Of a stretch of 64,000 nt of DNA, positions 1 to 64,000 are shown one piece after another (within the stretch, counting starts at the first letter, position 1; each line of letters begins with the position of its first letter). This DNA is from Phyllobacterium sp. YR531 (GTDB taxonomy: Bacteria; Pseudomonadota; Alphaproteobacteria; Rhizobiales; Rhizobiaceae): the NCBI RefSeq assembly GCF_000282595.1, contig NZ_AKIZ01000001.1, forward strand, positions 1 to 64,000. The letters are read 5' to 3'. A model generated the notes under the pieces. It ran no database searches, was not told the DNA's origin, and saw only the letters and a list, made by a program, of their open reading frames with translations. The position numbers and the translations under genes were made by a program.

Positions 1-261
1 GCTTTTCCCTCGACCATGACGACCGCGTTCTTCAGGCCGAGCCCAGGCGACCTGGACAAAACGGCACTGATGGAGCGCCGGCCCCTTCTCTCAGTCAGTT
101 CCGTCAGAAGCTGGATGACGCGAGCCCGCACCGAAACGAATGAAGCACAAGCCTCGCTGTGGATCTCGCAGGAGAAGCAAGTGGGCCGAAGATCACTGCT
201 ATTAGGTGCGAGAAGGTGCGCAGAGCGGCGATCCCGATGAGGATAACTACTCTACTGGCGC
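1..261. other. left-edge stretch, no assignable gene
   Basis: No gene can be named here. On the minus strand a frame stays open from about position 246 to the left edge (about 80 codons) and includes residues like LLTELTERRGRR, so it may be the start of a gene running off the window. I do not recognise the product. A 74-codon plus-strand frame (16-240) overlaps it and looks like a shadow. Confidence 0.25.
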
Positions 262-1251
262 TCACTTAAGCATGGTTTCTCGGAGGAAGTCCGCGGATCT
301 CTCGATTGCCATAAGGTCGTTCGACATAAGGAAGTCCTCGACTTCAATGCTAACGGGACCAACATAAGATCCAGCGGCCAGTGTGGCGAAGAATTCCTTC
401 CACCAGAGGTGGTCATGACCATAGCCGACTGCAACATAATTCCAGGCTCGCTCAGCGGCGGGCGCCCAGAAAGGCTGGACCTCGATAAGATCAAGTGCGC
501 GATTGCTCTTGTTGATCCGGCAATCCTTGGCATGGACGTGGTAGACCAATTTCTCTTGGCATAGGACCCGTGCCATTTCGATCGGGTCGCCGCCCATAAA
601 AAAGACGTGACTCGGATCGAGGTTCATTCCGACTATCTCTCCAAGCTCCTTCCTCATGATCCTCATGGTCCGTACATTGTAGACCATATTGGATGGATGA
701 TTCTCAAACGCGATCTTTTTCACCCCGTGTTCCGCGGCCTTTTTGACGGCACCCGCCCAGAATTCGAACGAGACCTCCCACTGATACTTCAAGATATCGA
801 GGTTTTCGAAAGGAAAGGAGCTGGTAATCCAATTGACGCATTTGTCTTCAGCGGATCCCGCGGGGCAACCTGTCTGTGAAATTATAGTGTCGACCCCCAA
901 AGCTTCCGCAAGTTCAAACGACCTGTAGATATCCTCCCTATGCTGCTTGCCACGATCTCCTGGTTCGAGCGGATTAGCAGAGCAATTAAGGACGTCGAGC
1001 GTCATCCCTCGCTGCTCAATCTTGGACAGGTAGGTCTTTCGAGCCTGTTCGGAGTCCAGGATCGCACCGACATCGATGTGGGGACAAGTCGACCATCCTC
1101 CAACGCCGATCTCGAGTCCTCGAATTCCCATTGCCGCGGCAGTGTCCAGCATATCGTCAAAGGACAGTCGCCCCATGCCCTCGGTGAACAAGCCCATATG
1201 CATTGGCAATGGACGAACAATTCCAGCAAAAGCTGTCGCGATATCAAGCAT
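262..1251 (-). CDS. sugar phosphate isomerase/epimerase-like TIM-barrel protein
   Basis: A 329-residue protein of the xylose-isomerase-like TIM-barrel family (AP endonuclease 2 superfamily), whose members isomerise, epimerise or dehydrate sugars and inositol derivatives in the cytoplasm with a bound divalent metal. Typical segments are visible: GLEIGVGG near the N-terminus, FENHPSN mid-protein, NLDPSH followed by the metal-site region, HVHAKDC and a C-terminal SIEVED. The ATG start has an AGGAGG six bases upstream. It is the last gene of a minus-strand carbohydrate unit, 39 bases after the Gfo/Idh/MocA gene. The substrate cannot be told from sequence. Confidence 0.8.
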   Translation of the reverse strand: MLDIATAFAGIVRPLPMHMGLFTEGMGRLSFDDMLDTAAAMGIRGLEIGVGGWSTCPHIDVGAILDSEQARKTYLSKIEQRGMTLDVLNCSANPLEPGDRGKQHREDIYRSFELAEALGVDTIISQTGCPAGSAEDKCVNWITSSFPFENLDILKYQWEVSFEFWAGAVKKAAEHGVKKIAFENHPSNMVYNVRTMRIMRKELGEIVGMNLDPSHVFFMGGDPIEMARVLCQEKLVYHVHAKDCRINKSNRALDLIEVQPFWAPAAERAWNYVAVGYGHDHLWWKEFFATLAAGSYVGPVSIEVEDFLMSNDLMAIERSADFLRETMLK

Positions 1252-1290
1252 CGATAACCTCCTAAATATTTGTCCGAGTCGTGAAATGTT

Positions 1291-2385
1291 TCAAAGGTCA
1301 ACCCATCTGTTTTCATCGGCGGATTGTTGGATCGCATCGATGACACGGTCTATTTCGGCGCCGAAGGAAAAATCGCATTCGTAGTCAGCGCCATTGACAA
1401 GCGCATCGAACACTTTGTTGAACTGGAACATCATCATCTCGGAGAAACTGCCCCACCAGACTCCGTCAGAATATTGCTCTGCGATCTTGACCTTCTTGAA
1501 GCCAGGATATTCATCATTGCCGAAGTGGACATATACTTCGTTGAAGTTGTCCTGCTCGACCCGAACGCTGCCGAGCAGCCCCTGCAATTCATAACCGATG
1601 CCGATAGGATGACCGCCTCCCAGGCCCGTGCATCCCAATGAACCGATCGTGCCATTCTTATACTCGATCAGAAATTGCGTGATGTCATCGGTTTGTACCT
1701 TTGCCATTTCGGAACTTCCGACAGCGATAGGCCGCTCCTTGATAATCGTACTTTGAATTCCGACGACACGCTTTGTGTCACCAAGTACAGCCTTGAGAGT
1801 AGAGAGGACATGTGTGCACGTATCGCCCAGGACGCCGCTCTTGGAATTTTTATCTTTCATACGCCAGTTTATGGGCATGTTTGGATCAAGTTTGCCGCCG
1901 TAGTCAAAGGTTCCGGTAACCCGCGTTATTTTACCCAGTTTGCCGGAGACCACGAGGTTTTTGACAAAGACGTTCTGGGGCGCGGTGACGTAGATAAATC
2001 CAACGTAGTTGAAGCACTGTCTCGTTTTCGCGAGGTCCGAAAGTTCTTGGGACTGCCTCGGGTCGGTAGTGAGCGGCTTTTCGCAAAAAACGTTTATGCC
2101 GTGCTCGATAGCTTGCCTGGAGATTTCATAGTGAGACTCGTTGGGCGTAGCAACGATAAGCAGATCAAGCTTGCAAGCCAGGGCATCCCGCCAATCGCCT
2201 GAATGTCGTTCGAAACCGTACCTTGACGCAACGGCTTGTGCTGCGTCGCCATTCGCATCACATACGATTGCCCATTCTATAGTACCGTTGCGCCCCTCGA
2301 AGATATCCTGCTGGGCAAGAATGGCACTGACATGCATTTTCCCGATGAAGCCGGCCCCAACCAGACCGATCCGAATTTTTTTCAT
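1291..2385 (-). CDS. Gfo/Idh/MocA family NAD(P)-dependent oxidoreductase
   Basis: A 364-residue two-domain dehydrogenase. The N-terminal Rossmann fold starts IRIGLVGAGFIGKMH, and the EKP motif typical of the family is present in VFCEKPLTTDP around residue 100. The C-terminal part matches the family's substrate domain (GTFDYGG, DTCTHVLST). Members oxidise sugars, inositols or sugar acids at a hydroxyl carbon. I prefer ATG 2385 over an in-frame start ten codons upstream because AGGA sits at the right distance and the glycine motif follows at once. Its pairing with a TIM-barrel isomerase resembles inositol or unusual-sugar pathways (inference). Confidence 0.88.
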   Translation of the reverse strand: MKKIRIGLVGAGFIGKMHVSAILAQQDIFEGRNGTIEWAIVCDANGDAAQAVASRYGFERHSGDWRDALACKLDLLIVATPNESHYEISRQAIEHGINVFCEKPLTTDPRQSQELSDLAKTRQCFNYVGFIYVTAPQNVFVKNLVVSGKLGKITRVTGTFDYGGKLDPNMPINWRMKDKNSKSGVLGDTCTHVLSTLKAVLGDTKRVVGIQSTIIKERPIAVGSSEMAKVQTDDITQFLIEYKNGTIGSLGCTGLGGGHPIGIGYELQGLLGSVRVEQDNFNEVYVHFGNDEYPGFKKVKIAEQYSDGVWWGSFSEMMMFQFNKVFDALVNGADYECDFSFGAEIDRVIDAIQQSADENRWVDL

Positions 2386-2435
2386 TCTCACGTCCTTTAT
2401 ATATACAGCGTTCACATTTTGGCCCGGCCTGCCTT

Positions 2436-2468
2436 GGCTACAGAGACAGAGCTCCTGTCTCTGTAGCC
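2436..2468 (-). repeat. perfect 14-bp inverted repeat (hairpin)
   Basis: Arms GGCTACAGAGACAG (2436-2449) and CTGTCTCTGTAGCC (2455-2468) are perfectly complementary around a five-base loop. No T-run follows on either strand, so a simple rho-independent terminator is unlikely. It could stabilise or attenuate the mRNA upstream of the oxidoreductase gene. It overlaps the stop codon of a possible small gene. Confidence 0.7.
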
Positions 2469-2542
2469 ACCTCGATGGCTCTCTCTGAGGCGGCCATCGC
2501 CTGGGCGCAAAGCGCCATTTCGTTGACTTTGACTTGCGGCAT
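2438..2542 (-). CDS. possible small protein, 34 residues, unknown
   Basis: A short frame starting ATG CCG CAA with GGAGG nine bases upstream, ending TAG inside the 2436-2468 hairpin. The predicted peptide is alanine- and glutamate-rich (NEMALCAQAMAASERAIE) and could form one helix. It may be a small gene, a leader peptide or a remnant of a larger gene. Only the ribosome binding site and its position support it. Confidence 0.25.
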   Translation of the reverse strand: MPQVKVNEMALCAQAMAASERAIEVATETGALSL

Positions 2543-2682
2543 CTGGACGCACCTCCGGTGCGGTCAAATCGCCGAGCAGGGCTGGTAATGACTGTGATCC
2601 AGACCTATCGTCGCGCAGCCGCCGTCACGCGACGTTCAGCAACGCGCTTTACGCACTCGATAGCTCTCGCGATTGACAAACA

Positions 2683-2705
2683 CGGGGATGACCAATGATT
2701 CCCCG
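2683..2705 (-). terminator. possible weak terminator after the ABC ATPase gene
   Basis: CGGGGA and TCCCCG (six-base arms, 11-base loop) lie just after the stop of the ATPase gene in its direction of transcription. They are followed by a short T-containing stretch (TGTTTGTC). The stem is short and the T-run imperfect. Confidence 0.4.
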
Positions 2706-2707
2706 CG

Positions 2708-3484
2708 TCACTCCTCCAAATCGATATCTAAGTTGGCGAGGGTTTGGCCACCCGCCATCAGATCGGTAATCTCCTCGCGAGTTTTCTCGCCTTTGGAAAA
2801 GTTCGCAGCCAGTCCCCCACGGATCAAGACGGCAAACTGATCGCCCACAGCCATGGCATGGGTCACCTGGTGGGTTATAAAGATCACTGCTAGTCCACGT
2901 TTCTTTGCTTCAAGAACAATTCGTAGAACATGGCTCGCCTGTTTGACGCCAAGCGCAGCTGTGGGTTCATCGAGAATAAGGACTCGGGCACCAAAGTAGA
3001 CTGCTCGGGCAATCGCCAATGACTGGCGCTCTCCTCCAGACATACCCCCTACAAGACGATCGCCATCGTCGATGCGCGTGATCCCGAAGTCTTGCACCGC
3101 CTTTACCGCAATTTGGTTGGCACGTTTGCGATCATAAACCCTGAAAGGCCCGAAACTTTTCGTTGGCTCGTTACCGATGAAAAAGCATCGACCGATGCTC
3201 ATGAGAGGAAATGTTCCACCGAACTGATAAACCGTCGCAATGCCCTTGTCCTGGGCTTCGCGAGGGCTTGCGAAGCTCACCCTCTCCCCATCGATGGAAA
3301 ACGAACCGGACGTAGGCTTGTAAACACCGGAGAGCGTCTTGATGAGTGTTGACTTGCCGGCACCATTGTCACCGAGCAAACAAAGAACTTCACCTTTGTT
3401 GACCTTAAGTGTGATGCCATGGAGTACGTCCATCACGCCAAACGATTTCGTGACATTTTTGAGCTCAATCAAGGGTGTGCTCAT
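2708..3484 (-). CDS. ribose-type sugar ABC transporter ATP-binding protein
   Basis: A 258-residue ATPase with one nucleotide-binding domain: Walker A GDNGAGKST near residue 40, signature MSGGERQSLAIARA, Walker B RVLILDEPTAALG and H-loop VIFITHQ. Ribose-type (CUT2) importers often use a 500-residue double ATPase; single-domain versions like this usually occur with FrcA-type systems. The reading frame is open further upstream, but that part overlaps the permease gene. The ATG at 3484 overlaps the permease stop as ATGA, which indicates translational coupling. It powers uptake by the permease and binding protein encoded just upstream. Confidence 0.9.
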   Translation of the reverse strand: MSTPLIELKNVTKSFGVMDVLHGITLKVNKGEVLCLLGDNGAGKSTLIKTLSGVYKPTSGSFSIDGERVSFASPREAQDKGIATVYQFGGTFPLMSIGRCFFIGNEPTKSFGPFRVYDRKRANQIAVKAVQDFGITRIDDGDRLVGGMSGGERQSLAIARAVYFGARVLILDEPTAALGVKQASHVLRIVLEAKKRGLAVIFITHQVTHAMAVGDQFAVLIRGGLAANFSKGEKTREEITDLMAGGQTLANLDIDLEE

Positions 3485-4533
3485 GACGTCCTCCCCTTTT
3501 TCGGACTGTAGCTGAGCGCCATTTTCCGGAAAGTATTGTTTGTCAGCACCGCGAGCAGCAGCAGGACACCGATGATGAGGCTGGCCCAATTGGCGTCGAA
3601 CTGCGTGAAATAGATTCCCTGGCTTACGACGGCGAAAGTGAGTGTTCCGAAGAAAATTCCCACGACTGAGCCGAAGCCTCCCGTCAGCAGGACACCTCCA
3701 ACCACAACAGTGACGATCGAATTGAAGATATAGGACATGCCCCCAGATACCTGGGCCGAACTGTAAAGGATGGTCTGACACATCCCGACAAAAGATGCGC
3801 TCATAGAAGAGGTGGCAAAAAGGGCGACGGTCAAACGTTCTGTTGGGATTCCCACATTTCGAGCGCTCTCTCGATCACCGCCCATGGCGAAGATCCAATT
3901 GCCGTAGCGCGACATGTGAAGCACGAAGAAACACATCACCACAAAAGCCAACCACCAGAAAATCGTGACCTGAAAACTGTTGGCCACGTAGGAGCCAAAC
4001 ACCGTCTTGATCCAGTCCGGCGCACTTAGCGGGACAGAAGTGCTCCCCGTCAAAGCGACTGAGACACCGAGAACAAGCCCTTGAACGGCGAACAAGGTTC
4101 CGAGCGTCACGATCAGAGAGGGCACCCCGGTTCTGATCGTAAGGATTCCGTTGATCAGGCCGATGACAAACCCGAGAAGAAGGGAAGCGCCAATCCCTAC
4201 GACAATCGGTGCACCGTAGTGGCCCGAAACGATGGCAACGGTCATTGCACCTGCAGGGATCATCGCTCCGATCGAAATGTCGAGCTCGCCAGCGATCATC
4301 AATAGTCCGACAGGGAGTGCCACGATGCCCAGGTTAGCGGCAACATTGAGATAGCTTGCAGCACCTATGGGAAGCACAAAGTTGGCGTTTCCAAAGAAGG
4401 CAAAGAAACCAAAGACGAAGGCCAGTCCTATAAATGCGCCAACTTCTGGACGCCGGATAAGTAGGCCGAGGTCAAATCTGGCATTGGGCAGTTCATCTAA
4501 ATGCTTAGCCGGGATATTTTGTGTTGTATTCAC
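3481..4533 (-). CDS. ribose-type sugar ABC transporter permease
   Basis: A 350-residue polytopic inner-membrane protein of the RbsC/FrcC (CUT2) family, with about eight to ten hydrophobic segments and the family stretch GELDISIGAMI near residue 100, followed later by NGILTIRTGVPSLIVTLGT. The start is GTG at 4533, with a strong GGAGGAG eight bases upstream. It lies between the binding-protein gene and the ATPase gene, overlapping the latter by four bases. Substrate specificity is unknown. Confidence 0.9.
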   Translation of the reverse strand: MNTTQNIPAKHLDELPNARFDLGLLIRRPEVGAFIGLAFVFGFFAFFGNANFVLPIGAASYLNVAANLGIVALPVGLLMIAGELDISIGAMIPAGAMTVAIVSGHYGAPIVVGIGASLLLGFVIGLINGILTIRTGVPSLIVTLGTLFAVQGLVLGVSVALTGSTSVPLSAPDWIKTVFGSYVANSFQVTIFWWLAFVVMCFFVLHMSRYGNWIFAMGGDRESARNVGIPTERLTVALFATSSMSASFVGMCQTILYSSAQVSGGMSYIFNSIVTVVVGGVLLTGGFGSVVGIFFGTLTFAVVSQGIYFTQFDANWASLIIGVLLLLAVLTNNTFRKMALSYSPKKGRTS

Positions 4534-4627
4534 GAATCAGGCTCCTCCTTGGTTAGTACCGACGACCCGTGTTCTTCGGCGGCAAAGGTCGACGGGCGTC
4601 GGCGGCATCAAACGCGATGGTCGATGT

Positions 4628-5608
4628 TTAACGCGTTCCCTGCTTAGCTCCTGCGAGGACCTGCTCGACGTTGGAGCTATCGACGATGGTGGGACCGGTC
4701 AGGATCGGTTTTGTCGGTACAGCACTGCCAAACGCCACATAAGAGTGAAGCAACGATGTTGCCAGAAAGCCTTGGAGATATGGCTGCTGATCGATGGCGA
4801 ACATTTGAGTGCCATCCTTGATCCGATTTAAGACCCTCTGGCTCACATCGAAGCTAGCGAGCTTTACACGCCCGTTAGCACCGGCTTGCGCGATTGCATT
4901 CGCCGCGCTATCCGCATCGACTTGACCGACCGTAATCACGCTGTCGATTGTCGGATCATTCAGCAGTCGCGCCTTGATCGCTTCCGTTACGGCAATTGGA
5001 TCTCCGAAACTTGTCGCCGGCAACGGCAACTGCTTTGCTGCTTTGCCGGCTGCGGTCATTGCCTCAGCAATACCGCCGCACCGTGCCTCCAAATTTGCTG
5101 AACCTGGGACGGTATTAACGCACACCGCGTTAGTCGCCCCATTTTGCGCAAGATACTTTCCACCTTCAATTCCAGCTAATTTGTCGTCGGTGCCGATGTA
5201 ATTTAGCGCACCGACGGCATTGGCGACATCAACGCTTCCAGAATTATATAGCATTACAGGTATACCTGCCGATATTGCCGCAGTAATCGCTGGATTTTCT
5301 GCTTCTGGCACCCAATTCGGAACAGCTATACCGGCAGCACCTTGGTTAGTAGCTGTGCGAACCAAGTCTGCAGTATCGGCTCCAATCTTATCGTAACTTT
5401 GCAGAGCCAAATACTTGACCGATCCTCCATAAGGCTGCATCGCTTTTGCGGCATCATCAACGCCCTTCTTTATGACGGCGAAGAAGGCGTCGTCAGAACG
5501 GGCGCCGATCACGTAGATGCTTTTGCCCTCCTGCGCCGAAGCAGCGTTTGCCAACACGACAAGAATTGCAGCACCTGCTGCGACCATAGTAAGATAAACG
5601 TTTCTCAT
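4628..5608 (-). CDS. periplasmic sugar-binding protein of a ribose-type ABC transporter
   Basis: A 326-residue RbsB-like (Peripla_BP_4) binding protein. The N-terminus is a secretion signal, with a charged start, a hydrophobic core and a likely cleavage after AASAQ. Mature-protein features include NQGAAGIAVPNW, an IGTDDKLAGIEGGKYL segment and VITVGQVDADSAANAI. ATG 5608 is chosen over an upstream in-frame start because it follows GGAGG and gives a proper signal peptide. It delivers a sugar or polyol to the neighbouring permease/ATPase. Confidence 0.9.
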   Translation of the reverse strand: MRNVYLTMVAAGAAILVVLANAASAQEGKSIYVIGARSDDAFFAVIKKGVDDAAKAMQPYGGSVKYLALQSYDKIGADTADLVRTATNQGAAGIAVPNWVPEAENPAITAAISAGIPVMLYNSGSVDVANAVGALNYIGTDDKLAGIEGGKYLAQNGATNAVCVNTVPGSANLEARCGGIAEAMTAAGKAAKQLPLPATSFGDPIAVTEAIKARLLNDPTIDSVITVGQVDADSAANAIAQAGANGRVKLASFDVSQRVLNRIKDGTQMFAIDQQPYLQGFLATSLLHSYVAFGSAVPTKPILTGPTIVDSSNVEQVLAGAKQGTR

Positions 5609-5715
5609 GCTTTTCCTCCCTGTAGAAATTTGTCTGTCTTTACCCATCTGGCCGGAGTTTCACGCCACCAGCCTCCAAGTGGTCGTTAACCGGCACATTT
5701 GCGCGACGTGTTGTG

Positions 5716-6633
5716 TTATGGCGCCTTTTCCCCCAATAACTCCTTCTCCAATCGCGCTTTCACTTGTCGACCATCGATGACCGCTCGTTCGGGGAAACCA
5801 AGCGGATTAAAATTCGCAATCGTGTCCTCTTGCTCCCCGAAACCCAGTTCACGGAGCGCCGCAAAGAGATCGTCAAATGGAATATCGCCGACACCGAGCT
5901 CGCCGAGATGTAGATGGCTTCTGATCGAACCATTCCAGAACGCTGCTGGCGGGTTGATGTTGTTTCGAAAAAGCTTTGTATGGTCGTATGTATCCGCGAC
6001 CAGAATATGCTTGAGGTGTTTGCCAGCATACCGCAACATACGCTTCACATCGCCGACACCTTCATCGTAATGAAATGTATGCGGAATCGAATAGATGTAA
6101 GCGAAAGATGACGAGTCGTAGTACCTAATAATGTCGACCGTATCATCGTTACGCTCATAAAAATCATCGGGGTGGGCCTGTATATCCAACCGCATGCCTT
6201 TGCGCTCAAAAACGGGAAGCAACTCATCAAGCGAACGCATGAGTTTCGCTTCGCATAACTCAGGTGTAGCCCTGCTGCCACCGAGTTCGGAGTTAAATAC
6301 TTGCGCTCCCATCTGTTCGCCGATTTCGATCATGCGCTTCCAGCAATCGACGGCATACTGGCGTACGAATTCATCCGTATCGGCAAGGCGAAAACCGGTA
6401 GTCAGAGAGGCGATTTTTAAACCAGCTCTCTCAATCGCCTTAGCGTGCCACGCAACCTCTGCGTTTGTAGCCTTCGGTCGCTTCCAATAGCCAGGAAAAT
6501 ATAGATCATATGGGGAGACATATTCGTATCCGGCCTCTGCGACCTTATGATAGACTTCCTCAAACTCCATACCTGTCTTGATCCGGCTGCCTTCCTTCAC
6601 CCAGAAGGCGCTGGTGTCGAATGTGATCTTCAT
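5716..6633 (-). CDS. sugar phosphate isomerase/epimerase-like TIM-barrel protein
   Basis: A 305-residue TIM-barrel protein of the same superfamily as the one at 262-1251 but clearly different in sequence, so not a recent duplicate. Visible segments are YEYVSPYDLYFPG, FNSELGGSR, LDIQAHPDDF and HILVADTYDH, the last two matching metal- and substrate-site strands. ATG 6633 follows GGGAGGAAG. It is the first gene of the carbohydrate unit, 107 bases before the binding-protein gene, so promoter signals should lie in 6634-7112. It probably acts on the imported sugar or its keto product (inference). Confidence 0.8.
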   Translation of the reverse strand: MKITFDTSAFWVKEGSRIKTGMEFEEVYHKVAEAGYEYVSPYDLYFPGYWKRPKATNAEVAWHAKAIERAGLKIASLTTGFRLADTDEFVRQYAVDCWKRMIEIGEQMGAQVFNSELGGSRATPELCEAKLMRSLDELLPVFERKGMRLDIQAHPDDFYERNDDTVDIIRYYDSSSFAYIYSIPHTFHYDEGVGDVKRMLRYAGKHLKHILVADTYDHTKLFRNNINPPAAFWNGSIRSHLHLGELGVGDIPFDDLFAALRELGFGEQEDTIANFNPLGFPERAVIDGRQVKARLEKELLGEKAP

Positions 6634-7112
6634 AGTTTCTTCCTCCCGGGCAGACTTTCATTTCCAATTGGGTAAAGGCGTTGGTGGTCTGGAGTTTTGC
6701 TAAGCTCGACCACCATAGCTCGCAACGATACAGCGCCCGTTGACACTATGACGCGTAACCTCAAGGCCAATTATGACAACTCGGCAAAGTCAAAGGTTTA
6801 TCCGTCTCAGGCGGAAAGTTGCTTTGTGACTTCCTAGACGTGAGACCCACTTGACATCGATATCTTTGAATATAGCAGTGGGTTCCTCCTCCCTCTACTA
6901 CGAATATTAAGTTCGCTCGAGTAGATATGCTTTTTGGCATTCAATAGCTGTGACATACGATATTACGCCCAGCGAAACATTACGACTGGCGTTTTTGATC
7001 GATTTCGATCATTTCCTAGATATGCAGCCCAGATTATTGACGTCGGCGACCGGCCGCCTCACGCCCCTGAGCTGATCTGTATGCGAGACATGGATTGTGC
7101 CAGCTCACGGCT
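6634..7112. other. regulatory gap upstream of the carbohydrate unit
   Basis: This 479-base stretch without a credible gene lies between the first gene of the carbohydrate unit and the 3' end of a LacI-type regulator gene. It contains a 7-2-7 palindrome at 6996-7011 and a widely spaced inverted repeat ACCCACT/AGTGGGT (6845-6851 and 6877-6883). The unit's promoter must lie here, but I see no clear -35/-10 pair. Confidence 0.5.
6996..7011. promoter_or_regulatory. possible LacI-type operator (palindrome)
   Basis: TGATCGA and TCGATCA are perfect inverted arms around TT. The size and near-symmetry fit operators of LacI-family proteins, two of which are encoded next door. The site is about 360 bases upstream of the carbohydrate unit's first gene, which is far for direct repression. 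Confidence 0.35.
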
Positions 7113-8141
7113 TCAAATCCCGATATTGTAAGGTCCATGCACGGTAAAAGGTGCTTGCCCACTTGTGTTCGGTAAGATCGGACGGTCGTCGATTTTGAAA
7201 TATGCCAAGAGTGTTTCAAGGGCGAACCTAGCTTGACGCTCAGGATTCTGATCAATCGCGAGGTCCATGGTTCCCTCATCGATCATTCGTCGCGTTTGAT
7301 CAGTCAATTCATGGCCGATAAATGTGGGCCTTGAACCGAGGGGATATTGTTTTATCACTGCCTCTACGGCTTGATGAGCGGCGCCAGCATCGTAAATCGC
7401 CGTAACTCGTTGATACCGGCGGACAGCAGCTTTCAATAGCAGGGACGACATCCTCCCTTGGTCACCTTCATCGATAACCTCGGCGATCGTGTGTTGATCG
7501 GAATGGCGTGTGAGGGCATCTTTTAAACCTTGGAGCCGCATCAAGTGAGCCTGATATTGTTGATGATTGCATAATACGAGAACCTCACCTGGCTTAGCCA
7601 TGCGTGCAATGAACCATCCCGCCGTAAGCCCTGAGGCCCGGTGGTCCGGTCCTGCGTACGTGAGGCGCAAATGTGCGGGTAGATCGGAGATAAGGGTAAT
7701 CAAAGGTATTCCCCTTGCCACGAGAGTGGCCGCCGCCTCCAATACGGGCTCTTTATTTGGAGCGTAGGTGATGACCGCGTCAGCCTCTGTCGTCCGCATG
7801 CGTTCGGCAAAGTGTTCCGCTCTATCGTCAGCCAAGATGCTGCGGAGAATAAGCGCCGTTCTGCCAAGACTTTCACTCAGGATGCTGAATTCGCGGCTCA
7901 TTCGACCGATGAGGGGGAGATCGGGTCGGGAGAGGAGAACCTCGAAGCGTAAGACCCTTTGATATGGCGAAGGAAGAATACGAGGTAAACCCAATTCCCG
8001 CGCCGCTGCGATCACCTTGCGCGCCGTTTCCGGCTTGACGCCCCCCCGTTCGTTCAAGACGCGACCGACGGTTGCTATGCCTACGCCGGCCAATTCGGCG
8101 ACTTCCTGCAATCTGGAGCGCTCAGTGCGTTGCCTAAACAT
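7113..8141 (-). CDS. LacI-family transcriptional regulator
   Basis: A 342-residue regulator. The N-terminal LacI helix-turn-helix is clear (EVAELAGVGIATVGRVLNERG, hinge helix VIAAARELG). The rest is a periplasmic-binding-protein-like effector domain of the sugar type (DRAEHFAERM, GPDHRASGLTAGW, FIGHELTDQTRRM). The start is uncertain: ATG 8141 or GTG 8150. It lies next to the carbohydrate importer unit, so sugar-responsive control of that unit is likely (inference). It shares its fold and several segments with the regulator at 8389-9402. Confidence 0.88.
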   Translation of the reverse strand: MFRQRTERSRLQEVAELAGVGIATVGRVLNERGGVKPETARKVIAAARELGLPRILPSPYQRVLRFEVLLSRPDLPLIGRMSREFSILSESLGRTALILRSILADDRAEHFAERMRTTEADAVITYAPNKEPVLEAAATLVARGIPLITLISDLPAHLRLTYAGPDHRASGLTAGWFIARMAKPGEVLVLCNHQQYQAHLMRLQGLKDALTRHSDQHTIAEVIDEGDQGRMSSLLLKAAVRRYQRVTAIYDAGAAHQAVEAVIKQYPLGSRPTFIGHELTDQTRRMIDEGTMDLAIDQNPERQARFALETLLAYFKIDDRPILPNTSGQAPFTVHGPYNIGI

Positions 8142-8388
8142 TCCACCCACTTAGCTTTATCGAGAGAGGTCGAGCACCCCTGAGGACGCGTCTGGACGAA
8201 GATAGCCGAAGCAGTAAGGAAAATCTAAAGATTTTGCCAGGGTGGCATCATGGCCCGTCCTCTCAAAAGCGGCTTTGGCGAGAATCTTTATCCAAGCTAT
8301 GCAGCGATTTTCTCGTGCTGTCACATGACTTACGTCGAACTCAGCCAACGACGTTGCCTAAAGTGCTGTTGCCGTTCCAGCAATGAAT

Positions 8389-9402
8389 TCAGCAATTTTC
8401 TCTTGTGTGCAGGGTGAACGGGATGAAGTCCACTTGCCTGTCTTCACGAACAAGTCCTGCGGTAAAACCGCACCATGCGGCCATGCGTTCAATCGCGCGC
8501 CGTGCCATGAGATCGGGGTTCTGGTCAATGCACAGGAACATCTCTCCGGTTTTCAGCATTGCGCTCGTGATCGGTGTGAGCTCGTGCCCGATAAAGCAGA
8601 TCTGTCTTTGACATTTCTGCCGTTTGAGAACCTCGCCAATCATCTCATTTGCGGCGCCGCAATTGTAGACCAGGACTACGTCCTCATTTTTATGGAGTGC
8701 TTGAGAGAGCACGTTATAGCATTGCCTGTGATCATCATTCGTAACGTGAACCCCTGCAAGCGTTACGCCGGGAAGATACTGGGCAAGCGCATCCCTAAAT
8801 CCATCTATGCGACCGGAAAGACCTGCCCCGTCTATTCCGCTCGTCAGAATGACAGCTGAACCAGATTTTTCGAGACGAGATGATGTGAGCCAGACTGCAG
8901 TGCGTGCTGCTGCACGATTATCAATTCCAATATAAACGTCGCGAGCGGTATTCGGGATATCGCCGATGATCGTTGCTATATAGATCCCACGCTGCTTCGC
9001 ATTCTCAACCGCGTGTTGAAGAATGACGTCATTCGTGCCCGCAAAGGCGATTGCCTGAGCATTCGATGAATTAATCGCCCTCGCAATAGCGACCGCATCG
9101 AAGGGATCGCAATAGTCGATCTGGATACTGAGGTTACGGTCGACGATATTTCGGAATTCTCGAAACGCATGCGCCAAACGGATTCTGAAGTCGCTCTGAG
9201 GCTCAGGAAGCAGGAGCTGAATACGCGACAGCGGACGATGTGCGTCCGGCAGGATTCGGCGACTCCCTAGGCGCGTCGCGGCATCGACGACCCGTTTTGC
9301 CACCTCTGCCGAGACATTTCCTCGATCGTTCAGGACGCGATCGACCGTCGTCGTCCCGACGCCCGCCTCTCTCGCAATGTCAGCTATCCTAGCGCTTGTC
9401 AT
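8389..9402 (-). CDS. LacI-family transcriptional regulator
   Basis: A 337-residue protein with the N-terminal HTH IADIAREAGVGTTTVDRVLNDRG and a sugar-type effector domain (IGDIPNTARDVYIGIDNRAAARTAV, FIGHELTPITSAML, FLCIDQNPDLMARRA). ATG 9402 puts the HTH at residues 4-25, as usual; a start five codons upstream is possible. It is transcribed away from the carboxylesterase/amino-acid importer genes, with a palindrome in the shared gap. It may regulate those genes, itself or the upstream sugar unit. Confidence 0.88.
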   Translation of the reverse strand: MTSARIADIAREAGVGTTTVDRVLNDRGNVSAEVAKRVVDAATRLGSRRILPDAHRPLSRIQLLLPEPQSDFRIRLAHAFREFRNIVDRNLSIQIDYCDPFDAVAIARAINSSNAQAIAFAGTNDVILQHAVENAKQRGIYIATIIGDIPNTARDVYIGIDNRAAARTAVWLTSSRLEKSGSAVILTSGIDGAGLSGRIDGFRDALAQYLPGVTLAGVHVTNDDHRQCYNVLSQALHKNEDVVLVYNCGAANEMIGEVLKRQKCQRQICFIGHELTPITSAMLKTGEMFLCIDQNPDLMARRAIERMAAWCGFTAGLVREDRQVDFIPFTLHTRENC

Positions 9403-9424
9403 AATACACCATAGCAAACGCCGT

Positions 9425-9442
9425 TTGGTGTAAAAACACCAA
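9425..9442. promoter_or_regulatory. palindromic operator candidate between a lacI-type gene and the esterase gene
   Basis: TTGGTGT and ACACCAA form a perfect inverted repeat with an AAAA spacer, 22 bases upstream of the LacI-type regulator start and 80 bases upstream of the esterase start. The position between divergent genes and the symmetry fit an autoregulatory operator. Confidence 0.5.
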
Positions 9443-9521
9443 TTCAGCAGATTGTCATAAATAAAACGGAGATCAATTATCGCAGCGAGAGATCAGAGTA
9501 TTCACGTTAGATTTGTTGGTA

Positions 9522-11075
9522 ATGAATTCAGATAAACCGATCGCAAAAACAATATACGGGCCCGTCCAAGGCGAAATCATCAACGGCGTCACCAAGTTTG
9601 CTGGCATACAGTTCGGGGATCATATAAGCGGTGATGCCCGCTTCCTGCCTCCGCGCGCGCCTTCAAGCTGGACAGATGTGCGGATTTTGCGTTGCAACGC
9701 ACCCAGAAGCCCTCAGCCACGAGAATCTGTTAACGAGGTGGCACCAGCTTGCCGCGAGTTCTTCTTCGGGCCTCGCACTGACGAACCGATCTCGGAGGAA
9801 GGGCTCTTTCTGAACATATGGACACCATCCGTCGATCCGGGGGCGAAGAGGCCAGTAATGGTTTGGCTCCACGGCGGTGGCTTTACAACAGGATGCCCCT
9901 CAGGAGCTCGCGAGGATGGGACAAAATTGGCGCGGAACGGCGAGGTCGTTGTCGTCGCGCCCTCCCATCGGCTGGGTGCGCACGGATATCTTTATCTGAA
10001 CGAACCCGGTCCTTTCCAGAACAGATCGGCCAATCTCGGCATGCAGGATATCGTATTTGCGCTCAGATGGGTTGCCGAAAACATCGAGGAGTTTGGTGGT
10101 GATCCAGCAAATGTGACCGTTTTCGGGGAATCTGGCGGGGCAATGAAAGTCTCGACGCTTCTTGCGATGCCCTCAGCCAGAGGACTTCTCCACCGCGCGA
10201 TATGTCAGGCAGGACCGTTTGCACCCGGTTTCAGATATCTGACGATGTCACGACCGGAGGCTGATAGCATGTCCCGACGTTTTTTGTCATCTGCCGGGTG
10301 CAAGGATATTGACGAACTGCTTACGCTGACGACGAGAGAATTTGTCGAGGCGCTCCAAGACACATGGGAAGGCATCATGGCGTGGCGTCCGGTAGCCGAC
10401 GGCATCGTCCTTCCTAAAAGCGCGGAAGACGCTTTGCTCGACGGGTCCACCCTCGATGTACCTATGTTTATCGGCCTGACCGCCAATGAAGCCGATTACG
10501 ATGTCCGCTTTGACATGAATTTTGGTACGAGAGATGAGCTTCGAAAATCTCTGGGGCAACACACTGACAGGATTTTCGAAGGTTATCGGAAAACCCGACC
10601 CGACGCCGATCAGGCGGCAATATACAGAGCCATATGGACCGACTGGACGTTCCGTATGGGCTCGATCCAGGTAGCGGAGCTTCGGTCGAGCCTCAAGAGC
10701 AACACCTTTATGTACAGTCTCGACTGGCAACGCAATTCGGAGCCAAAAGCGAAAGTAACGCACGGCAGCGAAGCGCTTTTTATCTTTGGTACGCTCGATC
10801 ATGCCGGCTTCACACGTAACGATGATGAGGCCAGACGGCTGAGCGAGGAAATGCAAGGGGCGTGGCTCGCTTTCGCACGCACAGGCGACCCAAGTCACTC
10901 GGGTATTCCCCAGGTTCCGCCTTACAATGGGGCGACCAGATCAACGATAGTTTTCGCTACCGACACTCGTATTGAGCATGATCCTCAGCACGATGATCGA
11001 CTCGTGTGGGAGCGCGAATGGAATTCTAAAACAGCTTTTTTCGGGAGATATCAGGCCGCAATAAAAAGCCTTTGA
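9522..11075 (+). CDS. type B carboxylesterase
   Basis: A 517-residue alpha/beta-hydrolase of the carboxylesterase/cholinesterase (type B) family. Seen directly: oxyanion-hole motif VWLHGGGF near residue 115, nucleophile elbow VFGESGGA around residue 205, an acidic segment LTANEADYD and the catalytic-histidine region THGSEALFIFG. There is no signal peptide, so it is probably cytoplasmic. It would cleave a carboxylic ester, possibly one imported by the ABC system encoded directly downstream (38 bases away). ATG 9522 is preferred over a TTG three codons upstream; neither has a strong ribosome binding site. Confidence 0.9.
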   Translation: MNSDKPIAKTIYGPVQGEIINGVTKFAGIQFGDHISGDARFLPPRAPSSWTDVRILRCNAPRSPQPRESVNEVAPACREFFFGPRTDEPISEEGLFLNIWTPSVDPGAKRPVMVWLHGGGFTTGCPSGAREDGTKLARNGEVVVVAPSHRLGAHGYLYLNEPGPFQNRSANLGMQDIVFALRWVAENIEEFGGDPANVTVFGESGGAMKVSTLLAMPSARGLLHRAICQAGPFAPGFRYLTMSRPEADSMSRRFLSSAGCKDIDELLTLTTREFVEALQDTWEGIMAWRPVADGIVLPKSAEDALLDGSTLDVPMFIGLTANEADYDVRFDMNFGTRDELRKSLGQHTDRIFEGYRKTRPDADQAAIYRAIWTDWTFRMGSIQVAELRSSLKSNTFMYSLDWQRNSEPKAKVTHGSEALFIFGTLDHAGFTRNDDEARRLSEEMQGAWLAFARTGDPSHSGIPQVPPYNGATRSTIVFATDTRIEHDPQHDDRLVWEREWNSKTAFFGRYQAAIKSL

Positions 11076-11113
11076 AGCAGCAATGTTGTCAATGAAAGGA
11101 AAGGGGAACGGAT

Positions 11114-12010
11114 ATGGATATAGCACGACGCAATCTTATGAAACTGATACCAGTTGCAGGGGTTACTGCAGCTGCCGCCGGTATCATCGCAGCTGGCGCG
11201 AGAGAAAGTTCGGCGCAAAGCGGGCCGAGCGGCACCTGGGACCAGATAATGAGTTCCAGAACATTGCGAGTCGGCGCTGCGGTGGCGGAGCCTTGGTACT
11301 TCAAGGACGAAGTTCAAAGCGATGCGCCAGGAGGCGCCACATCAGGCAGCACGACATGGCGAGGAATCGGGATTGGCATGGCGAAAGCCGTGGCTGAAGG
11401 CCTTGAAGTGGACTTGTCCGTTGTGGAAACCACTTGGGGAAACGCGGTGGCAGGACTTCAAGCCAACCAATTTGACCTGATGTTCATCCTCGACGCTACA
11501 CCGCAGCGCGCCAAAGCGATTGATTTCCTAAGCGTTCCGATCGGTTATTATCCGCTTGCGCTGTGGGTGGCGGAGGCAGAGACACGTTCCACCTGGGCGG
11601 AGTTCAACACACCCGAAACGAAGATCGCAACGCTACTCGGCTCGTCGATGGATCAGTTTTTAACCAAAACCACACCCAATGCAAACATAGTTCGCTTGCA
11701 GGAAAGCTCTCAGGTAAATGCAGCATTCCGTTCACGCAGGGTCGATGCTGTTTGCGCTGTAGCCCCGGGTTTGGCACAGACAGCGGCGCAACTGAAACTC
11801 GGAAAGGTGCTTAACCCTTCCCCGTTTGTCCCTCTACCCGCTGGCACTGGCTTTCGATGGGAGCCCAATAACCGGTTCAAAGATTTCCTCTCGGCATGCG
11901 CCACCTTCTTTTATTCTACGGGGAAAATTGACGAGGTATACCGGGAGTTCATGAAATACCGTGGCGTGGATGAGAAGTACTTCGTCTCGATGATCAAAGA
12001 GCGGTGGTGA
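11114..12010 (+). CDS. amino-acid ABC transporter substrate-binding protein with a Tat-like signal
   Basis: A 298-residue family 3 (polar amino acid) solute-binding protein. The N-terminus ARRNLMKL followed by an alanine-rich hydrophobic stretch ending SSAQ resembles a twin-arginine signal, which would mean export in folded form. Mature features include LRVGAAVAEPWYFKD, GIGIGMAKAVAEGL and the domain-hinge region ANQFDLMFILDATPQRAKAIDF. ATG 11114 follows AAAGGGGAACGG. It is the first of four importer genes and binds the ligand in the periplasm. Confidence 0.85.
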   Translation: MDIARRNLMKLIPVAGVTAAAAGIIAAGARESSAQSGPSGTWDQIMSSRTLRVGAAVAEPWYFKDEVQSDAPGGATSGSTTWRGIGIGMAKAVAEGLEVDLSVVETTWGNAVAGLQANQFDLMFILDATPQRAKAIDFLSVPIGYYPLALWVAEAETRSTWAEFNTPETKIATLLGSSMDQFLTKTTPNANIVRLQESSQVNAAFRSRRVDAVCAVAPGLAQTAAQLKLGKVLNPSPFVPLPAGTGFRWEPNNRFKDFLSACATFFYSTGKIDEVYREFMKYRGVDEKYFVSMIKERW

Positions 12011-12097
12011 TGCTTCGAAACCGCGAAGGATTGCCGTAGACCGGTTCCTCCACGCGGAACCGGTCTAATCGATGACCTCTGTTGAGAAAGCTATAGA

Positions 12098-12772
12098 ATG
12101 CCTTACCAATGGGACTTCGGGACTATATTTCGTAAATGGGATGCCTTGCTTACAGGGACATTGTCCAGTTTAGAGTTAACCTTCTGGTGCATAATTCTAG
12201 CCATTCCTCTTGGACTTGCTATCGGCCTGATGCGTATGTCCGGTTTCTGGCCATTACAAATTGTCGGCCGGATTTTTGTCGACTTTTTCCGCACCTCTGC
12301 GGTTCTCGTTCTCATGTTATGGTTTTATTTCGCGCTCCCGGTATTGGCTGGTGTGGAGATTTCCCCTTTTGAAGCCGCTCTTCTGGCGATCGGCCTTCAG
12401 TCTGCTGCCTATTTTTCCGAGATATTTCGTGGGGCAGTCAGTTCCATCAGCCAGCAGCAGTGGGAGGCCGCTGCAGCGCTCGGCATTCACCGCTTGCATG
12501 CTCTCAGGTATGTTATCTTGCCCCAGGCGATTCGCCGGATGATCCCGGTTTCGTTCAACCTATTAATCACAATTTTTAAGAGTACCAGCATCGCGGCCGC
12601 AATCGCCTTCGGTGAACTCACTTATCAGGCATCGATCATGACATCATCGACCTATCGTCCTATCGAAACGTATACGGTGGTCGCCTTCATTTACGTCGTC
12701 ATCATAACGACTTGCAGCTTCCTGGTCAGATATCTGGAAGATCGCTTTTCGATCGAGAGGCTGGGCAGATGA
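12098..12772 (+). CDS. polar amino-acid ABC transporter permease
   Basis: A 224-residue inner-membrane protein of the HisM/HisQ-type family with about five hydrophobic segments. The EAA loop is visible as EAAAALGIHRLHALRYVILPQAIRR around residue 125. It ends with TGA overlapping the ATG of the next permease gene. The two permeases probably form a heterodimer. Confidence 0.9.
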   Translation: MPYQWDFGTIFRKWDALLTGTLSSLELTFWCIILAIPLGLAIGLMRMSGFWPLQIVGRIFVDFFRTSAVLVLMLWFYFALPVLAGVEISPFEAALLAIGLQSAAYFSEIFRGAVSSISQQQWEAAAALGIHRLHALRYVILPQAIRRMIPVSFNLLITIFKSTSIAAAIAFGELTYQASIMTSSTYRPIETYTVVAFIYVVIITTCSFLVRYLEDRFSIERLGR

Positions 12773-13437
12773 ACGAATATTCCTGGGATTTCAGCTTTCT
12801 GTCCAACCATTACAGCATGCTGATCTACGGCATTGCAGGGACGCTGCTGCTATCGTGCCTGGTCACCATGTTCGGGTTTACGTTGGGAGCCTTGATAGGG
12901 GTCGCGCGCACCAGCAAACGCCAATTCATTCGCATTCCGGCAAGTTGTTACGTCGAGATATTCCGCAACACGCCTCCGCTTGTTCAGCTTCTGTGGTTGT
13001 TTTACGCGCTTCCGATATTGACAGGCATGCAGCCTCAGCCCCTCGTCGCGGCGGCTATCGCGTTTTCCATTTATACGAGCGCATTCATGGCGGAAGTCTA
13101 TCGTGGCGGGATCCAGTCTATCGAGAGAGGGCAGTGGGAGGCAGGCCGAGCGATCGGGTTCACCTATATTCAGCAGATGCGCTATATCATATTGCCGCAA
13201 GCCATCAAGCGGATGATCCCCGCCGCAACAAACCAGTTCATTGAGACGGTAAAACTCACGTCTTTGGCATCGATCATCGCATACAAGGAACTTGTCTATT
13301 ACGTGGGCTATATCTCGGACTTGGAATATCGGTCGCTTGAATCCTACACTATCCTGACACTGATCTTCACCCTCATTCTTATCCCTTTAAGCTATGTGTC
13401 GCTCGCATTCGAAAAGCGCCTGCGCGTTCGTGACTGA
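12769..13437 (+). CDS. polar amino-acid ABC transporter permease
   Basis: A 222-residue HisM/HisQ-type permease. The typical segment EIFRNTPPLVQLLWLFYALP is present near residue 65, and the EAA loop reads EAGRAIGFTYIQQMRYIILPQAIKR. The frame is open upstream but overlaps the preceding permease; ATG 12769 gives the ATGA overlap with that gene's stop and the right length. It partners the 12098-12772 permease. Confidence 0.9.
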   Translation: MNEYSWDFSFLSNHYSMLIYGIAGTLLLSCLVTMFGFTLGALIGVARTSKRQFIRIPASCYVEIFRNTPPLVQLLWLFYALPILTGMQPQPLVAAAIAFSIYTSAFMAEVYRGGIQSIERGQWEAGRAIGFTYIQQMRYIILPQAIKRMIPAATNQFIETVKLTSLASIIAYKELVYYVGYISDLEYRSLESYTILTLIFTLILIPLSYVSLAFEKRLRVRD

Positions 13438-13471
13438 CAGCAATCAGAAAAATTTGCCACAGGTGGGAAAT

Positions 13472-14254
13472 ATGAATGAACTCTTGAGATGTAACGACCT
13501 GGTTAAGCGCTATGGATCTCATTCGGCGGTAAACGGCGTAAATTTTTCGGTCAACGAAGGAGAGACGATCGCCATCATTGGCCCGAGCGGCTCAGGCAAA
13601 AGCACACTGCTGCGCTGCCTGAATCTGCTTGAGACACCGACTGAGGGGGAGATTTTCTTCAAAGGAAAACAGGTTGGGTGCAAGTCAAAGGTAGGCGCCA
13701 TCGAATATCTGGAGCGCGACTTGGTCTCAGTTCGTCAGCGGATGGGCATGGTTTTTCAGAATTTCAACCTGTTCCCCCACCTGACAGTGGAAGAAAATAT
13801 TTCACTGGGTCCATGTAAGATAAGACGTATTTCACACGATGTTGCTCGAAAGGCTGCCTCCAGCTTGTTGGAAATTGTCGGGATGGCTGGAATGAATGGC
13901 AAATATCCCGGCCAGCTTTCCGGAGGACAACAGCAGCGGGTTGCGATCGCGCGAGCGCTCGCAATGGAACCGGACGCAGTTTTATTTGACGAACCAACCT
14001 CGGCCCTTGATCCGGAAATGATCAGTGAAGTTTTGGACGTAATGAAGGCCCTTAGCGACCGCGGAATGACGATGATCGTGGTCACTCATGAGATCAGTTT
14101 TGCTGCAAACGTTGCCGACCGGGTGATCTTCTTCGATGGTGGACAGATCAAAGAGGACGGCCCCCCCGAATATGTCATCAGTCAACCCCGAACCGCGAGA
14201 ATGGTGCAATTCATAAATCAGCACACGGCCTTTCGACCCGACATTATGCAATAG
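13472..14254 (+). CDS. polar amino-acid ABC transporter ATP-binding protein
   Basis: A 260-residue GlnQ/HisP-type ATPase: Walker [10 protein letters not shown] near residue 40, Q-loop [14 protein letters not shown], signature [14 protein letters not shown], Walker [15 protein letters not shown] and switch histidine IVVTHE. ATG 13472 is preceded by AGGTGGGAA. It closes the plus-strand unit, which then meets the minus-strand catabolic genes end to end. Confidence 0.92.
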
Positions 14255-14302
14255 GACAGTGCTTTCAGCTTACATCGGACACGAGCGGAGATGACTATCC
14301 GC

Positions 14303-14539
14303 TCATATGAACTTCACTTTCGCAAGGCGCTTTGAGCGAATGGTTCGTTGACCTTCTTCTCGCCTCTTTTGGTTCACTTTCCAGATGCCTTGCGCCGACA
14401 TGACAGTTCCGCCCGATTCAATCGTGCCCGTGAGGAAAGCCATCTTGCTCATCTTCTTTGTCACCCGTGGACGGATTGAAGCAAACGCTCCGATCTCCAA
14501 CGGTGCCATGAAATCGCAAGTGAGGGTGGGGTAGAACAC
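14303..14539 (-). pseudogene. fragment of a PaaI-like acyl-CoA thioesterase
   Basis: The frame encodes a stretch matching the C-terminal half of hotdog-fold thioesterases: PTLTCDFMAPLEIGAFASIR, then RVTKKMSKMAFLTGTI and a final VMSAQGIWKV. The N-terminal half, with the substrate pocket, is missing; upstream sequence in any frame does not restore it. It is probably a decayed gene left at the boundary between the importer unit and the catabolic cluster. Confidence 0.5.
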
Positions 14540-14673
14540 TCTTTCACGCTGATGCTGCGGCGTTTGCAGGTGATCGGTGACATTTCGAACTGCTTTCTCA
14601 CCATCTCGAACACTAGCCCGAAGTATAAGGATGTGACGGTCATTTTCCTGACTTTCTATCGCATGGCTTATCG

Positions 14674-14698
14674 GTCTGATCCCGCGCGGGGATCAGAC
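14674..14698 (-). terminator. strong hairpin downstream of the ETF-QO gene
   Basis: GTCTGATCCC and GGGATCAGAC form a perfect ten-base stem with a five-base loop, 28 bases after the ETF-QO stop codon. No T-run follows, so it may be a 3' processing or rho-assisted stop rather than an intrinsic terminator. Confidence 0.5.
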
Positions 14699-14725
14699 GC
14701 GAATTTCAGATGCCGGCCCGATCCG

Positions 14726-16384
14726 CTACATGTTAGCGTAGAAGGGTCCTTCGCCACCCTGCGGCGGCACCCAGTTGATGTTCTGGTTGGGGTCCTTGAT
14801 GTCGCAGGTCTTGCAATGCACGCAGTTCTGCGCGTTGATCACGTAAGTTTCCTCGCCGTCCTTCTCCACCCATTCATAAACGCCTGCCGGACAATAACGC
14901 GTCGAGGGGCCGGCATAGACGTCGTGTTCGGAACGCTTCTGCAACTCCATGTCCTTCACCTGAAGATGCACCGGCTGGTTCTCCTCATGGTTGGTGGAGG
15001 ATAGGAACACCGATGAAAGACGGTCGAAGGTCAGAGCCCCGTCCGGCCTCGGATAGGCGATCGGCTTGTGTTTGGAGGCCGCTTCCAAGCTTTGTGCATC
15101 CGTCTTGCCGTGCTTCAGCGTGCCGAAGAAGGAAAAGCCGAACAGCTGGTTCGTCCACATGTCGAGACCGCCCAGCCCAACGCCGACCAGCGTGCCGAAC
15201 TTCGACCACAGCGGCTTGACGTTGCGCACCCGCTTCAGATCCTTGCCAATATCGCCTTCGCGCCATTCCGCCTCGATCTCCGCCACCTCGTCATGGGCGC
15301 GGCCGACCGAAATCGCCGCGGCGATCTTCTCCGCCGCCAACATGCCCGACAGCACGGCGTTGTGGCTGCCCTTGATGCGCGGCATGTTGACGAAACCGGC
15401 GGAACAGCCGATCAACGCGCCGCCCGGGAAGGTCAGTTTTGGCACCGACTGATAACCGCCCTCAGTGATGGCGCGGGCGCCGTAGGACAGGCGCTTGCCG
15501 CCCTCGAATGTGCCGCCGATCGCCGGGTGGGTCTTGAAGCGCTGGAATTCCTCGAAAGGATAAAGATAGGGGTTCTTGTAGTTTAGGTGGACGACGAAGC
15601 CGACTGCAACGGTGTTGTCTTCTAGATGATAGAGGAAGGAGCCACCGCCGGTCTTCATATCGAGCGGCCAGCCGAAGGAATGCTGCACCAGGCCGGGCTT
15701 GTGGTTCTCCGGCTTGACTTGCCACAGTTCCTTGATGCCGATGCCGAATTTTTGCGGCTCGCGATCCTTGGAAAGGTCGAACTTGGCGATCAGCTGCTTG
15801 GCTAGCGAACCGCGCACGCCCTCGCAGATCAGCACATATTTGCCGTGCAGCTCCATGCCGCGGGTGAAGTTCGGACCCGGTTCGTCATCCTTCTCGATGC
15901 CCATATCGCCGGTGGCGATGCCAATCACCGCGCCTTCGTTATTATAGAGGACTTCCGTTGCGGCAAAGCCCGGATAGATCTCAACGTCGAGCGCTTCGGC
16001 CTTTTCCGCCAGCCAGCGACAGACCAGCCCAAGCGAGACGATATAATTGCCGTGATTATTCATCAACGGCGGCATCATGAAATTCGGCAATCGAAGCGAC
16101 GCAGATGAACCGAGGAAAAGAAACTGGTCGTCCTTCACCTTTGTCTTGAAGGGATGCCCCTCTTGTTCGCGCCATCCCGGCAGGAGTCGGTCAACGCCGA
16201 TCGGATCGACTACGGCGCCGGAGAGAATATGCTCGCCCACTTCCGCGCCCTTTTCAAGAACGACGACCGAAAGCTCCGGATTAACCTGCTTCAGCCGGAT
16301 CGCTGCTGCCAGTCATGCCGGCCCGGCGCCGACGATCACTACGTCGAATTCCGTAGACTCGCGTTCGATTTCAGAAACTTGCAT
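14726..16384 (-). pseudogene. electron transfer flavoprotein-ubiquinone oxidoreductase, disrupted by an in-frame stop
   Basis: ETF-QO passes electrons from reduced ETF to ubiquinone at the inner membrane using FAD and a 4Fe-4S cluster. From ATG 16384 (AGGAGG five bases upstream) the frame spans 552 codons, the normal family length. Codon 24 is TGA (16313-16315), exactly where the third glycine of the FAD motif GAGPAG belongs; the frame continues normally as LAAAIRLKQ. The C-terminal cluster cysteines (CPAG and CVHCKTC) are intact. A GTG at 16240 could restart translation but would lose the FAD-binding loop. It could be a young pseudogene or, less likely, a sequencing error. Third-position GC looks higher than in its neighbours. 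Confidence 0.85.
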
Positions 16385-16416
16385 CGCGTCCTCCTTGGCC
16401 ATCCGCATAACCTGGT

Positions 16417-17472
16417 TCAGTCCAGAGATTTCTCTGTCAGGAACTGCTTCATCAGGTCAGCAATTTTCAGGTTGTTGAGGTCGGAGAACGGGAAATGCGT
16501 ATTGCCCCGAATGCCCAGATCAGGAAGGTGAACGACTATGGCGTCTCCGCCATGCTTGTTCACTGTATTCGCCCAGATCTTCGCCATCTCGAACCGTACG
16601 CGCCATGTGTCGTGACCCGGATTGGACAACGGCTGAGAGGGAATGTTGTCGCCATAGTACATAACGATCGGGATTGTGGTGAACTTCAGAAACTCTTCCA
16701 TCGCAGTGGTTTTGGGGAACAGCATGCCATCGGACGCAGGCATCGGCTCAGGCGCCTCACCTTCTGGAAAAATATAGCCCTCGCCCGGTTCATAAGAGAC
16801 GATCGCACGGACGTTGCTGTTTTTCAGCGCCTCCATCCATCCAAGTCCGCCGCTCTGAGAGTGCGTCACGAGTATCGATGGGCCTATCTTGTCGAGCAGT
16901 GCTGAAACGCCGGCAACTGCGACATCACGGTCGAAAGGGCCCGTATTTGGCGAAATCGAACGCAGATACTGATCAAGCACGGCTGGATCTTTGGAAAACT
17001 GCACGCCATCGAAATAGTTCGGCCACGTTCCTACCCGGAAAATATCAAACCACATCGCGTCGTTCAGATACGGTTCGATCTTCATCTCAACAGTGCTGCG
17101 GCCTGCGCGGCCGCGACGTGGTTGGTCGAGCAGATAGACGCTGTAACCCCATCGCAAGAAAAGTGTCTGAAAGCCTTCTCGCCCGTCTGGCGTTGTTTCC
17201 CAAGTCTTGGCTGTCTGATCCGCTCCATGCCAGAATACAAGCGGATATTTTCTGGCATCGACGGGCTTTTGGTAGAACGCGTAGAGGTGATCGCCATGAA
17301 GAGACGCCTCCCCCTGTTGCAACACAGTGCCGCCGACGGCAAAGCTGCCCTGTTCGGCAATGATGATCGGCTCGAAAGCCGTATTTTCTGCGGCCATAGC
17401 ATCCGTACCCAAAAGCGCCAATCCGATAAGCGAGAGCATCCCCGAAGCTCCTGAAATAATATTCATCGCCAT
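16417..17472 (-). CDS. secreted alpha/beta-hydrolase (esterase-like)
   Basis: A 351-residue protein with an N-terminal signal peptide (hydrophobic run after MAMNIISG, likely cut after AMA). The hydrolase core shows LVFWHGADQTAKTWE near residue 80 (oxyanion region), the nucleophile elbow THSQSGGLG around residue 195 and a late HFPFSD segment that may carry the histidine. Homologues are poorly characterised esterases or lactone hydrolases. ATG 17472 overlaps the preceding gene's stop by ten bases. A periplasmic hydrolase fits a role in preparing a substrate for uptake (inference). Confidence 0.8.
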   Translation of the reverse strand: MAMNIISGASGMLSLIGLALLGTDAMAAENTAFEPIIIAEQGSFAVGGTVLQQGEASLHGDHLYAFYQKPVDARKYPLVFWHGADQTAKTWETTPDGREGFQTLFLRWGYSVYLLDQPRRGRAGRSTVEMKIEPYLNDAMWFDIFRVGTWPNYFDGVQFSKDPAVLDQYLRSISPNTGPFDRDVAVAGVSALLDKIGPSILVTHSQSGGLGWMEALKNSNVRAIVSYEPGEGYIFPEGEAPEPMPASDGMLFPKTTAMEEFLKFTTIPIVMYYGDNIPSQPLSNPGHDTWRVRFEMAKIWANTVNKHGGDAIVVHLPDLGIRGNTHFPFSDLNNLKIADLMKQFLTEKSLD

Positions 17473-18338
17473 GCTCTCTCTTCGATCATTGCAGACATCT
17501 GCAACAAGCGTCGAGCGATCTCCGCGTGCAACCGTTCAACCATCTTGCCTTCGATATTGATGACACCAGCCGTACCGTTTTCCGGAAGATCGAAAGCCGC
17601 ACAGACCTTCCGTGCCCAATCAACTTCCTCGACGGTTGGAGCAAAACTCTCATTGGCAATGGTAATCTGATTTGGATGGATCAGGGTTTTGCCGTCCATA
17701 CCGATTTCGCGGCCGTCCATACACTCCACCTTGAAACCATCGTCATTCCTGAAATCGTTAAAAACACCATCGAGGATATCGAGGCCTGCAGCACGTGCCG
17801 CAGCGACACACTGCATAAGCCAGGGAAGATAACTGGCCCGTCCCGGCTTCAGGGAAACTCGCGTGTCTTTCGCCAGATCGTTCGTGCCGATCACGAGGGT
17901 TGAAAGTTGTGGGAGAATGTCCAGGCGCGCTTCGGCGATTTCGAGAGTGCGCAGCATTGCGGCCGGCGTCTCAAGCATCGCCCAGACCTCAGGGACATTT
18001 CTTCCTTCAAGGCGCGCCGCAATAGCTTGAAGATCTCTAGACGCGCTGATTTTTGGAAACAGGATCGCCATCGGTTCCGCTGCAAGTACAGCAGAGAGAT
18101 CTGCTTCGCCCCAAGGGCTCGAAAGAGCGTTGATGCGCACAACGACCTCTTCCCGTCCGAACCCGCCATGCGACAAGATCTCCACAGCCTTCTGGCGGGC
18201 ATTTTCTTTTTCGCTTGGCGCAATCGAATCTTCCAGATCGACGATGATGACATCGCTTGGCAACGATTTTGCTTTTTCAAGCGCGCGAGCATTGGTCGCT
18301 GGAACATAAAGTGCGCTGCGACGCAGACGGACGGACAT
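17463..18338 (-). CDS. CitE-like HpcH/HpaI aldolase family lyase
   Basis: A 291-residue protein of the citrate lyase beta / malyl-CoA lyase-like family, TIM barrels that cleave or form malyl-CoA-type thioesters with Mg2+. Visible features are RRSALYVPATNARALEKA at the N-terminus, the metal-binding region IIVDLEDSIAP, VVVRINAL, VWAMLETPAAM with the metal-ligand glutamate, and LVIGTNDLAKDT. Stand-alone relatives act on malyl-CoA, citramalyl-CoA or similar. In this cluster it could split a hydroxyacyl-CoA into acetyl-CoA plus a keto acid (inference). Confidence 0.88.
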   Translation of the reverse strand: MSVRLRRSALYVPATNARALEKAKSLPSDVIIVDLEDSIAPSEKENARQKAVEILSHGGFGREEVVVRINALSSPWGEADLSAVLAAEPMAILFPKISASRDLQAIAARLEGRNVPEVWAMLETPAAMLRTLEIAEARLDILPQLSTLVIGTNDLAKDTRVSLKPGRASYLPWLMQCVAAARAAGLDILDGVFNDFRNDDGFKVECMDGREIGMDGKTLIHPNQITIANESFAPTVEEVDWARKVCAAFDLPENGTAGVINIEGKMVERLHAEIARRLLQMSAMIEERAWR

Positions 18339-18392
18339 CGGATTCTCCTATTCTAACGCGGCTTAACTCCACCTGGGCGAAGGACCAGATAT

Positions 18393-19574
18393 TCAGGCCT
18401 TTATGCCCTTTTCCGCATAGGGGCGGTTGTCCACGATGCGCTGATAAGACAGCCGTGTCAGGTCCAGCGCCTCAAGACGGCCAGTGAGGATCAGTTCAGA
18501 AATCGCCCTGCCAGCAGCGGGGGCGTGCTGCAACCCGTGCCCTGAACAGCCGGCGATCACAAAGAAGTTGGAAAGGCCACCCTCCCAACGGCCGATGATG
18601 GCATTCCCGTCGAACACATTCTGCGCGTAGTGCGTTGCCCAAGCGTGCTTAAGGCGAATGGCCTCGAACTTTGGTACGCGCGTGGCGAGCATTGGCCAGA
18701 TATGCTCTTCGAAAGCATCCCAGTTCGGTTCATCGACAAAATTGCCGACCCGGGACATATCGGTGAGACCGGAAAGGAAACCGACACCCTCAGGTCGGAA
18801 ACCAACACCGACCTGATCACGTGTCAGCGGGAGCGGATCGAAAGTCTCATGGCACTCGAAATAATATTGGGTGCGAGGCAAAGGCTGAACGGGCAGGTCC
18901 ATTCCAACCATCTTGGCAACTTTAGCCGCATACAGCCCGGCAGTGTTGACGAAATGGTCAGCGGTAATTTTCTTGCCGTCCGCGAGCGTTACCGAGCGAA
19001 CGAGACTGCCGTCGTGCGCGATATCAACGACCTCACCGTGGATATAGGTTGCGCCGAGGGAGATAGCCTTCCGCCTCAGACCCATCAGCGCTCCATAAGG
19101 ATCGATCCAGCCGTCACTGGGCGAGAATACGGCTCTCGTCACACCTTCATTGCTGATGTCAGGAAAACGCTGCGAAAGTTCCTCCGCATCGAACAGCAAT
19201 GCGTTGACGCCATTGTTGGTTTGGAAGCGATGATTTTCTTCCATGTCAGCAGCCTGCTCAGGCGTGCCGGCGATAAAGAGGTATCCTTGTTTCCAGAAGT
19301 GGAGATCAACGTTGTCGTCGTCAACTTTCATCGACTCGCCAAAATTCGAGTAGAACTGGCTGCCGAATTGCGACATCTGTAGGTTTTCAACCTGGGAAAA
19401 CAACAGTCGAATACCCGCCATCGAAAGAGCGGAAGGCGCTTTTTCGTAGCTCGGATCCTTCTCGATGACGCAAATCCGAAGAGATGGATCTCGTTGCAGA
19501 AGGTGATATGCGGTGCTGCCGCCGGCAAGGGCTCCACCGATAATGATGACATCGTAATCTGTTGCGCGCGTCAT
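18393..19574 (-). CDS. FAD-dependent amine/D-amino-acid oxidase family protein
   Basis: A 393-residue DAO-family flavoprotein. The N-terminal dinucleotide motif is DVIIIGGALAGGSTAYHL, with the ribose-binding glutamate in CVIEKDP. Mid-protein HFVNTAGLYAAKVAKMVG and the C-terminal FFVIAGCSGHGLQHAPAAG match sarcosine/dimethylglycine/glycine-oxidase relatives. Such enzymes oxidise secondary or tertiary amines or D-amino acids and pass electrons to O2, folate-linked partners or ETF. Its position directly before etfA in the same block suggests ETF could be the acceptor (inference). Confidence 0.88.
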   Translation of the reverse strand: MTRATDYDVIIIGGALAGGSTAYHLLQRDPSLRICVIEKDPSYEKAPSALSMAGIRLLFSQVENLQMSQFGSQFYSNFGESMKVDDDNVDLHFWKQGYLFIAGTPEQAADMEENHRFQTNNGVNALLFDAEELSQRFPDISNEGVTRAVFSPSDGWIDPYGALMGLRRKAISLGATYIHGEVVDIAHDGSLVRSVTLADGKKITADHFVNTAGLYAAKVAKMVGMDLPVQPLPRTQYYFECHETFDPLPLTRDQVGVGFRPEGVGFLSGLTDMSRVGNFVDEPNWDAFEEHIWPMLATRVPKFEAIRLKHAWATHYAQNVFDGNAIIGRWEGGLSNFFVIAGCSGHGLQHAPAAGRAISELILTGRLEALDLTRLSYQRIVDNRPYAEKGIKA

Positions 19575-19618
19575 ATGATACAGTTCCCCGGTTTTTGCGC
19601 TTGACTGAAAATTGCAGT

Positions 19619-20542
19619 TCAGAGCTTTTCGGTGAGCTCAGGCACCAAGCTGAAGAGGTCGCCGACCAAGCCGTAATCTGCTATCTGGAAGATTGGAGCT
19701 TCTTCATCCTTGTTGATCGCAACAATGACCTTTGAATCCTTCATCCCGGCCAGATGCTGAATGGCGCCTGAGATGCCAACAGCGATATAGAGCTGAGGAG
19801 CAACCACTTTGCCCGTCTGGCCAACTTGCCAGTCGTTGGGCGCGTATCCACTGTCGACTGCGGCTCGCGACGCGCCGGCAGCTGCGCCGAGTTTGTCTGC
19901 GAGTTTTTCGATCAGATCGAAATTATCTCGAGACCCGACGCCACGGCCACCTGAGACAACGATGCGCGCGGAGCTCAGGTCCGGCCGTTCCGATTTCGAC
20001 ACCTCCTCCGAGACCCAAGAGGACAGACCAGGATCCGCATTGGCCAGCAGAGTCTCGATCGGCGCGGCATGGCCTTCGCCAGCGGCAGTAAAGTTTGCCG
20101 TCCGGATTGTCCCGACCTTGACCTTATCGTTCGACTTGACCGTCTGAATGGCGTTACCGGCGTAGATAGGGCGCTCAAAAGTATCGTCCGAAACAACGCC
20201 GATCACATCCGGAATGATCATGACATCCAGAAGAGCTGCGATCCGCGGCATCACGCTCTTGGCCGAAGCGGTGGATGCGGCAAAAATGTGAGTGAACCCG
20301 TTGAGACCGGAAACCAGCTCCGCCAGCGGTTCCGGCAACCCTTTGGCATATTTTGGGTCGTCCACTAGAAGGACCTTTGAAACGCCTTCCATTTTTGCGG
20401 CCGCAGCCGCAGCATCTCCCACATTCTCTCCCGCAACCAGAACTGTAATCTCCCCGAGCTTCGACAAAGCGCCGACGGCTTTCGCGGTTTGATCCCTACC
20501 CAACTCTGAGCTGTTTATCTCTGCCATGACGAGCGTCTGCAT
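19619..20542 (-). CDS. etfA: electron transfer flavoprotein alpha subunit
   Basis: A 307-residue ETF alpha/FixB protein that binds FAD and carries electrons from acyl-CoA or amine dehydrogenases. The C-terminal FAD domain is clear: [55 protein letters not shown] and [26 protein letters not shown] 20542 shares bases with the etfB stop (TGATG arrangement), so the two subunits are translationally coupled. Length is normal. Confidence 0.95.
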
Positions 20543-21303
20543 CACAGTACTCCTGCCTCATTTTTGAGCTTCGCAATCAGTTCGTCGACGGAAGCAACCT
20601 TGATGCCGCCGGAGCGCGCTTTGGGTTCAGCCGTTTGCTCGACAGTAAGTCGTGGCGCAAGGTCAACGCCATATTCGCTGGCGGACTTCTCTTCGAGCGG
20701 CTTCTTCTTTGCCTTCATGATGTTGGGCAACGACGCATAACGCGGTTCATTGAGCCGCAGATCGGTGGTGACGATCGCAGGGAGCTTCACGCTGACGATC
20801 TGCAGGCCGCCATCGATTTCCCGCGTAACTTGTGCCTTGCCGCCCTCGAGCGTGAGGGCGGAAGCGAACGTCGCCTGCCCCCAGCCAAGAAGAGCGGCGA
20901 GCATCTGGCCCGTAGCGTTCATATCGTTGTCGATGGCCTGTTTGCCCATCAGGACGAGGTCAGGCTTCTCGGTGTCGACAATGGCTTTCAAAAGCTTGGC
21001 GACGGTGAGTGGCTCGATGTCCTGACTGACGTCATCCGAAGCGTGGATGAGGATCGCGCGGTCAGCCCCCATCGCAAGCGCTGTACGAAGCGTTTCCGTC
21101 GCCCCCTTAACGCCGATCGAGACTGCGACAGCTTCGGTAGCGATACCTTTTTCCCGAAGCCGAACGGCTTCTTCGATCGCGATTTCATCAAAAGGGTTCA
21201 TCGCCATTTTGACATTAGCGAGATCCACCCCGCTGCCATCGGCTTTGACCCGAACCTTCACGTTGTAATCCACAACACGCTTTACAGGTACCAGAACTTT
21301 CAA
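20542..21303 (-). CDS. etfB: electron transfer flavoprotein beta subunit
   Basis: A 253-residue ETF beta/FixA protein, the AMP-binding partner of EtfA. Typical features: [19 protein letters not shown] at the N-terminus, [15 protein letters not shown] and [19 protein letters not shown]. The start is most likely TTG 21303: AAGGAG lies six bases upstream and the protein then begins as family members do. A GTG at 21330 would add nine untypical residues. It lies 27 bases after the BKACE gene. Confidence 0.94.
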
Positions 21304-21330
21304 GACTATCTCCTTTAGGCGTTCAGCCAC

Positions 21331-22164
21331 TCAGTCGCGCGTTAGGCCGAGGATCGCCCGCGCCTCCGCGGCGGTTGCTGGATGGCGCCGATATTCGGGG
21401 CAGAGCGAGGTCACTCGAGCGACCAGTTCTGCATTCGATTTCGCCAGGCGCGTCTTGTCGAACTTGACATTGTCCTCAAGGCCTGTCCGGCAGTGTCCGC
21501 CCAGTTCCAGCGCCCAGTGGTTCACTTCTAGCTGGTGACGACCGAGGCCCGCGGCCGTCCAGGTCGCATCCGGAAGGATTTTCCTCAATTCGGAAAGTTC
21601 GAATTCGAGAATTTCGCGTCGGGCCGGTTGAGCATTGCGGACGCCCATAACGAACTGAACATGGGGATTGGGCTTCAGAAGGCCGCGATCGACGAGATCC
21701 TTTGCATTATAAAGCATCGCCAGATCGAAGATCTCGCACTCCGCCTTGACGTTATAGTCCAGCATCCGCTGCGCCAGATCGTCGATGAACGACGGAGGAT
21801 TCTCATTGACGAACGTTGGGAAGTTGACCGAACCTGTCGCCAGCGAGGCCATATCAGGTGACTGGTCGAGCATGCCGCCGCGGGATGCCAATTCTCGACC
21901 CCGGGCGCCCGTGGAATACTGGATGATCATTCCCGGGCAATGCTTTTCAATACCTTCCCGCGCAGACCTGAACACTTCCGGGTCGGAACTCGAATTTTCA
22001 TTTTCGTCGCGGGCATGCATGTGCACAAGCGAAGCGCCGGCCTCGAATGCCTCGTGGGTGCTCTCGATCATTTCCTGCACTGAAATCGGGACAGCCGGTG
22101 TATCTTTCTTTCGAGGCACGGATCCGTTGATCGCAACGGTGATAATGCAAGGCGTTGTTGTCAC
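21331..22164 (-). CDS. BKACE family (DUF849) beta-keto acid cleavage enzyme
   Basis: A 277-residue TIM-barrel protein of the 3-keto-5-aminohexanoate cleavage (Kce) family. Characterised members are zinc enzymes that react a beta-keto acid with acetyl-CoA to give acetoacetyl-CoA plus a shortened CoA ester or, for dehydrocarnitine, betaine. Zinc-ligand motif SLVHMHARDE near residue 47, the VQFVMGVRNAQPA segment and C-terminal GGHCRTGLEDNVKF are present. Known substrates include 3-keto-5-aminohexanoate, 3-dehydrocarnitine and beta-ketoadipate-like acids; which applies here is unknown. It overlaps the SDR gene by four bases. Confidence 0.9.
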   Translation of the reverse strand: MTTTPCIITVAINGSVPRKKDTPAVPISVQEMIESTHEAFEAGASLVHMHARDENENSSSDPEVFRSAREGIEKHCPGMIIQYSTGARGRELASRGGMLDQSPDMASLATGSVNFPTFVNENPPSFIDDLAQRMLDYNVKAECEIFDLAMLYNAKDLVDRGLLKPNPHVQFVMGVRNAQPARREILEFELSELRKILPDATWTAAGLGRHQLEVNHWALELGGHCRTGLEDNVKFDKTRLAKSNAELVARVTSLCPEYRRHPATAAEARAILGLTRD

Positions 22165-22958
22165 AGCTTCAGCTCCGGCAGTTCGTCGTCCACGGGGACG
22201 GTATAGTTGAGATAGGCGCGGCCGCCGTCGGCATAAACCGTTTGCCCGGTAACATAGGAGGCGTCGTCGCTCGCCAGGAACGACACAATGCCCGAAACTT
22301 CGTCGGCGCGACCAACACGGCCCATGGGCGTGCGCGACAGAACGCGGCGGTAGGCGGCCTCGTTCTTGTTCATGCCAAGCGACAAAGGAGTGAGGATCGT
22401 ACCTGGTCCAACCGCGTTCACGCGCACATTCTGCCGGGCAAGTGCGATCGCGAAGATGCGGGTAATCTGATTGATGGCCGCCTTCGAGATGCCATATGGA
22501 ACACGATCAGGGATCACCAGCTCTGCCTGTGCCGATGACATATTGACGATCGAACCGCCCTGTCGCTGCCCGATCATAACTCGGGCAGCTTCCTGTGTAC
22601 CGAAATAACAACCCTTCAGGTTGACGTTCAGAACTCGATCGAGCTCTTCTTCGGTGAGGTCGATCGCCGGGGTCGTGCAGGTGATGCCGGCATTATTAAC
22701 CATGATATCGAGCCTGCCGAACCTTGCCACGACGTCTTCGACGAGCTTTTTGATTTCGGTGCGGATACCCACGTCGCAGCGAATAGCGACGGCACGCTTG
22801 CCGGAGGGATCCAGATCCATCGCGGCAGCTTCGGCCTGCTCCTGATTGATATCGGAAAGAACGACGATGGCTCCATCGGCAAATAGCCTTTCAGCGCAGG
22901 CTTTGCCGATGCCCTGGGCCGCTCCCGTGACGATTGCTACCTTGTTTTCATGTTTCAT
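22161..22958 (-). CDS. short-chain dehydrogenase/reductase
   Basis: A 265-residue classical SDR. Cofactor motif VTGAAQGIGKA at residues 10-20, NNAG near 90, catalytic Ser in VNMSSAQAEL and the YGISK motif (Tyr and Lys) near 160; C-terminal SFLASDDASYVTGQT and DGGRAYL. It probably oxidises a hydroxyacid or hydroxyacyl-CoA to the keto form that the BKACE enzyme, encoded immediately after it, could cleave (inference). It overlaps both neighbours by four bases. Confidence 0.92.
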   Translation of the reverse strand: MKHENKVAIVTGAAQGIGKACAERLFADGAIVVLSDINQEQAEAAAMDLDPSGKRAVAIRCDVGIRTEIKKLVEDVVARFGRLDIMVNNAGITCTTPAIDLTEEELDRVLNVNLKGCYFGTQEAARVMIGQRQGGSIVNMSSAQAELVIPDRVPYGISKAAINQITRIFAIALARQNVRVNAVGPGTILTPLSLGMNKNEAAYRRVLSRTPMGRVGRADEVSGIVSFLASDDASYVTGQTVYADGGRAYLNYTVPVDDELPELKL

Positions 22959-24508
22959 TTCACTTCTCCAAAACCACCGCCGCCACCGGTTTCAATGATG
23001 ACCAGATCGCCGTTCGACAGGACATGGCTGCCTGATGCAATCTGGGCGTTTCCGTTGATTTCAAGTTTTGCTGGCTTTCCCTGACCTCCTCCGAACAACC
23101 CGGGCGCGGGACACTTGATGCGGTTGATCATGAAAGACGCCATCGCCGACGATTCACCCCGGAATTTGAAGGTCATGCCAATGCCATCGCCCCCACGAAA
23201 TCTTCCGCTTCCTCCCGAGCCGTGCAGGATATGACGGGATTGCACTTCGATTGGGGCCTGGTTCTCAAGGACTTCGACCGGCGTGTTGGAAAGATTGGAC
23301 GGGAAGCTGACGGCGCTGGCACCGTCACGACCGGCTCCGCCGCCCTGCCCTGCTCCAAGAAAAGCATTGATGGCATAACGCTTGCGACCAGACAGGCTCG
23401 TGATCTGGATGTTGTTGGATGGCGAGCCCGGAGCGGCTTGGGTGCGTTCGCCCAGAGGCTCGGCCAGCGCGCCGAAGATCGCCGGCGGAAGGAGATGCCC
23501 GATCATGCCACGAGCCCCAACTGGCGCTGGCCGCAGAGGATTGAGGATGCTGCCTTCGGGAGCCGTGATCGAGATCGGAAGGAAAGCGCCCTCGTTATTC
23601 GGGATCCAAGGGGCAAACAGCGACTTCAACGCGTAGGCCGAATAGGCCTTGGTATAATTAAGAACCGTATTGATGGCGAGGTTCACCTGATCTGACGATC
23701 CTTCATAGTCGACAGACACTATGTCGCCCGAAATCGTGACTGTCGCCCGGATGACGACAACCCCACCCTTCAACTCGGCAGGGCCATCATTCTCGATTTC
23801 ATAAGCCCAGGTGCCATCCGGAGCGGCACGGATGGCGTCGCGCATGGCAACTTCGGTGCGACCGATAATATCGTTTGCGAACTCGTCCAGATCGATTTCC
23901 GTCTCGTTCAGCATATTGACAAGGCGCAGGCCTAGCGATGTCACACACGAAGTCATCGCCCAGATATCGCCCATCGTCTCGTCAGGCACACGGACATTTT
24001 CGCGGATCATCCGAATGAGGACCTTGTCCTCCTCCCCCGCATGGAGCAGTCTCAGCGGTGGAATTTGCAAACCTTCTTCGAACAACTCGCGGTTCGCGGG
24101 GTTGCGAAGGCGCCCACCGATATCGGGAAGATGGCTGACGACGCCCGCAAAGCCGACGATGTCGTCTTGCACGAAGATCGGAGCGACGATCGTGGCGTCG
24201 TTGAGATGACCGGTTCCATACCAGGGATCATTTGTGATGAACACATCACCCGGACGCATCGACTCGATACCGAACTCGCGGCTGAAGAGGCGAACCGTTT
24301 CCGGCAGCGTTGCAATGAAGGAGGGAATCGACTGCGAACTTTGGGCAAGGTTGCGCCCTGTACGGTCGGTCAATACCACCGCATAGTCGTTCGCTTCACG
24401 TACAAGCGTTGAGAAAGAAGCCCGGACAAAAGTTGCGGCGGCTTCATCGACAATACCGACCAGTCTTGTCCAGAGGATTTCGGTTGCGATTGGATTCAAC
24501 TTGCTCAT
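22955..24508 (-). CDS. hydantoinase B / oxoprolinase family protein
   Basis: A 517-residue HyuB-type subunit. Features: PIATEILWTRLVGIVDEAA at the N-terminus, SQSIPSFIATLPETV, the region GDVFITNDPWYGTGHLNDATI with likely metal-binding acidic and histidine residues, and glycine-rich GGRFRGGDGIG and ETGGGGGFGEV near the end. With HyuA it forms ATP-dependent hydrolases or carboxylases acting on cyclic amides or ketones (5-oxoproline, N-methylhydantoin, caprolactam, acetophenone). ATGA overlap with hyuA-type gene upstream. Confidence 0.9.
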   Translation of the reverse strand: MSKLNPIATEILWTRLVGIVDEAAATFVRASFSTLVREANDYAVVLTDRTGRNLAQSSQSIPSFIATLPETVRLFSREFGIESMRPGDVFITNDPWYGTGHLNDATIVAPIFVQDDIVGFAGVVSHLPDIGGRLRNPANRELFEEGLQIPPLRLLHAGEEDKVLIRMIRENVRVPDETMGDIWAMTSCVTSLGLRLVNMLNETEIDLDEFANDIIGRTEVAMRDAIRAAPDGTWAYEIENDGPAELKGGVVVIRATVTISGDIVSVDYEGSSDQVNLAINTVLNYTKAYSAYALKSLFAPWIPNNEGAFLPISITAPEGSILNPLRPAPVGARGMIGHLLPPAIFGALAEPLGERTQAAPGSPSNNIQITSLSGRKRYAINAFLGAGQGGGAGRDGASAVSFPSNLSNTPVEVLENQAPIEVQSRHILHGSGGSGRFRGGDGIGMTFKFRGESSAMASFMINRIKCPAPGLFGGGQGKPAKLEINGNAQIASGSHVLSNGDLVIIETGGGGGFGEVK

Positions 24509-26577
24509 GTTGCAACCTCATCAAGTACAACTTCAATTGTGCCGTCGTCGAGTATCTGTACGTCGGCGGAGTGGGAGACGATGAGGCTGGATTCCTTCTC
24601 AGTGATGATGCAGGGGCCTCGTAGTTTGGTGCCCGGCGGCAGACTTGCGCGCTGCAGGACTTCAACCTCTTCCATGGCGTTTTTTTCCGGGATGTACAGG
24701 CTACGACGGGTTGCCTCGCCATGCGCGCGCGACGTGGAGCCAAGTTCGAACCGGCGGACAGTCTCGCCGGAGACGCCCCAAACGCGCCATGTCACCACTT
24801 CGGGTATGCCGCCCGGTACGATCCTGCCAAACACGGAGGTGTATTCCTCGAGGAATTTCTCTGTCAGTTCCTGTTTGGAAGCCGTCACTGCTGGATTAAG
24901 AACGACCTCGACATTGGCACCCTGACCGAGATAACGCATCTCGACGCAGAGGTTCCAGTTGATTGAATTTGCGTGAGCGCCCGTTGCAGTGATCTCGTCG
25001 ACGATTTCGTTTTTCGCGGCAGCTACTCGTGCTGCCAATGTCTCACGATCGAGATTTTCCACCGCCTCCACCTTCGACCAGGCACGGTCCGCGCGTGTCG
25101 GAGCGACGAGGAAGCCAAGGCAAGAACCGACACCAGACGCAATTGGGCAAAGAACGCGTCTGATGCGCAGTCGGCGGGCAACGTCAACTGCATGGACCGG
25201 CCCTGCGCCACCAGTTGCGATCAAGGTAAAACGCCGCGCGTCCAACCCTTTTTCGGCAATATGCGTCCTTGCAGCGGCCGCCATGTTTTCGTTGACAATC
25301 TCATTGATGCCCCGGGCTGTTTCGAGGGCATCAAGGCCAACCGAAGAACCAAGCTTGGCGAGCGCCTGCATCGCTTTTGACCCGTCCAGCTTCATTGTGC
25401 CGCCAAGGAATCCATCGGGATCGAGGTGGCCAAGGATGAGATCCGCATCTGTGACGGTCGGATTCTCACCACCAAGACTGTAGCACGCGGGACCCGGTTC
25501 TGAGCCGGCGCTTTCCGGACCCACCTGAAGAAGGCCGAGCGGGTTGATCTTTGCAATGGATCCACCGCCTGCTCCGATTTCGATCAGATCGATGGAAGGC
25601 GTTTGAGCAGGAAGTCCTGAACCTTTCTTGAACCGCTTTTCACGCGCGAATTCGAAAGTATGCGTTATCTCGGGACGACCGTTGACCGCGACGCAGGATT
25701 TCGCGGTCGTACCGCCCATATCGAATGCGAGGATATTGTCTGCATTCTGAAGCATGCCACAGTTGATGGCGGAAAGAACCCCGCCTGCTGGACCCGATTC
25801 CAGAAGTCGGATTGGAAATTCTCCGGCCTGGACAGCCGTGGTGAAGGCGCCATTCGATACCATGATATCCAATCGGCCATCGATACCACCCTCGGTGAAG
25901 CGCGACCGCAGGCGCTCAAGGTAGGTTTTGACGAGGGGCTGCACGAAAGCATTCGCGACTGTTGTCGACATCCGCTCGTATTCACCGATGGAGCCGGAGA
26001 CTTCGGAAGAAATCGACACCGGTACACCAGGCAATGCTTCGGCTAGGATCGAACGCACCTCTTCCTCATGCCGGGAGGAAACAGGGGAGTGAAGGAAACA
26101 AACTGCGACAGCGCCGACCTTGTCGGCATGCAGCTTGGCAGCCACTGCCGAAACCTCATCACTGGAAACGGCGGCCCATTCGGAACCGTCCGGCCCCAAA
26201 CGAGCGCTGATCTCGTGCCGGTCCTCGCGGTCAACAAGCGGCTTCGGATAAGTCAGCCCAAGGTCATAAGTATCGTAACGAAGTTCACGGCGAATATCGA
26301 GCGCATCGCGCATACCCGTAGTCGTTACAAGCGCAGTCTTCACACCTTTACGCTCGATCAGCGAATTCGTGATCAACGTCGTGCCGTGGACGACTTGGCT
26401 CACGTCTTTCGCAGTGCCATATTGCTCAAGGAGCTCGCGTGTAACTGTCGCGATCGCGTTGCCCGGATCAACATAGGTCGTCAGAGATTTAGCCAACCAG
26501 ATTTTACCGGTTTCGTCATCCAACAGCACCCCGTCGGTGAATGTGCCGCCTACATCTATCGCAATACGCAGGGTCAT
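24505..26577 (-). CDS. hydantoinase A / oxoprolinase family protein
   Basis: A 690-residue HyuA-type subunit with an ASKHA-like ATPase fold: phosphate-loop IAIDVGGTFTDGVLL at the N-terminus, VVHGTTLITNSLIERKG near residue 62, and the second phosphate motif LAFDMGGTTAKSCV around residue 285, then LIATGGAGPVHAVDVA. It supplies ATP-driven activation of the substrate opened or carboxylated with HyuB. Length is normal. It overlaps the Ldh2-type gene upstream and the hyuB-type gene downstream by four bases each. Confidence 0.92.
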   Translation of the reverse strand: MTLRIAIDVGGTFTDGVLLDDETGKIWLAKSLTTYVDPGNAIATVTRELLEQYGTAKDVSQVVHGTTLITNSLIERKGVKTALVTTTGMRDALDIRRELRYDTYDLGLTYPKPLVDREDRHEISARLGPDGSEWAAVSSDEVSAVAAKLHADKVGAVAVCFLHSPVSSRHEEEVRSILAEALPGVPVSISSEVSGSIGEYERMSTTVANAFVQPLVKTYLERLRSRFTEGGIDGRLDIMVSNGAFTTAVQAGEFPIRLLESGPAGGVLSAINCGMLQNADNILAFDMGGTTAKSCVAVNGRPEITHTFEFAREKRFKKGSGLPAQTPSIDLIEIGAGGGSIAKINPLGLLQVGPESAGSEPGPACYSLGGENPTVTDADLILGHLDPDGFLGGTMKLDGSKAMQALAKLGSSVGLDALETARGINEIVNENMAAAARTHIAEKGLDARRFTLIATGGAGPVHAVDVARRLRIRRVLCPIASGVGSCLGFLVAPTRADRAWSKVEAVENLDRETLAARVAAAKNEIVDEITATGAHANSINWNLCVEMRYLGQGANVEVVLNPAVTASKQELTEKFLEEYTSVFGRIVPGGIPEVVTWRVWGVSGETVRRFELGSTSRAHGEATRRSLYIPEKNAMEEVEVLQRASLPPGTKLRGPCIITEKESSLIVSHSADVQILDDGTIEVVLDEVAT

Positions 26578-27680
26578 TTTGGAAACTCTTCTTCAGGTGA
26601 AACAGATTTTTTCATTTGATCCACGGAGTTCCGCGCTTCCAAGAGAGCCGCAACCACTGTGGACGATAAGCGGATACCTTCCCGACGCGCCTTTTGCCGC
26701 AGGGCTGCGCCGCGAGCTCCCGGCATGCGGGGTGGGTGATTGGCGTCTACCGGTATCGTGTTTTCGATCAAAGCGCTGATCAATGAAATACGGCTTCCGA
26801 CCGCTTCGACTCCTCCGAAGGCGCGGGCATCCATTGCTACAAATAGGTGGCTGACACCCCGCGGGCGGTTAGACCCTTCCTGGGGTACAAGCACCTCGGA
26901 TCCGGGGTGTCCACCAGACAATGCAACGCAAAGTAGCTCTACGAGCAAAGGCAGGATCGTCCCTTTTTCTCCACCGAGCGCTTGCATGGTTCCCGTAAGT
27001 GCCACTTTGGCGTCGCTCGTCGGCAGACCGTTTTTATCGAGTGCCCAATCGAGCGGAATAGCGGTTCCATCGACCGCGGCTTTTCGGATGCGACCGCGAG
27101 AACCGGCGGTTGTGGCGAAGTCGATCAGGAGTGGCGAACCGTTCGGATCTGGAAACCCAGCAGCGATAGGGTTCGTCCCGAACAATGGTGTCTTCGCGCC
27201 TCTCGGAGCCACCGTTGCCGACGCATTGGAAAGAATTAGGCCGACCATCCCCTGGGAGGCCAGATACTCAGCAAAAGCAGACGCCGCCCCAAAATGTGCC
27301 GAGTTACGCACGGCGATTATAGCAGCACCACATTGTCGTGCCCGCACGACCGCCTCGTCACAGGCTTGCAACCCCGCGAGAACACCCGGAGCACAATCCG
27401 CATCCAGAACAGCCGCTGCCCGAAAGATTCCCTCCATGCGCATGGCCGGGCGTGCTTTAAGGGAGCCCGAAGCGATGCCAGAAACATATGAAGGCAGATG
27501 TGCAATCCCGTGACTGTCGATTCCGCTCTCCTGAGCAAAGACCAAGAGAGCGGACATACGCGCAGCGTCCTCCTCCTGCATCCCGGCGTCTGCCAGGATC
27601 GCGGCAACTCGCTCGCCTAGATCTTCGGAAGAAATTAGAGCGCCGACAGCCAAAGCGTTGTCCCCGTTCAAGGCCATCAT
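26574..27680 (-). CDS. malate/L-lactate dehydrogenase (Ldh2) family oxidoreductase
   Basis: A 368-residue NAD(P)H-dependent enzyme of the Ldh2/DpkA family. Members reduce or oxidise 2-hydroxy acids, ureidoglycolate, or the cyclic imines delta1-piperideine- and delta1-pyrroline-2-carboxylate. Catalytic-site segment ESGIDSHGIAHLPSYV near residue 50, IIAVRNSAHFGAA, GTNPIAAGFP and LIDFATTAGSRG are seen. ATG 27680 gives an ATGA overlap with the aminotransferase stop. Beside an aminotransferase, a cyclic-imine or 2-oxo/hydroxy acid substrate is plausible (inference). Confidence 0.87.
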   Translation of the reverse strand: MMALNGDNALAVGALISSEDLGERVAAILADAGMQEEDAARMSALLVFAQESGIDSHGIAHLPSYVSGIASGSLKARPAMRMEGIFRAAAVLDADCAPGVLAGLQACDEAVVRARQCGAAIIAVRNSAHFGAASAFAEYLASQGMVGLILSNASATVAPRGAKTPLFGTNPIAAGFPDPNGSPLLIDFATTAGSRGRIRKAAVDGTAIPLDWALDKNGLPTSDAKVALTGTMQALGGEKGTILPLLVELLCVALSGGHPGSEVLVPQEGSNRPRGVSHLFVAMDARAFGGVEAVGSRISLISALIENTIPVDANHPPRMPGARGAALRQKARREGIRLSSTVVAALLEARNSVDQMKKSVSPEEEFPK

Positions 27681-28618
27681 GTATTCCAAACCGGCGTGAG
27701 CCAGCTCTTTTCCAGATTACCGCGCCCTTCAACGGCATCAAAATAATCCTTTTGAAGCAAAGATGTAACTGGACCCACTGCACCAGAGCCCACAGGGAGC
27801 CTATCTATGGAAATGATCGGAAGAACTTCGGCTGCGGAACCAGCAAAGAATGCTTCATCACTGGCATAGAGCTCGGTGCGATCGACCGCGCGTTCCTCAA
27901 TCGAAATTCCCCGATCCTGTGCCAGGGTCAAAATAGTGTCCCGCGTGATACTTTCAAGGATGCCGCTGGTTACGCTAGGGGTAATGAGCTTGTTTTTGCG
28001 CACAATGAAAATACATGCTCCGGGTCCTTCGCCCACCTTGCCCTCATCATTAAGCATGATGGCGTCGTCGTAGCCGTCGATCTGCGCCTGAAAGCGAGCC
28101 AGCCTGGCGTTGGCGTAATTTGCTCCGCATTTTATGCGCGGCGGAAGAGCGTTATCGGACATGCGCCTCCAGGTAGAGACATGAGCAGCGATACCGCTCT
28201 CCACTTTCTTGCCCCTTGGTCTTGGACCTGCATAGACCATCCAACTGACTGGACCGGTCACATGATGTTCGCCAATGCCGTCGAGATAGGCCGTGGTCCG
28301 GATATGGCAATTTGCGCGATGGTTGTCTGCGCGAAGCAAACCAAGGGTCGCATCGGCAATCGCGTCCATCCTGAACTCAGCCTTGAAACGCAGAAGGCGG
28401 ATCGACTGATCAAATCTTTCCAGATGTTCCTGAAGACGGAAGATATAAAGCTGCCTCTCATCATCGTTCCAGTAGCCACGAAGGCCTTCGAAAACGTTCA
28501 AACCATATCGCATCGCCGGTGACATCAAATGTACCGTGGCGTCGGCAAAGGGTACAGTCGTGCCGTTGACAACCATTTGTCTGGTCTTGGCTGATTCGGT
28601 CGGTAGGGCGTCACTCAT
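27677..28618 (-). CDS. class IV PLP aminotransferase (branched-chain aminotransferase-like)
   Basis: A 313-residue fold type IV aminotransferase. Features: FADATVHLMSPAMRYGLNVFEG at residues 22-43 region, the lysine-bearing segment RIKCGANYANARLA near residue 160, and VGEGPGACIFIVRKN containing the PLP-interacting glutamate, then SGILESITRDTIL. The family includes IlvE, D-amino acid aminotransferase and omega-type transaminases, so the amino donor cannot be fixed. ATG 28618 shares bases with the DUF35 gene's stop (TGATG). Confidence 0.9.
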   Translation of the reverse strand: MSDALPTESAKTRQMVVNGTTVPFADATVHLMSPAMRYGLNVFEGLRGYWNDDERQLYIFRLQEHLERFDQSIRLLRFKAEFRMDAIADATLGLLRADNHRANCHIRTTAYLDGIGEHHVTGPVSWMVYAGPRPRGKKVESGIAAHVSTWRRMSDNALPPRIKCGANYANARLARFQAQIDGYDDAIMLNDEGKVGEGPGACIFIVRKNKLITPSVTSGILESITRDTILTLAQDRGISIEERAVDRTELYASDEAFFAGSAAEVLPIISIDRLPVGSGAVGPVTSLLQKDYFDAVEGRGNLEKSWLTPVWNT

Positions 28619-29034
28619 CACAGGGCTCCGTGGTTCTGTTGTAGCCGAAAGCGAGGGATGGACACGCCTTCTTCGGACTCAATTGAAAGGGCAACCGGCG
28701 CATCCGGGGTAAGTTTTTTGCCGGCTTCGGAATCGATTACATTGGTGAGTAGGCGAGGCCCCTCGTCGAGCTCGACAAGCGTGACATCGTAAGGCACCCG
28801 CGCCTTCAGGTGGTCGGTGTAAGCGGTGTGATAAACGACCCAGGAAATCACACGGCCGCGACCGCTGGCCTCGCGCCATTTTGGATCCGCTGCCAGGCAT
28901 TTTGGGCAGTTTGCCCGCGAGGGAAGCCACGTATTTCCACAGGCCTCGCAGCACTGGTAGCGCAGCTTACCTTCAGCAAGCCCGTCCCAATATGGCCGGT
29001 TGACGTCGGTTATGTTCACTGTTGGGAAGCTCAA
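28618..29034 (-). CDS. DUF35 zinc-ribbon/OB-fold acyl-CoA-binding protein
   Basis: A 138-residue protein with an N-terminal zinc ribbon (two CxxC pairs in YQCCEACG and NCPKC, residues 27-45) and a C-terminal OB-fold (RGRVISWVVYHTAY, VPYDVTLVELDEGPRLLTNV). DUF35 proteins partner thiolase-like enzymes and bind the CoA part of the substrate, as in archaeal acetoacetyl-CoA thiolase/HMG-CoA synthase and the steroid Ltp2-ChsH2 aldolase. The start is TTG 29034, with GGAG upstream, overlapping the thiolase-like gene's stop as TTGA. Confidence 0.9.
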   Translation of the reverse strand: MSFPTVNITDVNRPYWDGLAEGKLRYQCCEACGNTWLPSRANCPKCLAADPKWREASGRGRVISWVVYHTAYTDHLKARVPYDVTLVELDEGPRLLTNVIDSEAGKKLTPDAPVALSIESEEGVSIPRFRLQQNHGAL

Positions 29035-30161
29035 AGCGGTTCTCCTAAAACAAGGGTTGCATGTGTATGCATCGAGCCGCCCTGGTTTGAGATGATGCAG
29101 GCACCCGGATTCTTCACCTGGAGTCGGGCGTCACCACGCATCTGCCTGACGCCTTCGATAATTAACTGCATACCTGGTGTTCCGCTTTCTGATAGAAGAC
29201 CTCCGGATGTGTTGAGCGGCAGCCAGCCGTCAATTCCGAGACCTTCAGCCAGCGCTTTCGAACCCGCCTGTCCACGCGGTGCCAGACCGTAGTCCTCTAA
29301 GGTCTGAAGAACCGTCACGGTGAAGCAGTCGTAGATTTGAGCAACGCCAATATCAGAAGGTGCAATGCCGGCCATCTTGAAAGCGGCCCTGGCAGAATCC
29401 TCCGCCTTGGTCCGAAGCAGGTCCTCACGCAGATGGACATCCCAGCTCTCCTGACCCTGACCAAGGCCAAGAATCGGAACTGCCGCGTGCCGACCAAGCT
29501 GTTTCGCACGCTCAACACTCATCAGAATGACAGCGGCACCTCCGTCTGAAACCAGGCAGCAATCATCTCGCCGCAGCGGCTCAACGACAAATGGTCCACT
29601 CAGATAAGCGTCCATCGTCAATGGCATGCGAAGATGCGCGTCGGGATTTTCACTGCCATGCTCGCGTGTCTGAACGGCGACAATACCAAATTCCTCATCG
29701 CGAGGCTGGTAGCGGTTTCGGTACGCCTGATGGATCATCGCGTAGCCGGCCGCTGTCGAGTACCAGCCGACCACAGCGTCATCTCCGCGGGGCCGATGGT
29801 AGACGGCTCTCGATCCCGTGCGCGCTGTGTCTCCGTAGCACACGAGCGCCGTATCGATCATGCCTGCCTCGATGGCCATTGCGGCGTAGGTGATGAGGCC
29901 GATATTGGCTGCCCCGCCTTGATCCAGGGAGCAGCCGATGGTCGGCCGGAGCCCAAGCGCTTCGGACACTTTCTGACCATAGAGGATGGAAGGCTCCGAG
30001 TTCGCCATCTTGACGAACAAACCGTCGAGCATATCCTTGGAGATACCCGCATCAAAAATCGCGTTTCGCGCGGCTTCGACAATCAGGTCGATACGATCGC
30101 GGCCAGGATGCTTGCCGTACCGGGTGTTTCCGACCCCTGCTATGACGACTTTCCCGCGCAT
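29031..30161 (-). CDS. thiolase-like protein (SCPx/Ltp type) lacking the usual catalytic Cys/His
   Basis: A 376-residue protein of the lipid-transfer/SCP-x thiolase branch. The fold is evident (IAGVGNTRYGKH, ALVCYGDTARTGS, AQIYDCFTVTVLQTLEDYGL, LPLNTSGGLLSESGTPG). Where thiolases carry the nucleophilic cysteine this protein reads SLDQGGAANIG, and the GHP histidine motif is SGTPG. Together with its adjacent DUF35 gene this resembles Ltp2-type retro-aldolases, which cleave a beta-hydroxyacyl-CoA without a thiolase cysteine, more than a true thiolase (inference). Its ATG directly follows the CaiB-type gene's stop codon, after AAGGGGGT. Confidence 0.85.
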   Translation of the reverse strand: MRGKVVIAGVGNTRYGKHPGRDRIDLIVEAARNAIFDAGISKDMLDGLFVKMANSEPSILYGQKVSEALGLRPTIGCSLDQGGAANIGLITYAAMAIEAGMIDTALVCYGDTARTGSRAVYHRPRGDDAVVGWYSTAAGYAMIHQAYRNRYQPRDEEFGIVAVQTREHGSENPDAHLRMPLTMDAYLSGPFVVEPLRRDDCCLVSDGGAAVILMSVERAKQLGRHAAVPILGLGQGQESWDVHLREDLLRTKAEDSARAAFKMAGIAPSDIGVAQIYDCFTVTVLQTLEDYGLAPRGQAGSKALAEGLGIDGWLPLNTSGGLLSESGTPGMQLIIEGVRQMRGDARLQVKNPGACIISNQGGSMHTHATLVLGEPL

Positions 30162-31355
30162 CTAGATTACCCCCTTCTCAGTCAGCCGTTCCAACGACTT
30201 GGCGTCGAGCCCGATCTCACCGTAAATTCGCTCGTTGTCGGCCGCATATGTTGGACTGCAACGGTAATTCGGCTGCGGCGTATCAGCGAACCGGATTGCG
30301 GAGCGCGGAAGCGTTATGTTACCAAATGCAGGATGGTCGACGTCTATGAGCGCTCCGCGTTCATGCAGGACGGGATCGGCGATCACTTCGGTAAGATCTC
30401 GCACGGGCGCTGTCGGGACTCTGGCTGCTTGCAGCAACTCCAACAGTTCCTGCTTGCCTTTTTCCCGTGTGAAGGTGGCAACAAGCTGGTCCACCATTTC
30501 CATGTTGGCAACCCGATCCTTGTTCTTGGCCGTCGACGGATCGTTGATGAGGTCTGGACGACCCATCGCGCGCGCCAAGCCTTCCCAATGGTTGTCGTTG
30601 TTGCAAATGATCGCCACGTAGCCGTCCCGTGAAGGGTAGACGTTATAGGGGCAAAGGCTCAGTCCCCCATGTCTATTGCCTGTACGCAAGGGGATGTCGT
30701 TACGCGCTCCGAACGTCATTCCGATATTGGAAGCCATCGTGACGTAAACTGCTTCAAGCATCGACACGTCGATGCGCGCTCCCTCGCCGGTCGTTGCACG
30801 ACGGTACAAAGCTGTGGAGATCGCACCAAAAAGATGAACGCCTCCAAGGAAGTCACACAGGGCTGCGCCGGATTTGGTCGGTGGACCGTCAGGGTATCCG
30901 GTCACACTCATCACACCTGACATTGCCTGGATGGTCAAATCCATCGCCATGTAGTCCCGGTACGCACCGTCTTGACCATATCCGGAACCGCTGGCGAGAA
31001 TAATGTCGGGCTTCGCCGCGCGCAGCGCCTCGTACCCTATTCCGAGCCGGTCAATAACGCCGGGAGCATAGTTCTCGACCACCACGTCCGCATTTGCGAG
31101 AAGCTTGAAGAAAATCTCGCGTCCCTCGTCTGACTTCAAGTTCAAAGAGACAGAGTCCTTACAGGCATTCAGCATCGCAAAAGGTACAAAAGCCCCTGAG
31201 CTTGCATCGCGCCGACGGAGGAATTCACCTCCGATTGGCTCTACCTTGATTACCTCGGCGCCAGCCATTGCCATCAGAAAGGTGGCATATGGTCCATTAT
31301 AAATCTGTGTGAGATCAAGCACTCTGATCCCAGTCAGCGGTTGACCCATGGTCAT
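30162..31355 (-). CDS. class III CoA-transferase (CaiB/BaiF family)
   Basis: A 397-residue CoA-transferase that moves CoA between carboxylates through an aspartyl-CoA intermediate. Family features: GIRVLDLTQIYNGPYATFLM, GAEVIKVEPIGGE, ADVVVENYAPGVIDRLGIGY and the catalytic aspartate expected in YMAMDLTIQAMSG (about residue 160). ATG 31355 lies after a purine-rich GGGGGGAATGAA; a frame upstream is open but overlaps the hydratase gene. It probably activates the carboxylate entering beta-oxidation by the neighbouring dehydrogenase and hydratase (inference). Confidence 0.92.
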   Translation of the reverse strand: MTMGQPLTGIRVLDLTQIYNGPYATFLMAMAGAEVIKVEPIGGEFLRRRDASSGAFVPFAMLNACKDSVSLNLKSDEGREIFFKLLANADVVVENYAPGVIDRLGIGYEALRAAKPDIILASGSGYGQDGAYRDYMAMDLTIQAMSGVMSVTGYPDGPPTKSGAALCDFLGGVHLFGAISTALYRRATTGEGARIDVSMLEAVYVTMASNIGMTFGARNDIPLRTGNRHGGLSLCPYNVYPSRDGYVAIICNNDNHWEGLARAMGRPDLINDPSTAKNKDRVANMEMVDQLVATFTREKGKQELLELLQAARVPTAPVRDLTEVIADPVLHERGALIDVDHPAFGNITLPRSAIRFADTPQPNYRCSPTYAADNERIYGEIGLDAKSLERLTEKGVI

Positions 31356-31356
31356 T

Positions 31357-32130
31357 TCATTCCCCCCGGAATTCCGGCACACGCTTTTCGGCAAAAGCTT
31401 CCTTAGCCCGCTTCGTATCTTCCGAATGATGCAAGATCCGGTTCACAAACTGCTCCATTCGCAGGCCCTCAGAAAGGCTCATGTCGAGCGCGCGCACCGC
31501 CAATTCCTTGGCGGCCTGAACTGCGAGAGGAGCGTTCTTCTTAATGCGATTGGCGAGGTCGTGGGCCGTATCCAGCATCTTGTCTCGTGGAACGACGCGG
31601 TTCACCAAGCCCCATCTTTCTGCCGTCGCAGCATCCATAGTATCGCCGAGCAGCAACATCTCCATTGCTATGGCGTAGGGCAGTTGTTTCATAACGCGCT
31701 GCGTGCCGCCATTGGCAGCAATGATTCCGCGTTTCACTTCGGAGATGGAAAACGTTGCCTCTTCGCAAGCGACACGGATATCGGTGGCCATCAGAAGGGT
31801 CATACCGCCGCCGACACACGCACCATTCACTGCGGCGATGACGGGCTTCCAGATCTCCAGCCCGCGATTAAGAAGGCTGTCCTTTTGCGTCAGCCAGACC
31901 TCTGAGAGCGGTTGAGCCCGCCCAACGAAGGATTTGATATCCGCTCCCGCGCAAAATGCCTTGTCCCCGGCACCCGTTATAACTGCAACACGGACGTCGG
32001 CGTCGTCTCGGACCCTGATCCAAGCCTGTGACAACGCAGCATAGTGCTCGGAGTCAAGGGCATTGCGCCGTTCTGGGCGATTGATTGTGATGGTTGCGAT
32101 GCCGTCGTGTAGATCAAATTCGATTGCCAT
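31357..32130 (-). CDS. enoyl-CoA hydratase/isomerase family protein
   Basis: A 257-residue crotonase-fold protein: INRPERRNALDSEHYAAL near the N-terminus, the oxyanion-hole strand FCAGADIKSF around residue 62, AAVNGACVGGGMTLLMATDI near 105 and EVKRGIIAANGGTQRV. The GGG oxyanion motif is present, and a glutamate lies in the FSISEVKRG region, as in hydratases. It would hydrate the enoyl-CoA made by the adjacent acyl-CoA dehydrogenase. Only four bases separate it from that gene. Confidence 0.9.
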   Translation of the reverse strand: MAIEFDLHDGIATITINRPERRNALDSEHYAALSQAWIRVRDDADVRVAVITGAGDKAFCAGADIKSFVGRAQPLSEVWLTQKDSLLNRGLEIWKPVIAAVNGACVGGGMTLLMATDIRVACEEATFSISEVKRGIIAANGGTQRVMKQLPYAIAMEMLLLGDTMDAATAERWGLVNRVVPRDKMLDTAHDLANRIKKNAPLAVQAAKELAVRALDMSLSEGLRMEQFVNRILHHSEDTKRAKEAFAEKRVPEFRGE

Positions 32131-32134
32131 GTTC

Positions 32135-33331
32135 TTACCCCCGAAGCAGTTCGCGTGCGAGTACCATACGGTGCACTTCCGAAGGTCCCTCCCCGATGCG
32201 CTTGATGCGCAATTCGCGGTACCAGCGCTCTATCGGCATCTCTTTAGCGACACCCATCGCACCGAAGATCTGGACAACGCGATCGATGACACGTCCCGCC
32301 GTTTCAGTGGAAAAGACTTTGGCAATCGACGCATCGGTCTTGATGTCTTTTCCGAGGTCGCCGTTCCAGGCCGCTTGGTATGTCAGCAGCCTTGCGGCCC
32401 TCAGTTCCATCTCGCTATCAGCGATCATCCATTGGATTGCCTGCTTGTCGGCAAGCCGCGATTTGTGGACGTTGCGCTCACGGGCCCAATCAATGGCGAG
32501 ACGCAGGGCCTCCTGAGCAATACCGATTACTGCTGCCGAGTACGGGACGCGTGCATGAACAAGCCATTTCTGGCAGATCGCAAAGCCCTGGCCTTCTTCG
32601 CCAAGGCGATTTGCTGCTGGAACGCGGACGTTATCAAACGTCAGTTCATAGGGTGAATAAGAACGGATAACCCCGATCTCGCGATAGGTAATGCCAGGAG
32701 TTTCCTTGTCGACGATGAAGGCGGTGATGCCTTCGCCTTTTCCGGCTTCTCCAGTCCGGGCAAACACGATGCCCCAATCAGCGTTGCCGGCTGCGGTAAT
32801 CCAAAGCTTCGATCCATTGATGATGTACTCGTCGCCGTCACGAACAGCACGGGTTTGGATTTTGTGTCCCGGATCCGAACCACCGGAAGCTTCGGAGATG
32901 GCGACGAAGTTCTTCTTGCCTCTCTGAATGCCCTGCACACCGTATTTCTGCCGCTGATCCTCAGCGCCAAGCCAAATCACAGATGGAGGATCAATCCCAA
33001 ATGCGCCACATGCAGGAACGTAAGCGCCCATGCGGCACTTGGCTGCTTCCTCCGCAACAATCACTTGTGCGAGCAGGCTAAGGCCGCCGCCGCCGTATTG
33101 TTCGGGTGATGCCAGGCACCACAACCCGAGAGTTTTTGCTTTCGCCTGCAACGCTTCGAGTTCCTGAGGTGGCAACTCGAAACAATCGTGGGGCTGCTTT
33201 TCCTCGATTGGCCGGACCTGGTCATTCATGAAGCGCTGCACAGTATCGCGCAGCATCATTAAGTCTTCTGGCATCTCCCACGCGCCGGCGGGAAAGACAG
33301 TGTCGTCGATGGCAGTCTGTATGGTGGGCAT
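32135..33331 (-). CDS. acyl-CoA dehydrogenase
   Basis: A 398-residue FAD flavoenzyme of the acyl-CoA dehydrogenase family: CLASPEQYGGGGLSLLAQVIV, FVAISEASGGSDP (FAD/substrate loop), the middle-domain GSKLWITAAGNADWGIVFA, and QIFGAMGVAKEMPIERWYR, whose KEMPIER glutamate aligns with the usual catalytic base of medium-chain enzymes. The end EGPSEVHRMVLAREL is typical. It passes electrons to ETF, encoded in the same cluster. It is the first gene of the cluster, so its promoter lies in the gap shared with the Aap-like importer. Confidence 0.92.
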   Translation of the reverse strand: MPTIQTAIDDTVFPAGAWEMPEDLMMLRDTVQRFMNDQVRPIEEKQPHDCFELPPQELEALQAKAKTLGLWCLASPEQYGGGGLSLLAQVIVAEEAAKCRMGAYVPACGAFGIDPPSVIWLGAEDQRQKYGVQGIQRGKKNFVAISEASGGSDPGHKIQTRAVRDGDEYIINGSKLWITAAGNADWGIVFARTGEAGKGEGITAFIVDKETPGITYREIGVIRSYSPYELTFDNVRVPAANRLGEEGQGFAICQKWLVHARVPYSAAVIGIAQEALRLAIDWARERNVHKSRLADKQAIQWMIADSEMELRAARLLTYQAAWNGDLGKDIKTDASIAKVFSTETAGRVIDRVVQIFGAMGVAKEMPIERWYRELRIKRIGEGPSEVHRMVLARELLRG

Positions 33332-33440
33332 ACCTTCATCCTATGATGGTGGCGGCAACGTTTCGTGCTGTCGCCGTTTCCAAATCCATCCCACAGGATC
33401 CGTCGCACCACAACACAAAATATCAATTGTCGATGCATAA

Positions 33441-33455
33441 AGTCACTATATGATA
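33441..33455. promoter_or_regulatory. imperfect copy of a 15-bp palindromic operator candidate
   Basis: AGTCACTATATGATA matches the perfect palindrome at 33492 at most positions (pattern GTCAyTATATGAyA). Its start lies 51 bases from the start of the other copy, close to five helical turns, so both would face the same side of the DNA. Confidence 0.45.
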
Positions 33456-33491
33456 AAAATAGGAAAAAATATACATGGGCTCTTCAATATT

Positions 33492-33506
33492 TGTCATTAT
33501 ATGACA
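33492..33506. promoter_or_regulatory. 15-bp palindromic operator candidate
   Basis: TGTCAT and ATGACA are perfect inverted arms around TAT. The site lies about 130 bases upstream of the binding-protein gene and 160 bases upstream of the acyl-CoA dehydrogenase gene. The IclR-type regulator encoded at the end of the importer unit is the nearest candidate to bind it (inference). Confidence 0.5.
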
Positions 33507-33625
33507 TAATGCTTCATTATCTAATTCTATATGTTGCCTTACGTCGTTTTTACTCATACCGTTTGGAGGCGCTGTCACATGGAGGCGTGCTCCCGACGGC
33601 ACTAAAACAAAAAAGGGGAACTACG

Positions 33626-34651
33626 ATGCAGAAGATATATTCCAATGTAATCGCAACCTCGTTTGCTCTTGCACTTGGAGCGACGACTGCTGCCACCGCA
33701 GCCACGGTCGATGACTTGAAGGCGCGCGGTCGTCTTTTATGTAGCGCCCATACCAGCAGCTATTTCGGATTCGCCGAACTGACGGACACTGGGACCTGGA
33801 AGGGCTTTGACATCGATTTTTGTAAAGCGGTAGCAACAGCGGTCCTCGAAGATCCGGAGAAAGTAAATTACGTGCCGGTCGACTGGAACCAACGCTTCCC
33901 TGCGCTTCAGTCCGGCGAACTCGATGTGGTCTTTAAAAACACGACATGGACGCTATCCCGCGATGCTGAACTCGGTTTCCAGTTCACAATTCCGTATCTA
34001 TTCAACGGTGTGCAAATTGCGGTTCCGGCCAAGTCGGGTATCAACTCGCCGAAGGAACTTGCGGGAGCCACGGCATGCGGTCTTCAGGGGTCGTCAACCG
34101 AGCTCGTTTTGGCAGATTATTTTGCTACCCTCGGTCAGAAATATAACTCGATTACATACGGCTCTACCGATGAAGTCACAGCCTCCTATCTGGCAGGAAG
34201 GTGCGACTATATGGCGGCGGTAGGTCTTACGCTGGCGATTTCGCTCAAGGGCCATGAAGCGGAGAATAAGATCCTTCCTGACCTCCTGAATCTGAACGTG
34301 AACGCCGGTGCGGTCCGCCAGGGTGATGACCATTGGCTGGATATCGTCAACTGGACGATTGCCGCGCTGATTGAAGCAGACAGTCTTGGCATTACGAGCA
34401 AGAACATCGATGAGATGGTGCAGAAGGGCTCCAAGGATGTCGCCATCGGTCGTTTTTTGGGCGTCACTCCTGGTGTTGGCGCAAAGCTTAAGCTGCGCGA
34501 CACTTGGGCAAGAGATGTTATTAAGGCGGTCGGAAACTACGGTGAAATCTACGACCGCAATATCGGTGCGGAATCGCCTTACAAGCTTGAGCGGGGCAAA
34601 AATCAGCCTGCGTCAAAGGGTGGGCTGCTCGTCGCGCCGGTCTTCGACTGA
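33626..34651 (+). CDS. AapJ-like amino-acid ABC transporter substrate-binding protein
   Basis: A 341-residue periplasmic binding protein of the general L-amino acid (AapJ/BztA) branch, longer than common family 3 binding proteins. Signal peptide MQKIYSN... ending ATAA, then TVDDLKARGRLLCSAHTSSY, KGFDIDFCKAVATAVLED and FKNTTWTLSRDAELGFQF, the last highly characteristic. ATG 33626 follows AAAAGGGGAA; the frame is open upstream but without such a site. First gene of a four-gene importer diverging from the catabolic cluster. Confidence 0.9.
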   Translation: MQKIYSNVIATSFALALGATTAATAATVDDLKARGRLLCSAHTSSYFGFAELTDTGTWKGFDIDFCKAVATAVLEDPEKVNYVPVDWNQRFPALQSGELDVVFKNTTWTLSRDAELGFQFTIPYLFNGVQIAVPAKSGINSPKELAGATACGLQGSSTELVLADYFATLGQKYNSITYGSTDEVTASYLAGRCDYMAAVGLTLAISLKGHEAENKILPDLLNLNVNAGAVRQGDDHWLDIVNWTIAALIEADSLGITSKNIDEMVQKGSKDVAIGRFLGVTPGVGAKLKLRDTWARDVIKAVGNYGEIYDRNIGAESPYKLERGKNQPASKGGLLVAPVFD

Positions 34652-34754
34652 CATGTATCGTTCCGCTGAAATGCGGCGAGTGTAACAGTCCCCCTTTTCT
34701 TTGCACGATCGCCAAATAAGGCGATCGTGCCACCTCAAAGGCTATTGGACCGAT

Positions 34755-35939
34755 ATGAAAGTAACCGCAAAAGCTCAGCGTCCGAGGCGAAGAAAAAAGA
34801 TTTCTTACGCGTCAATGCTGATACAAACTGTTTTCGTTTTAGGCTTTATCGCGCTTATCGCCTATTTTGCGCATAATGCGCTTAGTGCTATCAATGCACG
34901 GGGAATGACGACTGGCTTCGGGTTCCTGGAACGTCCCCGCGGATGGGCTTTACCTCCGTCGATCTTCGAGTCGGTGTCGCAAGACAGCTATTTGAGGACC
35001 ATCATTGTAGGGTCGCTGAACACGCTCATGGTCGGGGTCGTGGCGATCGTGCTGTCGACGATACTCGGTTTTCTTCTTGGAATCGCACAAGTCGGTAACA
35101 ATTTCTTACTGCGCTCGCTTGCCCACGCGTTCGTCCAAATTTTCCGTAACGTGCCAACTGTCGTGTATGTTGTCTTTATCTTCAGCGTCGTCCTCACGCT
35201 TCCTCCACCGCGGGGAGCTATCAATGCCTTCGATGTGGCATATCTTTCAAACCGAGGCCTTTTGCTCCCCGCCGTCGAAACAACGGCCAGTTTCTGGGTG
35301 CTGGCGGTAGCAACTATCTTCAGCACCGGTGCGGCACTTTCTGTCGTAAGAAAGCGAAAAACTACAGCAGCCGGTACCGGACTCAAGCATGCAATAATAT
35401 TTCTAACGGTTACTCTGCTCGCTCTGGTGGGCCTGTCTGCCGCGTTCGCGGCGTCCGGGTCGATCCGCATCTCGATTCCTCAGCTCGTGGGCTTCAATTT
35501 TACCGGCGGAATGACCTTGTCGGTGGAAGTCACAACGCTCGTCCTTGCACTTACAATTTTCGGCAGTGCCTACATCGGTGAAATCGTGCGCGGGGGCCTC
35601 GTTTCCGTTTCGCAGGGTCTCACCGAGGCGGCCGGCGCTCTAGGCCTCAAGCCATGGCAAGTGTTCTTTTATGTCAGGTTGCCGGTGGCGATGCGGTCAA
35701 TCATTCCGGCTCTGACCAATCAATACCTTTATATGATGAAGGCAACATCCCTTGGAATTGTCATTGGTTTTGCGGACTTGTTCTCGGTAGCGAACCTATC
35801 GATCAATTACTCAGGGCAAACGCTCGAGATTCTCGGGCTCATGATGGCGATTTTCGTGGTCATCAATTTCACGATGTCCCGTATGTCAGCCGAACTGAAC
35901 CGCCGCCTTCAGTTCAAAACCAGCGGAGCTGAAAGATGA
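34755..35939 (+). CDS. AapQ-like amino-acid ABC transporter permease
   Basis: A 394-residue inner-membrane permease of the AapQ/BztB type, with a long insertion between the first and later membrane segments as in that subfamily. Features: FRNVPTVVYVVFIFSVVLTLP near residue 135 and the EAA loop EAAGALGLKPWQVFFYVRLPVAMR around residue 295. ATG 34755 is chosen because the protein then begins with a short basic leader before the first membrane helix, as in relatives. It overlaps the next gene by four bases. Confidence 0.9.
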   Translation: MKVTAKAQRPRRRKKISYASMLIQTVFVLGFIALIAYFAHNALSAINARGMTTGFGFLERPRGWALPPSIFESVSQDSYLRTIIVGSLNTLMVGVVAIVLSTILGFLLGIAQVGNNFLLRSLAHAFVQIFRNVPTVVYVVFIFSVVLTLPPPRGAINAFDVAYLSNRGLLLPAVETTASFWVLAVATIFSTGAALSVVRKRKTTAAGTGLKHAIIFLTVTLLALVGLSAAFAASGSIRISIPQLVGFNFTGGMTLSVEVTTLVLALTIFGSAYIGEIVRGGLVSVSQGLTEAAGALGLKPWQVFFYVRLPVAMRSIIPALTNQYLYMMKATSLGIVIGFADLFSVANLSINYSGQTLEILGLMMAIFVVINFTMSRMSAELNRRLQFKTSGAER

Positions 35940-37024
35940 CCGTCATTACAAGTCAGATTAGGCCTAATGCTAAAGCTGGCGGCGCGCGCGAATGGCTCCG
36001 TAAGTCGTTTTTCGGTAACTGGTTCGATGCGTGTTTATCAATCGTCCTGTTGTTTATCAGTTTGAAGCTCGGTTGGTCCTTTTTGCAATGGGCGTTACTT
36101 AATGCCGTCTGGACGCCGAACGCGCCAGAACTTTGCGGGGCTGGCGGAGCATGTTGGTCGGTCATCTCTACCCGATGGAGGCTAATCTTCTTCGGTCTGT
36201 ATCCGGCCGATGAGCAATGGCGGGCAGCGCTGGCTTGTCTGATCATCGTCGCGGCTGTCGTGATGACTTGTATTCCGCGCTTTTTCACCCTCAAAGGAAT
36301 CCTCATGATCTGGGGTGTCTCCTTTCCATCGTTTCTCCTGCTGATGGGCGGCGGCTACTTTGGCCTGTCTCCGGTACCAACTGAACGTTGGAGTGGCCTT
36401 CCCCTGACGCTTTATATTTACGCCTCGACAATCCTGCTTGGAATGCCGTCAGCAATCCTGATTGCGCTTGGTCGCCGCTCACCCTACCCGGCTATTCGGA
36501 TCATACTGGGGCTGGTGGTGGACCTGGTCCGATCCCTGCCGCTGCTAACAATTCTTTTTAGCTTTTCACTGGTGATCCCGCTGTTTCTTCCCGCTCAACT
36601 GACCTTCGACAAAGTATACAGAGTGATTATCGGCTTTACGCTGTTCTTTGCTTGCTACCAGTCTGAGGTGATCCGCGGCGGACTTCAGTCGGTCGCCTCA
36701 GGTCAGGAAGAGGCGGCCCGCGCCTTAGGATTGAACTACTTTCAACGCATGGGTCACGTCGTACTTCCACAAGCTTTGAGAAATACAATGCCCATGACAA
36801 TCAACCAGTTTGTCGTAACCTTCAAGGACACATCTTTTATCGTGGTCGTTGGACTGTTCGAGTTGCTCGCTGCAGCGAAGTCTGCATACGGCGTTCCAGA
36901 GTGGAGCGCCTACTCGAAAGAAGTATACGTCTTCATTGCCCTGATCTATTTCGTTTTCTCTTACTCGATGTCGAAATATGGGAAGTATCTTGAATTGAAG
37001 ATGAAGGCCTCCAGTGCGCGCTGA
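35936..37024 (+). CDS. AapM-like amino-acid ABC transporter permease
   Basis: A 362-residue permease of the AapM/BztC type: long N-terminal region with hydrophobic segments and the conserved FGLYPADEQWRAALAC, then LVVDLVRSLPLLTILFSFSL and the EAA loop EEAARALGLNYFQRMGHVVLPQALR near residue 260. ATGA overlap with the AapQ-like gene indicates coupled synthesis of the two permease halves. Confidence 0.9.
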   Translation: MTVITSQIRPNAKAGGAREWLRKSFFGNWFDACLSIVLLFISLKLGWSFLQWALLNAVWTPNAPELCGAGGACWSVISTRWRLIFFGLYPADEQWRAALACLIIVAAVVMTCIPRFFTLKGILMIWGVSFPSFLLLMGGGYFGLSPVPTERWSGLPLTLYIYASTILLGMPSAILIALGRRSPYPAIRIILGLVVDLVRSLPLLTILFSFSLVIPLFLPAQLTFDKVYRVIIGFTLFFACYQSEVIRGGLQSVASGQEEAARALGLNYFQRMGHVVLPQALRNTMPMTINQFVVTFKDTSFIVVVGLFELLAAAKSAYGVPEWSAYSKEVYVFIALIYFVFSYSMSKYGKYLELKMKASSAR

Positions 37025-37075
37025 TGCACGTCACACCACCCCTCTTTTTTACAAACTTCCAAAGGATGCGGTCAA

Positions 37076-37849
37076 ATGGAAACAACACTATCAGCGAGCA
37101 ACGAAGCGCCTTCGGTGATCGCTATTACCATGCGCGGCGTCAACAAATGGTATGGTAGCTACCACGCACTACGCGACATTAACTTGAGTGTGCGGCACGG
37201 GGAGCGCATTGTTCTTTGCGGTCCATCCGGATCCGGGAAGTCTACGCTGATCCGATGTATCAACCGATTGGAAGAGCACCAGGAGGGCGACATCGTCGTT
37301 GACGGGATCGAGATTACCGATAATACCAGAAACATTGACTCCGTGCGCTCGGAGGTTGGAATGGTTTTTCAGAACTTCAACCTGTTTCCACATCTGACGA
37401 TACTGGAGAATTGTGTGCTTGCTCCAACGTTAGTTCGCCGGGTCACGCGAAAGGAAGCGGAGGAGACAGCCCTCCACTTTCTCGAGAAAGTTCGGATTCC
37501 CGAACAAGCTCATAAATTTCCTGGCCAGTTATCTGGAGGCCAACAGCAACGCGTAGCCATTGCGCGCGCGCTTTGCATGCAGCCACGCATTATGCTCTTC
37601 GACGAACCCACCTCCGCACTTGATCCCGAGATGATCAAAGAGGTGCTCGACACGATGATCGAATTGGCCAACGAAGGGACAACAATGGTATGCGTCACAC
37701 ACGAGATGGGTTTCGCGCAGGCCGTAGCTGATCGCGTCATATTCATGGATCGAGGAGAGATCGTTGAAGAGGGGCCACCGAAGACCTTTTTCAATAACCC
37801 GCAGTCAGAACGCACTCGCTCATTCTTGGGCAAAATCCTGGGACATTGA
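37076..37849 (+). CDS. AapP-like amino-acid ABC transporter ATP-binding protein
   Basis: A 257-residue ATPase, the usual AapP length: Walker [11 protein letters not shown] near residue 48, [14 protein letters not shown], signature [14 protein letters not shown], Walker [15 protein letters not shown] and switch histidine [11 protein letters not shown]. It is about 50 bases after the AapM-like gene and supplies energy for the importer. Confidence 0.93.
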
Positions 37850-37902
37850 CGTAGCGAGAAGCGCTTCGTATCCCATTGCTACAAAACGCGCTCGAGGTCG
37901 AA

Positions 37903-38700
37903 ATGAGTACAACGGTTGTTAAAGGACTTCAGGTAATTGAGGCATTGGCGCACAATGGTGGAGCCATGGGTATCACAGAGATTGCGCGTGTGTTGGATAT
38001 GAACCAGAGCGCCGTGCAAAGAATACTAGGCGTTCTTACAAAACGTGGATACATTCAAAGACCAGCTGGAAGTCGAAAGTATGAGCTGACCCTCGCGTTG
38101 TGGGAGTTGGGGTCGCAGGTCGTTGAACATCACCAACAGCGCAGACTTGTGCATCCTATCTTGCGGTTCGCTGCCCAATCGACTGGTTTCACAGCTTTTT
38201 TAACCTATCTAGCGCATCCTTTTATTGTTTACCTCGACAAAGTTGAAGGCGCACATGGCCGAGCACATTCTAATGAGCCTGGCAGTCGCATTCCGATTCA
38301 TCGGACTGCTGCTGGCAAAGCAGTGCTTGCCTATTTGCCAAAACAGCTCGTTCGATCGCTGTCAAAGCCTCAGACCGACTGGAGCGGCTTTTTAAGTTTT
38401 GGTCCAATCGACCCTGCGACACTAACTGACGAAATCAACGAAATACGTCGCCGTCGTTATGCCATTTCTCAAGGCGGCATGACCGTCGGTGTTAATTCAA
38501 TCGCCTGTCCGATTTGGGCGACTGACGATATTCCCTTCGGCTCAATCGCATTGACGGCGGAAGACCGCGATCTGCCTGCAGAACGGTTTGCGGAGTTGGG
38601 TGAAAAACTAGTCGCGATGGCACGCGAAGCTACCGTTGCGCTAGGAGGACTACACCATCAACAAGCGGCCGAGAGTGAACTCACACAGTCACTAACATAG
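37903..38700 (+). CDS. IclR-family transcriptional regulator
   Basis: A 265-residue regulator with an N-terminal winged helix (TTVVKGLQVIEALAHNGG, ITEIARVLDMNQSAVQRILGVL) and the C-terminal IclR effector domain (ELGSQVVEHHQQRRLVHPIL, IPIHRTAAGKAVLAYLP, GMTVGVNSIACPIW). ATG 37903 is 53 bases after the AapP-like gene; a TTG nine codons earlier is possible. As last gene of the importer unit it probably controls it and perhaps the divergent catabolic cluster in response to a pathway acid (inference). Confidence 0.9.
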   Translation: MSTTVVKGLQVIEALAHNGGAMGITEIARVLDMNQSAVQRILGVLTKRGYIQRPAGSRKYELTLALWELGSQVVEHHQQRRLVHPILRFAAQSTGFTAFLTYLAHPFIVYLDKVEGAHGRAHSNEPGSRIPIHRTAAGKAVLAYLPKQLVRSLSKPQTDWSGFLSFGPIDPATLTDEINEIRRRRYAISQGGMTVGVNSIACPIWATDDIPFGSIALTAEDRDLPAERFAELGEKLVAMAREATVALGGLHHQQAAESELTQSLT

Positions 38701-38907
38701 AAACGCTGTACCTGTGCAAGTCGTCCAAAGTCCAAGAATTTCTTGCCGATTGGTCCACCGAAATTTGCGAAATGGCCGGTCCCGGTTCCTCCCCTGGCCT
38801 GTTGAAGTCACCATGCAGCAATAGCATTCGCGTTTGAGGCGTTCGCCGCGGGACCACCTGAGTGCAAGCCTTGGCCGCAAATCGCCAGCTTTGACACTCA
38901 GCATTCG

Positions 38908-39558
38908 TTATTGCGCGTATCGTCGCAATGAAAGCCCAACACCGGCTATGGCAAGACCATGGAGAAGTAAATCGACAGCGAGAATGACGTCTGGCCTGAT
39001 ATTTGCGAGAGTAAAGTGGTCGAAAATGGTCCACGCCACGCAGAATAATCCCACCAGTCCCTGAGCGACAAGCCATGCCCGGCCATTTACGATGTTGAGC
39101 GTCAGGCCAATCCATATCGTTAGAACTGCCGAGGTGGTAAAAAGGCTGCAGAAGAGGACGAGGGACAAGGTAGAAGCAAATAGGGAGTCGTTTGAAAGTA
39201 AAAAACCCAATCCCACCCGAACAACTCCGTTGGCTATCCAGTCCAGATACAATACTGGCCGCCCCATTCGAGTGAGGACGATCGAAAGCAAGAGGCCACC
39301 AAAGATAGAAGACATGCCAGGCCAGTAACCAACAAAATTCCTGCCCAATATAGAGTTTGTGAGCGCTAGGCTTGCCAGACTGATCAGTACGACTCCAAGT
39401 GCGACGAGGCGGGTCCAGTCATAGGGGCCATTGAAGCGGCCTGAGACCTTGCCACGCCTCCTGTAGACTAGGCTCTGCCCGAAGGCCATGATGCCCCCCA
39501 CACGCAAGCTGTCTGATTCACGTTCCGGCAGAATGAAAAAACGACTGCAGATAGACAT
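38908..39558 (-). CDS. HdeD-like (DUF308) inner-membrane protein
   Basis: A 216-residue predicted membrane protein with about six hydrophobic segments after a basic N-terminal part. The arrangement of short helices and the final segment DLLLHGLAIAGVGLSLRRYA resemble HdeD/DUF308 proteins, some of which are linked to acid or stress tolerance; function is otherwise unknown. It begins 12 bases after the RND pump gene, so the two are probably co-transcribed. The start could also be an internal ATG near 39489. Confidence 0.6.
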   Translation of the reverse strand: MSICSRFFILPERESDSLRVGGIMAFGQSLVYRRRGKVSGRFNGPYDWTRLVALGVVLISLASLALTNSILGRNFVGYWPGMSSIFGGLLLSIVLTRMGRPVLYLDWIANGVVRVGLGFLLSNDSLFASTLSLVLFCSLFTTSAVLTIWIGLTLNIVNGRAWLVAQGLVGLFCVAWTIFDHFTLANIRPDVILAVDLLLHGLAIAGVGLSLRRYAQ

Positions 39559-39570
39559 TCGTCCCGCCCC

Positions 39571-42500
39571 TCACTCATGAGGGGCGACAGAATAGTCGCC
39601 CTCTTTACTTATCGTGAAAAGCGATTTCGCCTTTTCGCGAATACTTTGGAATGTCACATAGAGCATTGGTATCAAAATGATGCCGATGCTACTTGCAACA
39701 ATCATCCCGACAAACACCGGAGTACTCACGTTTTGTCGGGCAAGCATTGATGCACCGTTCGCCCAGACCAAGGGAACGAGGCCGAGAATAAAGGCAATAG
39801 ACGTCATCATCACCGCGCGAAAACGCAGTACTGCGCCTGTCTCCGCAGCTTCGCGGATACCAAGGCCCTTTTCACGCTGCTCCTTGGCAAACTCAACGAT
39901 AAGAATGCCGTTCTTCGCAGCCAGGGCGATGAGGACGACAAGACCAATCTGTCCGTAAAGATCAAGCGTCAGGCCGGCACTAACAACCCCAATGAACGCG
40001 CCCAAAATGCCGACTATGACGGATAACAGCACAGGTACCGGTATCATCCAGCTCTCATACAGCGCAACAAGGAACAAATAGGCAAACAACAGGGCCAGAG
40101 CGAGAATAATGGTGGTCTGCCCGCTCGCCTTTTGTTCCTGATAGGAAGTGCCGGTCCAGTCGAGCAGATACCCTGCTGGAAGAATTTCCGATGCAGTTTG
40201 CTGGAAAGCCTTCATCGCTTCCTGCGATGAAATGCCGGGCGACGGTGAACCATTGATGGTGACTGCACGATAATTATTGTACCGGGTAATAACCGCCGGG
40301 CCAACAATCGTTTTGAGCTGAGCGATTGACTGCAATGGCACCATGGCGCCGGTCGAGCTACGCACATAGATGTTCCAGAGTGCCGGGATATCCTGGCGAT
40401 CGTCGACGTCACCCTGTACTTTCACCTGCCAAGTCCGGCCAAACAGGTTGAAGTTGTTGACATAGGAGCCCCCGAGTGTCGTTTGCAGCGCCGAAAAGAT
40501 TTCATTGATGCCAACACCAAGCGACTGGGCTTTTTCTCGATCGATGTCGAGATAGAGCGAAGGAGCATTGGCTGCATACGTTGTGAAAACCCGGCTTAGG
40601 GAAGGGTTTTGGTTTGCAGCCCCAACGAGAGCGTTCGCGATACTTCCCATCGAGGCAGGGTCTGCCCCCTCAAGCGATTCCACCATGGCTTCGAAACCGC
40701 CACTGGTCGACAGACCCATTACCGGGGGCAGGTTGAACGGCAGGATCGTCGCCGATCGAATCTGTTGCGCACCACCGAAGACCTGACCAATGAGCGTTTC
40801 GACCTTGTCAGCCGCGGCCTGACGATTCTCAAATGGTTTGAGCTGCACAATCATGAACGCGTTGTTGCTGGCTGAATAGTTGTCAAGAAACGAAAAACCT
40901 ATAACACTGACCACGTTTGATACTTGAGGCAATTGCTTCAGCATTGCCTCAACCTGACGCACTGTCTCGCTGCTTCTCGCCACCGATGCTCCGTCAGGCA
41001 ATTGTACATTGATGAAGAATGTGCCCTGATCTTCTTCCGGCAAGAAACCGCCAGGAACTATTTTTGACAGGCCAAATACGCCAAACCCGCAGAGCGCAAC
41101 GATCACGATCGACAGCACTGACCACCGCAGCGTCTTGCGGACGATCCACGCATAACCATCGCGCATTCCGTCGATACGGCGGCTGATCCATCCCATGAGG
41201 CCGCGCTTCTCGCCGGTGTGACGGAGGAAAACGGCACAAAGGGCCGGCGACAACGTGAGTGCATTGATCGCGGAAATGAGCATTGCCACGCTGATCGTGA
41301 CAGCAAACTGCCTGAAAAGTTCGCCCGAAATACCTGGAATAAACCCAATCGGGACGAAGACCGAGAGAAGCACAAGTGTGATTGCGATAATGGGAGCGGT
41401 CACTTGCGCCATCGCCTTCTTTGTGGCTTCCGCTGGCGAAAGTTCCGGCTCTTCCTCCATGACGCGCTCGACGTTTTCCACGACCACGATGGCGTCGTCG
41501 ACGACAATGCCGATGGCGAGCACCAGCGCGAGCAGAGAGACGGTATTTGCAGAATAACCAAGTGCCAACATCACGGCGAAGGTGCCGATGACACTGACGG
41601 GAACGGCAATGACCGGAATGATCGTCGCCCTGAGATTGCCGAGGAATATGAACACGACAATCGCAACGAGAACGAAGGCCTCTATAAGCGTGTGGACAAC
41701 TGCGTCGATGGTTTCATAGACGAAGTCAGTCGAGTCATACTTGATTTCGGCCGTCAGTCCTTGGGGCATACGACTTTTCAAGTCTTCGATCTTTGCTGTC
41801 ACGGCGCTGCCGGTCGTGAGCGCATTTGCTCCTGGGGCCAGGAAAATACCGATTGAGACAGCAGGGTCACCGTTGAGGCGGCTCAAAGCATCTTCGTTTT
41901 GTGCCCCCAGTTCCACTCGAGCGACATCTTTGATCTTGAGGACAGAGCCGTCCGGGTTTGCCCGAAGGACAAGATTACCGAATTCCTCCGGTGTCTTGAG
42001 ACGACCTTGGGTCTGAACATTAAACTGAAATTGCTGGTTATCCGGTACAGGCCGCGCGCCAATACGGCCAACGGGCGCCTGTACGTTCTGGGCGGAGATG
42101 GCACTCACAACATCTGAAGGCACCATGCCAAGACTGGAAAGCCGTTCCATATCGAACCAGATGCGCATTGAATAGTTCATCTGCCCGAACAGTTGGGCTG
42201 ATCCGACACCAGGTATCCTGGCGAGTTCATCGAGCACGTTGATGGTTGCATAGTTCGTCATGAACAGCGGATCGAATTTGTTTTCAGCGCTGGTCAAGGT
42301 GACAAACTGCAGAATAGAGGACGATTGTTTTTGAACCGTCACGCCAAGAGCCTGCACGTCGGCTGGCAACTGCGACAGAGCCGTCTGAACACGGTTATTG
42401 ACGTTGACGGTATTGATATCAGCGTTTGTGCCAAGCTCAAAGCTGACGGTTAATGTATAGCTGCCGTCATTACCGCTCGTGCTCTTCATATAAAGAGCTT

Positions 42501-42723
42501 TGTCTACGCCGATGACTTTTGACTCAATTGGCTGTGCCACAGCCTCTTCCAGAACCTCTGCTGAAGCACCTGGATAGATCGCTTTCACCTGGACCTGTGG
42601 TGGCACAATGTCCGGAAGTTGGGAAACCGGAATGCTCATGAGCGCAAGGGCGCCGGCAATTGAGATGACAATGGCGATCACAATCGCCAGTCGTGGCCGG
42701 TCGATAAAAGTGTTCGAAATCAT
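39571..42723 (-). CDS. RND multidrug efflux transporter, inner-membrane pump
   Basis: A 1050-residue AcrB/MexB-type (HAE1) proton-driven exporter. Features: [23 protein letters not shown] (first membrane helix), porter-domain region beginning [19 protein letters not shown], membrane helix with the paired aspartates in [17 protein letters not shown] around residue 405, and [18 protein letters not shown]. Length is normal. It works as a trimer with the adjacent membrane-fusion protein and an outer-membrane channel not encoded here. Six bases separate it from the fusion-protein gene. Confidence 0.95.
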
Positions 42724-42728
42724 GACAG

Positions 42729-43865
42729 TTATCTCCGGCTTGCTGTCTGTTCAGCGATTGGCTCGGGCGTAACAGGTGAAAGAGGACGGACGCGCTGCGC
42801 TCCTTCTGCGACGATTGTCTCACCCAACTTCAAACCCTGTAGAACCACCGCGCTTTCGGCGCTCGACTGCCCGAGCTTGATACGGCGGATTTCGGCCACG
42901 CTCTTCTCGTTGACAACATAAACAAAATCACCTTGCTGGTCGGTCAGGACAGCCCCTCGGGGAATAGAAAGCGCCTGCTGTGGCATCACAGCCTCCAGCA
43001 CGACCCTTACGAACTGGTCATTGAAGAGACCACGCTGATTGTCGGACCTCAGCGGGTTGGGGATTGTCCCGCGCAGGGTTATTGAATCAGTATTTTGCGC
43101 CACGCTGATATCTGTGAAGTCCAGTCTACCTGTCGGTTCGTACACGCGGCCATCAGGAAGACGAAGGCGCAACCGCAAAGCTTTCTCAGTTCCACCCAGA
43201 GCGGCATATTTGTCTCTGAGTTCGATGATCTTTGACGTCGGAACCGGGAAAGTCACATACATCGGATCCTGGCTCACGATGGTCACAAGCGTTCCAGAGG
43301 AGGGGGACACTACGTTCCCAACAGTGACAACTGCTCGGCCGATCCGTCCGTCGACGGGCGCTTTGATGGCTGTATAGCTCAGATTGATCTCTGAAGTATG
43401 CAATGCCGCTTCAGCAGCCCGCACCTGGGCTTGTGCCGACCGTTTTGCTGCTGTCGCATTATCCAGCGCGCTTTGAGTGCCGGATCCAGTGTTACGAAGT
43501 TGATCCGCTCGCCCGAAAGCGAGATTTGCATTCTCTAGCGTTGCCTGTGCCTGCTCAAGTGCTGCGCGCTTTGCCTCGACATCTGCCTCGAAAGGCGGGC
43601 GCTCCAAGCGAAAGAGCAAGTCGCCCTTTTTGACATGCGATCCTTCTTTGAAAAGTTGTTCGTCCAGAAATGCGGATATTCGCGCGACGATGTTGACGTG
43701 ATCAACAGCCTCGACACGACCGTTGAACTCAACGGATTCCGTGACGCCCTTTTCCTTAACGGTAACAACGCCAACTGCAGGCGGCGCACCGCCGGGCATC
43801 TGAGCTGCACTGGGTACGACGAGGCAAAGATAAATTGTCAGGATGAAGCAGATTTGGCGGCGCAT
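42729..43865 (-). CDS. RND efflux membrane-fusion (periplasmic adaptor) protein
   Basis: A 378-residue AcrA/MexA-type adaptor. The N-terminus is a signal peptide ([17 protein letters not shown]) without an obvious lipobox cysteine at a suitable position. Then follow the lipoyl half [23 protein letters not shown], a hairpin coiled coil ([20 protein letters not shown]) and the beta-barrel [21 protein letters not shown]. It links the pump to the outer-membrane channel. It is transcribed divergently from the TetR gene, with an operator-like palindrome 42 bases upstream of its start. Confidence 0.94.
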
Positions 43866-43906
43866 GAACGGTCTCTTTTCAAAAAGGTTGTCGGCGCCTT
43901 ATATAA

Positions 43907-43923
43907 ACAAACGGTATGTTTGT
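43907..43923. promoter_or_regulatory. TetR/AcrR-type operator candidate upstream of the efflux genes
   Basis: ACAAAC and GTTTGT are inverted arms separated by GGTAT. AcrR-type repressors bind AT-rich palindromes of this kind. It sits just upstream of the fusion-protein gene, in the gap shared with the TetR-type regulator, so repression of the pump at this site is likely (inference). Confidence 0.5.
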
Positions 43924-44257
43924 AAATTGATTTCAGACGCTATATTTTGGTTTCGATTGTATGTGATTGGCAGTAAGGGGCTGCGGTATCGACAAGGGCT
44001 GAGCCAGTGATTTCGGCTCGTTGTCGACATGTTGGCTGATGGGAGTTAATGCACCGATAGGGAGATACAAAAGCAGGAATCACTGACGTATGGCCATATA
44101 CGTCATAACCAAGGTATATGCGTTAAAAGTATCTCTATTTTGTTAGGCGAGTATCCTGGCGGCATGAATGCCTGAGCCCTGGACTGGACAGCCATGCTAT
44201 TCTGGAAGAGTTGCGCAAACGCATCTTTGTGTATCAAGGAGAGGAGAGGCCAATAGT
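43924..44257. other. remainder of the divergent gap between efflux and tetR genes
   Basis: About 330 bases with no credible gene. It includes an imperfect symmetrical stretch around 44094-44121 (GGCCATATACGT ... GGTATATGCG). Promoters for the TetR-type gene are expected here but are not clearly recognisable. Confidence 0.4.
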
Positions 44258-44884
44258 ATGAAACGGACAAAGGAGCAGGCCGCTGAGACACGACGGCAAA
44301 TCCTCCGTGCGGCAGAAAATCTGTTTCTGGATAAGGGTTACGAGAATGTTACCCTTGATGAAATTGCCACTGCCGCAGGCGCCAGTCGAGGCGCCCTGCA
44401 TTGGCATTTCGGAAACAAGCAGGGTCTTTTGTACGCCCTGAGAGATGAAGCTCAATCCCCCTTGCAGGAACTTGCAGACTGCCTTGATGCGGGGACTGCC
44501 TTGTCCCCTCTTGATATGCTGGGTGATGCTATTTGCTCAATCTTCGCAGCAATGCACCACGACAAACGACGGCGTGGCCTTATCCGCGTTATGATGTATC
44601 TTGACATCTCGATATCTCAGAAGAAACCGTCAAAAAGTCAGCGCAATGAGGTCTATGACGACATTGCACGCATATTCGCTGAGGCAAATCGAAGACAACG
44701 GTTACCGTCGCCGTGGACACCAGTTGCAGCAGCCTCGGCCGTAAGCGCTGTTGTTGTAGGAATATTGGAAGAGTGGTCATTGGAGCGAAGTGATCTTCAG
44801 TTGGTTCCTCACGGCCAAGATCTTGTCAAGATGGTCGTTCGAGGATTTCAGCTTGGAAAGGCAGCAGCCGACGCTGGCAGTTGA
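44258..44884 (+). CDS. TetR/AcrR-family transcriptional regulator
   Basis: A 208-residue repressor. The N-terminal HTH reads ETRRQILRAAENLFLDKGYENVTLDEIA followed by AAGASRGALHWHFGNKQGLLYAL, characteristic of AcrR/TtgR-type regulators of efflux pumps. ATG 44258 follows AAGGAGAGGAGAGG. The C-terminal ligand domain resembles the TetR_C_2 type (LIRVMMYLDISIS). It is divergent from the RND genes and probably represses them until a pump substrate binds (inference). Confidence 0.93.
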   Translation: MKRTKEQAAETRRQILRAAENLFLDKGYENVTLDEIATAAGASRGALHWHFGNKQGLLYALRDEAQSPLQELADCLDAGTALSPLDMLGDAICSIFAAMHHDKRRRGLIRVMMYLDISISQKKPSKSQRNEVYDDIARIFAEANRRQRLPSPWTPVAAASAVSAVVVGILEEWSLERSDLQLVPHGQDLVKMVVRGFQLGKAAADAGS

Positions 44885-45236
44885 AGAACTGATGTGGCTT
44901 GGATGGGAAGATAAAAGTCCGAGGCGACATCTACGTGTCTGGCCGGGAAGCGAGATGGAATGCACTAGAATACGCATGGGTTGATGCCAGCTGAAACGCG
45001 GACTCTACTAATCGCTTCTGGCAGAAACGTGTTCGGTACACATGGGTTTGCGAAAGCGTTAAAGGACTAACCGCAGAAGCCAAACGCATATCGTGGAAGA
45101 ACCTGGCTATTACAAGAGAGCTTCAATACTCCGGTATGGAATGACGGTTAAAGTGGAGTTTGGGCGTCTTGTTTTTCCGGCCGTGAAAGGGTAGATGGCG
45201 GAGCCATTTGATGTCCAGAAATAACAGGAGCCGTCC
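44885..45236. other. gap upstream of the iron-type importer
   Basis: About 350 bases with no assignable gene. A plus-strand frame of about 45 codons (near 45010-45143) has no start or ribosome site and is not recognised. I looked for a cobalamin or TPP riboswitch and for a Fur/Irr/RirA-like box and saw no convincing match. The importer promoter should be here. Confidence 0.4.
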
Positions 45237-46259
45237 TTGATCACGCTGAAATCACTATTAGCCATGGCAGGCATGCTTGCGCTCAGCCTCTCGGATACCT
45301 CAGCCATAGCGGCACCAACAAAATTTCCGCTGATCATTGAAAATTGTGGCGCTCAGGTGACCTTTGACAAAGCTCCGGAACGGGCGGTTGGCCTTGGCCA
45401 GAACAGCGCAGAAATACTGCTGCTGCTCGGCCTTCACGACAAGATGGCTGGTACAGCATTCTGGCCGAGCCAGGTATTGCCGCAGCTTGCCGAAGCCAAC
45501 GCCAAGGTGAAGTTGCTGACGGTAGAGTTTCCTACTTTCGAATCGATTCTGGCAGAAAATCCGGATTTTGTGGCTGCAGCCTTGCCGAGCCTGATCGGAC
45601 CAAGCAGCAAGGTCGCCAAACGCGAGGATTTCGAAAAGATTGGAATCCCGACCTATCTCTCGCCAAGCACCTGCCTCAGCACGAAGGAGGTAAAGGACCA
45701 GTACGGCAGCCGTACCCAAATGTGGAACATGGATCTCCTCTACAAAGAGATTGATGAACTCTCGCAGATTTTCGATGTTGCCGATCGCGGCCAGGCGCTG
45801 ATTGCCGACTTCAAAGCGAGAGAGGCAGCACTTCGTTCGCGTGTTTCGAAGGATGGCGCGAATCTTTCCTATGTCTTCTGGTTTTCCAGTCCCAGCCCGT
45901 CGGCCGATGCCTATCTTGGTGGAAAGAATAGTGCTTCCAGCTTCATCGCCGACCTGTTGGGCGGACACAACGCAATAACCTCCGAGGCAGAGTGGCCGAC
46001 ACTGGGCTGGGAGAGCATCATTGCGGCCAATCCGGACGTCATCGTCGTGGCCAATCTCGACCGCAATCGCTGGGAGCTCGACAAGCCCGAAGCCAAGATC
46101 AAATTCCTGACCACAGATCCAGCCGTCAGCCAAGTCTCTGCCGTTAAGAACAAAGCGATGGTGGTTATGGACGGTCAAGCCATGAATCCCACGATCCGCA
46201 CAATCTACGGTGCCGAACAGGTGGCCGCCCAGTTGAAGGCTCTCGGCCTTCTGAAGTGA
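45237..46259 (+). CDS. iron/siderophore-type ABC transporter substrate-binding protein
   Basis: A 340-residue TroA-like (Peripla_BP_2) binding protein of the Fe3+-siderophore/cobalamin type. Signal peptide (LLAMAGMLALSLSDTSAIAA), then the family start CGAQVTFDKAPERAVGLGQNSAEILLLLGL, PTFESILAENPDFVAA and GWESIIAANPDVIVVAN. The start is TTG 45237 with AGGAG six bases upstream. First gene of a three-gene importer; a matching outer-membrane receptor is not in the window. Ligand unknown. Confidence 0.88.
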   Translation: MITLKSLLAMAGMLALSLSDTSAIAAPTKFPLIIENCGAQVTFDKAPERAVGLGQNSAEILLLLGLHDKMAGTAFWPSQVLPQLAEANAKVKLLTVEFPTFESILAENPDFVAAALPSLIGPSSKVAKREDFEKIGIPTYLSPSTCLSTKEVKDQYGSRTQMWNMDLLYKEIDELSQIFDVADRGQALIADFKAREAALRSRVSKDGANLSYVFWFSSPSPSADAYLGGKNSASSFIADLLGGHNAITSEAEWPTLGWESIIAANPDVIVVANLDRNRWELDKPEAKIKFLTTDPAVSQVSAVKNKAMVVMDGQAMNPTIRTIYGAEQVAAQLKALGLLK

Positions 46260-47296
46260 CCGAAATGCGCCGTTCCCTCCATCAGCTTTTTGCTTTTGGC
46301 ACGTTGCTGCTTGCCTCGCTTGCGGCGATCGGGTTTGTCGTCGGCATCAGTGTCGGGATCGGCGACCTGCCGATCCCGCTGGCGACAACGTTCTCCGCTA
46401 TCACCAATAGACTTGGTTGGACTGCTGTGGAACTCAATCGCATCCATGAGACAGTAATCTGGGACTATCGTCTCAGCCGAGCACTCGTTGCTGCGTTTTG
46501 CGGCGCCGGTCTCGCGCTGTCGGGGGCGATCATGCAGTCGTTGCTGCGAAATCCCTTGGCTGAACCCTATGTATTGGGCATATCGGCCGGCGCCTCTACC
46601 GGTGCCGTTGCAATCGTCATCTTGGGCATGGGGGCCGGCGCGTTGTCGCTCTCGACCGGTGCTTTCGCAGGATCCTTTGCTGCATTTTTCTTCGTGGCGC
46701 TGCTATCTAGCGGTACGCGGGGCGGCGCCGACCGGACTATTCTCGCAGGCGTCGCCGCATCGCAACTTTTTAACGCAGCGACGTCCTATATCGTTACAAC
46801 GTCAGGCAATGCACAGCAGGCACGCGATGTCATGTTCTGGTTGCTCGGCAGCTTCGGCGGCGTGCGCTGGCCGGAGCTTATGCTTGTCTCCATTACTGTC
46901 GGTCTTGGGCTCGTCGTCTGTCTCTTTTATGCCCGGGTTCTGGACGCATTTGCTTTCGGTGACGAAGCAGCGTCGGCGCTCGGTGTTAATGTGGGGCGGG
47001 CAAGGATTGTGCTTTTCGCGCTGACCGCCATGATGACGGCCGCTATCGTCAGCATGGTCGGCTCGATTGGTTTTGTCGGCCTGGTCGTCCCACATGCTGC
47101 GCGCTTCCTCGTTGGGCCGCTCCATATCCGTCTCCTGCCGGCATGCGCTATCACGGGAGCCATCTTCTTGGTCCTTGCGGACATCGCCTCGCGCACTCTC
47201 GTTACACAGCAAGTGCTGCCGATTGGCGTAGTCACGGCATTGGTGGGTGTCCCCTTCTTCTCCATCATTCTCTATCGGTTCCAGCGTGCCTCATGA
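46256..47296 (+). CDS. FecCD-family iron/siderophore ABC transporter permease
   Basis: A 346-residue permease of the FecCD/BtuC type with about ten hydrophobic helices. Conserved stretches: YRLSRALVAAFCGAGLALSG, MQSLLRNPLAEPYVLGISAGAS around residue 95, and near the C-terminus GSIGFVGLVVPHAARFLVG. GTG 46256 overlaps the binding-protein stop (GTGA); ATG 46265 is an alternative. It overlaps the ATPase gene by four bases. Confidence 0.92.
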   Translation: MTEMRRSLHQLFAFGTLLLASLAAIGFVVGISVGIGDLPIPLATTFSAITNRLGWTAVELNRIHETVIWDYRLSRALVAAFCGAGLALSGAIMQSLLRNPLAEPYVLGISAGASTGAVAIVILGMGAGALSLSTGAFAGSFAAFFFVALLSSGTRGGADRTILAGVAASQLFNAATSYIVTTSGNAQQARDVMFWLLGSFGGVRWPELMLVSITVGLGLVVCLFYARVLDAFAFGDEAASALGVNVGRARIVLFALTAMMTAAIVSMVGSIGFVGLVVPHAARFLVGPLHIRLLPACAITGAIFLVLADIASRTLVTQQVLPIGVVTALVGVPFFSIILYRFQRAS

Positions 47297-48054
47297 GTAT
47301 CAAGGCTGATAACCTCACGTGGAAAATTGGTAAGAAGACTATTGTCGATAGCGTCTCCTTCAGGACGCAGCCCGGCGAGATGCTCGGGCTGCTTGGCCCG
47401 AACGGTTCGGGCAAGACTTCGCTCCTGCGTCTTCTTGCCGGTCTCAGGCAACCACATGCCGGCAGCATCACGCTTGGTGACAAAGATATCAGGACGATCG
47501 GCCGCCGCGCGATCGCGCAACGCGTCGCTTTCGTAGAACAGCATGCTGCAACCAACGCTAACCTGCGGGTTATCGATGTGGTGAAACTCGGCCGCTTTCC
47601 GCATCGCTCGATGTTTTCTGGGTGGGAAGCAACCGACGATGATGTGGTCGATGACGCCCTGGAACGCACTGGCATGACGAACAAGCGTAACGATCGCTGG
47701 CAGAGCCTGTCGGGTGGCGAAAAGCAACGGACTCATCTTGCAAGGGCTCTGGCTCAGGCACCCAGCGAACTGATCCTCGATGAACCCACCAACCATCTAG
47801 ACATACAGCATCAAATAAGCCTGATGCGGCTCGTCTCCCGCCTGCCGATCACCAGCATCATCGCCCTGCATGACCTGAACCATGCAGCAATGTTCTGCGA
47901 TCAACTGATTGTTATGCAACGCGGTCGGATCGTCGCTTCCGGCACGCCCGAAAACGTGCTCACGCAGGAATTGTTGCACGAGGTCTTCGCGGTGGATGCA
48001 AAGGTTGAGATATCAGAGCAACATTTTCGTCCCCATATCCAGTATCTGCCCTAG
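47293..48054 (+). CDS. FepC-type iron/siderophore ABC transporter ATP-binding protein
   Basis: A 253-residue ATPase: Walker A GLLGPNGSGKTSLLRLLAG near residue 35, Q-loop RVAFVEQHAATNANLRV, signature LSGGEKQRTHLARALAQ, Walker B ELILDEPTNHLDI and switch histidine IALHDLNHAA. ATG 47293 overlaps the permease stop (ATGA); the frame upstream lies within the permease gene. It ends the importer unit and faces the 3' end of trbI. Confidence 0.93.
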   Translation: MSIKADNLTWKIGKKTIVDSVSFRTQPGEMLGLLGPNGSGKTSLLRLLAGLRQPHAGSITLGDKDIRTIGRRAIAQRVAFVEQHAATNANLRVIDVVKLGRFPHRSMFSGWEATDDDVVDDALERTGMTNKRNDRWQSLSGGEKQRTHLARALAQAPSELILDEPTNHLDIQHQISLMRLVSRLPITSIIALHDLNHAAMFCDQLIVMQRGRIVASGTPENVLTQELLHEVFAVDAKVEISEQHFRPHIQYLP

Positions 48055-48325
48055 CACGTTTGCAGCTGGTCCCGTATAGATGCCAGCGGGGCACTTCATG
48101 GAAGGCGCCCATATGATCGACGGATCCAACCTTCCGCCGTTAACACATCTCGGAAACCTGCGCGTGCCCAGCACGGCGCGAGGCGGATCAAGGGTCAATG
48201 CCATCTGCTAGAATAGCACGTTGGGAACAGGACACCGCATTGTCAACCGACTGAAATGATTGCGCGCGCGGGTGCATGCGCGTCGACCCGTTTCCACCGC
48301 AACAGCCTCGCAAAAATCAGAAGCA
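48055..48325. other. junction between the iron-type importer and the trb operon
   Basis: This 271-base gap between convergent genes contains no recognisable gene or mobile-element end. In classical Ti plasmids regulatory genes such as traM/traR often lie in the vicinity of the transfer genes; none is present here. Confidence 0.4.
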
Positions 48326-49639
48326 TTATTTTCGATATGCTGTCGGAAAAACAATGTCCTGATCAACAAGTACATTGAACTTATAGCCCGGGCGAATTTC
48401 CAGCGTCGGCTGGACGTCGAGATTCCGGTTGATCGTGCGCTCGGCAACGCGTCCGAATGTCTCTGCAAAGTTTCGCCTGGCTGCATCAGATGCGGTATCC
48501 TGTGTCGCAAGCGTCGAGCTTTCAGGCATGGCCATGTCGATTCCCGTTCCGATCATGGCGATGAGGGCGGCCGAACTGAACGTCTTCAGGTAATGGTTAT
48601 TCACTTTGTCCTTGAAGCCCCCATAACCTTGCGCATCCGTGGCGGCCATGCCGCCGATCTGAAGCGTCGAACCGTTGGGGAAAATGATATCCGTCCAGAC
48701 AACGAGAATTCGGCTTTGCCCGAAAGAGATATTGCTATCGTATCGGCCAAATAGCTTGGCTCCTTGCGGGATCAGAAGACGATGGCCGGTCGCGCTGTCA
48801 TAGACGTTCTGGCTGATCTGCGCGGTGATACGGCCAGGCAAATCACTATTAATGCCACTGATCAGAATGGAGGGAATGACCGAACCGCGCTTGAGCTCAT
48901 AGGGCGATTGCTGTGGGACTACTCGATTGGGCAAATAGCCGAGTTCCTTGATGTCCGCATTGAAGAATTCTTCCTTGGATGTCTGGCCGTTCGGATCGGG
49001 GTTTTGTCCGGCAAGGCCATTTCTTAGCGCTGCGGCATAGAGATCGGACGCGGACGCCTGAGATGAGGAATTTGAAGATTTTATTGTATTCGATGTGTCC
49101 GTCGTATCGCCTGCCCTGCTTGCCAGCTTGCTGCGATCGATGGCAAGTGGTGCATCATAAGCTGCGGCATTCGCCTGCAATCTCGCCATGCGCTGACGTT
49201 GACGCTCGCGCAGATATTGTTCATCCTGCTCGCGTCGAAGACGCGCCCGCCATATCTCGTCCGCTTCGAGGCCGCCTTTCCCATTCTGGTCTGCGGTCGC
49301 ATGCTTTGGTTGCGAACTGAACGGGTTAACCGTTGTCTCCGGCTTCGTCTCCACGGGCGATGGCTGGAAATTCTGGGCCTGCTGAGGCTCGCCGATGATG
49401 CCGTTGGCCACACCCTGCTTCAACTGGTCGGCATAGGTCGAGGCTGGGTTTCCCGCAGATTGGTCAAGGCCTGGATCGTCACTAGAATACAGTCCGCGTC
49501 CGGCCAAACCAAAGAATATGATGGCGAGAAAGGCGACAGCCAGAACGATCACGACGATCACCGGCAGGCGATTGACGCGCCGCATCCCGGTATTCTGGTT
49601 GCTGTTATGCGCTCCGCCAAGCTGCAGTGATTGCACCAT
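48326..49639 (-). CDS. trbI: conjugal transfer protein TrbI (VirB10-like)
   Basis: A 437-residue VirB10/TrbI protein that spans the envelope as part of the type IV secretion core complex. Cytoplasmic N-terminus, one membrane helix (PVIVVIVLAVAFLAIIFFG, about residues 26-44), a charged linker with DEQYLRERQRQRMARLQA, and the C-terminal beta-barrel domain (KRGSVIPSILISGINSDLPG, LLIPQGAKLFGRYDS, ILVVWTDIIFPNGS). Last gene of the traI-trb operon, 12 bases after trbH. Length is as in Ti plasmids. Confidence 0.95.
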   Translation of the reverse strand: MVQSLQLGGAHNSNQNTGMRRVNRLPVIVVIVLAVAFLAIIFFGLAGRGLYSSDDPGLDQSAGNPASTYADQLKQGVANGIIGEPQQAQNFQPSPVETKPETTVNPFSSQPKHATADQNGKGGLEADEIWRARLRREQDEQYLRERQRQRMARLQANAAAYDAPLAIDRSKLASRAGDTTDTSNTIKSSNSSSQASASDLYAAALRNGLAGQNPDPNGQTSKEEFFNADIKELGYLPNRVVPQQSPYELKRGSVIPSILISGINSDLPGRITAQISQNVYDSATGHRLLIPQGAKLFGRYDSNISFGQSRILVVWTDIIFPNGSTLQIGGMAATDAQGYGGFKDKVNNHYLKTFSSAALIAMIGTGIDMAMPESSTLATQDTASDAARRNFAETFGRVAERTINRNLDVQPTLEIRPGYKFNVLVDQDIVFPTAYRK

Positions 49640-49651
49640 GACCGCCCCTTC

Positions 49652-50107
49652 CTAGCCGCGCTGCATGACCGAAAGCGGGCTTGCCGGTGTCGCGCCTTCA
49701 GTTGTCACGCTGTAAGCGCGGCCGATTTGGATCCTCGTAGTCGATAGGCGTGCAAGCATCTGTCCCTCGAATGACTCGATCACATAGGCAAGCGAGATGA
49801 GTTTCGTTTTCCCGTCAGTCTTCTGGTCAGTCACAACCGCATAGCCCCAGCCCTTGAGCGCCGCCTCGAGTGCCTTGCCGAACGGAGTATTATCCTGCTT
49901 CAAAGCCACGGTCGCAGTTCCCGGCCCGATCTGTTCGGCCAGACGGCTGACCATGTCGCCTGCGATCGCGCTTGCGGCAGGGCCAGAGATTTCGGGCGAC
50001 GCGTTGCTCGTAACCAATCCCTCTGGCCCGAGCGATTGGCATCCGGAAAAAACGAGGGTGAGAAACCCGGCGATCGCTATGGTGCGAACAGGTGAATGCG
50101 ACCGCAT
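49652..50107 (-). CDS. trbH: conjugal transfer lipoprotein TrbH
   Basis: A 151-residue predicted lipoprotein: signal peptide with the lipobox LVFSGC near residue 22, so it is probably anchored in the outer membrane. It sits between trbG and trbI as in the Ti-plasmid trb operon, where TrbH belongs to the mating-pair apparatus. Its start overlaps the trbG stop (GTGATG arrangement; GTG 50110 is an alternative). Sequence conservation in this family is low, so the call leans on position and lipobox. Confidence 0.88.
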
Positions 50108-50952
50108 CACCGCCCTCCCCGCTTGATAGTGATCTTTTGCTGCTTCCAGCCGACGCCTGAGACCAGAACAGCGCGGTCGATATTGTAGTCGACCATCATC
50201 ATGTCGCCTTTCATGCGGTAGTTTACGATGCGGTTCTGGCCGCCCGATACGACGAACAGAACCGGCGCGTCCTGGGCCGATACGGATTTCGGGAATTGAA
50301 TATATGTTTTCGTGCCGTCACTATAGATGCGTGTTGGCCGCCAGCTTGCGCGGCCCGAGACCGAATAGCCGAAGTTCAATTGTTCTGCTGGCAAGCCGGC
50401 CCCGGGGATCGTACTGGCTTCCAGCCGTGCATTGATATCGGGGAGTTTCTCGGAAACGTCCTCGGGATATTCGAAGCCGACACGAGCCATATATTGCCTT
50501 GCATGCGATTTAAGCTGGATGTGATAGGTTCGCCGCGAGGTTGTCACCACCATGGAGGTGATCAAGCCCGGCTCGGATGGCTTGACGATCAGATGGATCG
50601 CCTGTCCACCAACCGCGCCGGACGTTGCCGGTTCGACCTTCCAGCGCACCGTGTCGCCGACGAGTACATCACGGACCACCTCGCCGGCCTCAAGCTCGAT
50701 GTCGCAAACCTGCAACGGCGAGCAGACGACGGAAGGTTGCACCTCCCCAAACAGAAAGATGACCTTCCCGTCAGCCCCCTTTGTGACCAACCCGCGACTT
50801 CCGCGCCATTGACCGGATATGTTCGCACCCTTGGCTTCGTTTGCGTTCATGCTTTGAGCGATCGCAACCGGAAGGAATGTGGGCAAGGCCAAGAGTGTGA
50901 CGGCTGCGGTCAGGACCAGCGCGGCACCTGCAGGGATGGTTCTCACGTTCAT
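50107..50952 (-). CDS. trbG: conjugal transfer protein TrbG (VirB9-like)
   Basis: A 281-residue VirB9/TrbG periplasmic protein of the type IV secretion core. Signal peptide at the N-terminus ending PVAIAQ. The VirB9-like region includes [26 protein letters not shown] and the C-terminal [22 protein letters not shown], then [21 protein letters not shown]. It lies 15 bases after trbF and touches trbH, the conserved order. Confidence 0.95.
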
Positions 50953-50967
50953 GTGGTTTCATGCCTT

Positions 50968-51630
50968 TCAGAGCTGCGCGGTCCAGTCGAAATCACGCAG
51001 GTAAAGACCAAGCGGATTGAACCGGATGATGCTTTCATCTTGCGGCGGATTGAGTGTCACCGTGGCGATGCCGCGAAACCGCCGGATAGCGGTTTCCTTG
51101 CCCTTCCGGTCACGCTCATATTCGGTCCAGTCGATCTGGTAGGATTGGTTGGACAGGGCAACGATGTTGTTGACCTCAATCGCGATGGTGGCGTTCTTCG
51201 CTTTTTCGAAGGGAGAATTTCCTCGGAACCAGTTATTCACCTTCTCGGTTGCGGGATCCGAAGTTCTGAGCAGCGCATAGGTGCGGTCGATATAATGCTT
51301 CTGGACAATCGCATCCGGAGTCACGGAACGGAAATTCGAAACGAATCCACCGAGCGTTGCGCGAACCACTCGCGGATCGGCATATTCGATCTGCTGCGGG
51401 AAGCCGGCATTGGCGGCCGTACCGAGCTTGTCAACTTCCACGATATAAGGGATCAGCTTCACCTGTGTGCTCTGGAAAAGAGCATAGCTGAACCCGATCA
51501 CCGCCATCAGCATGCCGGTGATGCCAACGATCCGCCATGCCCTTGCCGCATGGACATAGGAGCCGTAGCGTTCGTTCCATTCCTGCCGCGCCGCGATATA
51601 GGGATTTTCCGGCGTCTCACGCGATGCCAT
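50968..51630 (-). CDS. trbF: conjugal transfer protein TrbF (VirB8-like)
   Basis: A 220-residue VirB8/TrbF inner-membrane protein: short cytoplasmic N-terminus [20 protein letters not shown], one membrane helix ([21 protein letters not shown]) and a periplasmic NTF2-like domain ([37 protein letters not shown]). It nucleates the mating channel. ATG 51630 is preceded by GGGGGACGC; 41 bases separate it from trbL. Confidence 0.95.
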
Positions 51631-51671
51631 GCGTCCCCCCTGCCTTGTTTCGATAAGCCCGTCGCCTCATG

Positions 51672-52871
51672 TCACTGTCCCTTCTTTCCGGATGAACCTT
51701 TGGGCGCCAGGGATGACTTTCGGGCCTCCTCGAGCTTGGCGTTGGCGAGCCCAAGCGTCGAGGTGCCGTAGGTGCCGCGTCCGCCCATCGCCTGATCGCG
51801 GGCCGCCGAGGCGAGTGCGCCGCTGGTGGCGCCGAACCCGCTTGCCATCCCCTTCAGAGCCGCACCGGCCATTGACGAGCCTGTCGATCGGGCATCCGCA
51901 TAGGCCGCCGTCCCGGCTTTGGCTCCTCCCATCGCAAGCGAAGTCGCGCCGACCGTCGCGCCAACGCCAAAGCCGGATGCCTGCGAGCCGTGCCGGATGG
52001 TCTCCATGCCACCAATAACGGATACGCCCTGCACCACACCCTGCATGATCGGTGGGACATACATGGCGATGACGAACACGACGACCGATATGCCGGCGAT
52101 GGCGAGCGTGGTGATGAACTGGTCCGAGGTCGCGGTCGGCGCCTCGGCCAGGCCGAGCAGAATATCTGAGCCAATCTTGGCGATCATGACGAGAGCCATC
52201 AGCTTCATGCCGACGGAAAAGGCATAGACTAGATACCGGACCGCAAAATCCTTGGTGTAGGAGGAGCCTCCAAGCCCAAGCATGATCATGCCGGCCAGGA
52301 GCCCGACATACATCTCCACCATAACGGCGACGAAGATGGCTGCGACGAGGGAAAAGGAGACGACGACCACGACCATCGCGAAAACGGCGGCGATCGCGAG
52401 CGCATTGTCCTCGAACAGGCCGAATTTCGCCTGCTCGGACATCTTGGACGCGACACGAATGCCGGCGTCAAAAATATTGGCGGGCGATGCGGAGCCGCCG
52501 CCGGCGCCTATCTGGTAGAGGCTGTCGACCACGGCCTTGGCAAAAGCCGGACCCCCGTCGAGGATGAAAGCGAAGAGACCGATGAACATGATCCGACGCA
52601 CCAGCTCGGCGAACCATGCGTCGAGGCTCGCCGCATTGATCGCCAGCCAGACGGCAGCAATGCCGATCTCGATGCCGGCGAGGATCCAGAACAGCGAGCG
52701 CGCTGCGTTCATGATCGTCGTCTCCCAGCCCTTCGCGGCGGTGACGACCTGGTTCTCCAATGTTGTCAGGACTGAACCTTGCTGTGCAAGCGCTGGCGCG
52801 CTTACAAGCAGCAAAACTCCACTCACGATAAACACCGTCTCCAGCGTGCGAGAAGGATGTGCGCCTACCAT
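51672..52871 (-). CDS. trbL: conjugal transfer protein TrbL (VirB6-like)
   Basis: A 399-residue polytopic membrane protein of the P-type TrbL/VirB6 family, probably part of the inner-membrane channel. Signal-like N-terminus ending APALAQ, then about six hydrophobic segments (WILAGIEIGIAAVWLAIN, AAVFAMVVVVVSFSLVAAIF, FITTLAIAGISVVVFVIAMY). The C-terminal 100 residues are Ala/Gly/Ser-rich (GATVGATSLAMGGAKAGTAA). It overlaps trbK by seven bases. Confidence 0.94.
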   Translation of the reverse strand: MVGAHPSRTLETVFIVSGVLLLVSAPALAQQGSVLTTLENQVVTAAKGWETTIMNAARSLFWILAGIEIGIAAVWLAINAASLDAWFAELVRRIMFIGLFAFILDGGPAFAKAVVDSLYQIGAGGGSASPANIFDAGIRVASKMSEQAKFGLFEDNALAIAAVFAMVVVVVSFSLVAAIFVAVMVEMYVGLLAGMIMLGLGGSSYTKDFAVRYLVYAFSVGMKLMALVMIAKIGSDILLGLAEAPTATSDQFITTLAIAGISVVVFVIAMYVPPIMQGVVQGVSVIGGMETIRHGSQASGFGVGATVGATSLAMGGAKAGTAAYADARSTGSSMAGAALKGMASGFGATSGALASAARDQAMGGRGTYGTSTLGLANAKLEEARKSSLAPKGSSGKKGQ

Positions 52872-53071
52872 CGGGGTTTCATCTCCTGCCCGCCGTGCAC
52901 ATCGCGATCCGGATCACTGCTGAAAAAGCGCTCCCGGTGTTCGCGCTGCGCCGCACCCGAGCCCGGTGGTTCAGTCGTAGCGTCCGATTGAACGACCACC
53001 CAATACATCATACCGGCCCCGAAGGCGACGACAGCCGCTACCCCGAGGGCGATGAGGATGCGCGGGCTCAC
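52865..53071 (-). CDS. trbK: entry-exclusion protein TrbK
   Basis: A 68-residue small protein with one N-terminal membrane helix (ILIALGVAAVVAFGAGMMYWVV) and a charged tail. Position between trbJ and trbL and size identify it as TrbK, the entry-exclusion protein that blocks mating between cells carrying the same plasmid. The start is GTG 53071, overlapping the trbJ stop as GTGA. No lipobox cysteine is present, unlike the RP4 TrbK lipoprotein. Its last 19 residues closely resemble the end of TrbJ. Confidence 0.85.
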   Translation of the reverse strand: MSPRILIALGVAAVVAFGAGMMYWVVVQSDATTEPPGSGAAQREHRERFFSSDPDRDVHGGQEMKPRW

Positions 53072-53880
53072 CAGCGCGGCTCCATCGTCTGACCGCTGCG
53101 GATATCGCGGCTGGGCGCGTTGAAGAACTGCTCGCGGCGGGCCTGAGCGAGATCTTTTTGCGCCTGTTCCGACTGGAACCATGTGCCCATCATGGTCGTC
53201 TGCTGCGAGACGAGCCCACGCAGTTTCTGCATCTGCGCGACCTGCTGGGTGGCGATCTGGTGGCCGACCTGCAGCGCCTTCATCTGGCCGTCGGCGCTCT
53301 CGGACATCGAGCGAAGGGAATTCATGGTGGACTCCTCACTGGAAAACTGTTCCGCGGTCAGGTTCGCGGCCTTCAGTGTGCCCGCGATCGTGTCGCGGTT
53401 GGTGTTCGACCAATTCTGATAGGTAGTTGAGAAGGCTTCATTGTCCGGAAGATTGGTCTTGAAGTCAGCGAAACTCCCGAAGCGCTGGTTGAGGACATCG
53501 TCGATGTTGCCCATGGAGAAGGCGATGCCCTGCCCCTGCGCCACGACGCTTTGCAAGCTCTTCAGGTCATTTTCAACCTGTCCCCAGATGTGGCCTGGAA
53601 GCTGTGCCGTGTTCTGGAGCAGGTTGTTATAGATATTGAGCTGGTTCTGAATTTGCTCCGCCAACTGATTGATCTGGGTGATCTGATTGTTCACCTGCTC
53701 TGCTGACTTGCCGACGAGGCTGATCAGTTCAGCGTTGTTGGCCAGTTGGGTCCATTCCGTCGCTTGTCCGGTGACACCGCCGGCGCGCGTGGCTGCAGAC
53801 GTTATTGGCACAAGCATTGCGACAACCGCGGTGGTCGCGACGAGCCTTCTTCTAAGCTTTCGGAAACAGCAATGCTGCAT
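53068..53880 (-). CDS. trbJ: conjugal transfer protein TrbJ (VirB5-like)
   Basis: A 270-residue secreted pilus-associated protein (VirB5/TrbJ type). Signal peptide from MQHCCFRKLRRR through the hydrophobic VVAMLVPITSAATRA. The mature part is helical with heptad-like stretches (VNNQITQINQLAEQIQNQLN, QVAQMQKLRGLVSQQ). ATG 53880 follows GAGGGGGATT and overlaps the end of trbE by 29 bases. The C-terminus FFNAPSRDIRSGQTMEPRW recurs in TrbK. Confidence 0.93.
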   Translation of the reverse strand: MQHCCFRKLRRRLVATTAVVAMLVPITSAATRAGGVTGQATEWTQLANNAELISLVGKSAEQVNNQITQINQLAEQIQNQLNIYNNLLQNTAQLPGHIWGQVENDLKSLQSVVAQGQGIAFSMGNIDDVLNQRFGSFADFKTNLPDNEAFSTTYQNWSNTNRDTIAGTLKAANLTAEQFSSEESTMNSLRSMSESADGQMKALQVGHQIATQQVAQMQKLRGLVSQQTTMMGTWFQSEQAQKDLAQARREQFFNAPSRDIRSGQTMEPRW

Positions 53881-56308
53881 GGGCAATCCCCCTCTGCCGG
53901 GTCCAATGGAGAGGCCAGTCGGCCGCATGTTCGGAATGAAGGGCGCGGATACGCTTGAGATCTTCCTTGCCAGATGCGCCAACGAACGAAAGCGTGAGAG
54001 GTCCAAGGGCCATGTCGAACAACCGGCGGCCTTCGGGACTGGTTACATAATATTCCCGCTTCGGCACAGCGGAGGCGACAATCGCGATCTGGCGGTCGTT
54101 GAAGCCAATTCTCTCGTAGAACTCACGAGTTCCAGGCTCTCTTGCCGCTCCGTTCGGCAGGCAAATCTTGGTCGCGCAGCTTTCTTTCAAGACATCAATG
54201 ATGCCGGAGCGATCGGCGTCCGAGATCGATTGGGTTGCAAGGATCACGGCACAATTGGCCTTGCGCAAGACTTTTAGCCACTCCCTGATCTTGTCCCGGA
54301 AGACCGGATGCCCGAGCATCAGCCAGGCCTCGTCAAGTACAATGAGGCTTGGGTTTCCTGTCAGCCGCTTCTCAATGCGGCGAAACAGATAGGTCAGGAC
54401 CGGCACAAGGTTGCGCTCGCCCATATTCATCAGCGCCTCAATTTCAAAACACTGAAAGGCACCGAGTGACAATCCGTCCGCTTCCGCATCGAGGAGCTGC
54501 CCCATCGGACCGTCGACGGTGTAATGGTGCAGCGCGTCCTTGATCTCGCGCATCTGCACGCCAGAGACGAAGTCCGAGAGCGATCGGCCGCGCGATTCCG
54601 CCATCAGGGCCAGCTGCCTGGAGATGGCGTTACGATAATCGGGGGTGATGGTGACGCCCTGCAGTGCGACCAGCATCTCGATCCAGTCGCTCGCCCATGC
54701 ACGATCGGCATCGGTCGAGAGCTCGGACAACGGGCAGAAAGCAAGTTCCCCTCTACCCCCCTGTGGCTCGCCACCGATCTCGTAATGGTCGCCGCCGACC
54801 GCGAGCGTCAGGGGGAGCATTGAACGCCCCTTGTCGAATGCAAAGAGCTGCGCTTCCTTGTAGCGGCAGAACTGGGCAGCAATCAGCGCCAACAGCGTGG
54901 ACTTGCCCGATCCGGTCGGGCCGAAAACGAGCGTATGGCCGACATCGTCTACATGGAGATTGAAGCGGAACGGCGTAGAGCCACTGGCTACCTGCATCAA
55001 GGGAGGGGATCCTACCGGATAAAATGGGCACGGGGCAACAGGGCTCCCGGACCAGACGGAATTGAGCGGGATGAGATCAGCGAGGTTACGCGTGTTGATC
55101 AGCGGCTCACGAATATTGGCATACCAGTTCCCGGGCAGGCTTCCGAGAAAGGCATCGGTCGCATTCAGCGTTTCGATACGTGCTCCGAACCCTTCCCCCT
55201 GGATTAACCGGCGTACCGCTTCGCATTTCTCTTGAAGCCGGGCACTATCCTCATCAAACAGAATGATCACCGGCGTGTAATAGCCGTAGGCGACGAGTTG
55301 AGACGACGCTTCCGCGATGGCGTCCTCGGTCTCGGCTACCATCAGCATGGCGTCCTGGTCGACGGCGTTGCTTTGCGTCTGGAAAAGCTGGTCGAAGAAC
55401 GGGCGAACCTTCTGCTGCCATTTCTTTCTTGTGCGCTCCAGCTTTGCCTTGGCCTCCTCGGCGTCAAGAAAGATGAAGCGGGAAGACCAGCGATAGGTCA
55501 GCGGCATCAGGTCGAGCGTGTTGAGGATGCCCGGCCAGCTCTCCGCTGGCAGGCCGTCAATTGCGACTACCCCCAAAGAGCGGTTCTCCACTGTCGGTGC
55601 CAGGCCGTGTTGAAGTTCGGCTGTCACCAGCCAGTCGAGATACATTGGAATTGTCGGCAGCCGGATTGGATGGTTCTCGGCGGTGATGCAGAAGCGAATG
55701 AACTGGGAAAGTTCATCATATCTTGCGACGCGGCGGCCTCCCTGTTCCTCGAATTCCTGCGTCATCATCCGGCGGATCGATATGATGTTTGCGAGGTATT
55801 GTTCGACTTCGCGGATCGAGGTCTGGAACATCTCCAACGCCTTGTCGGCGTAGGAGGCTGATCGGGTCTCGAGATCAGAATAGAGATAGCGTGTCAGACC
55901 GGAACGGCGTGGCTCTGGCGGGCGGTAGGTCAGGATCAGCGCGTGCTGGCTCTCGAAGTGGCCGCTTTCGCGTTCGAAATGCGCGCGGCGTTCGACATCG
56001 ATCGCGCGGGTAACTGGATCGGGGAAAAAACAATCCTCGTCCGATGGGTAATTCGTGGTCGGGACGCGGATTGCCTCGACCTGGATCATCCAGCCGGAAC
56101 CCAGGCGCGACAGGATCGCGTTGATCTGGCGCGATACGTCATTGCGCTCGAAGTCGGTAGAGCTTTCGGAATCCGGCCCGGCAAAATACCAACCGGCCAT
56201 CAGTGAGCCGTCCTTGAGAAGGATAACGCCGTTGGCGACGAGCCCAGCATAAGGAACAAGATCGGCGAAGGACGGACCGGATTGCCGGAAGGGAGCGAGA
56301 GAGACCAT
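53852..56308 (-). CDS. trbE: conjugal transfer ATPase TrbE (VirB4-like)
   Basis: An 818-residue VirB4/TrbE ATPase, the largest motor of the mating apparatus. N-terminal domain SFADLVPYAGLVANGVILLK, then FAGPDSESSTDFERN; the ATPase part carries Walker [19 protein letters not shown] around residue 450 and Walker B LIVLDEAWLMLG around residue 640, followed by ILATQSISDAD. ATG 56308 gives the length usual in Ti plasmids; the frame upstream of it overlaps trbD. Nine bases from the trbD stop. Confidence 0.96.
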   Translation of the reverse strand: MVSLAPFRQSGPSFADLVPYAGLVANGVILLKDGSLMAGWYFAGPDSESSTDFERNDVSRQINAILSRLGSGWMIQVEAIRVPTTNYPSDEDCFFPDPVTRAIDVERRAHFERESGHFESQHALILTYRPPEPRRSGLTRYLYSDLETRSASYADKALEMFQTSIREVEQYLANIISIRRMMTQEFEEQGGRRVARYDELSQFIRFCITAENHPIRLPTIPMYLDWLVTAELQHGLAPTVENRSLGVVAIDGLPAESWPGILNTLDLMPLTYRWSSRFIFLDAEEAKAKLERTRKKWQQKVRPFFDQLFQTQSNAVDQDAMLMVAETEDAIAEASSQLVAYGYYTPVIILFDEDSARLQEKCEAVRRLIQGEGFGARIETLNATDAFLGSLPGNWYANIREPLINTRNLADLIPLNSVWSGSPVAPCPFYPVGSPPLMQVASGSTPFRFNLHVDDVGHTLVFGPTGSGKSTLLALIAAQFCRYKEAQLFAFDKGRSMLPLTLAVGGDHYEIGGEPQGGRGELAFCPLSELSTDADRAWASDWIEMLVALQGVTITPDYRNAISRQLALMAESRGRSLSDFVSGVQMREIKDALHHYTVDGPMGQLLDAEADGLSLGAFQCFEIEALMNMGERNLVPVLTYLFRRIEKRLTGNPSLIVLDEAWLMLGHPVFRDKIREWLKVLRKANCAVILATQSISDADRSGIIDVLKESCATKICLPNGAAREPGTREFYERIGFNDRQIAIVASAVPKREYYVTSPEGRRLFDMALGPLTLSFVGASGKEDLKRIRALHSEHAADWPLHWTRQRGIAHAALLFPKA

Positions 56309-56316
56309 AACAGCCC

Positions 56317-56616
56317 TTAGTACCGTCGCCAGGGCGTCGACGTCGCCCGGTAATAAGCCTTGTATTGGATGTGGCGGACATAGACCTTGCGCATCAACGG
56401 ATCGGCTTTGGCCATCATTCGCAGCGCTGCGACGGCTATCAGCCAGATCGCCACGCCGAACAGGGCAGCGTACCACGTCAGGACCACGAAGATCAGGATC
56501 ACTGAGGCAAGCCCGGTGAGCAGCACGAGCTCGCGGTCGGCTCCCATCATAAGGTTCGGGCGAGAGAGCGCCCGATGGATGCGTGATCGGAAGAGGTTGG
56601 AGCTTGGCTCAGCCAT
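56317..56616 (-). CDS. trbD: conjugal transfer protein TrbD (VirB3-like)
   Basis: A 99-residue inner-membrane protein, VirB3/TrbD type, with two close hydrophobic segments ([20 protein letters not shown] and [19 protein letters not shown]) after a basic N-terminus [23 protein letters not shown] 56616 gives the standard length; it overlaps the trbC end by eight bases. VirB3-like proteins work with the VirB4-type ATPase encoded next. Confidence 0.95.
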
Positions 56617-56992
56617 TGGTCCCCTCCCCTTCCGCAAGGGGTATCGGACCCGGCGCCTCGATCGGGCCGATCGAAGCGCCGGTGGAGCCGAACAGGGCGA
56701 CAATCTGTGTCGCGCCGAGGAGCACGCCGCCGACAAGGGCAATATAGCAAAGCCTCCGCGCGAAGTCGTTGAGTTCGCCGCCGAAGATCAGCATGCCGCC
56801 TGCTATGGCGACCGCGGCCAGCGCAATGAATCCGGCAACGGGCCCGGTGATCGATTGCTGGATTTGCTGTAGCGGCGATTCCCAGGGCAATCCGCCACCT
56901 CCGGAAGAGGCAATCGCAGGTTCGATGAGGAGAAGGCCGAAGGTAATCGCCAGAGCTCCGGCTGCAAGAAGAGCATGGCGATCACGCGACAT
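56609..56992 (-). CDS. trbC: conjugal transfer pilin TrbC (VirB2-like)
   Basis: A 127-residue pilin precursor. Long signal region ([21 protein letters not shown]) followed by a mature part of two hydrophobic helices ([21 protein letters not shown] and [21 protein letters not shown]), the VirB2/TrbC pattern. It overlaps trbB by 11 bases and trbD by eight. In related plasmids TrbC is cyclised by TraF, not encoded in this window. Confidence 0.93.
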
Positions 56993-57953
56993 GACGTTCC
57001 TCGTCGATTTGGGGGTAGGTTTCGGTTTCGTACTGAGAGCCGGTGAAGCGATCTACATGGACTACGTCGCGAACGCGGCGCCCTTTGGGAGTGCGTTCGA
57101 TCGAGACCACCAGATCGACGGCCTCGCCGATGACTTCACGCATCGGCTGCTGGCTGACCTCAGCGGTCAGTTGTTCGAGGCGGCGCAAAGCTGACATTGC
57201 CGTATTGGAGTGGATTGTGGTGACCCCGCCGGGGTGCCCCGTATTCCAGGCTTTGAGAAGAGTGAGCGCCGCGCCGTCGCGGACCTCGCCGACAACGATG
57301 CGGTCTGGACGCAGGCGCATGGTGCTCTTGAGGAGTCGCGCCATGTCGATCATATCGCTCGTGTGCAGGGCAACAGCGTTTTCGGCGGCGCACTGGATCT
57401 CGGCCGTGTCTTCCAGGATGACAATCCTGTCTTCCGGCGCGCTTTCGACGATCTTGGCGATAACAGCGTTGGCTAGTGTTGTCTTGCCCGATCCAGTCCC
57501 CCCGGAGATCACGATATTGAGGCGGGAGGAAATAGCATTGCTGATGATGGATGCCTGTCGCTCCGTCATCACCGTCGATCTGACATAGTCGTCCAGCGGA
57601 ATGAGCCGCGACGCCCTGCGCCTGATCGTGAAGGCCGGGCGCGCAACAACCGGTGGAAGCAGTCCCTCAAATCTATGCCCGCCGATCGGCAGTTCGCCGG
57701 AAATGATCGGCCGATCTTCGTCGGCCTCAGATTGCAGCGCGTGTGCGACGCTTCCGATGACGATCTCTGCTGTGGCGGCTGACATTTCGCCAGCCGGCGT
57801 CATGCCGTGCTCCAATCGTTCGATGAAGAGCTTGCCGTCGGGGTTGAGCATGATCTCGACCACGCTTGTATCGTCGAGTGCGACACAGAGATGGTCGCCA
57901 AGTGCTTCCTGAAGCTTGCGGACCAGGCGGGGATGAGAGCGCAGATGGTTCAC
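56982..57953 (-). CDS. trbB: conjugal transfer ATPase TrbB (VirB11-like)
   Basis: A 323-residue VirB11-type traffic ATPase, hexameric at the inner membrane. N-terminal [20 protein letters not shown] and [17 protein letters not shown], Walker [20 protein letters not shown] near residue 155, Asp box [11 protein letters not shown], Walker B-like [19 protein letters not shown] and His box [12 protein letters not shown]. The start is GTG 57953: GAGGAG six bases upstream and the exact length usual for Ti-type TrbB. Eleven bases after traI. Confidence 0.96.
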
Positions 57954-57963
57954 GGCACGCTCC

Positions 57964-58587
57964 TCACGCAGCACGCATGTGGCCGCGCGCGATCGTCGAG
58001 CGGTATCCCGTTGGGCAGACCTTGTTGAAGCTCTCAACGTCCGCAGCAAGAGAACCGGCGACGGCGACCGTGCTACCGATCCTGCATGGCTCGCTGAGGC
58101 GGCGCATCGGCCAGCCGGCCCTGTTCAGAATTCTTTCAAATCTGAGATCAGTTGCTGTGACTACTTCGTCGTAGCCGTTTGCTATCGACCATTCGATGAT
58201 GCCAGCGAACATGGTGAGCGTGGCCTCGTGGAGAACCCCTCCCCTGCCCTCTACGAGCGATGTGTCGACGCAGAACCGCGAACTCTCGATCATGCGGGGA
58301 TGGGCTTTGAGGCAACGTGAGGCTAGAAGCTGAGGAAATGTCCGCTGCAGCATAGTTGGTCCAATGGCCGGGAGAAGCCGGGCGCAGGCGACAACAGCGC
58401 CGGCCTCTGATATGGCGAGAATGTAGGTCGGTAGGAGAGCGTCGTATTCGTCGGTTTCGCGTCCATTCAATACGTTGACATTCCAGCCCAGCCGTCCCGC
58501 GAATACCCGGGCTCGAAGATGATGCTGTTCGTCGATCAGCCTGTTATCTCTGTCGACCGAAGCATCGCGTACTGCGTGCACTATCAT
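57964..58587 (-). CDS. traI: acyl-homoserine lactone synthase TraI
   Basis: A 207-residue LuxI-family synthase that makes an acyl-homoserine lactone from S-adenosylmethionine and acyl-ACP. Conserved residues are visible: LRARVFAGRLGWNV (Arg and Trp), DEYDALLPTYIL (Asp), GRETDEYD, VVACARLLP and SSRFCVDTS. ATG 58587 follows GGAGG and fits LuxI length. As first gene of the trb operon it matches Ti-plasmid traI, which couples transfer to cell density. The matching TraR receptor is not in this window. Confidence 0.93.
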   Translation of the reverse strand: MIVHAVRDASVDRDNRLIDEQHHLRARVFAGRLGWNVNVLNGRETDEYDALLPTYILAISEAGAVVACARLLPAIGPTMLQRTFPQLLASRCLKAHPRMIESSRFCVDTSLVEGRGGVLHEATLTMFAGIIEWSIANGYDEVVTATDLRFERILNRAGWPMRRLSEPCRIGSTVAVAGSLAADVESFNKVCPTGYRSTIARGHMRAA

Positions 58588-58649
58588 CGTGTAGACCTCC
58601 GTCATTGCTAGTTGATGGGAGATCAGCACATAAAACCTGATGAAAGGAG

Positions 58650-58663
58650 TGTAGAATTCTACA
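58650..58663. promoter_or_regulatory. LuxR/TraR-type box candidate upstream of traI
   Basis: TGTAGAATTCTACA is a perfect 14-base palindrome 63 bases upstream of the traI start. The place and dyad symmetry fit a tra box, but the half-site (TGTAGAA) differs from the Ti-plasmid tra box core GTGCAGA, suggesting a receptor with different specificity. Confidence 0.6.
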
Positions 58664-58917
58664 GCGGTTGAGTCGGGTGAGTCGCAACGAGTCGTGGCTA
58701 TTGTGTCAGACAGGCCGCACCGCATGGTTGCTGTAGGTCTGGATTCACTGGTTAATAAACGGGGGTAAGTTTTGCCCTCCATCTCGGCGGTTCAACGGAT
58801 AAGTATCAGAAAAATATAAGAAAAAATGCGGATTCTCGTCTTCATGAAGCGTTGGGCTGCTAGCCGTTAAGTCTCTGTTAACCAATAACTTGTTGCAACG
58901 GAGCGGACTTTGGGTAT

Positions 58918-58958
58918 CGTCACGGAAAAAGGTCGATATTGGCCAATTAACCGTGACG
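58918..58958. promoter_or_regulatory. RepA operator candidate upstream of repA
   Basis: CGTCACGG (58918-58925) and CCGTGACG (58951-58958) are perfect inverted arms 25 bases apart, with an inner palindrome ATTGGCCAAT (58938-58947). It ends 12 bases before the repA start. RepA of repABC plasmids represses its own operon by binding a long palindrome in this place, so this is the likely operator. Confidence 0.6.
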
Positions 58959-58970
58959 AGAGTTTAGACC

Positions 58971-60188
58971 GTGAGCAATGCCGTTGCCATATCCAGGAAT
59001 GATCGCCCCTCGGTAGATGTTACCCTAGGAGAGCACGCCGAACAGCTGAGTTCACAGCTCCAGGCCATGAGCGAGGCGTTGTTTGCCCCAACGTCGCATA
59101 AGAGCTTAAGGAAGTTCACGTCGGGTGAGGCAGCGCGCCTGATGAAGATATCTGATTCGACACTCAGGAAGATGACTTTAGCTGGTGAAGGACCGCAGCC
59201 TGAGCTGGCAAGTAATGGACGGCGCTTCTATACACTCGGCCAAATAAATGAAATCAGGCATATGCTGGCGGGCTCTACTCGTGGACGCGAAAGTATCGAA
59301 TTTGTGCCCCACCGGCGCGGCGCGGAGCACTTGCAGGTTATAGCCGTGACTAATTTCAAAGGCGGTTCCGGTAAAACAACGACATCAGCTCATCTTGCAC
59401 AATATCTCGCGCTGCAGAGTTATAGAGTACTCGCAGTTGACCTCGATCCACAGGCTAGCCTCTCGGCACTTCTGGGCGTTCTCCCAGAGACGGATGTTGG
59501 TTCCAATGAAACATTATACGCGGCCATCCGGTACGATGGTTCGAAGCGGCCACTCAAAGAGGTTATTCGTCCGACATATTTTGATGGGCTGGATCTCGTT
59601 CCTGGAAATCTTGAGCTTATGGAGTTTGAGCACACAACCCCAAAGGCCTTGACCGATCGCGGCGCACGTAACGCGCTTTTCTTCACCCGTATCGCGCAGG
59701 CGTTCGACGAAGTTGCTGATGATTATGACGTCGTTGTGATTGACTGCCCTCCCCAGCTCGGGTTTTTAACGCTTAGCGGTTTATGCGCTGCAACATCAAT
59801 GGTGATCACTGTGCATCCCCAGATGCTCGATATTGCATCCATGAGTCAGTTCCTCCTTATGACCCGCGACCTTCTCGGCGTAGTGAAGGAGGCTGGGGGA
59901 AATCTCCAGTATGACTTCATCCGCTATCTTCTAACCCGGTTCGAACCTCAGGATGCGCCGCAAACGAAGGTCGCAGCGCTGTTGCGCAACATGTTTGACG
60001 ATCACGTCCTGACAAATCCGATGGTGAAGTCCGCGGCTGTTTCTGACGCCGGCCTTACTAAGCAAACACTTTACGAGATAGGGCGGGAGAACTTAACGCG
60101 ATCAACATACGATCGGGCGATGGAGTCTCTGGATGCGGTGAACGCCGAGATCGAGACGTTGATCAAAGCTGCATGGGGCCGCGTATGA
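58971..60188 (+). CDS. repA: plasmid partitioning protein RepA (ParA-like)
   Basis: A 405-residue ParA/RepA-type ATPase that segregates plasmid copies and represses the repABC operon. N-terminal HTH region (FTSGEAARLMKISDSTLRKM), deviant Walker A AVTNFKGGSGKTTTSAHLA around residue 128, RVLAVDLDPQASLSALLG and Walker B YDVVVIDCPPQLGFLT. The start is GTG 58971; no strong ribosome site is visible, but length is normal for the family. First gene of repABC, divergent from traI. Confidence 0.95.
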   Translation: MSNAVAISRNDRPSVDVTLGEHAEQLSSQLQAMSEALFAPTSHKSLRKFTSGEAARLMKISDSTLRKMTLAGEGPQPELASNGRRFYTLGQINEIRHMLAGSTRGRESIEFVPHRRGAEHLQVIAVTNFKGGSGKTTTSAHLAQYLALQSYRVLAVDLDPQASLSALLGVLPETDVGSNETLYAAIRYDGSKRPLKEVIRPTYFDGLDLVPGNLELMEFEHTTPKALTDRGARNALFFTRIAQAFDEVADDYDVVVIDCPPQLGFLTLSGLCAATSMVITVHPQMLDIASMSQFLLMTRDLLGVVKEAGGNLQYDFIRYLLTRFEPQDAPQTKVAALLRNMFDDHVLTNPMVKSAAVSDAGLTKQTLYEIGRENLTRSTYDRAMESLDAVNAEIETLIKAAWGRV

Positions 60189-60216
60189 CGAATACTACGG
60201 ACCATATTCATTTGTT

Positions 60217-60232
60217 GTTGGGAGCTCCCAAC
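60217..60232. promoter_or_regulatory. parS centromere-like site between repA and repB
   Basis: GTTGGGAGCTCCCAAC is a perfect palindrome (extending to 18 bases, 60216-60233) fitting the repABC parS consensus GTTnnnnGCnnnnAAC. RepB is expected to bind here. A near-identical site lies 126 bases downstream. Confidence 0.8.
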
Positions 60233-60336
60233 ACAAGATCGTTGAGGCGTATCCTGGCTGCCTTTCGCCGATCTCAGGATGTGTCCATCTCTGCAGGGAT
60301 GCTTGGAACGAGCGATCGCCCCAATCGTAGAAACGC

Positions 60337-60364
60337 CAGCCTGTTGGGAACTCCCAACAGGCTG
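60337..60364. promoter_or_regulatory. second parS-like site within a long inverted repeat
   Basis: The core GTTGGGAACTCCCAAC (60343-60358) matches the upstream parS except for the centre (AC, not GC). Symmetry extends to 13-base arms CAGCCTGTTGGGA and TCCCAACAGGCTG. In mRNA this would form a strong hairpin 54 bases before repB, so it could also modulate repB expression. Confidence 0.7.
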
Positions 60365-60417
60365 CTCGTTCGGTTAAACCAAAGGTGCCTCGAAACTTGC
60401 CCGCAGGGAGCAATATC

Positions 60418-61431
60418 ATGAGTCGCAAAGACGCAATTGATTCATTGTTTCTCAAGAAGCCCGCATTGGGCGAGAAGACTACGGCCGACAGGTCGCCCGT
60501 TCGCGTGCGGACCGGTGCGATCTCCGCAATGGGCTCGTCATTACAGGAGATGGCTGAAGGTGCAAAAGCCGCTGCTCGGCTGCAAGACCAGTTGGCTTCG
60601 GGCGAGGCCGTGATCTCCCTGGATCCTTCAACGGTCGAGGGCTCAACGATTGCCGACCGGTTGCCGACAACCATCGATCCGAAGTTCGATCAACTCAAGG
60701 CAAGCATCGCGGAGAACGGGCAGCAAGTTCCGATCCTTGTTAGACCCCATCCGGAAACTGCCGGTCGATATCAGGTCGCATATGGGCGAAGACGGCTACG
60801 GGCTGCTGCCGATCTGGGCCGAGAGGTTTCGGCTATTGTCCGAAATCTTACTGATCGCGAATTGGTCGTGGCGCAGGGCCGGGAAAACCTGGACCGTGCT
60901 GACCTCTCGTTCATCGAGAAGGCGCTCTTTGCACTCCGGCTCGAGGCCGCGGGGTTTGACCGCGCAACTATCACTGCTGCCTTATCGACGGACAAGTCTG
61001 ACGTAAGTCGCTATATCGCCGTGGCGCGAAGCATCCCGGAGAAGCTTGCCATTCAGATTGGCCCGGCCGCAAAAGCAGGCAGGTCACGTTGGATAGCGTT
61101 AGCCGAAAACCTGGAAAAGCCCAAGGACTTGGATGCAGTCGAAACGATTCTGGAATCTGATCGGTTCAAGATTGCGGATAGTGATACTCGCTTTGCGCTG
61201 ATTTTCAATGCTGTATCGAAGCGTCCTGCCAAACCCTCCAGGAAAGTAAAAGCCTGGACTACACCAGAGGGCAAAACAGTTGCTCGGATCCAGCAAGAGC
61301 CAGGGAGAACGGCTTTAATTTTTGATGAGAAACGGGCGCCTTTATTCGGGGAATATGTCGCGGACCAGTTGAATCGCTTGTATGCCCAATTTCTTGAAAC
61401 GAACGGAGGAGGCAAGGCCGATCAAGATTGA
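60418..61431 (+). CDS. repB: plasmid partitioning protein RepB (ParB-like)
   Basis: A 337-residue ParB/RepB centromere-binding protein. N-terminal RepA-contacting segment SRKDAIDSLFLKK, the ParB nuclease-like domain FDQLKASIAENGQQVPILVRP with GRYQVAYGRRRLRAAADLG, and a central HTH (LEAAGFDRATITAALSTDKSDVSRYIAVA). ATG 60418 follows GCAGGGAG; an earlier in-frame start 11 codons upstream lacks one. It binds the two parS-like sites between repA and repB. Confidence 0.95.
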   Translation: MSRKDAIDSLFLKKPALGEKTTADRSPVRVRTGAISAMGSSLQEMAEGAKAAARLQDQLASGEAVISLDPSTVEGSTIADRLPTTIDPKFDQLKASIAENGQQVPILVRPHPETAGRYQVAYGRRRLRAAADLGREVSAIVRNLTDRELVVAQGRENLDRADLSFIEKALFALRLEAAGFDRATITAALSTDKSDVSRYIAVARSIPEKLAIQIGPAAKAGRSRWIALAENLEKPKDLDAVETILESDRFKIADSDTRFALIFNAVSKRPAKPSRKVKAWTTPEGKTVARIQQEPGRTALIFDEKRAPLFGEYVADQLNRLYAQFLETNGGGKADQD

Positions 61432-61460
61432 GATGACAGAAATAGCGGACCACTAACCGC

Positions 61461-61494
61461 AAAAGAAAAAGGCCACCGAAACGAATTCCGGAAG
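61461..61494 (-). terminator. intrinsic terminator of the ctRNA
   Basis: A stem with GGC/GCC and CCG/CGG base-paired blocks around an AAACGAATTC loop (61471-61493), followed on the minus strand by TTTTTCTTTT (61470-61461). It fits the usual terminator of repABC antisense RNAs. Confidence 0.75.
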
Positions 61495-61515
61495 CCCTTC
61501 TCTGTAGTGTCGCAG
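61461..61515 (-). ncRNA. antisense RNA (ctRNA, RepE-type) regulating repC
   Basis: All repABC plasmids studied encode a small antisense RNA between repB and repC that limits RepC synthesis. Here the minus strand has a promoter (61521-61549) and, about 50 bases on, a terminator stem (GGC-CCG ... CGG-GCC, 61471-61494) followed by TTTTTCTTTT. The RNA would be roughly 50 bases. Ends are estimated from promoter spacing. Confidence 0.8.
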
Positions 61516-61520
61516 CTGAG

Positions 61521-61549
61521 AGAATCGCATTTCTGAGAATCACCGTCAA
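61521..61549 (-). promoter_or_regulatory. sigma70-type promoter of the ctRNA
   Basis: On the minus strand TTGACG (61549-61544) and GATTCT (61526-61521) are 17 bases apart, a near-consensus -35/-10 pair. The start of transcription would be near 61514. Confidence 0.75.
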
Positions 61550-61616
61550 GGGTTGATTGAGCCCAGCGTCGTTTTGGCGAGCGGATTTCTTTTGCCTGAT
61601 TGAAAGGTAGAGGACG

Positions 61617-63062
61617 ATGCAGTCGGAAAATGCATTCACGACGCCCTTTGGGCGGCGATCGCTATCGCTTGGCATGCTGGCAACACAGGTGCAGGCGCAT
61701 GAGGTCGATCCGGAGGCTTCGGTTGATAAATGGAAGCTGTTTCGCTGGCTGTGCGAGGCGCGGGCGCTGATCGGGATATCCGACCGGGCGCTGGTGGTGC
61801 TGAACGCACTTTTGACGTTCTATCCGCAGAGCGAGCTCAACGAAGCGGGTGGCCTGGTGGTGTTTCCGTCGAATGCGCAACTGTCATTGCGCGCGCACGG
61901 CATGGCACCGGCGACCTTGCGCCGGCATTTGAGCGCGCTGGTGGAAACCGGCCTGATCTTCCGCAAGGACAGCCCCAACGGCAAGCGCTATGCGCGCAAA
62001 GCCCGGACAGGGGCAACGGGGGCAGGGGAGGGCGGTGAGGCCTTTGGCTTCTCGCTGGCACCGCTTGTGGTACGGGCGGGGGAGTTCGAAACCATGGCGG
62101 AAGCGGTGCGTTCGGAGCGCCTGCAGCTGAAACTGATGAAGGAACGGGTGACGCTTTTGCGCCGTGACATCGTCAAGCTGATCGAGCTTGGCTTTGAGGA
62201 GATGCCTCATATCGACTGGAACGGGCACTACAGGGCGTTTCGCAGCGTGATTGATGATATTCCCCGTCAGGCGACGATCCGCGATCTGGAGCCGGTTGTG
62301 GACGGGCTTGAATGCATCCAGCTGGAGATCTCCAAGCTATTGCAGAATAAGCTGAATTTACAACAAACAAGCGCCAGAGAGTCTCATTCTGAGCGCCACA
62401 AACAAAATTCAAATACCAAATCCACTTCTGATCTTGAACATCGCTTTCGAACAAACCAAGGGCGAAATGCTGAGCACAACCGGAACGATGATCCACTGGC
62501 GGAAACGCCCGGTAGCCAAACAACAATGGGGTGTGCTGAGAACCCGCATGAAGCAGGAGAGGCGGGCGATGCTGACAGTGCAGCTGGACGAGAGCCTGGT
62601 ATGCCCGGCGTGGCTGGTTTGGACGATCCATCGGATCTGCGCACCGGCCTGCGCAGCCGCAGTCTTGATCTGGCAGCGCTTGGTGCCTCTGCCACAGCCT
62701 TTGATGCCAAACCCGTTCCGCTCGGTCTTGTCCGCCAAGCCTGTCCCGATATATCAGCCTATGCCAGGAATGGCCTTGCCAGCTGGTCCGAACTGATGGG
62801 CGCGGCCATTGTCGTACGTTCCATGCTCGGTGTCAGTCCTTCGGCCTATGAGGAAGCCTGCTCCGTGCTTGGCCAGGAAAACGCAGCCATTGCCATGGCC
62901 TGCATCCTGCAAAGAACCGATCAGATCAATTCCGCCGGAGGCTATCTCCGATCGCTCACCGACAAGGCGGCAAAAGGCGAATTTTCCGTTTGGCCCATGC
63001 TCCTTGCCCAACTCAGGGCCAATGGTGAGCACGTCAGGCTGGTCGAGGGAAGGGCAAAATGA
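61617..63062 (+). CDS. repC: plasmid replication initiator RepC
   Basis: A 481-residue initiator, the only protein needed for repABC plasmid replication. The N-terminal winged-helix region is clear (KWKLFRWLCEARALIGISDRALVVLNALLTFYP, LRAHGMAPATLRRHLSALVETGL). The C-terminal domain contains RQACPDISAYARNG, WSELMGAAIVVRSMLGVSP and GGYLRSLTDKAAKGEF. Common RepC proteins are about 400-440 residues; the extra length lies in a hydrophilic linker around residues 245-345. ATG 61617 follows AGAGGACG. It overlaps the probable origin. Confidence 0.95.
   Translation: MQSENAFTTPFGRRSLSLGMLATQVQAHEVDPEASVDKWKLFRWLCEARALIGISDRALVVLNALLTFYPQSELNEAGGLVVFPSNAQLSLRAHGMAPATLRRHLSALVETGLIFRKDSPNGKRYARKARTGATGAGEGGEAFGFSLAPLVVRAGEFETMAEAVRSERLQLKLMKERVTLLRRDIVKLIELGFEEMPHIDWNGHYRAFRSVIDDIPRQATIRDLEPVVDGLECIQLEISKLLQNKLNLQQTSARESHSERHKQNSNTKSTSDLEHRFRTNQGRNAEHNRNDDPLAETPGSQTTMGCAENPHEAGEAGDADSAAGREPGMPGVAGLDDPSDLRTGLRSRSLDLAALGASATAFDAKPVPLGLVRQACPDISAYARNGLASWSELMGAAIVVRSMLGVSPSAYEEACSVLGQENAAIAMACILQRTDQINSAGGYLRSLTDKAAKGEFSVWPMLLAQLRANGEHVRLVEGRAK
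62335..62440. other. probable replication origin (oriV) inside repC
   Basis: An AT-rich stretch stands out in the otherwise GC-rich repC coding sequence. In repABC plasmids that have been studied the origin is an AT-rich region inside repC. Boundaries are approximate. Confidence 0.5.
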
Positions 63063-63269
63063 GGATTGCCAAAGGCCCGCAAACCGCATCCATCCGCAAG
63101 TCCGATAATCGCACATCCACCGGTGCACAACGATCAGCCATGGCAAAGGGGCAATCCAGCCCAAAATACCGGCGCCATTATCACCCTTTGTATAAAGTCG
63201 TAAGTCATGAGTCAGTTGAAAATGCCGATGGGCTTCGCGAAACGTTTCGGTCCGCCAACGTGGAGTCGA

Positions 63270-64000
63270 TCACACAAGGATCCGGGCGGCCCTTCCCATT
63301 TTTCGCTCGGCATTGTTATAGTAGCCAGCTGCTTGCGCCACGGACTTGTGCAACGACTGTTGCATGGCTTCCGCCAGCGGAATGCCGCGATTGGCCGCCT
63401 CTGTCAAATAGCCGGAGCGCAGCCCATGCGCCGAGAATAGCGCCGGATCGAGACCAGCTTGCTTGGCGCGTGTCTTGACGATGAGATTGATCGATTGCGG
63501 CGTCAGCGCCTGCCGGTCAAGATTGCCCCATTGATCGATACGCCGGAACACAGCGCCGTTGGCAATTCCGGCTGCCTTGATCCAGGCTTTCAGTGCAACG
63601 ACCGGCCGACCGATCAACACCACCTGTTCGTCCTCGTCGGCCGAGGTGGTTTTTGTTCTGCCGAGATGGATGGTGAGGCAGGGCAGGGGAGGCGAGTCTT
63701 TGTTGGCCGGATCGGCGCGGACCGGCGGCTCGTCAACGAGATTGTCGAGACGCAGAGCGGCGACCTCGGAGCGGCGGCGGCCACCGGAGGCAAAGGCCAT
63801 CAGCAAGATTGCACGATCACGGACATCGACCAGTCTGTCGCCGGCACAGGCAGCCAGCAGCGTGATGAGAACATCACCGGTGACCGCCTTTTTGCTCTTG
63901 CGCTGGCGGGGCCGGGCGCTGGCGCGAACAGCCAGCCGCAGAGCACTTTTGAGGGAGGGGGCCGAAAAGCTTCCGGTCAGGCCGCGCCAGCGTGTCAAGA
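63270..64000 (-). CDS. tyrosine recombinase/integrase, 5' end beyond the window
   Basis: The visible 243 codons encode the catalytic domain of a phage-integrase-type tyrosine recombinase: first arginine in ASGGRRRSEVAALRLDNL, a lysine in LGRTKTTS, HGLR in LFSAHGLRSGYLTEAA, a histidine in QSLHKSVAQAAG and the nucleophile tyrosine in GYYNNAERKM. All expected catalytic residues are present, so it is probably active. The frame continues past the right edge. Next to repC it may resolve plasmid dimers or belong to an integrated element. Confidence 0.9.
   Translation of the reverse strand, partial: LTRWRGLTGSFSAPSLKSALRLAVRASARPRQRKSKKAVTGDVLITLLAACAGDRLVDVRDRAILLMAFASGGRRRSEVAALRLDNLVDEPPVRADPANKDSPPLPCLTIHLGRTKTTSADEDEQVVLIGRPVVALKAWIKAAGIANGAVFRRIDQWGNLDRQALTPQSINLIVKTRAKQAGLDPALFSAHGLRSGYLTEAANRGIPLAEAMQQSLHKSVAQAAGYYNNAERKMGRAARILV

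Follow-up and report, generated by a model that had tools for sequence, protein, structure and literature searches.

A conserved alphaproteobacterial gene cluster with a putative retro-aldolase, a HyuAB-type hydrolase and a beta-keto-acid cleavage enzyme: a possible catabolic pathway for N-masked carboxylates

Ten catabolic genes of the cluster described here, together with a substrate-binding protein (SBP), two permeases and an IclR-family regulator, occur together in four other genomes, a co-occurrence that is far beyond chance. The window, by which we mean the whole 64-kb stretch of DNA that was analysed, is part of a repABC/trb/traI plasmid. The first-pass annotation had taken 17 genes as the functional unit and suggested a search for synteny; the conserved unit recovered in this way is genes 1-11 with the importer and the IclR regulator, and is smaller and better defined. 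From the gene content, the conservation and the catalytic-residue patterns observed, we infer an order of steps, a lactam and a substrate class. We propose, tentatively and at somewhat less than an even chance, that the cluster encodes a single catabolic pathway served by a dedicated importer and regulator, in which an N-masked (lactam-type) carboxylate would pass through CoA activation, a retro-aldol step, opening by HyuAB, transamination and 3-oxoadipate cleavage. The initial impression of an unusual composition has stood, since the literature searched yielded no description of an operon with such a gene set.

All 17 closely spaced catabolic ORFs are present on the minus strand at 14726-33331 (Table 1) and each has one or more Pfam matches above the cut-off, in agreement with the earlier description of tightly packed same-strand genes. 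The families then listed did not include the ETF-quinone oxidoreductase (ETF-QO) g17, which is separated from g16 by 176 bases and has a second copy, 78% identical, on contig C38. With the starts as listed, the 16 junction distances from g01 to g17 are 4, -38, 0, -4, -4, -13, -4, -4, -4, -4, 0, -4, 44, 54, -10 and 176, seven of them being exact 4-base overlaps. The values -38 and -13 are artefacts of over-long TTG starts: the ATG at 31355 (g03) gives a gap of 1, and the ATG at 27680 (g07) an overlap of 4. A megablast of the whole cluster against plasmids returned matches mainly to the ETF-QO and ETF genes, with no near match for the central 8 kb; this trail was dropped, the three loci inspected having unrelated catabolic surroundings.

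Table 1. Positions of the cluster genes, the divergent importer and regulator genes and the intergenic repeats, with supporting matches.
Feature	Position	Strand	Evidence
g01 acyl-CoA dehydrogenase (core)	32135..33331	-	Pfam; 70-75% identity in G552, G582, G969, G1029, G901
g02 crotonase-fold hydratase (core)	31357..32130	-	Pfam; Glu164-equivalent kept, Glu144-equivalent replaced by Thr
g03 CaiB/class III CoA-transferase (core)	30162..31355	-	Pfam; 63-67% in five relatives; ORF opens 31394, ATG 31355
g04 putative thiolase-fold retro-aldolase, YDCF motif (core)	29031..30161	-	PF22691; second-best PDB match Ltp2 6ok1
g05 DUF35/ChsH2-like zinc-ribbon OB partner of aldolase (core)	28618..29034	-	Pfam; four zinc-ribbon Cys
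g06 class IV aminotransferase AT4, IlvE-like (core)	27677..28621	-	Pfam, NCBIfam; HxR + GSA instead of YxR + GTA
g07 Ldh2-family oxidoreductase (core)	26574..27680	-	Pfam; 45-48% in five relatives; ORF opens 27689
g08 HyuA, ATP-binding subunit, ATP-dependent lactamase/carboxylase family (core)	24505..26577	-	Pfam, residues; 57-60% in five relatives
g09 HyuB, metal-binding subunit (core)	22955..24508	-	Pfam; four CapB metal ligands conserved; 62-69% in five relatives
g10 SDR oxidoreductase (core)	22161..22958	-	Pfam; 61-66% in G552, G582, G1029
g11 BKACE, 3-oxoadipate:acetyl-CoA acetyltransferase type (core)	21331..22164	-	NF053568; 75-78% in G552, G582, G969, G1029
g12 ETF beta (accessory)	20542..21330	-	Pfam; ETFB 68% beside G1029 cluster
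g13 ETF alpha (accessory)	19619..20545	-	Pfam; ETFA 49%, cut by contig end, beside G1029 cluster
g14 DAO-family flavoprotein amine oxidase/dehydrogenase (accessory)	18393..19574	-	Pfam; 58% in G1029
g15 CitE/HpcH-like C-C lyase (accessory)	17463..18338	-	Pfam
g16 alpha/beta hydrolase, signal-peptide-like N-terminus (read by eye) (accessory)	16417..17472	-	Pfam
g17 ETF-quinone oxidoreductase (accessory)	14726..16240	-	Pfam
SBP of divergent Aap-like ABC importer	33626..34651	+	Pfam; ORF opens 33365
ABC permease 1	34701..35939	+	Pfam; 35-38% in relatives
ABC permease 2	35936..37024	+	Pfam; 42-53% in relatives
ABC ATPase	37076..37849	+	68-69% in G969, G901
IclR-family regulator	37876..38700	+	38-41% in relatives
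Two copies of TCATATARTGAC, candidate operators	33442-33453, 33493-33504		divergent intergenic region

The core set of acyl-CoA dehydrogenase (ACAD), hydratase (ECH), CaiB, 'thiolase', DUF35, AT4, Ldh2, HyuA, HyuB and BKACE, with the Aap-like importer and IclR, was found in G552, G582, G969 and G1029, which belong to other families of alphaproteobacteria. A fifth relative, G901, carries eight of the ten catabolic core genes; AT4 and BKACE are both absent from its contig, as expected if they act in sequence, and may lie elsewhere in this 70%-complete genome. The SDR, 42% identical in a fourth relative besides the three of Table 1, lies upstream of the TPP-enzyme and importer genes in G552 and G582 and beside IclR in G1029. 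At a threshold of 1e-180, HyuA was not matched in any of 19 genus relatives, and a scan of genome contigs with HyuA gave one distant locus only, with HyuAB and none of the other core genes. A five-gene module lies near a distant HyuAB in five family genomes, and when the aminotransferase served as a tblastn query the loci retrieved differed in gene content, although one of them had an Ldh gene next to it.

The earlier label of g04, thiolase-like, has to be revised. In a 12-sequence alignment that left out G969, G1029 and G901, DQGG and YDCF are present in all 12 sequences, all of which carry glycine at the thiolase nucleophile position and no nucleophilic Cys. Because of this pattern, which lacks the two catalytic Cys of SCP-2 thiolases and has the catalytic Tyr of a YDxF-type motif as in Sal and Ltp2, a Sal-type retro-aldolase is the better reading of g04. 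The second Tyr of Ltp2 is missing, Gly standing at the Tyr344 position; according to part of PMC12329534, CtSal also does without it and uses Cys304, the Tyr-Cys pair being essential. Both the Cys304 and the Tyr of CtSal are matched in g04, with Leu/Gly where CtSal has Gln347/Gln352 (by counting along the PDB-hit alignment). The adjoining DUF35 gene, g05, encodes four zinc-ribbon Cys in 9/9 aligned sequences. Three database records label such aldolases 'acetyl-CoA acetyltransferase' or 'thiolase family protein', annotations that could be corrected if our reading is right.

In g01, a GEG segment carries the expected Glu, which we take to be the catalytic Glu of acyl-CoA dehydrogenases, in 10/10 aligned sequences. 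The catalytic pair of enoyl-CoA hydratases is Glu 144 and Glu 164; g02 keeps the latter and has Thr in place of the former in 15/15 aligned sequences, and all five solved relatives among the matches listed carry Glu at the 144-equivalent position. The 17 genes contain no 3-hydroxyacyl-CoA dehydrogenase from the usual Pfam families. The SDR could in principle perform that step.

By its score against the curated 3-oxoadipate family NF053568 (440.7 bits, cut-off 350), g11 is a BKACE of the 3-oxoadipate type. Six neighbourhoods of BKACE relatives were read: three (57-64% identity) contain protocatechuate or hydroxyquinol genes, one (56%) a dioxygenase, a CoA transferase and a benzoate symporter, and two gave no informative gene content. 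There is no ring-cleaving dioxygenase among the 17 genes; 3-oxoadipate must come by another route. Published lists of BKACE groups are given in parts of PMC4922564 and PMC12133276, and in PMC6365646 one BKACE passage deals with other substrates, 3-oxoadipate being absent from the main text. Carnitine-like betaines, considered earlier as substrates, are not favoured, the 3-oxoadipate type of the BKACE having led us to discard them. Plain adipate or caprolactam catabolism was discarded as well, the aldolase not being needed there.

The hydrolases N-methylhydantoinase and caprolactamase are better matches for HyuA and HyuB than the carboxylases are (314/288 versus 208/176 bits, and 156/118 versus 73/44); both subunits remain below the caprolactamase NCBIfam equivalog cut-off of 1000 (434.4 for HyuA, 148.2 for HyuB). 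The features of an ATP-dependent lactamase or hydantoinase are in place: equivalents of the ATP-site Asp pair D11 and D295 of CapAB in HyuA, and of the metal ligands D41, H99, D102 and H124 in HyuB (positions by counting; CapAB residues from part of PMC8453981). AT4 passes the NCBIfam IlvE cut-offs (298.1 versus 279 and 288.7 versus 245.55 bits). The canonical substrate motifs of branched-chain aminotransferases (BCATs) are YxR and GTA; in their place AT4 has HxR (6/6 aligned) and GSA (window and four relatives; GTG in Shinella).

The divergent importer, noticed from the outset, is real (33365-37849), with the ATG at 33626 as the probable start of its binding protein; we name it Aap-like. Its SBP retains an Arg, presumably the carboxylate ligand, in 10/10 aligned sequences (six cluster proteins and four own-genome paralogues). 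The Asp expected, on our assumption, to bind the alpha-amino group is kept in the four paralogues and replaced by Val or Trp in all six cluster proteins. With Arg kept and Asp lost, this comparison favours an acid whose nitrogen is masked over a free amino acid, and thus lends support to the nitrogen-containing carboxylate suggested earlier. The nearest curated families of the IclR regulator are BhcR and PcaR/PcaU/PobR, both below cut-off. The two TCATATARTGAC copies, candidate operators, are the only matches in 64 kb at one mismatch or fewer (0.17 expected; 1 of 100 shuffles reached two), for a pattern picked after seeing the window sequence. An earlier screen of six upstream regions for a 9-mer common to at least three of them had given none.

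We hypothesise that the importer takes in a carboxylate that contains nitrogen but bears no free alpha-amino group, and that CaiB would form its CoA thioester. The acyl-CoA dehydrogenase would give the enoyl-CoA, passing electrons to ETF and ETF-QO, the single-Glu hydratase would add water to the beta carbon, and the aldolase/DUF35 pair would release acetyl-CoA by a retro-aldol step. HyuAB would then spend ATP to open a lactam, AT4 would remove the freed amino group, and BKACE would convert 3-oxoadipate and acetyl-CoA to succinyl-CoA and acetoacetate; SDR, Ldh2 and DAO would prepare the substrate. In the version with the fewest gaps, the carbon attacked by water bears the nitrogen, so that the retro-aldol step itself would make the lactam; a pyrrolidine-2,5-diacetate-like acid, for example, may give 5-oxopyrrolidine-2-acetate, 3-aminoadipate and 3-oxoadipate. 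We know of no precedent for such a lactam-forming step. That the cluster represents a new mode of opening saturated N-heterocycles (an acetate arm on the carbon beside N oxidised as CoA thioester, that carbon hydrated, acetyl-CoA expelled by a Sal-type aldolase, the remaining lactam hydrolysed by HyuAB with ATP), taking pyrrolidine-diacetate acids, as expected from tropane-type alkaloids, to 3-oxoadipate without oxygenases, is unlikely. Tropanes serve as an example only, no bacterial gene cluster for tropane or calystegine catabolism having been found in the literature searched.

This explanation draws on the core set in four genomes and most of it in a fifth, the residue patterns of aldolase, hydratase and SBP, the adjacent DUF35 partner, the lack of a usual 3-hydroxyacyl-CoA dehydrogenase, the BKACE score and neighbourhoods, the hydrolase-leaning HyuAB scores with intact metal ligands, the joint absence of AT4 and BKACE in G901, and the five-gene module near a distant HyuAB in five family genomes. 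Against it, the IlvE-like AT4 could act on alpha-amino acids, 3-aminoadipate being a beta-amino acid; neither Ldh2, which all five relatives have, nor the SDRs can be placed firmly in the scheme; and the five-gene module, or most of it, occurs elsewhere without HyuAB and BKACE, so the module does not need a lactam. The related lactamase OplAB also weighs against it, being strong on delta-valerolactam with only traces of activity on gamma-butyrolactam in the part of PMC11033972 available. The TPP enzymes found next to the G552, G582 and G969 clusters, and farther off in G901, suggest a 2-oxo-acid step that the scheme leaves unused. They would be employed if HyuAB opened a lactam to an L-alpha-amino diacid, AT4 gave the 2-oxo acid, and TPP decarboxylase with aldehyde dehydrogenase (in the relatives) or Ldh2 delivered a shortened acid to the CoA module. 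For the TPP enzymes of G582 and G901, the two scanned, 5-guanidino-2-oxopentanoate decarboxylase comes second among the curated matches, with a score short of the cut-off. Further points for this route are the IlvE-level scores of AT4, an aldehyde dehydrogenase in G969, a class I/II aminotransferase next to the AT4-less G901 cluster, and the SBP Asp loss, which is compatible with a lactam as well. We nevertheless consider this route unlikely: it leaves the origin of 3-oxoadipate unexplained, the window's own genome has no close TPP-enzyme copy (best match 33%), and the AT4 motifs depart from those of BCATs.

Aldolase, HyuAB and BKACE would be linked without a gap if the retro-aldol step yielded a methyl ketone (e.g. 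levulinate), which a beta-methyl acid would provide, and if HyuAB, whose relatives include acetone and acetophenone carboxylases, carboxylated it with ATP to 3-oxoadipate for BKACE. Such a role has a small chance of being correct, as the scores given above favour hydrolases, only two HyuAB-type subunits and no third are encoded among the 17, and AT4 and the amino-acid-type importer would be left unused. We attach a similarly small chance to the division of the cluster into one pathway (the first 11 genes) and another that is merely downstream (genes 12-17: ETF, DAO, CitE-like lyase, hydrolase and ETF-QO). No counterpart of genes 12-17 was found in the loci of G552, G582 and G969 that were examined, nor of g15, g16 and g17 in those of any relative, and gaps of 44, 54 and 176 bases fall within this part; yet DAO, ETFA and ETFB flank one of the five relatives' clusters (G1029), G901 has three other DAO genes, the ETF beta gene follows BKACE without a gap, and the acyl-CoA dehydrogenase has to hand its electrons to an acceptor. 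Oxindole-3-acetate-type catabolism, with HyuAB opening the oxindole, CaiB, ACAD and ECH acting on aminophenylsuccinate and a retro-aldol step to isatinate, has a parallel in the HyuAB-like IaaCE proposed for 2-oxoindoleacetate in anaerobic indoleacetate degradation (part of PMC8453981), but is highly improbable here: the 17 genes include no oxygenase or anthranilate genes, and no BKACE substrate would arise inside the cluster.

If the N-masked carboxylate reading is right, a conserved, patchily distributed catabolic pathway would be added to the alphaproteobacteria, with a thiolase-fold retro-aldolase and DUF35 partner outside steroid metabolism coupled to an ATP-dependent lactamase and a beta-keto-acid cleavage enzyme. 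Since the enzymes are named, candidate intermediates are obtainable or can be synthesised, and the importer offers a direct handle on the substrate, the annotation problem of HyuAB, Ldh2 and AT4 becomes testable.

Among known systems, caprolactam degradation in Pseudomonas jessenii resembles the cluster in that transamination and beta-oxidation come after an ATP-dependent lactamase of the HyuAB type, whereas the retro-aldolase and BKACE of the cluster are not described for that route in the available parts of PMC8453981 and PMC6061476. The 3-oxoadipate-cleaving BKACE of protocatechuate and hydroxyquinol operons belongs to the same Pfam family and would catalyse a similar terminal step; a ring-cleaving dioxygenase is absent from the 17 genes. 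Aap and Bzt are general amino-acid ABC importers with large permeases; the cluster importer shares their family, the large permeases and the carboxylate Arg, and differs in having Val or Trp for the alpha-ammonium Asp. Anaerobic indoleacetate degradation (iaa genes) resembles the cluster in that CoA transfer and steps like those of beta-oxidation come after a proposed hydrolase of the HyuAB type. It involves a mutase and a Mo-hydroxylase, neither of which is among the 17 genes, and the cluster has aldolase, AT4, Ldh2 and BKACE. The steroid side-chain retro-aldolases Sal (with the Shy DUF35) and Ltp2-ChsH2 share with g04/g05 the thiolase fold with a DUF35 partner, the YDxF motif and the lack of a nucleophilic Cys; the 17 genes here include no steroid genes, and the hydratase of the cluster is crotonase-type where Shy is MaoC-type.

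The catabolic cluster claimed by the first-pass annotation is real, beyond what chance would give, as its 17 ORFs were confirmed and its core recurs in other genomes. The core comprises the first eleven genes in transcription order, from the acyl-CoA dehydrogenase (ACAD) to BKACE, together with a divergent Aap-like ABC importer (binding protein, two permeases and ATPase) and an IclR regulator. With the listed starts, seven of the 16 junctions are exact 4-base overlaps; choosing better start codons replaces a 38-base overlap by a 1-base gap and shortens a 13-base overlap to 4 bases. The description of an unusual 17-gene unit stands as regards the cluster but not its exact extent, since the CitE-like lyase, the hydrolase and ETF-QO were unmatched in the loci fetched from the relatives G552, G582, G969, G1029 and G901. 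The accessory genes of these relatives vary: in G1029, DAO (58%) and ETFA/ETFB adjoin the cluster, and a class II aldolase and a 2-hydroxyacid dehydrogenase are also present; in G901 there are three DAO genes together with an aminotransferase of class I/II; TPP enzymes adjoin the clusters of G552, G582 and G969, with a more distant one at that of G901; and G969 has an aldehyde dehydrogenase.

Coordinates and gene content of the cluster, its surroundings and one related locus
Sequence	Coordinates	Feature	Content
Window	14726-33331	Catabolic cluster	17 ORFs, minus strand, transcribed from 33331 down to 14726
Window		Cluster, first genes	acyl-CoA dehydrogenase, crotonase-fold hydratase, CaiB CoA-transferase, thiolase-fold protein, DUF35 protein
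Window		Cluster, middle genes	class IV aminotransferase, Ldh2 oxidoreductase, HyuA, HyuB, SDR, BKACE
Window		Cluster, last genes	ETF beta, ETF alpha, DAO flavoprotein, CitE-like lyase, alpha/beta hydrolase, ETF-QO
Window	262-9417	Sugar-related genes	two sugar-isomerase-like TIM barrels, GFO/IDH/MocA oxidoreductase, sugar-type importer, two neighbouring LacI regulators
Window	9513-14254	Genes pointing towards the cluster's end	carboxylesterase, then second amino-acid-type ABC importer
Window	38908-43865	RND efflux pump	pump with membrane-fusion protein, adjoining the IclR gene; a 216-residue ORF without Pfam match
Window	45237-48054	Siderophore-type importer	resembles EitA and EitC, below their curated cut-offs
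Window	48326-63062	Plasmid genes	TrbI-to-TrbB conjugation operon, traI acyl-homoserine-lactone synthase, repABC
G730:C40 (L080)	7457-15038	Tandem hyu genes	one HyuA, then a tandem run of four HyuB-like genes, the final one truncated at the contig end; odd stoichiometry

The synteny check across the order, with HyuA as query against 397 genomes (threshold 1e-120), gave 114 matches, the own genome counted, and among the neighbourhoods of the nine best other matches it bore out the cluster in two, G552 and G582, where the entire core is present along with importer and IclR. Six of the nine carry HyuAB without further core catabolic genes at 1e-15; G324 combines HyuAB with a class IV aminotransferase (AT4, 45%) and distant genes for ACAD, the hydratase (ECH) and CaiB (25-30%), and on a Bradyrhizobium plasmid HyuAB is accompanied only by distant CaiB and ECH. 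The class search, with HyuB against 385 genomes (threshold 1e-140), gave 11 matches, again counting the own genome. Among the five neighbourhoods examined, the whole core is present in G969 and G1029, AT4 and BKACE are absent from the 26-kb contig of G901 (a 70%-complete genome), that of G1043 is cut by a contig edge, and HyuAB alone is found in G730. In a phylum sample of 398 genomes, the sole match was the window's own. Across the five main relatives, ACAD is 70-75% identical, ECH 72-77%, CaiB 63-67%, the aldolase (the thiolase-fold protein) 67-70%, DUF35 53-59%, Ldh2 45-48%, HyuA 57-60% and HyuB 62-69%; in the four having both, AT4 is at 55-57% and BKACE at 75-78%.

The thiolase-fold protein, searched in 297 genomes of the family (threshold 1e-60), gave 14 matches, those of at least 55% identity being the window and six relatives. 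Five of the six (G123, G021, G131, G133 and G019) have a contiguous ACAD-ECH-CaiB-aldolase-DUF35 module (45-69%) with a distant HyuAB (24-35%) nearby, adjacent and divergent in four and ~12 kb off in G019. The latter also has BKACE-like (32%) and SDR (29%) genes, and G131 a BKACE-like gene (30%) at greater distance. In G127, ECH, aldolase and DUF35 are contiguous, nearby CaiB (32%) and ACAD (40%) are distant only, and no HyuAB was found within 30 kb. Related modules were also observed on other plasmids. Shinella plasmid paSHIWSC3 has an analogous cluster of different make-up, HyuB-HyuA-TPP-SDR-AT4-MaoC; close by lie thiolase/DUF35, two ACADs and a permease/ATP-binding gene of an amino-acid importer. 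On a plasmid of Hydrogenophaga sp. BPS33, ACAD-ECH-aldolase-DUF35-CaiB, without HyuAB, is flanked by two IS1071 copies, between which a tripartite tricarboxylate binding protein also lies. On NT-25 plasmid 3, the five-gene module is accompanied by IclR and genes for a tripartite tricarboxylate transporter, with no HyuAB or BKACE in the 29 kb covered.

We read the cluster as plasmid-borne because a trb conjugation operon, repABC and traI lie within the window, traI scoring above its curated cut-off. This arrangement is known from Ti-type plasmids, and the trb region is ~77% identical to those of Agrobacterium plasmids, including the 214-kb Ti plasmid of A. fabrum C58. RepC occurs on contig C1 and on three others of the same genome. 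Among 20 genomes of the genus, only the window's own gave a HyuA match at 1e-180, and the DNA flanking the cluster had short, diverged matches only, among the matches listed for 18 relatives. The G+C content of the cluster differs little from that of the rest of the window (56.8% vs 54.8%). In the 294-base intergenic region of the divergent genes, two copies of TCATATARTGAC lie 51 bases apart, with no others in the window; 0.17 were expected and one of 100 shuffles gave two, for a pattern picked post hoc. A promoter-like site overlaps one copy, such sites being about equally common in shuffled sequence (12 vs 8.8). The corresponding regions of the relatives have different AT-rich palindromes, and no 9-mer common to them was found. 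The repeats are only suggestive, as candidate regulatory elements.

The earlier label of a thiolase-like protein needs correction, as DQGG occupies the position of the thiolases' nucleophilic Cys in all 12 aligned sequences (an alignment that left out G969, G1029 and G901), and the same 12 have YDCF where Ltp2 has YDHF. CtSal, reported to free acetyl-CoA via retro-aldol cleavage, requires Tyr302 and Cys304 of its YDCY motif (PMC12329534). Neither Tyr344 of Ltp2 (by alignment) nor the Gln pair of CtSal (positions by counting) is conserved in the cluster aldolase. In the hydratase, the equivalent of Glu164 is retained and that of Glu144 is Thr (15/15); the five solved relatives listed have Glu at the 144 position. 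Feruloyl-CoA hydratase-lyase, which performs hydration and then retro-aldol cleavage, has a small hydroxyl residue there. HyuA and HyuB retain the ATP-site Asp pair and the four metal ligands of CapAB, and hydrolases give them higher scores than carboxylases do. BKACE exceeds the curated cut-off for 3-oxoadipate:acetyl-CoA acetyltransferase, and among six neighbourhoods of its plasmid relatives, three have protocatechuate or hydroxyquinol genes, one lies beside a dioxygenase, a CoA transferase and a benzoate symporter, and two are uninformative. AT4 passes the IlvE cut-offs, with HxR (6/6) and GSA (5/6) at the motif positions where IlvE-type aminotransferases have YxR and GTA. In the binding proteins, the Arg of the T..R segment is retained in 10/10 aligned, and the Asp present in four own-genome paralogues is Val (window) or Trp (five relatives) in the six cluster proteins; the ligand roles of both residues come from LAO/GlnH-type structures.

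We propose that the importer would take up an acid lacking a free alpha-amino group, which would be activated with CoA, desaturated as the thioester and hydrated, and that retro-aldol cleavage would then free acetyl-CoA, followed by lactam opening, transamination and cleavage of 3-oxoadipate. In this scheme, the aldolase would account for the lack of a 3-hydroxyacyl-CoA dehydrogenase from the usual families, though an SDR could serve that step instead. The joint absence of AT4 and BKACE from the G901 contig fits their sequential action, in one incomplete genome. We infer an order in which the lactam would arise in the retro-aldol cleavage itself. This order would leave no gap, would give CaiB, ACAD, ECH, aldolase/DUF35, HyuAB, AT4 and BKACE one use each, and would give a reason for the changed hydratase in an electron-rich enamine-type double bond. 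It gives Ldh2 and the SDRs no place, which counts against it, as does the occurrence of the five-gene module without HyuAB. Pyroglutamate, like gamma-butyrolactam a gamma-lactam, is a known substrate of OplAB. A further point against the order is that OplAB, related to HyuAB, barely opened gamma-butyrolactam (PMC11033972). It can alternatively be hypothesised that HyuAB opens the lactam first and AT4 gives a 2-oxo acid, on which a TPP decarboxylase or Ldh2 would act ahead of the CoA module, a route favoured by the TPP enzymes of the relatives.

The claim that no characterised operon has this set agrees with the literature searched, which covered few subscription journals: it yielded no published description of the enzyme set and, on tropane-related subjects, no bacterial gene cluster. 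As far as these searches show, the cluster is a combination of known enzyme families that is itself undescribed. Among the papers that best matched the enzyme set, the only related one, judged by title and abstract, is that on the caprolactam pathway (PMC6061476).
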